A DNA stretch of 13,629 nt from Candidatus Alkanophagales archaeon (GTDB lineage Archaea; Halobacteriota; Syntropharchaeia; Alkanophagales; B39-G2). The position numbers and the translations under genes were made by a program. The notes beneath the pieces were generated by a model. That model was given only the letters and a program-made list of their open reading frames with translations, had not been told where the DNA came from and did not search any database. Of this stretch, positions 1 to 13,629 are shown piece by piece (position 1 is the stretch's first letter; each line of letters opens with the position of its first letter). The stretch spans positions 1 through 13,629 of the forward strand of contig QMVQ01000023.1 in NCBI GenBank assembly GCA_003661185.1, written 5' to 3'.

Positions 1-248
1 TCCATAACCTGGGCTACTCCGGCGTCTTCACATACCCGATGCTCTTCGGCGATGCGAACATAGACGACGTGGTTTCGATCAGGGATGCGCAATGGATCGC
101 GAAGTACGACGTCGGGCTCGTGGATGACGGCGCAATCGACGTTGCGGCAGCTGACGTCAATGGCGACGGGCGTGCGACGGACACGGATGCGATGCTCGTC
201 GCGAAGTTCATCGTCGAGCTTATCTCAGAGTTCCCAGTGGAGGCATGA
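1..248 (+). CDS. Dockerin-tagged substrate-binding protein, 3' end only
   Basis: This is the C-terminal part of a secreted protein whose 5' end lies before the window. The visible frame starts mid-codon and gives about 81 residues before TGA at 246-248. It aligns without gaps to the end of the full-length protein at 11527-12750; by eye about 66 of 82 residues are identical. The first residues (HNLGY) match the last part of the periplasmic-binding-type domain and linker, and the rest is a type I dockerin. Calcium loop 1 has the pattern D-x-N-x-D-D-x-V-S-x-x-D; loop 2 is D-V-N-G-D-G-R-A-T-D-T-D, closer to the canonical loop than that of the downstream copy. Dockerins bind cohesin domains, so the protein is probably held on a surface scaffold. 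A BtuF/FepB-like binding domain upstream is inferred from the paralogue. The next gene begins 12 bases after the stop, so co-transcription is likely. Confidence 0.85.
   Translation, partial: HNLGYSGVFTYPMLFGDANIDDVVSIRDAQWIAKYDVGLVDDGAIDVAAADVNGDGRATDTDAMLVAKFIVELISEFPVEA
45..216 (+). repeat. Direct repeat, copy 1 (dockerin coding DNA)
   Basis: This 172-bp stretch of dockerin coding DNA matches 12547-12718 without indels. Two runs are identical at the base level: 26 bp (45-70 with 12547-12572) and 35 bp (182-216 with 12684-12718). The copies lie about 12.5 kb apart in the same orientation and flank the whole chelatase cluster. The likely origin is duplication of the binding-protein gene; the long identical runs could also support homologous recombination. 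Confidence 0.8.
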
Positions 249-260
249 CAGGTGGAGAGA

Positions 261-519
261 ATGCCGGCGGCGGCGTGTGGAGCAGCGTGCGACGTTTGCG
301 CACTTAAAGATGCCTGCGGGGCGTCTTAGCCACATCAAGGAGAAGTTTGGGACGTCGTGTCCGGTCTTGGAGTGTGCGATGAAAAGGGGCATGGATTTCT
401 GCTTGCGGTGCGCCGACTTCCCCTGCGGGACGCACTACGAGCACGGCATGCCCTTCAGCCACAGGTTCCTTGACATGATGAAAGAGTTCAAAAGTGGGGT
501 CAGAAGCGAGGAGGCTTGA
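261..519 (+). pseudogene. DUF3795-like Cys-rich small protein, frameshifted
   Basis: A good Shine-Dalgarno (GGTGGAG, 251-257) precedes ATG at 261. That frame encodes a Cys-rich start, C-G-A-A-C-D-V-C-A-L-K-D-A-C-G, then hits TAG at 327-329. The +1 frame, open from before this point to TGA at 517-519, carries the rest of the same kind of protein: CPVLEC, a DFCLRC motif, a DFPC motif and a C-terminal F-x-D-M-M-K stretch. Cysteine pairs in both halves are typical of the DUF3795 family of small, probably metal-binding proteins. Removing one base from the GGGG run at 318-321 would join the halves into one protein of about 85 residues. The second half has an internal ATG at 310 without a ribosome binding site. 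It is either a real frameshift mutation, a sequencing or assembly error, or programmed frameshifting. It sits 12 bases after the dockerin gene and 2 bases before cobN. Family function is unknown. Confidence 0.7.
508..514 (+). promoter_or_regulatory. Ribosome binding site deciding the first cobN start
   Basis: GAGGAGG at 508-514 is 7 bases before ATG 522, a normal spacing. The alternative TTG at 516 would be 1 base away, too close to use this site. The site lies inside the 3' end of the preceding DUF3795-like reading frame, which suggests translational coupling. Confidence 0.7.
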
Positions 520-521
520 AG

Positions 522-3500
522 ATGCTACCAAGAGTAGCAGCGGCGGTGTGGGGCAGCTGCGTATCTCCGCTCGTCGAGGCTGCGCGTTCGTTGCCTTTCG
601 ACGTTGAGGTCTGGAATCTCGTGGAGGTCGAGGAGGGGCGGTTAGAGGAATGCTTACGCTCGCTGAAAAATACTGACTTGATCCTCGTTTATCCAATGGA
701 GAGCTTGCGTTGCTGGGAGCTGCTGGAGAAAGGGCTTGCGGGGCTGGAGAAGCCAATAGTGGCGGTGGGCGGCGAACCCTCGAAGTGGCTGCTCTCGAAT
801 GTCGGCACGAAGGTCACGCTCGTCGCAAATCAGTATTTTGCGTTTGGCGGCGTTGAAAACCTCAAAAATCTTTTAAAATTCCTTGCAAGCGAGGTTCTCG
901 GCGTCGCTTGCGAGTTCTCACCGCCAGCAGAGCTTCCGTGGGATGGGATTTACCATCCTGACGCATCTTCGGCGTTTAACAATGTCGAGGAGTATTTGCG
1001 GTGGTATGAGCACGCGGGACATCTCAAAAAGGCGCCGACCGTTGGCATCCTATTTTACCGAAACTACTGGGTCACCGGAAATCTCGAGGTTGAGAACGCT
1101 TTAATTAGGAGCTTTGAGGCTGAGGGTTTGAACGTCATAGCGGCGTTCTCTTACAGCAGCGCGGCGGAACATGGCGCCCGCACGAACCTCGAAGTCATAA
1201 AGGACTTTTTCATGGACGACGACCGTCCGAGGATAGACGCGCTCGTGAATCTGCAGTGGACACCGCTCGGTGGCGACTGGCGTGACCGCAAAACTTCGGC
1301 GGAGCGTGCCGTCGAGCTTTTGAAAAGATTGAACGTTCCGGTATTCCACCCGCACATCGCATACCACATGACTGAAAACGAGTGGCGTTCGTCCGGTCAG
1401 GGCGTCGGCGGCAGCATCATGGCGTTTACGATAGCGTTGCCTGAGCTTGAGGGCGTGGTCGAGCCGATACTTGTGGGCGTCACGAAGGCGGAGCATGAAG
1501 GCATCGCGGACACGCTCGTGGAGCGTGCGACGCCCGTCGAGGAGCGAGTTCGCAAAATCGTGCGGCGTGTGAGGCGTTGGTTGGAATTGCAGCAAAAGCC
1601 GCCTTCCGAGCGTAAATTGGCGTTCATCCTGCACAACAATCCGTGCGCGAGCGTTGAGGCGACCGTCGGCTCCGCCTCCCACCTTGACTCGCTGGAGAGC
1701 GTTGCCCGCATCATAAACAAGCTTAAAGAGGCTGGTTATAAGGTCGAAAACCCGCCGAAGGATGGAAAGGAACTGATAGAAACGATAATGAACCGCAAGG
1801 CAATCAGTGAGTTCCGGTGGACGACCACCGAAGAGATAGTGCGGCGTGGCGGCGTTCTTGCATTCGTGAGCGCCGACGAATATGAGGCGTGGTTTAGAAC
1901 GTTGCCTGAGGACGCTCAGAGGCGAGTTGTGGGGGCATGGGGTGAGCCGCCAGGTGAGGAGCGGGACGGCGTCCCTGCCTCGATGATTCACGAGCGTCGC
2001 ATCCTCGTCACGGGCGTGAGTTACGGGAACGTTGTCGTGTTGGTGCAGCCGAAGCGAGGATGCGCCGGCGCCCGCTGTGACGGGCAGGTCTGCAAGATTT
2101 TGCATGACCCGAGTGTTCCGCCGCCACACCAGTATCTTGCGACTTACATGTGGCTCGACAAGGTTTTCGGCGTCGACGCCATCATCCACGTAGGGACACA
2201 CGGGAACCTTGAGTTCTTGCCGGGGAAGGGCGTTGCGCTTTCGGGCTCTTGCTTCCCGGACATTGCGATCGGTGACGTGCCACACCTCTACATTTACAAC
2301 TCGGATAACCCACCTGAGGGCACGATCGCGAAGCGTCGCAGCTACGCCACGCTCGTCGACCACATGCAGACCGTCATGACCGAAAGCGGACTCTACGGCG
2401 AGCTTAAGGAGCTTGAAGCCCTCATTTCGGAATACAAGAAGGCTGAAGGGGCGAGGGCACATGAGTTACAACACCAAATCTGGGAAGCTGCTCGCAAGGT
2501 CAAAGAGATTGAAGGCGTCCAGAACTTCGAAGAGCTTTTAGAGCGTGCTCACAAACTCATCACGCAAATATATAACACGCAAATTCCTGATGGCATGCAC
2601 GTTTTCGGCGAAATTCCAAAGGGGGATAAGAAAATCGAGTTTGTGAGAGGCGTGCTGAGGCAGGAGCTGAGGGCGTTTGCATTGAAAGCTCTACGGCTTA
2701 GGGGTGAGAGCGACGAGGGTGGCGTTAGGCTTCTTGCGGAAGCGGACGAGCTTTCAAGGCGTGTCGTTGAAGCCGCTTTGAGCGGGCAGACGGCGGCTGA
2801 GATTTTTGAGGAGTTGAGTTTTAACGCTCTCGACAGCAACTCGCAGCGTGAAGTTGTGGAGGAGCTTCGTCGTATGGTCAAGAAAATTTCGGACGTTTCT
2901 TCAAGGATTGACTCTTCTGACGAGTTAGGGAGCTTGCTGAGGGGTTTTGAGGGTGGCTATGTCGAACCGGGACCTTCGGGACTGGTAACGAAAAAGCCGG
3001 AGGTGCTGCCGACCGGTCGTAATTTCTTCTCGCTCGACCCTGAAAGAATACCGACGAAAGCGGCATGGGAAGTCGGGAAGAAGCTTGCGGAGAAGCTCCT
3101 TGAGCGGTATTTGAGAGACGAGGGTAAATATCCGGAGAACGTCGCCATGTATTGGATGTGTAGCGATATCATGTGGAGCGATGGCGAACAACTCTCGCAG
3201 ATTCTTTATTTGATAGGTGTGGAGCCGCTCTGGGAGAGTGGCAAGGTGCGGGGCTTCAGGCTCATCCCGCTGGAGGAGCTTCGCCGCCCAAGAATCGACG
3301 TGACCATCCGTGTCAGTGGAATTACCCGTGACAACTTCCCGAACGTCATCGAGCTTTTGGACGAGGCGTTCCACGAGGTTGCGTCACTGAACGAGCCCTT
3401 GGAGTTGAATTACGTGCGGAAGCACGCCATTGAAAAGTTTAGGGAAGGGACGAGCTGGCGGGATGCCACACTTCGCATATTTTCAAGCAAGCCTGGCACC

Positions 3501-4313
3501 TATGGCGCGGGCGTAAACCTTGCCGTCTACGCTTCTGCGTGGAAGGAGGAGCGGGATCTTGCAGAGATTTTCGTTTACTGGAATGGCTACGCCTACGGCA
3601 AAGACATCTTCGGTAAGGAGGCGCATGAACACCTAGTTTCGCAGCTTAAAAGCGTCGAGATGACGTTTAACAAGACCACAACCGACGAGTATGACCTACT
3701 GGGGTGCTGTTGCTACTTCTCAACGCACGGCGGGCTCACGGCAGCGGCTCGCACCATCTCCGGTAGGGACGTAAAACCATACTACGGCGACACGAGGGAC
3801 GCAAGCGCCGTCGAGGTGCGAACGCTCGCCGAGGAAGTTAGTAGAGTGGTGCGCACGAAACTCCTGAACCCGAAGTGGGTCGAGGGTATGAAGCGGCACG
3901 GCTACAAGGGCGCCGGCGACATCTCGAAACGCATCGGACGCGTCTTCGGCTGGCAGGCGACCACGAGAGAAGTTGGCGACTGGATTTTCGACGAGATTGC
4001 GAAAACCTTCGTGCTCGATGAGGAGATGCGCCACTTCTTCGAGGAGAACAACCCATATGCGCTCGAAGAAATCGAGCGTCGCCTCGTCGAAGCTGCCGCC
4101 CGAAATCTCTGGAAGCCCGACCCTGAAGTGCTGAAAGGACTCAGGGCGGCGTATCTTGAGACGGAAGGGCTACTGGAAGAGCGGATGGGCGATGTGGCAG
4201 CGCCACTACAGGGCAGCTCAATAGATGTGCTCACGGCGGACGACGTTGAGAGCTGGGGCGAGAAGCTACATAAGGTAAGAGAGCTTCTGGAAACGAGAGA
4301 GGAAACTCAGTAG
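522..4313 (+). CDS. cobN: CobN-family metallochelatase large subunit, Cys-rich type (paralogue 1)
   Basis: This cytosolic protein of 1263 residues is in the CobN/BchH family, whose classic role is ATP-dependent metal insertion into a tetrapyrrole (cobalt in B12 synthesis, magnesium in chlorophyll). It has the usual CobN length and landmarks: H-V-G-T-H-G-N-L-E-F-L-P-G-K from H556, with H560 and E564; the A-K-R-R-S-Y-A-T-L block; P-T-G-R-N at 830-834; and the RRPRIDV and FPNV motifs. Two features differ from the second CobN here: an insertion C514-x4-C519-x4-C524 and a triple cysteine at 1062-1064 where CobN normally has acidic residues. It also has about 40 extra C-terminal residues. There is no signal peptide. 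No CobS/CobT or ChlI/ChlD partner is in the window, so the substrate is unknown: cobalt chelation, another metal, or removal of metal as in the HmuS branch. The gene is part of a tight operon, 2 bases after the DUF3795-like frame. Confidence 0.93.
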   Translation: MLPRVAAAVWGSCVSPLVEAARSLPFDVEVWNLVEVEEGRLEECLRSLKNTDLILVYPMESLRCWELLEKGLAGLEKPIVAVGGEPSKWLLSNVGTKVTLVANQYFAFGGVENLKNLLKFLASEVLGVACEFSPPAELPWDGIYHPDASSAFNNVEEYLRWYEHAGHLKKAPTVGILFYRNYWVTGNLEVENALIRSFEAEGLNVIAAFSYSSAAEHGARTNLEVIKDFFMDDDRPRIDALVNLQWTPLGGDWRDRKTSAERAVELLKRLNVPVFHPHIAYHMTENEWRSSGQGVGGSIMAFTIALPELEGVVEPILVGVTKAEHEGIADTLVERATPVEERVRKIVRRVRRWLELQQKPPSERKLAFILHNNPCASVEATVGSASHLDSLESVARIINKLKEAGYKVENPPKDGKELIETIMNRKAISEFRWTTTEEIVRRGGVLAFVSADEYEAWFRTLPEDAQRRVVGAWGEPPGEERDGVPASMIHERRILVTGVSYGNVVVLVQPKRGCAGARCDGQVCKILHDPSVPPPHQYLATYMWLDKVFGVDAIIHVGTHGNLEFLPGKGVALSGSCFPDIAIGDVPHLYIYNSDNPPEGTIAKRRSYATLVDHMQTVMTESGLYGELKELEALISEYKKAEGARAHELQHQIWEAARKVKEIEGVQNFEELLERAHKLITQIYNTQIPDGMHVFGEIPKGDKKIEFVRGVLRQELRAFALKALRLRGESDEGGVRLLAEADELSRRVVEAALSGQTAAEIFEELSFNALDSNSQREVVEELRRMVKKISDVSSRIDSSDELGSLLRGFEGGYVEPGPSGLVTKKPEVLPTGRNFFSLDPERIPTKAAWEVGKKLAEKLLERYLRDEGKYPENVAMYWMCSDIMWSDGEQLSQILYLIGVEPLWESGKVRGFRLIPLEELRRPRIDVTIRVSGITRDNFPNVIELLDEAFHEVASLNEPLELNYVRKHAIEKFREGTSWRDATLRIFSSKPGTYGAGVNLAVYASAWKEERDLAEIFVYWNGYAYGKDIFGKEAHEHLVSQLKSVEMTFNKTTTDEYDLLGCCCYFSTHGGLTAAARTISGRDVKPYYGDTRDASAVEVRTLAEEVSRVVRTKLLNPKWVEGMKRHGYKGAGDISKRIGRVFGWQATTREVGDWIFDEIAKTFVLDEEMRHFFEENNPYALEEIERRLVEAAARNLWKPDPEVLKGLRAAYLETEGLLEERMGDVAAPLQGSSIDVLTADDVESWGEKLHKVRELLETREETQ

Positions 4314-4316
4314 GCT

Positions 4317-4321
4317 GGTGA
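4317..4321 (+). promoter_or_regulatory. Ribosome binding site deciding the surface-protein start
   Basis: GGTGA, complementary to the archaeal 16S CACCU tail, lies 5 bases before ATG 4327. The upstream in-frame GTG at 4318 falls inside this site and has no close Shine-Dalgarno of its own, so ATG 4327 is preferred. Confidence 0.55.
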
Positions 4322-4326
4322 AATTC

Positions 4327-6570
4327 ATGCGGGAGGCAGCGGTGCGGCGGCAGCTGCTTCTAACCATTTTATTGGCATTTTTTCTGTTTTTATTCGTCTC
4401 CGTTGCGGAAGCCAGCGTCGTGGAGCGGAACTTCACGGCTGAAGGCGGTTATCTCTGGTTTGCGGGGGCGCTGCCCGGCTGTCCCGATGATGAGAGCAAG
4501 AAGCTTGTGGTTTATGAGGGCGAAGAAATCTATTTCGTGAGCGAGAGCGGCGACTTCGTGGACGTCATAGTTTCAGGACCCTACGAGCACGACGGCGATG
4601 CAAAGTCCGGTTGTAAGGACTACGAGGTGAGAGCTGGCGAGCCTTGGGACACGAGCGGCATGAAAACCGGCTACTTTTTCAAGGTTGTGGAAGAGGCAGA
4701 CGAGAGCGTCGGCGGCTGGTTCGGCGTTGAGCGCCACTCCTTTAGTATCGAGCTTGAGAAGGAGCGGGTGCAGGAAGGCGAACGCTTCACGCTACGCCTC
4801 AAGAAGAACGACAAGGAGTGTGGCGTTTTCAAGCTCACCATCGAGGACGACGACGGTTTCTCGATAACAAACGAGGAAGGCGTTGACGTTTACGAAATCT
4901 TAATCGAATATGAGGAACGTAACTTCCGGCGATTCGCCAAGGGTCAGGCTGAAGTTGCGGGCATCAACTTCACAGTCGACGGCGAGCTCGTCCTTGATAC
5001 TGCCCTCCTAAAAATGGAGGATGGGGAATACAAAATCATCTTGGAGGATTGCGCCACCGACGCCGACGATGACGTGAGCGTGGAGGTCAAGCTCGTGCAT
5101 CTGGAGCTTGAGGTGCCTGCGGAGGTCGTGCGTGGAGAAGACCTCGAAATCATCATCAGAAGCTCGTTCTTCGAGCGTGCCGCCGCCGTCTCCATCACAT
5201 CAGGAATGCTCAACCTCTACGAAGGCGTCGTCACGCTCGACGAGGACGGGAAGAAAAAGCTACGAATCCCTACCGAAGACGCAGAGCTTGGTAGATATAG
5301 AGTGGAGGTGAGCGTGAGCGGGATTCGTAGGACGAAATACGTGGAAATCATTGAGGGAGAGCTTTTCGTAAATGTTCCTGCGGAGGCAACCGTCGGTGAC
5401 GTCATCACGGTCAACGGCACCGCGAACTATGGCGAATACGTTATTATTCTGGTGGATGAGCGTTTTGAGGACTGCGTGCGACTGAGCGTTTCCGAGGGCA
5501 AGCGGAGCTTCGAGTGGAGCTGGGACACGACCGGCGAGAGCGAGGGGCGGCAGAAGCTTGAGTTCTTCGTGGTCTACGAGCCACTGACGTTCTCTGAGGG
5601 CGAGCGGGTGAGCGATGACTGGCAGTCTGAAGAGGGCGTGGACGCGCGTGCGTCGCTTCTGCTCCGCCTGCCGAGCCTCGAGCTTGAGGTGCCGAGCGAG
5701 GTTGCGGAAGGCGACGATGTCATCATCAAGGGCAACGCCACCGGCACGAGCCGCATCTTCATCATAATATTCGACCGCAGAGGCAAAATTGTCTTCCCGG
5801 AAAGCGGCGTTGCGCACGCTACGCCTGTGGTGCGAGGGAGCTTTGAGGAGGATGCCGGGACGCTCGACGCTGGCAGGTATTATATTGTGGCGGTGCACGC
5901 CGGCAGGGACGGCGTCACGAACGCAATTGAGGGCAGGCGCTGGGACGTTGGCGACGCCTCCAAAAGCTTAGAGCAGCGGCTCGAAATCCTTGAGGATGCG
6001 CTCACGGCGGCGGGCAGCGATGACCTCTTCGAAGAGGCAACGCTCGTCGTCAGAAGTCCAGAAGTCGAACTTCATGCTCCGAAAAGCGTCTCAGTTGGCG
6101 AGCTTTTAGAGGTTCAGGCAGAAACGAACGTCAGGGACGGTGAGCTTGCGAGGTTTACCCTCTCTAACAGCAGCTTTCGCCTCGAAATGACAGCTTTCGT
6201 TGAAAATAGCTGGTTACGCGTTAGTTTTAACACCTCAAAACTCCAGCCCGGAGTTTACAAGCTGACGGTAGACGTCGCCGGAAGGGTGCAGGACTACAAG
6301 AACGTGACGCTCCTCGCCACCAAAAAGAGCGAGGCAAAAAGCACGCCTGCAAGCACGAACGAGAGCGTAAGCGAGGTAGGCGCTGGGGAAGAGCTGTCTG
6401 AGGAGACTTTTGAGAGTGAAACGCAGCCGCCGCCCGCCGCTGGAGCCGGCGGTGGGAACGTCAGCAACGAAAGCTCGCCGCTCAGCGGCTTCCCAAGGGT
6501 GCCGGTGTCGAGCTTGCTCGTAGTGGTAGCTTTGACGGCGGCGTTCGTGCTGCGGCGCCGCCTCCGTTAA
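4327..6570 (+). CDS. Secreted Ig-like surface protein with PEF/PGF-CTERM-like tail
   Basis: The product is about 747 residues. A basic start (R2, R7, R8) and a hydrophobic stretch at about 10-27 end in A-E-A, a likely Sec signal cleaved near residue 29. After a unique N-terminal region (about 30-250) come four Ig-like modules, each opening with a similar strand: L-E-L-E-V-P-A-E-V (259), L-F-V-N-V-P-A-E-A (346), L-E-L-E-V-P-S-E-V (451) and V-E-L-H-A-P-K-S-V (580). A Ser/Thr/Pro/Gly/Glu-rich stalk follows, then S-G-F-P-R-V-P, a hydrophobic segment and R-R-R-L-R. This tripartite end resembles archaeosortase substrates (PEF-CTERM or PGF-CTERM), which would place it on the outer surface with a processed C-terminus. 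About ten N-x-S/T sequons fit a glycosylated S-layer-associated protein. It is very acidic. The gene lies 13 bases after cobN and 6 before the membrane protein, suggesting a role in the same uptake or chelation system. I do not recognise a named family for the N-terminal region. Confidence 0.85.
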   Translation: MREAAVRRQLLLTILLAFFLFLFVSVAEASVVERNFTAEGGYLWFAGALPGCPDDESKKLVVYEGEEIYFVSESGDFVDVIVSGPYEHDGDAKSGCKDYEVRAGEPWDTSGMKTGYFFKVVEEADESVGGWFGVERHSFSIELEKERVQEGERFTLRLKKNDKECGVFKLTIEDDDGFSITNEEGVDVYEILIEYEERNFRRFAKGQAEVAGINFTVDGELVLDTALLKMEDGEYKIILEDCATDADDDVSVEVKLVHLELEVPAEVVRGEDLEIIIRSSFFERAAAVSITSGMLNLYEGVVTLDEDGKKKLRIPTEDAELGRYRVEVSVSGIRRTKYVEIIEGELFVNVPAEATVGDVITVNGTANYGEYVIILVDERFEDCVRLSVSEGKRSFEWSWDTTGESEGRQKLEFFVVYEPLTFSEGERVSDDWQSEEGVDARASLLLRLPSLELEVPSEVAEGDDVIIKGNATGTSRIFIIIFDRRGKIVFPESGVAHATPVVRGSFEEDAGTLDAGRYYIVAVHAGRDGVTNAIEGRRWDVGDASKSLEQRLEILEDALTAAGSDDLFEEATLVVRSPEVELHAPKSVSVGELLEVQAETNVRDGELARFTLSNSSFRLEMTAFVENSWLRVSFNTSKLQPGVYKLTVDVAGRVQDYKNVTLLATKKSEAKSTPASTNESVSEVGAGEELSEETFESETQPPPAAGAGGGNVSNESSPLSGFPRVPVSSLLVVVALTAAFVLRRRLR

Positions 6571-6576
6571 GCGGGC

Positions 6577-7527
6577 ATGTCCGTGCTTCTTGGCTCCTCA
6601 ATCCTCGCATCAAAACTCTTATTGAAGACTCTGCCGTTCATGCTCGTAGGCGTCATTCTTGCGGAGTTTATCGTAGCGTTAGGCGTCGTAGAAAAGCTTT
6701 CGTGGCTCGCGAAGCCGATAACGAATTTTTCGCATCTCAGAGAGGAGTGTGGCGTAAGCTTCCTCCTCGCTTTCATTTCGCCGACTGCTGCCAATGCTAT
6801 GCTTGCGGACTACTACGAAAAAGGCTTTATCGAGAAGAGAGAGCTATTCATCGCCGCCATGATAAATTCCTTTCCGGCAGTCGTCATGCACTGGCGTTAT
6901 CTCCTTCCGATAGTTGTGCCGCTGCTCGGCATTGCCGGCGTCATTTATTTCGGGATGCTCATGCTCGTCGGGCTCCTGAAAACGACGTTGCTCATGCTCG
7001 TCGGCAGATTCGTGCTCGAAGGCAGCGGCGCATCGCCGAAATCCGATGCAAGAGCCGGGGCAAAGCGTCCGACGCTTCCAGAGGCTTTCCACAAGAGCTT
7101 ACACTCTTCTAAGCCTGTGATGAAAAGGATAGTAGCCATCACCGTGCCGACAATGTTTGTCGTATGCCTTTTGATAGAAGTTGGAGCATTTGACGCCCTT
7201 TCTTCGCTGCTCAGTGGCGTGACGTCGCTGCTTCCAGTGCCGCCGGACGCATTGGGCGTGATCGCCGCACACCTCGGACATCATACTGCGGCGTGCACGG
7301 TCGCCAGCGGACTTCTCGCCGCCGGGAGACTCTCCGTAAGGGACGTCGTCATAACCCTGCTCTTCGGAAACGTGCTTGCGAGCATCACGACCGCCTTACG
7401 CTTTTTTGCGCCGCACTACGTCAGCATTTTCGGTCCGAGAGAGGGTCTGGAGCTGATGACGGTCTCAACGGCGATAAGAGATGGGATCACTCTCGTTTTG
7501 ATCGCGGCACTCATGCTGCTCTGGTGA
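6577..7527 (+). CDS. Polytopic membrane protein, nucleoside-recognition (GATE) family, COG3366-like
   Basis: This 316-residue protein is mostly hydrophobic, with about seven to nine likely membrane segments in two halves. The halves are separated by a hydrophilic loop at about 148-183 rich in Ser, Lys, Arg and Ala. The motif S-P-T-A-A-N-A-M-L-A-D-Y-Y from residue 68, followed by a R-E-L-x-x-A-A-M-I-N-S-F-P segment, is typical of the archaeal COG3366 nucleoside-recognition/GATE group. The family's function is not settled; members are thought to be transporters or channel-like. The second half carries H232, H235, H236 and C240 in a Gly/Ala-rich stretch (A-H-L-G-H-H-T-A-A-C), possible metal ligands in a membrane setting. 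The start lies 6 bases after the previous stop with no clear Shine-Dalgarno, so translation is probably coupled. Its place beside cobN and a surface protein suggests uptake of a metal, chelate or tetrapyrrole; that substrate is inference. Confidence 0.82.
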   Translation: MSVLLGSSILASKLLLKTLPFMLVGVILAEFIVALGVVEKLSWLAKPITNFSHLREECGVSFLLAFISPTAANAMLADYYEKGFIEKRELFIAAMINSFPAVVMHWRYLLPIVVPLLGIAGVIYFGMLMLVGLLKTTLLMLVGRFVLEGSGASPKSDARAGAKRPTLPEAFHKSLHSSKPVMKRIVAITVPTMFVVCLLIEVGAFDALSSLLSGVTSLLPVPPDALGVIAAHLGHHTAACTVASGLLAAGRLSVRDVVITLLFGNVLASITTALRFFAPHYVSIFGPREGLELMTVSTAIRDGITLVLIAALMLLW

Positions 7528-7553
7528 ATTTGTTTTGCTCCTCTCAGCTTGGC

Positions 7554-7570
7554 GGCTGTGCTTCACAGCC
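7554..7570 (+). terminator. Short perfect hairpin after the GATE gene
   Basis: GGCTGTG-CTT-CACAGCC forms a 7-bp perfect stem with a 3-base loop, 26 bases after the stop codon at 7527. No T-run follows, but a T-rich stretch (TTTGTTTTGCTCCTCT) lies just before it. It may mark the 3' end of the first operon's transcript or protect it; typical archaeal termination depends on U-runs, so the role is uncertain. Confidence 0.4.
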
Positions 7571-7671
7571 TACTTAAACGATGCGCCAGTAACGACCAAA
7601 GCTGGGAAAGGCGTCCATCGCATCGATCATAACATCCACGCGGAACTCCAGCGCTTCATGTTACCCAAATA

Positions 7672-7680
7672 AAATATATA
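7672..7680 (+). promoter_or_regulatory. TATA box for the second cobN
   Basis: AAATATATA is the only strong A/T octamer in the gap and lies in G/C-rich surroundings. Initiation in archaea is usually about 25 bases downstream, here near 7700-7706, which would leave a leader of about 35 bases before the TTG start at 7739. It separates the second transcription unit from the first. Confidence 0.6.
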
Positions 7681-7696
7681 GCGCCAAAGTATTACT

Positions 7697-7711
7697 ACCA
7701 TGCTAAATGGT
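7697..7711. promoter_or_regulatory. Palindrome at the expected transcription start, possible operator
   Basis: ACCAT-gctaa-ATGGT is a perfect 5-bp inverted repeat with a 5-base centre, 17 bases after the TATA box, overlapping the predicted start of transcription. A repressor bound there would block initiation. It could equally act as an RNA hairpin in the leader. A 5-bp palindrome can occur by chance. Confidence 0.3.
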
Positions 7712-7727
7712 GCGCCATCAGCCCATA

Positions 7728-7732
7728 GGTGA
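7728..7732 (+). promoter_or_regulatory. Ribosome binding site supporting a TTG start
   Basis: GGTGA (within AGGTGAGG, 7727-7734) is 6 bases before TTG 7739. The next candidate, GTG 7745, would be 12 bases away. There is no in-frame ATG nearby, so TTG is the best start. Confidence 0.5.
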
Positions 7733-7738
7733 GGCGTC

Positions 7739-10700
7739 TTGATAGTGGTCATCTCGACGCTGGCGTCCACGAAGCCGCTGATCACGGCTTATCGGAGCAT
7801 AAGGGTGGGGAACAAGCCGGAATTGCGAGTTTACTACCCACATGAAGTGAATGAAGAGTGGGTGGAGCTTAAAGAGTTCGAAAGGAAGTTAAAAGAAGCC
7901 TCTGCGGTCTTAATAGACGTCAGAGGAGGGGGAAAGGTCGAAGAGGTTCTTCATCGGGCATTAAAGGGAAAAAATAACGTCGTGGTCACGCTCATCGGCT
8001 CGCCGAGGCTGATGTCTCTTACGAGGCTCGGCTCCTTCACCATGGAGAAGTTCTCTGAAAAGTTCGAGGAGAGCTCTCGGCTGAGCACCGAGGAACTTTA
8101 CAAAAGAGCGAGGAGGATCCAGAGTATCATCGAAATTGCCGGAAGACTTCCGATAGGCTCGCTCCGGGACGCAAGAAACTACGTGAAAATCCTGAAATAC
8201 TACTCGTACGGCGGCGAGGAGAACTACCGAAACATGTTCATTACCCTCTTGAGGTATTTGGGCTACAAGCTTCCAGAGCCTAAGGAGCCGAAGGAGAGGC
8301 ACGAAATCGGAGCCTATCACCCAAAGCTCGGCTTTCTTGAGGAGCCTTTGCCGAACGAGGAAAAGCCGAGCGTCGGCGTGCTGATTTACGGCGGCATGCA
8401 CTTCGACCAGTGCGTCCCGCCACTTAAAGCCCTTGTGGAGCGTTTAGAGAATCTTGGCGTTAGCGTCACGCCGATTTATGTCGAAAGCACGACGAAGACG
8501 TTAGAGGGCATTCGGCGGTTCTTCTTCAAACACGGAAAGCCTGCCGTCGACGCTGTTATCAGCCTCCTCTGGTTCAGGCTCAACGGCGGCCCGCTCGGCG
8601 GAGACCCGAGACCTACGCTCGCGCTCCTGAAAGAGCTCGGTGTGCCTGTCTTCTGCCCGGCTCCGATGTACATGAGAGAGGTTTCGAGCTGGGAGCTGTC
8701 GCCGACCGGGCTCTCTCCGATCGAAATTATATGTGCGGTGGTCTGGCCGGAGCTTGACGGCTGCGTTGAGCCCATTCCCTGCTGTGGGCTGAAAAGCGAG
8801 GAGTTTGAGGGCGTCGTCGTGAAGGACACGCTTCCCATTGAAGGTCGAATTGAGAGGGTCGTTGCGAGGGTCGGAAACTGGATTTCGCTGAAAACGAAGA
8901 GGAACGAGGAGAAGCGTCTCGCAATAGTTCTTTACGATTATCCCCCGGGGGAGGCGAACATCGGGAGCGCCGCTTACTTGGACACCTTTGAGAGCGTGAA
9001 AAGGCTCTTAGAAAGGCTAAAAGCGGAAGGTTATGTCGTCGAAATTCCAGAGAGCTTAAAAGAGCTTTTTGAGGTCTTTGCGGTCGTTAATTCCGGGAGG
9101 TGGCTGGATGCGAGGAAGACGCTAAAGAACTGCCCGAGCATCGAGCTTCAAGAATATTGCAGGTGGTTTGAGGAGCTGCCTGAAGAGTTGAGACGGGACG
9201 TCATCGAGAGCTGGGGACTTCCGCCGGGGAACGTGATGGTTGAGGGCGGTTGCATTCTCATCCCCGGGATCTGGCTGGGGAACGTCTTCGTCTGCCTCCA
9301 GCCATCAAGAGGCGTTCACGAGAACCCTGAGAAGGCTTACCACGACAAGAAGCTCCCGCCACATCATCAGTACATCGCATTCTACAAATACCTGCAGAGA
9401 GAGGTGGATGCGGTCATCCACGTCGGGACGCACGGCACGCTCGAATTCCAAAAGGGTAAGGAGGTGGGGCTGAGCTCGAAATGTTTCCCGGACGTCCTGA
9501 TCGGGAACCTCCCGCACGTCTACATTTATCACGTGCTGAACACTTCCGAAGGTTCGATTGCGAGGCGTCGCAGCTACGCCACGCTTGTGAGCTACAACTC
9601 GCCACCGTACACGACTTCCGACCTCTACGGCGACCTCCTCGAGCTCGAAGACCTGATCAACGAGTTTCACGAGGCGAGCGTTCAAGACCCGAGGAGGGTG
9701 GAGACGCTTCGCCGTAAAATCATGGAGAAAGCCGAGAATCTTCACTTAGACGGGAGAAGCGTCGATGAAATTCATGACGAACTTATTGAGATGAAGCGAA
9801 GTATCATCCCCAAAGGCTTACACGTTCTCGGCGAGAGGTACTCCGAGGAGGAGCTTGTGGACTTCGTCCGGCTTCTCCTTCGTTACGATAGAGGCGGCTT
9901 GAAATCGCTGAACAGAATACTTGCGGAAAATAAAAGGCTGAATTACGATGAGCTTCTCAAACGCCCCGGCAAGCATGTTAGGACTCTTGATGAAATTGAG
10001 AAGGAGGCGGAAGAGCTTGTAAAGACGCTCCTTTCCGAAGGGGTAGGTAGGGTTGTGAAGAGAGGTGGCGTTTCAAGACCGCTGAGGGCGGAGCTGAGGA
10101 GGACGCTCGAATTCGGGCTTTCTGTTGCGAGGAAGTTTCAAAAGAACGACGCAGAATTGGATAATGTTGTTAGAGCCCTGAATTGCGAGTTTGTCGAGCC
10201 AGGACCGGGCGGGGACGTGCTTCGGAATCCGGAGGCGCTACCAACCGGCCGCAATATCTATCAGTTCGACCCAAATCTGATACCGACGCAGACCGCCTGC
10301 GAGCGAGGCGCCGAGATTGCGGAGAACACGATAAGACGCTTCTTGGAAAAGCATGGGAGGTATCCTGAGAGCGTGGGCGTCGTTCTCTGGGGCTTTGAGA
10401 CGACGAAGACCGGCGGGGAGACCATCGGTCAAATCCTGCACTACCTCGGCGTGAGGCTGAAGCGAAGAGGGGCTTGGAGCGTCGAGCTTGAGGTCGTCCC
10501 GCTGGAGGCGCTTCGCCGCCCGAGGATCGACGTGCTTGTTAACATCTGCGGCTTCTTCAGAGACATGTTCCCGAACGTCCTCCAGCTTTTGAGCAGGGCG
10601 TTCGAGCTTGTTGCGTCTCTCGACGAACCTCTTGACAAGAATTTCGTGAGAAAGCACGCTATAGAAGCTAGAGAAGTGTTGAAGGAGTTGTTTCCTGAGG

Positions 10701-11458
10701 GTGAAGAAATATCTGAGGAGCGTTTTTGGAGGCTCGCCTCTGCGAGGGTCTTTGGTCCGGACGCCGGCGAGTATGGGACGAAGGTGACGACGCTCATTGA
10801 GGCTTCGAACTGGGAAGAGGAAAAGCAGCTCGCAGAGGCTTACATCAGCTCGATGAACCATGTTTATGCGGAGAACGTGCACGCCGAGAAGGTTGACGCC
10901 CTCTACAGAAAGCTGCTTTCCACCGTCGAGCTCGTCTCGCAGATCAGAGACTCTCATGACTATGAGATAACCGACTTAGACCACTATTACGAGTTCTTCG
11001 GCGGCTTGTCGAAGGCTGTGGAGACCGTCAGCGGGAGGAAGCCGGAGATGCTGATCACGGACACCACGAAAGAGGTTCTGAAGACGGAGGAGGTTTCAAA
11101 AGCCGTAAAACGGAGCGTCAGGGCGAGGCTGCTGAACCCGAAATGGATCGACGAGATGCTGAAACACGACTTCCACGGCGCACAGAAAATCGCGGACCGC
11201 GTCGAGTATTTGCTGGGGCTCGCCGCCACGACCGGTGGCGTCGAGAGCTGGGTGTTCAGCGAGGTTGCCTGCCGTTTCGTCTTCGATGATAAGATGCGGA
11301 GGCGGCTCGCAGAGAACAACAAATGCGCAGCTGCGGAGGTCATCGAACGCCTCCTAGAGGCGGCGAGGCGGGGCTACTGGAAAGCGTCGGAGGCGGAGTT
11401 GAAGAGGTTGAGGGAGGCGTACCTCGAAATCGAAGGACGCCTCGAAGATGTGGTATGA
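7739..11458 (+). CDS. cobN: CobN-family metallochelatase large subunit (paralogue 2)
   Basis: This second cytosolic CobN-type protein has 1239 residues and is clearly divergent from the first. It shows the family landmarks: H-V-G-T-H-G-T-L-E-F with H561, H565 and E569; the A-R-R-R-S-Y-A-T-L block; P-T-G-R-N from 835; RRPRIDV; and a G-F-F-R-D-M-F-P-N-V motif, the common CobN form. At D1079-L-D-H it keeps the acidic stretch before Y-Y-x-F-F-G-G that the first CobN replaces with G-C-C-C. Around Q-P-S-R-G it lacks the C-x4-C-x4-C insertion. It therefore looks closer to ordinary CobN. Starting at TTG 7739, it has its own TATA box and is followed after 68 bases by the dockerin-tagged binding protein. 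The usual role is ATP-dependent cobalt insertion into a corrin with AAA+ partners, none of which is in the window; another metal, or metal removal, is possible. The two paralogues probably have different substrates or partners. Confidence 0.92.
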   Translation: MIVVISTLASTKPLITAYRSIRVGNKPELRVYYPHEVNEEWVELKEFERKLKEASAVLIDVRGGGKVEEVLHRALKGKNNVVVTLIGSPRLMSLTRLGSFTMEKFSEKFEESSRLSTEELYKRARRIQSIIEIAGRLPIGSLRDARNYVKILKYYSYGGEENYRNMFITLLRYLGYKLPEPKEPKERHEIGAYHPKLGFLEEPLPNEEKPSVGVLIYGGMHFDQCVPPLKALVERLENLGVSVTPIYVESTTKTLEGIRRFFFKHGKPAVDAVISLLWFRLNGGPLGGDPRPTLALLKELGVPVFCPAPMYMREVSSWELSPTGLSPIEIICAVVWPELDGCVEPIPCCGLKSEEFEGVVVKDTLPIEGRIERVVARVGNWISLKTKRNEEKRLAIVLYDYPPGEANIGSAAYLDTFESVKRLLERLKAEGYVVEIPESLKELFEVFAVVNSGRWLDARKTLKNCPSIELQEYCRWFEELPEELRRDVIESWGLPPGNVMVEGGCILIPGIWLGNVFVCLQPSRGVHENPEKAYHDKKLPPHHQYIAFYKYLQREVDAVIHVGTHGTLEFQKGKEVGLSSKCFPDVLIGNLPHVYIYHVLNTSEGSIARRRSYATLVSYNSPPYTTSDLYGDLLELEDLINEFHEASVQDPRRVETLRRKIMEKAENLHLDGRSVDEIHDELIEMKRSIIPKGLHVLGERYSEEELVDFVRLLLRYDRGGLKSLNRILAENKRLNYDELLKRPGKHVRTLDEIEKEAEELVKTLLSEGVGRVVKRGGVSRPLRAELRRTLEFGLSVARKFQKNDAELDNVVRALNCEFVEPGPGGDVLRNPEALPTGRNIYQFDPNLIPTQTACERGAEIAENTIRRFLEKHGRYPESVGVVLWGFETTKTGGETIGQILHYLGVRLKRRGAWSVELEVVPLEALRRPRIDVLVNICGFFRDMFPNVLQLLSRAFELVASLDEPLDKNFVRKHAIEAREVLKELFPEGEEISEERFWRLASARVFGPDAGEYGTKVTTLIEASNWEEEKQLAEAYISSMNHVYAENVHAEKVDALYRKLLSTVELVSQIRDSHDYEITDLDHYYEFFGGLSKAVETVSGRKPEMLITDTTKEVLKTEEVSKAVKRSVRARLLNPKWIDEMLKHDFHGAQKIADRVEYLLGLAATTGGVESWVFSEVACRFVFDDKMRRRLAENNKCAAAEVIERLLEAARRGYWKASEAELKRLREAYLEIEGRLEDVV

Positions 11459-11469
11459 ACATGTGGCTC

Positions 11470-11491
11470 ATTTTTATTAGCAAGTCTTAAA
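11470..11491 (+). promoter_or_regulatory. Weak T-rich terminator and/or TATA-like region before the binding-protein gene
   Basis: The 68-bp gap after cobN holds TTTTTATTA (11471-11479) and TCTTAAATG (11486 onward). The T5 run, 12 bases after the stop, could end the cobN transcript. TTTTTATTA, about 50 bases before ATG 11527, could also be a weak TATA box giving a leader of roughly 25 bases. Co-transcription with cobN is equally possible. Confidence 0.3.
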
Positions 11492-11526
11492 TGTCATCAG
11501 AGCGGTAGCATTATCGTGGTGGTAGC

Positions 11527-12750
11527 ATGAGTGGAGGTATGCGTGTCGGTATCGGGTTGGCGGTGATGGTGGCGGTTCTGTTCATGGCTCTGTTCACGGT
11601 TGCGTCGTGCGCCGCTCAGCCGGAGCGGGTCGTGGTGCTGACGCCGCAAGCCGCGGAGGTGCTTCGCCTCCTCGGAGCCGAAGACAAGATTGTGGGAATA
11701 AGCAGTACGGTCCTCGGGTACGGTAGGGACGCTTTCTTCCCCGAACTTGCGGGCATGCCGCAGGTCGGCTCGTTCCACCATCCTGACGTTGAGAGGATCA
11801 TCGAGCTGGAGCCGGATGTTGTCGTCGAATACACGTGGGCCGCTCAATACCTTGAGGAGAGCCTCACGCCCCTCGGCATCGAGGTCTGGCGTTACGACTT
11901 CTACGAGCCGCAGACGCTCCTCGACGAAATCGAGGAGCTTGCAAGCCGCTTGGGGTCCGAATACGAAGGCGCCGCACAGGAGTACGTACGCTTTGCAGAG
12001 GAGAAGATGGAGGCGATAGAAAGCGTGGTTTCCGGAATTCCAGAGGATGAACGTCCTAAGGTCTTTATCGAGGGCGGACCTTACGGGCAGTATTACACGA
12101 CGAACAACAGCGGCTGGGCGGTCTGCGTGGAGTGGGCAGGCGGGGAGAACGTAGCCGCCGACATCGTGGGCGAAGGGGGGCACGCTGGGGCGTGGCTCGA
12201 CCCGGAATGGGTCGTCGATCAGGACCCGGAGGTTTTCGTCAAGGTTTCATGGTGGCACATGCCAGGTGGCTACGGCTCCGACGACCCTTTTGCGCTAAAG
12301 GAGTTCAAGGATGAGATCGCCGCAAGGTCGGAGCTGGAGACCGTTTCGGCTGTAGTCAATGACGGAATCTACGTTATCACGTTCGACATGCTGCTCAGTC
12401 CAAGCTATTTCGCCGGCGTCGCCCAGCTTGCGAAGTGGTTCCATCCCGAAACGGCGACGAGCCTGAAACCTCGGCAGTGGCATAAAGAGTATCTCGAAAA
12501 GTTCCACAACTTGGGTTATCTCGGCGTCCACACATATCCGCTGCTGTTCGGCGATGCGAACATAGACGACGTCGTCTCAATACGCGATGCGCAGTGGATA
12601 GCAAAATACGACGTGGGACTCCTCGGCGATGACGAGATAGATGAGGTGGTGGCGGATGTCAGCGGCGATGAGCGCGTCACGATCACGGATGCGATGCTCG
12701 TCGCGAAGTTCATCGTCGGGCTCATCGAAGAGTTCCCGGTGGAGGCGTGA
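11527..12750 (+). CDS. BtuF/FepB-like substrate-binding protein with C-terminal dockerin
   Basis: The product has 407 residues. Residues 1-30 form a signal peptide (hydrophobic 8-27, then V-A-S-C-A-A-Q); V-A-S-C28 also fits a lipobox. Residues about 32-330 are a class III periplasmic-binding fold of the cobalamin/Fe-siderophore type: E-R-V-V-V-L-T-P-Q-A-A-E-V-L-R-L-L-G-A near the start, then H-H-P-D-V-E-R-I-I-E-L-E-P-D-V-V-V, and a late D-G-I-Y-V-I stretch. Residues 339-407 are a dockerin with two calcium loops: D343, N345, D347, S351, D354 and D377, S379, D381, T385, D388. Loop 2 has S and E where the canonical loop has N and G. GGTGGT at 11518-11523 lies 3 bases before ATG 11527; ATG 11539 is an alternative. 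Such proteins normally hand a corrinoid, haem or iron chelate to a BtuCD-type permease, absent here. The dockerin suggests attachment to a cohesin scaffold, and a cohesin gene follows. The ligand is inferred only from the cobN context. Confidence 0.88.
   Translation: MSGGMRVGIGLAVMVAVLFMALFTVASCAAQPERVVVLTPQAAEVLRLLGAEDKIVGISSTVLGYGRDAFFPELAGMPQVGSFHHPDVERIIELEPDVVVEYTWAAQYLEESLTPLGIEVWRYDFYEPQTLLDEIEELASRLGSEYEGAAQEYVRFAEEKMEAIESVVSGIPEDERPKVFIEGGPYGQYYTTNNSGWAVCVEWAGGENVAADIVGEGGHAGAWLDPEWVVDQDPEVFVKVSWWHMPGGYGSDDPFALKEFKDEIAARSELETVSAVVNDGIYVITFDMLLSPSYFAGVAQLAKWFHPETATSLKPRQWHKEYLEKFHNLGYLGVHTYPLLFGDANIDDVVSIRDAQWIAKYDVGLLGDDEIDEVVADVSGDERVTITDAMLVAKFIVGLIEEFPVEA
12547..12718 (+). repeat. 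Direct repeat, copy 2 (dockerin coding DNA)
   Basis: This is the partner of 45-216: same length, no indels, with identical runs of 26 bp (12547-12572) and 35 bp (12684-12718). It lies within the dockerin of the full-length binding protein. Confidence 0.8.
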
Positions 12751-12766
12751 CGTAATGCCGCCAACG

Positions 12767-12790
12767 ATGTAACACACAAAGTATGTAACA
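12767..12790. repeat. Direct octamer repeat upstream of the cohesin-gene TATA box
   Basis: ATGTAACA occurs at 12767-12774 and again at 12783-12790, with starts 16 bases apart. The pair ends about 20 bases before the TATA box, a place where archaeal activators can bind. Regulatory meaning is a guess. Confidence 0.35.
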
Positions 12791-12794
12791 TTAA

Positions 12795-12800
12795 TTTTTT
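12795..12800 (+). terminator. T6 run after the binding-protein gene
   Basis: A run of six T within TTAATTTTTTAA, 45 bases past the stop at 12750, fits the U-rich intrinsic terminators of archaea. No strong stem precedes it. It would end the second transcription unit just before the cohesin promoter. Confidence 0.4.
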
Positions 12801-12811
12801 AACTCATACAA

Positions 12812-12819
12812 CTTTATAC
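12812..12819 (+). promoter_or_regulatory. TATA box for the cohesin gene
   Basis: CTTTATAC fits the archaeal TTTATA-type box. Initiation about 25 bases downstream falls near 12840, leaving a leader of about 20 bases that contains the ribosome binding site. Confidence 0.6.
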
Positions 12820-12831
12820 GTCAGCATGGAA

Positions 12832-12846
12832 TATGGATATGCCATA
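12832..12846. promoter_or_regulatory. Palindrome at the expected transcription start of the cohesin gene
   Basis: TATGG-atatg-CCATA is a perfect 5-bp inverted repeat with a 5-base centre, 12 bases after the TATA box. It has the same 5-5-5 geometry and promoter position as 7697-7711, though the half-sites differ in sequence and order. It may be an operator; chance is possible. Confidence 0.28.
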
Positions 12847-12850
12847 AGTA

Positions 12851-12858
12851 GGAGGTGA
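12851..12858 (+). promoter_or_regulatory. Strong ribosome binding site of the cohesin gene
   Basis: GGAGGTGA is a full match to the archaeal anti-Shine-Dalgarno sequence. It is 3 bases before ATG 12862 and 6 bases before the in-frame ATG 12865; spacing slightly favours the second. It is the strongest site in the window, suggesting high expression. Confidence 0.7.
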
Positions 12859-12861
12859 GGA

Positions 12862-13629
12862 ATGATGAATAAGAAAATAGGAATGGTGGTATTTTTCATG
12901 GCGGCGTTCCTGCTATCCGCAACCGTAATGGCGGCAGATGTTAGCGTAGAGTCGGTGACCGTGGAGCGTGGCGGCTTTGCGTATGTGAACGTCACTATAG
13001 AAAACGTGCCACCGCCGGGACTCGGTGCGTATTCGCTGCTCATGAGCTTTGACCCCGGTGTCGTGAGCATCGAGGAGGTGTATCCCGGCGATTCTCCCTT
13101 CGGGACGCCTGCTGCCGTGAACATAGACAATGATGCCGGTGAAATTCGATTCAACGATTACATAGCGGCGGAAGAGGGTCCGGAGAGCGTGTGCGTTGTC
13201 AAATTGGGGCTGCGAGCTGTCGGCGATGCTGGTGACGAAAGCGTGCTTGACGTGACACCGCTCGAAATCGCAGACGCCTCTGGAACGCTCGTCACGGCGA
13301 CGGAGCACGACGGCGTCTTCGGGATAATGGCGCCGACCGTTGCGCTTGAGCCGTCAAGCGTTACCCTTTACGAGGGGGAAACCGCAACGCTGAACGTCAC
13401 CGTCCACGACGTGCCGGAACCTGGTCTCGGCGCCTATTCTGTCGAGATCGCCTATGATCCAGCGGTCGTCAGCGTCGAAGAAGTTCTTAGCGGTGAGGAG
13501 CCCTTTGGGGAGCCTGCGGCGGTGAACGTGAACAACACTGCGGGCTGGGTCGCCTTTAACGACTTCATCACGAACGACACGGGTCCGAGGGATGCGACGG
13601 TTGCGTCGCTGAGGATAAAAGCTCTAGCA
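12862..13629 (+). CDS. Secreted protein with tandem cohesin-like domains, 5' part
   Basis: The open frame gives 256 residues and continues past the window. M-M-N-K-K then a hydrophobic stretch (6-22) ending V-M-A-A25 is a Sec signal peptide. Two homologous domains follow, about 135 residues apart: domain 1 about 26-155 and domain 2 from about 157 to the window end. Shared landmarks are V-P-x-P-G-L-G-A-Y-S (L54 and L189), a F/Y-D-P-x-V-V-S-x-E-E-V strand, P-F-G-x-P-A-A-V-N and F-N-D-Y/F-I. This order fits the cohesin domain (PF00963), the partner of dockerins; other Ig-like adhesin repeats are the main alternative. Its place just after a dockerin-tagged binding protein, and about 12.5 kb from another, supports a scaffold role in which it would recruit those proteins at the cell surface. 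N-x-T sites suggest glycosylation. Anchoring and the total number of domains cannot be seen. The gene has its own promoter and a very strong ribosome binding site. Confidence 0.85.
   Translation, partial: MMNKKIGMVVFFMAAFLLSATVMAADVSVESVTVERGGFAYVNVTIENVPPPGLGAYSLLMSFDPGVVSIEEVYPGDSPFGTPAAVNIDNDAGEIRFNDYIAAEEGPESVCVVKLGLRAVGDAGDESVLDVTPLEIADASGTLVTATEHDGVFGIMAPTVALEPSSVTLYEGETATLNVTVHDVPEPGLGAYSVEIAYDPAVVSVEEVLSGEEPFGEPAAVNVNNTAGWVAFNDFITNDTGPRDATVASLRIKALA

What the first reader, a model, noticed from the sequence alone, without database searches (positions are those of the whole stretch)
1..13629. Surface cohesin-dockerin assembly coupled to a metallochelatase and uptake locus
Two dockerin-tagged substrate-binding proteins, a tandem-cohesin secreted protein, an archaeosortase-type surface protein, a GATE membrane protein and two CobN chelatases lie together on one strand. 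Binding proteins of this type normally work with BtuC/BtuD, absent here. The combination suggests an extracellular tetrapyrrole or metal-chelate capture scaffold feeding intracellular metal insertion or removal. Dockerins on non-cellulosomal archaeal proteins are known (e.g. Archaeoglobus), but I know of no described function linking them to CobN.
Basis: partly seen in the sequence, partly recalled or inferred. Interest (0 to 1): 0.72.

Follow-up and report, generated by a model that had tools for sequence, protein, structure and literature searches.

The report
Archaeal surface-docked corrinoid or metal-chelate uptake
A heat-loving, oil-eating archaeon appears to plug different nutrient-catching proteins into sockets on its cell surface with one shared click-in tag and to pass the catch, perhaps a B12-type ring or its metal, through an importer to an enzyme of the metal-inserting kind.

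Summary
The genes described are present, but the window is one contig cut at both ends. Its last 123 bases overlap contig C145 of the same genome, which continues with an anchor-like cohesin protein, a BtuC-type permease, a BtuD-type ATPase and a gene like the nitrogenase iron protein. "BtuC/BtuD absent" is thus a contig-end artefact. All Pfam-detected dockerins (2) and cohesins (3) of this draft genome lie here.

Tagged PF01497 binding proteins lie near CobN in five genera of three families of the class. Within a genome the tags are nearly identical (93% mean in one array) while the binding domains diverge (39%); silent sites suggest recent copying. In Alkanophaga the tag is at the other end.

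Bacterial operons with the same core and a CobN2 relative have cobalamin riboswitches in 9 of 13 scanned loci. Both Alkanophaga drafts lack CbiC, CbiD and CbiH hits but have CbiZ and CobS.

Best reading: a surface-docked binding-protein set feeding a BtuCD-type importer for corrinoid or cobalt salvage. Ligand, docking and chemistry are unproven; the binding protein's fold is nearer siderophore-type YiuA than BtuF. New variant of known parts.

The parts
3..248 (+). C-terminal tail with dockerin (dockerin 48-212) of binding protein SBP1, cut by the contig start
   Evidence: Pfam PF00404 37.9 bits; intact orthologue L036:4731-6092 in G001 is PF01497 + dockerin
256..519 (+). small protein with DUF3795 (start codon not fixed)
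   Evidence: PF12675 29.3 bits; same place in G001 by a home-made profile
516..4313 (+). CobN1, class I chelatase large subunit; CCC-type loop (LLGCCCYFSTHGG)
   Evidence: PF02514 1307 bits, NF004646 1726 bits over cut-off; motif
4318..6570 (+). surface protein, 750 aa, hydrophobic C-terminal segment with Arg tail; homologues named from ANME-1/Methanophagales
   Evidence: no Pfam; weak S-layer match; 36 proteins at E<=1e-5 including itself, mostly unnamed or hypothetical, one 'Cell surface glycoprotein'
6577..7527 (+). GATE membrane protein
   Evidence: PF07670 36.7 bits; GATE within 2 kb of CobN1 in 11 of 28 loci
7739..11458 (+). CobN2, BchH-type chelatase large subunit with DLDHYYEFFGG loop
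   Evidence: PF02514 1187 bits; TIGR02025 945 bits over cut-off; motif
11527..12750 (+). SBP2: PF01497 binding domain (11629-12384) with C-terminal dockerin (12550-12714)
   Evidence: model pLDDT 83.5 overall, dockerin part low
12862..13629 (+). secreted protein with two cohesins (12940-13281 and 13345-13626), cut by the contig end; continues on G000:C145
   Evidence: PF00963; 123-base overlap with C145; intact 416-aa sister protein L037:1023-2273

Best explanation
A corrinoid/cobalt salvage locus in which the extracellular binding proteins are held on the cell surface by cohesin-dockerin docking. Shown by sequence: PF01497 binding proteins carry dockerins; the locus (window plus overlapping contig C145) encodes a two-cohesin protein, a one-cohesin protein with a Pro/Thr linker and hydrophobic Arg-ended tail, a BtuC-type permease, a BtuD-type ATPase, two CobN-family chelatase subunits, a GATE membrane protein and, last, a protein of the nitrogenase iron-protein family. 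Inferred: the dockerins plug into the neighbouring cohesins, which tie them to the membrane or S-layer; the docked proteins catch a chelate outside and hand it to the shared importer; inside, CobN with the ATPase subunit encoded elsewhere inserts metal (most likely cobalt) into an imported corrinoid that lacks it, the iron protein perhaps supplying a reduction step, and CbiZ/CobZ and CobS rebuild the cofactor. The shared tag lets one scaffold and one importer be served by several binding domains.
For: Importer present in the same genome; best NCBIfam hits of the sister's permease and ATPase are BtuC and corrinoid ATPase, both below cut-off. The 2 dockerins and 3 cohesins found are all here. 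Arrangement found beyond the genus. Tags 93% identical against 39% for binding domains, 45 of 45 pairs in G010; 98% against 36%, 6 of 6 in G055, with fewer silent differences in the tags. Bacterial operons with the same core: cobalamin riboswitch in 9 of 13 scanned loci, and a ChlI-type ATPase gene near CobN in 11 of 11 loci where a candidate was scanned. Dehalobacter restrictus operon-2 (FepBCD/BtuCDE-like transporter, CbiZ, CobN, Mg-chelatase subunits) rises 346-fold in transcript on corrinoid starvation (PMC4285132, abstract and passages). Both Alkanophaga genomes lack CbiC, CbiD and CbiH hits but have CbiZ and CobS; the window genome has the chelatase ATPase. Alkanophaga expresses ACDS, and mcm is among the genes plotted (PMC10322722, passages); that these need corrinoids is recalled.
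Confidence: 0.48

Rival explanations
1. Haem or other iron-porphyrin uptake: the docked proteins catch haem and CobN2 works like HmuS, removing iron without ATP.
For: CobN2 has DLDHYYEFFGG where HmuS has SLDHVYEFMGG with the second axial His and Glu; true CobN has DDYYQF or DDYFQY there. HmuS is the top solved match for this segment, though level with ChlH (58.2 vs 58.0 bits) (PMC12583661 section 14). IsdE scores above BtuF for SBP2.
Against: The same loop is in the CobN2 relatives of the 13 bacterial loci scanned for riboswitches, where ChlI-type ATPases sit near CobN, as a ChlI/D-type ATPase does in G055. Multihaem cytochromes are absent from Alkanophaga (PMC10322722, passage).
Confidence: 0.11
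2. Cobalt, nickel or another metal is imported as free ion or small chelate (as in CbtJKL), and the chelatases use that metal; no ring is imported.
For: CbtJKL, first taken for a cobalamin transporter, imports Co(II) (PMC7689651 passage). HI1472 (molybdate) and HP1561 (nickel) are among the closer folds. GATE lies near CobN1, and in G055 dockerin-tagged SBP_bac_5 proteins sit by Opp/Nik-type permeases.
Against: Alkanophaga shows no hits for three corrin-ring genes, so metal alone would not give it the cofactor; a ring must come in somewhere.
Confidence: 0.16
3. A nickel-tetrapyrrole (F430-type) or other tetrapyrrole is taken in and worked on by the chelatase and a nitrogenase-like reductase; the host needs F430 for its alkyl-CoM reductases.
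For: An iron-protein gene follows the ATPase by 4 bases on C145 and begins at the same place in the sister; nearest solved relatives are nitrogenase iron proteins (225 bits), then protochlorophyllide-reductase iron protein (156 bits). In G010 two H/D/K-like sets lie among the tagged binding proteins. Such reductases act on tetrapyrroles in bacteriochlorophyll and F430 synthesis (recalled; DPOR also in an abstract start).
Against: H/D/K-like genes turned up in only 3 of 144 locus pieces, so they are not a fixed part. Nitrogenase-like enzymes also serve sulfonates (PMC11423573, abstract start). No D/K partner was sought in the window genome. The bacterial counterparts are cobalamin-riboswitch controlled.
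Confidence: 0.1
4. Ferric-siderophore uptake with the chelatases as mere neighbours.
For: YiuA-type fold is closest to SBP2.
Against: Binding-protein genes lie near CobN2 in 6 of 6 Syntropharchaeia loci (window included) and 40 of 69 named loci, but near 0 of 14 genes of another CobN class. The binding protein of a riboswitch-controlled Tissierella operon is also siderophore-like (CeuE best), so this class does not tell the ligand.
Confidence: 0.1
5. The dockerins dock to cohesins of the syntrophic partner bacterium rather than the cell's own; the locus is mainly an adhesion device.
For: Cohesin/dockerin proteins occur in partner sulfate reducers of ANME and were proposed as adhesins (PMC10553843 passages).
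Against: The only Pfam-detected cohesins of the genome are next door, and the tag sits on uptake proteins of a metabolic gene run. The partner's genome was not searched.
Confidence: 0.05

Closest known systems
Dockerin-tagged ABC binding proteins of ANME archaea (Chadwick et al. 2022, PMC9012536, section 32 read)
   Same: Dockerins on extracellular binding proteins (NikA/OppA and TroA types) and multi-cohesin proteins in related archaea; function left open.
   Different: No mention of CobN in the main text (0 occurrences); section 32 does not report the shared near-identical tag, its change of end, or linkage to a BtuCD-type importer. Its supplementary lists were not seen.
Dehalobacter restrictus operon-2 (PMC4285132, abstract and passages)
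   Same: FepBCD/BtuCDE-like transporter, CobN, Mg-chelatase subunits; cobalamin riboswitch; strongly induced by corrinoid starvation.
   Different: No cohesin or dockerin in the passages read; CbiZ genes inside the operon, on another contig in Alkanophaga.
HmuS haem de-chelatase and the hmu operon (PMC12583661, sections 14 and 23 and passages)
   Same: CobN/ChlH superfamily protein with the LDHxxEF-x-GG loop, in an uptake locus; the paper says that archaeal use of such homologues is unclear.
   Different: No hmu-specific parts among the Pfam hits of the eight window ORFs (not searched genome-wide); the loop is shared by a broad CobN2 clade with ATPase genes nearby.
Cellulosome (recalled)
   Same: Different proteins carrying one dockerin type plug into cohesins, with an anchoring cohesin protein.
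   Different: Cargo are transport binding proteins; no glycosidase among the Pfam hits of the window and sister ORFs scanned; only 2+1 cohesins in Alkanophaga.

Membership tests
BtuFCD/FecBCD-type ABC importer | PF01497 binding protein, FecCD permease and ABC ATPase in one locus | tested here: met
   SBP in window; permease and ATPase on overlapping contig C145; Pfam-confirmed permease and ATPase in sister
BtuFCD corrinoid importer | permease/ATPase/SBP above the curated BtuC/corrinoid-ATPase/BtuF cut-offs | tested here: not met
   sister permease NF007081 273 vs 461; sister ATPase NF007082 263 vs 537; window SBP2 NF002894 39 vs 234 bits. So it is not filed as BtuFCD
BtuFCD corrinoid importer | binds and transports corrinoids | not testable with these tools
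Class I chelatase (CobN/ChlH) | large subunit PF02514 with HxGTHG histidine | tested here: met
   both proteins
Class I chelatase (CobN/ChlH) | AAA+/VWA ATPase partner in the genome | tested here: met
   TIGR02442 at G000:C48, 793 bits over cut-off
HmuS haem de-chelatase | LDHxxEFMGG loop | tested here: inconclusive
   CobN2 has LDHYYEFFGG (F for M), but so do relatives outside HmuS
HmuS haem de-chelatase | Met-79/His-254 head site, MRI motif, membrane helices at both ends | not tested
   -
Cohesin-dockerin system | dockerin and cohesin domains over curated cut-offs in one genome | tested here: met
Cohesin-dockerin system | measured dockerin-cohesin binding | not testable with these tools
PGF-CTERM/archaeosortase substrate | PF18204 match at the C-terminus | tested here: inconclusive
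   no hit for the window surface protein or the L005/L037 cohesin proteins; met for relatives L093:3750-4802 and L078:195-1265

The most novel reading that the evidence does not exclude
A modular, non-cellulosomal 'receptor board': archaea of several families copy one docking tag onto divergent binding proteins so that an anchored cohesin scaffold and importer can be re-equipped for many corrinoids, tetrapyrroles or metal chelates, with a dedicated class I chelatase, and in some genomes a nitrogenase-like reductase, finishing the imported rings. In syntrophic, corrinoid-auxotrophic Alkanophaga it would be the apparatus by which the archaeon takes such rings from its bacterial partner.
Probability: 0.17. 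Interest if true: 0.86.

Novelty: new variant of a known kind. Interest (0 to 1): 0.61.

Why it matters
The HmuS paper (PMC12583661, section 23) states that it is unclear how archaea use their CobN/ChlH/HmuS homologues, and Chadwick et al. (PMC9012536, section 32) that the implications of dockerins and cohesins in ANME-type archaea are not clear. This locus ties the two questions together and makes both testable: a defined tag, scaffold, importer and chelatase. The shared tag on divergent binding domains looks like cellulosome plug-in logic applied to nutrient capture. If Alkanophaga is indeed a corrinoid auxotroph, its partnership with a sulfate reducer may include a vitamin as well as electrons.

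Tried and rejected
Reading 'BtuC/BtuD absent' as a real feature: rejected after the contig overlap and the ATPase on C145. Reading CobN2 as a true BchH because it passes TIGR02025: not adopted; homologues in methanogens carry the same name, and that Alkanophaga makes no chlorophyll is assumed. Haem as first choice because of the HmuS loop: set back once the loop was found in riboswitch-controlled operons; one of the two patterns of the scan was this loop, so its frequency in L098-L177 is partly by construction. Using the binding-protein class to name the ligand: siderophore-type matches for SBP2 and for a riboswitch-controlled SBP, so uninformative. Selection alone as the cause of tag identity: silent differences are 0.24 and 0.09 in tags against 0.58 and 0.55 in binding domains, which favours recent copying.

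Of the 169 bacterial neighbour ORFs printed, 15 were scanned: one rubrerythrin and 14 ChlI/ChlD candidates picked by size and position, all 14 matching, from 11 loci. Literature: CobN with dockerin, 0 papers; dockerin with cobalamin, archaea and substrate-binding, 0 papers; nitrogenase-like, CobN and archaea, listing of 240 papers holding at least two of the terms, top 20 seen as listing only. Only the held PMC library was searched. The second structure job was not used.

Limits of counts: one search counts within fetched pieces, many cut by contig ends; G057's cluster was fetched in two pieces and is undercounted; G001 was left out as a near-duplicate of the window and five named loci as duplicates; most partial CobN hits were not fetched. 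Home-made profiles were iterated on the same ORF set. N-terminal tags score below the Pfam cut-off of 22.9: 11.9-18.0 bits in six PF01497 proteins, 20.5 and 14.2 in the two Methanothrix/Methanosaeta proteins, and no Pfam dockerin at E<=1 in the L103 and L104 binding proteins, whose tags rest on the home-made profile alone.

They gave the ATPase and iron-protein gene on C145, CobS in the window genome, the extra ChlI scans and the G055 permeases; I added the F430 rival and lowered the main reading from 0.52 to 0.48, haem from 0.13 to 0.11, metal from 0.17 to 0.16, siderophore from 0.12 to 0.10 and partner docking from 0.06 to 0.05 for that reason. An earlier count said 9+ tandem PF01497 genes on G016:C17; a recount gives 7.
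Full report
WHAT THE WINDOW IS. The window is the whole contig C23 of a 1.69-Mb draft genome in 259 contigs, 86% complete. The one other genome of its genus, G001, is Candidatus Alkanophaga volatiphilum: its contig C4 matches JAPHEE010000004.1 in length, 83,284, with CobN2 92% identical to the window's. The window genome is thus an Alkanophaga, perhaps Ca. A. liquidiphilum (inference). The paper on these archaea describes thermophilic syntrophic oxidisers of petroleum alkanes; its main text has no occurrence of dockerin, cohesin, cobalamin or corrinoid (PMC10322722, passages).

THE GENES. Pfam and NCBIfam confirm the dockerin tail, two CobN-family proteins, a GATE protein, a PF01497 binding protein with C-terminal dockerin and two cohesins, plus an unmentioned DUF3795 gene. 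In G001 the same order runs on: SBP1-dockerin, DUF3795, CobN1, surface protein, GATE, CobN2, SBP2-dockerin, two-cohesin protein, one-cohesin protein with a Pro/Thr linker and hydrophobic Arg-ended tail, FecCD permease, ABC ATPase. The window's own genome has the continuation: contig C145 begins with 123 bases identical to the window's end and encodes the rest of the cohesin protein, the one-cohesin protein, the permease and the ATPase (90% and 92% identical to the sister's). Four bases after the ATPase comes a 295-residue protein of the nitrogenase iron-protein family (L188:1363-2250), whose start is also seen at the end of the sister contig.

IS IT MORE THAN CHANCE? In the window genome the 2 Pfam dockerins and 3 Pfam cohesins found are all in this locus. 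In G001 there are 2 dockerins, 12.7 kb apart on C4, and 3 cohesin matches (places not listed), the number carried by the locus proteins. Dockerins of the N-terminal type described below score under the Pfam cut-off and could have been missed, and the genomes are incomplete.

CONSERVATION. CobN was sought in 58 genomes of the class and found in 42. I fetched 60 regions, nearly all around CobN, and annotated them with profiles built from window and sister proteins. Tagged PF01497 proteins near CobN occur in genera g1 (G000, G001), g4 (G016), g6 (G010, G040), g11 (G047) and g18 (G055, G057), that is families f1, f2 and f5. Among the 80 named loci the same profile finds them in a Methanothrix and a Methanosaeta record (L109, L115) and two Methanosarcinales records (L103, L104), with sub-threshold or no Pfam support. 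Counted within 8 kb (window included): binding-protein genes near CobN2 in 6 of 6 loci (4 of 6 tagged), near CobN1 in 9 of 28 (2 tagged), near the DNDDYFQ class in 0 of 14, near other CobN in 1 of 12. GATE lies within 2 kb of CobN1 in 11 of 28. Cohesin proteins with a PGF-CTERM match sit beside tagged binding proteins in L093 and L078.

THE TAG. In relatives the dockerin of PF01497 proteins is N-terminal (residues about 30-115); in Alkanophaga it is C-terminal. Of the homologues of SBP2 outside Alkanophaga, the top one (P0125) has no tag; the next ten (P0126-P0135) have the N-terminal form by eye (Pfam 21.9 and 15.1 bits in the two scanned). That the tag was gained at the other end is inference. 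N-terminal tags keep two Ca-loop-like repeats but score 11.9-18.0 bits in six PF01497 proteins against a cut-off of 22.9, and 23.8 in one SBP_bac_5 protein. Within genomes the tags are nearly identical while binding domains diverge: G010, 10 proteins, tags 93% (90-100), binding domains 39% (25-62), 45 of 45 pairs; G055, 4 proteins, 98% against 36%, 6 of 6 pairs; the G001 pair 80% against 45%. Identical residues use different codons at 0.24 (G010) and 0.09 (G055) of tag positions against 0.58 and 0.55 of binding-domain positions. Recent copying or shuffling of the tag is the simplest reading. The G010 array lies beside a CobN of another class (IDHTFEFFGG). At least 13 PF01497 matches lie on that contig (capped list); 10 were analysed.

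WHAT IS IMPORTED? Of 69 named CobN2 genes (duplicates removed), 40 have a PF01497 gene and 28 a FecCD gene within 8 kb. In records titled as Clostridia-, Bacillus- and Chloroflexi-type bacteria the order binding protein, FecCD, ATPase, CobN is often contiguous. I scanned 13 of the 19 bacterial loci with all three transport parts: 9 of 13 have a cobalamin riboswitch (RF00174), in six of them within 400 bases before the binding-protein or CobN gene; L152, L160, L164 and L168 have none. In L151 it lies directly before a ChlI-ChlD pair that leads into the binding protein. ChlI-type genes lie near CobN in 11 of 11 loci where a candidate was scanned. In Dehalobacter restrictus an operon of this make-up is induced 346-fold in transcript and 46-fold in protein by corrinoid starvation (PMC4285132, abstract and passages). 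In the 58 archaeal genomes the ATPase TIGR02442 is found in 34 at E<=1e-30; comparing places by eye, it lies within 5 kb of a CobN gene in 15 of them, and in the window genome on another contig (C48, 793 bits).

THE IRON PROTEIN. Besides Alkanophaga, H/D/K-like genes of the nitrogenase family turned up in 3 of 144 locus pieces: two H-D-K sets among the tagged binding proteins of G010 (L094; D- and K-like confirmed by solved relatives), H, D and K beside CobN1 in G044 (L038), and a weaker pair in L174. Such reductases are known on tetrapyrroles (recalled) and on sulfonates (PMC11423573, abstract start). This is a lead for a reduction step, not a fixed part.

DOES THE HOST NEED IT? CbiC is found in 28 of 58 genomes; CbiD in 17 of 19 (16 over cut-off); CbiH in 14 of 19 at E<=1e-40; both Alkanophaga genomes lack all three. 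CbiH is also missing in G016, G055 and G057, and CbiC in G016, G055 and 28 others, so those absences are weak one by one; CbiD is missing only in the two Alkanophaga genomes. CbiZ lies next to CobS in both. The paper reports expressed ACDS and absence of multihaem cytochromes (PMC10322722, passages).

READING. Most likely the locus displays binding proteins on the archaeal surface through cohesin-dockerin docking and feeds a BtuCD-type importer; the cargo is a corrinoid or a cobalt chelate, and the chelatases set its metal. Presence of parts, recurrence and tag homogenisation are shown; docking, ligand and chemistry are inferred. It is a new variant of known kinds: dockerin-tagged binding proteins in ANME are in print (PMC9012536, section 32), corrinoid-regulated CobN transport operons are in print (PMC4285132), and a search for CobN with dockerin found no paper.

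Noticed in passing
L188:1363-2250 (G000:C145) and L094:11458-19833 (G010:C10): Nitrogenase-iron-protein-like gene right after the importer ATPase of this locus, and two nitrogenase-like H/D/K sets among the tagged binding proteins of G010.
   Followed up: partly
L084:12056-16612, L086:6771-11357, L088:3696-8081, L089:813-4258, L091:2-3675: CobN-like proteins that lack the HxGTHG histidine motif (FAIFTS or LTFFTQ at that place), perhaps non-catalytic paralogues; the one in L084 lies next to a 2,038-residue CobN.
   Followed up: no
G016:C17 and G010:C10: Long tandem arrays of PF01497 genes (capped list, shows at least 7 and at least 13).
   Followed up: partly
L056:12210-13949 and L056:17803-19533: In G055 two SBP_bac_5 proteins carry dockerins, one N-terminal and one C-terminal, by Opp/Nik-type permeases in the same island as tagged PF01497 proteins and CobN.
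   Followed up: partly
L036:3655-4623 (minus strand): A second GATE gene lies divergently upstream of SBP1 in Ca. Alkanophaga volatiphilum.
   Followed up: no
window 11527-11620: SBP2 has a lipobox-like VASC after its signal peptide, so it might be lipid-anchored as well as docked; seen by eye only.
   Followed up: no
window 256-519: DUF3795 small protein between SBP1 and CobN1, also in the sister genome; role unknown.
   Followed up: no
L104:6197-8602: A methyltransferase, a CbiA/MinD-type ATPase and a Band 7 protein sit between a tagged binding protein and FecCD in a Methanosarcinales record.
   Followed up: no
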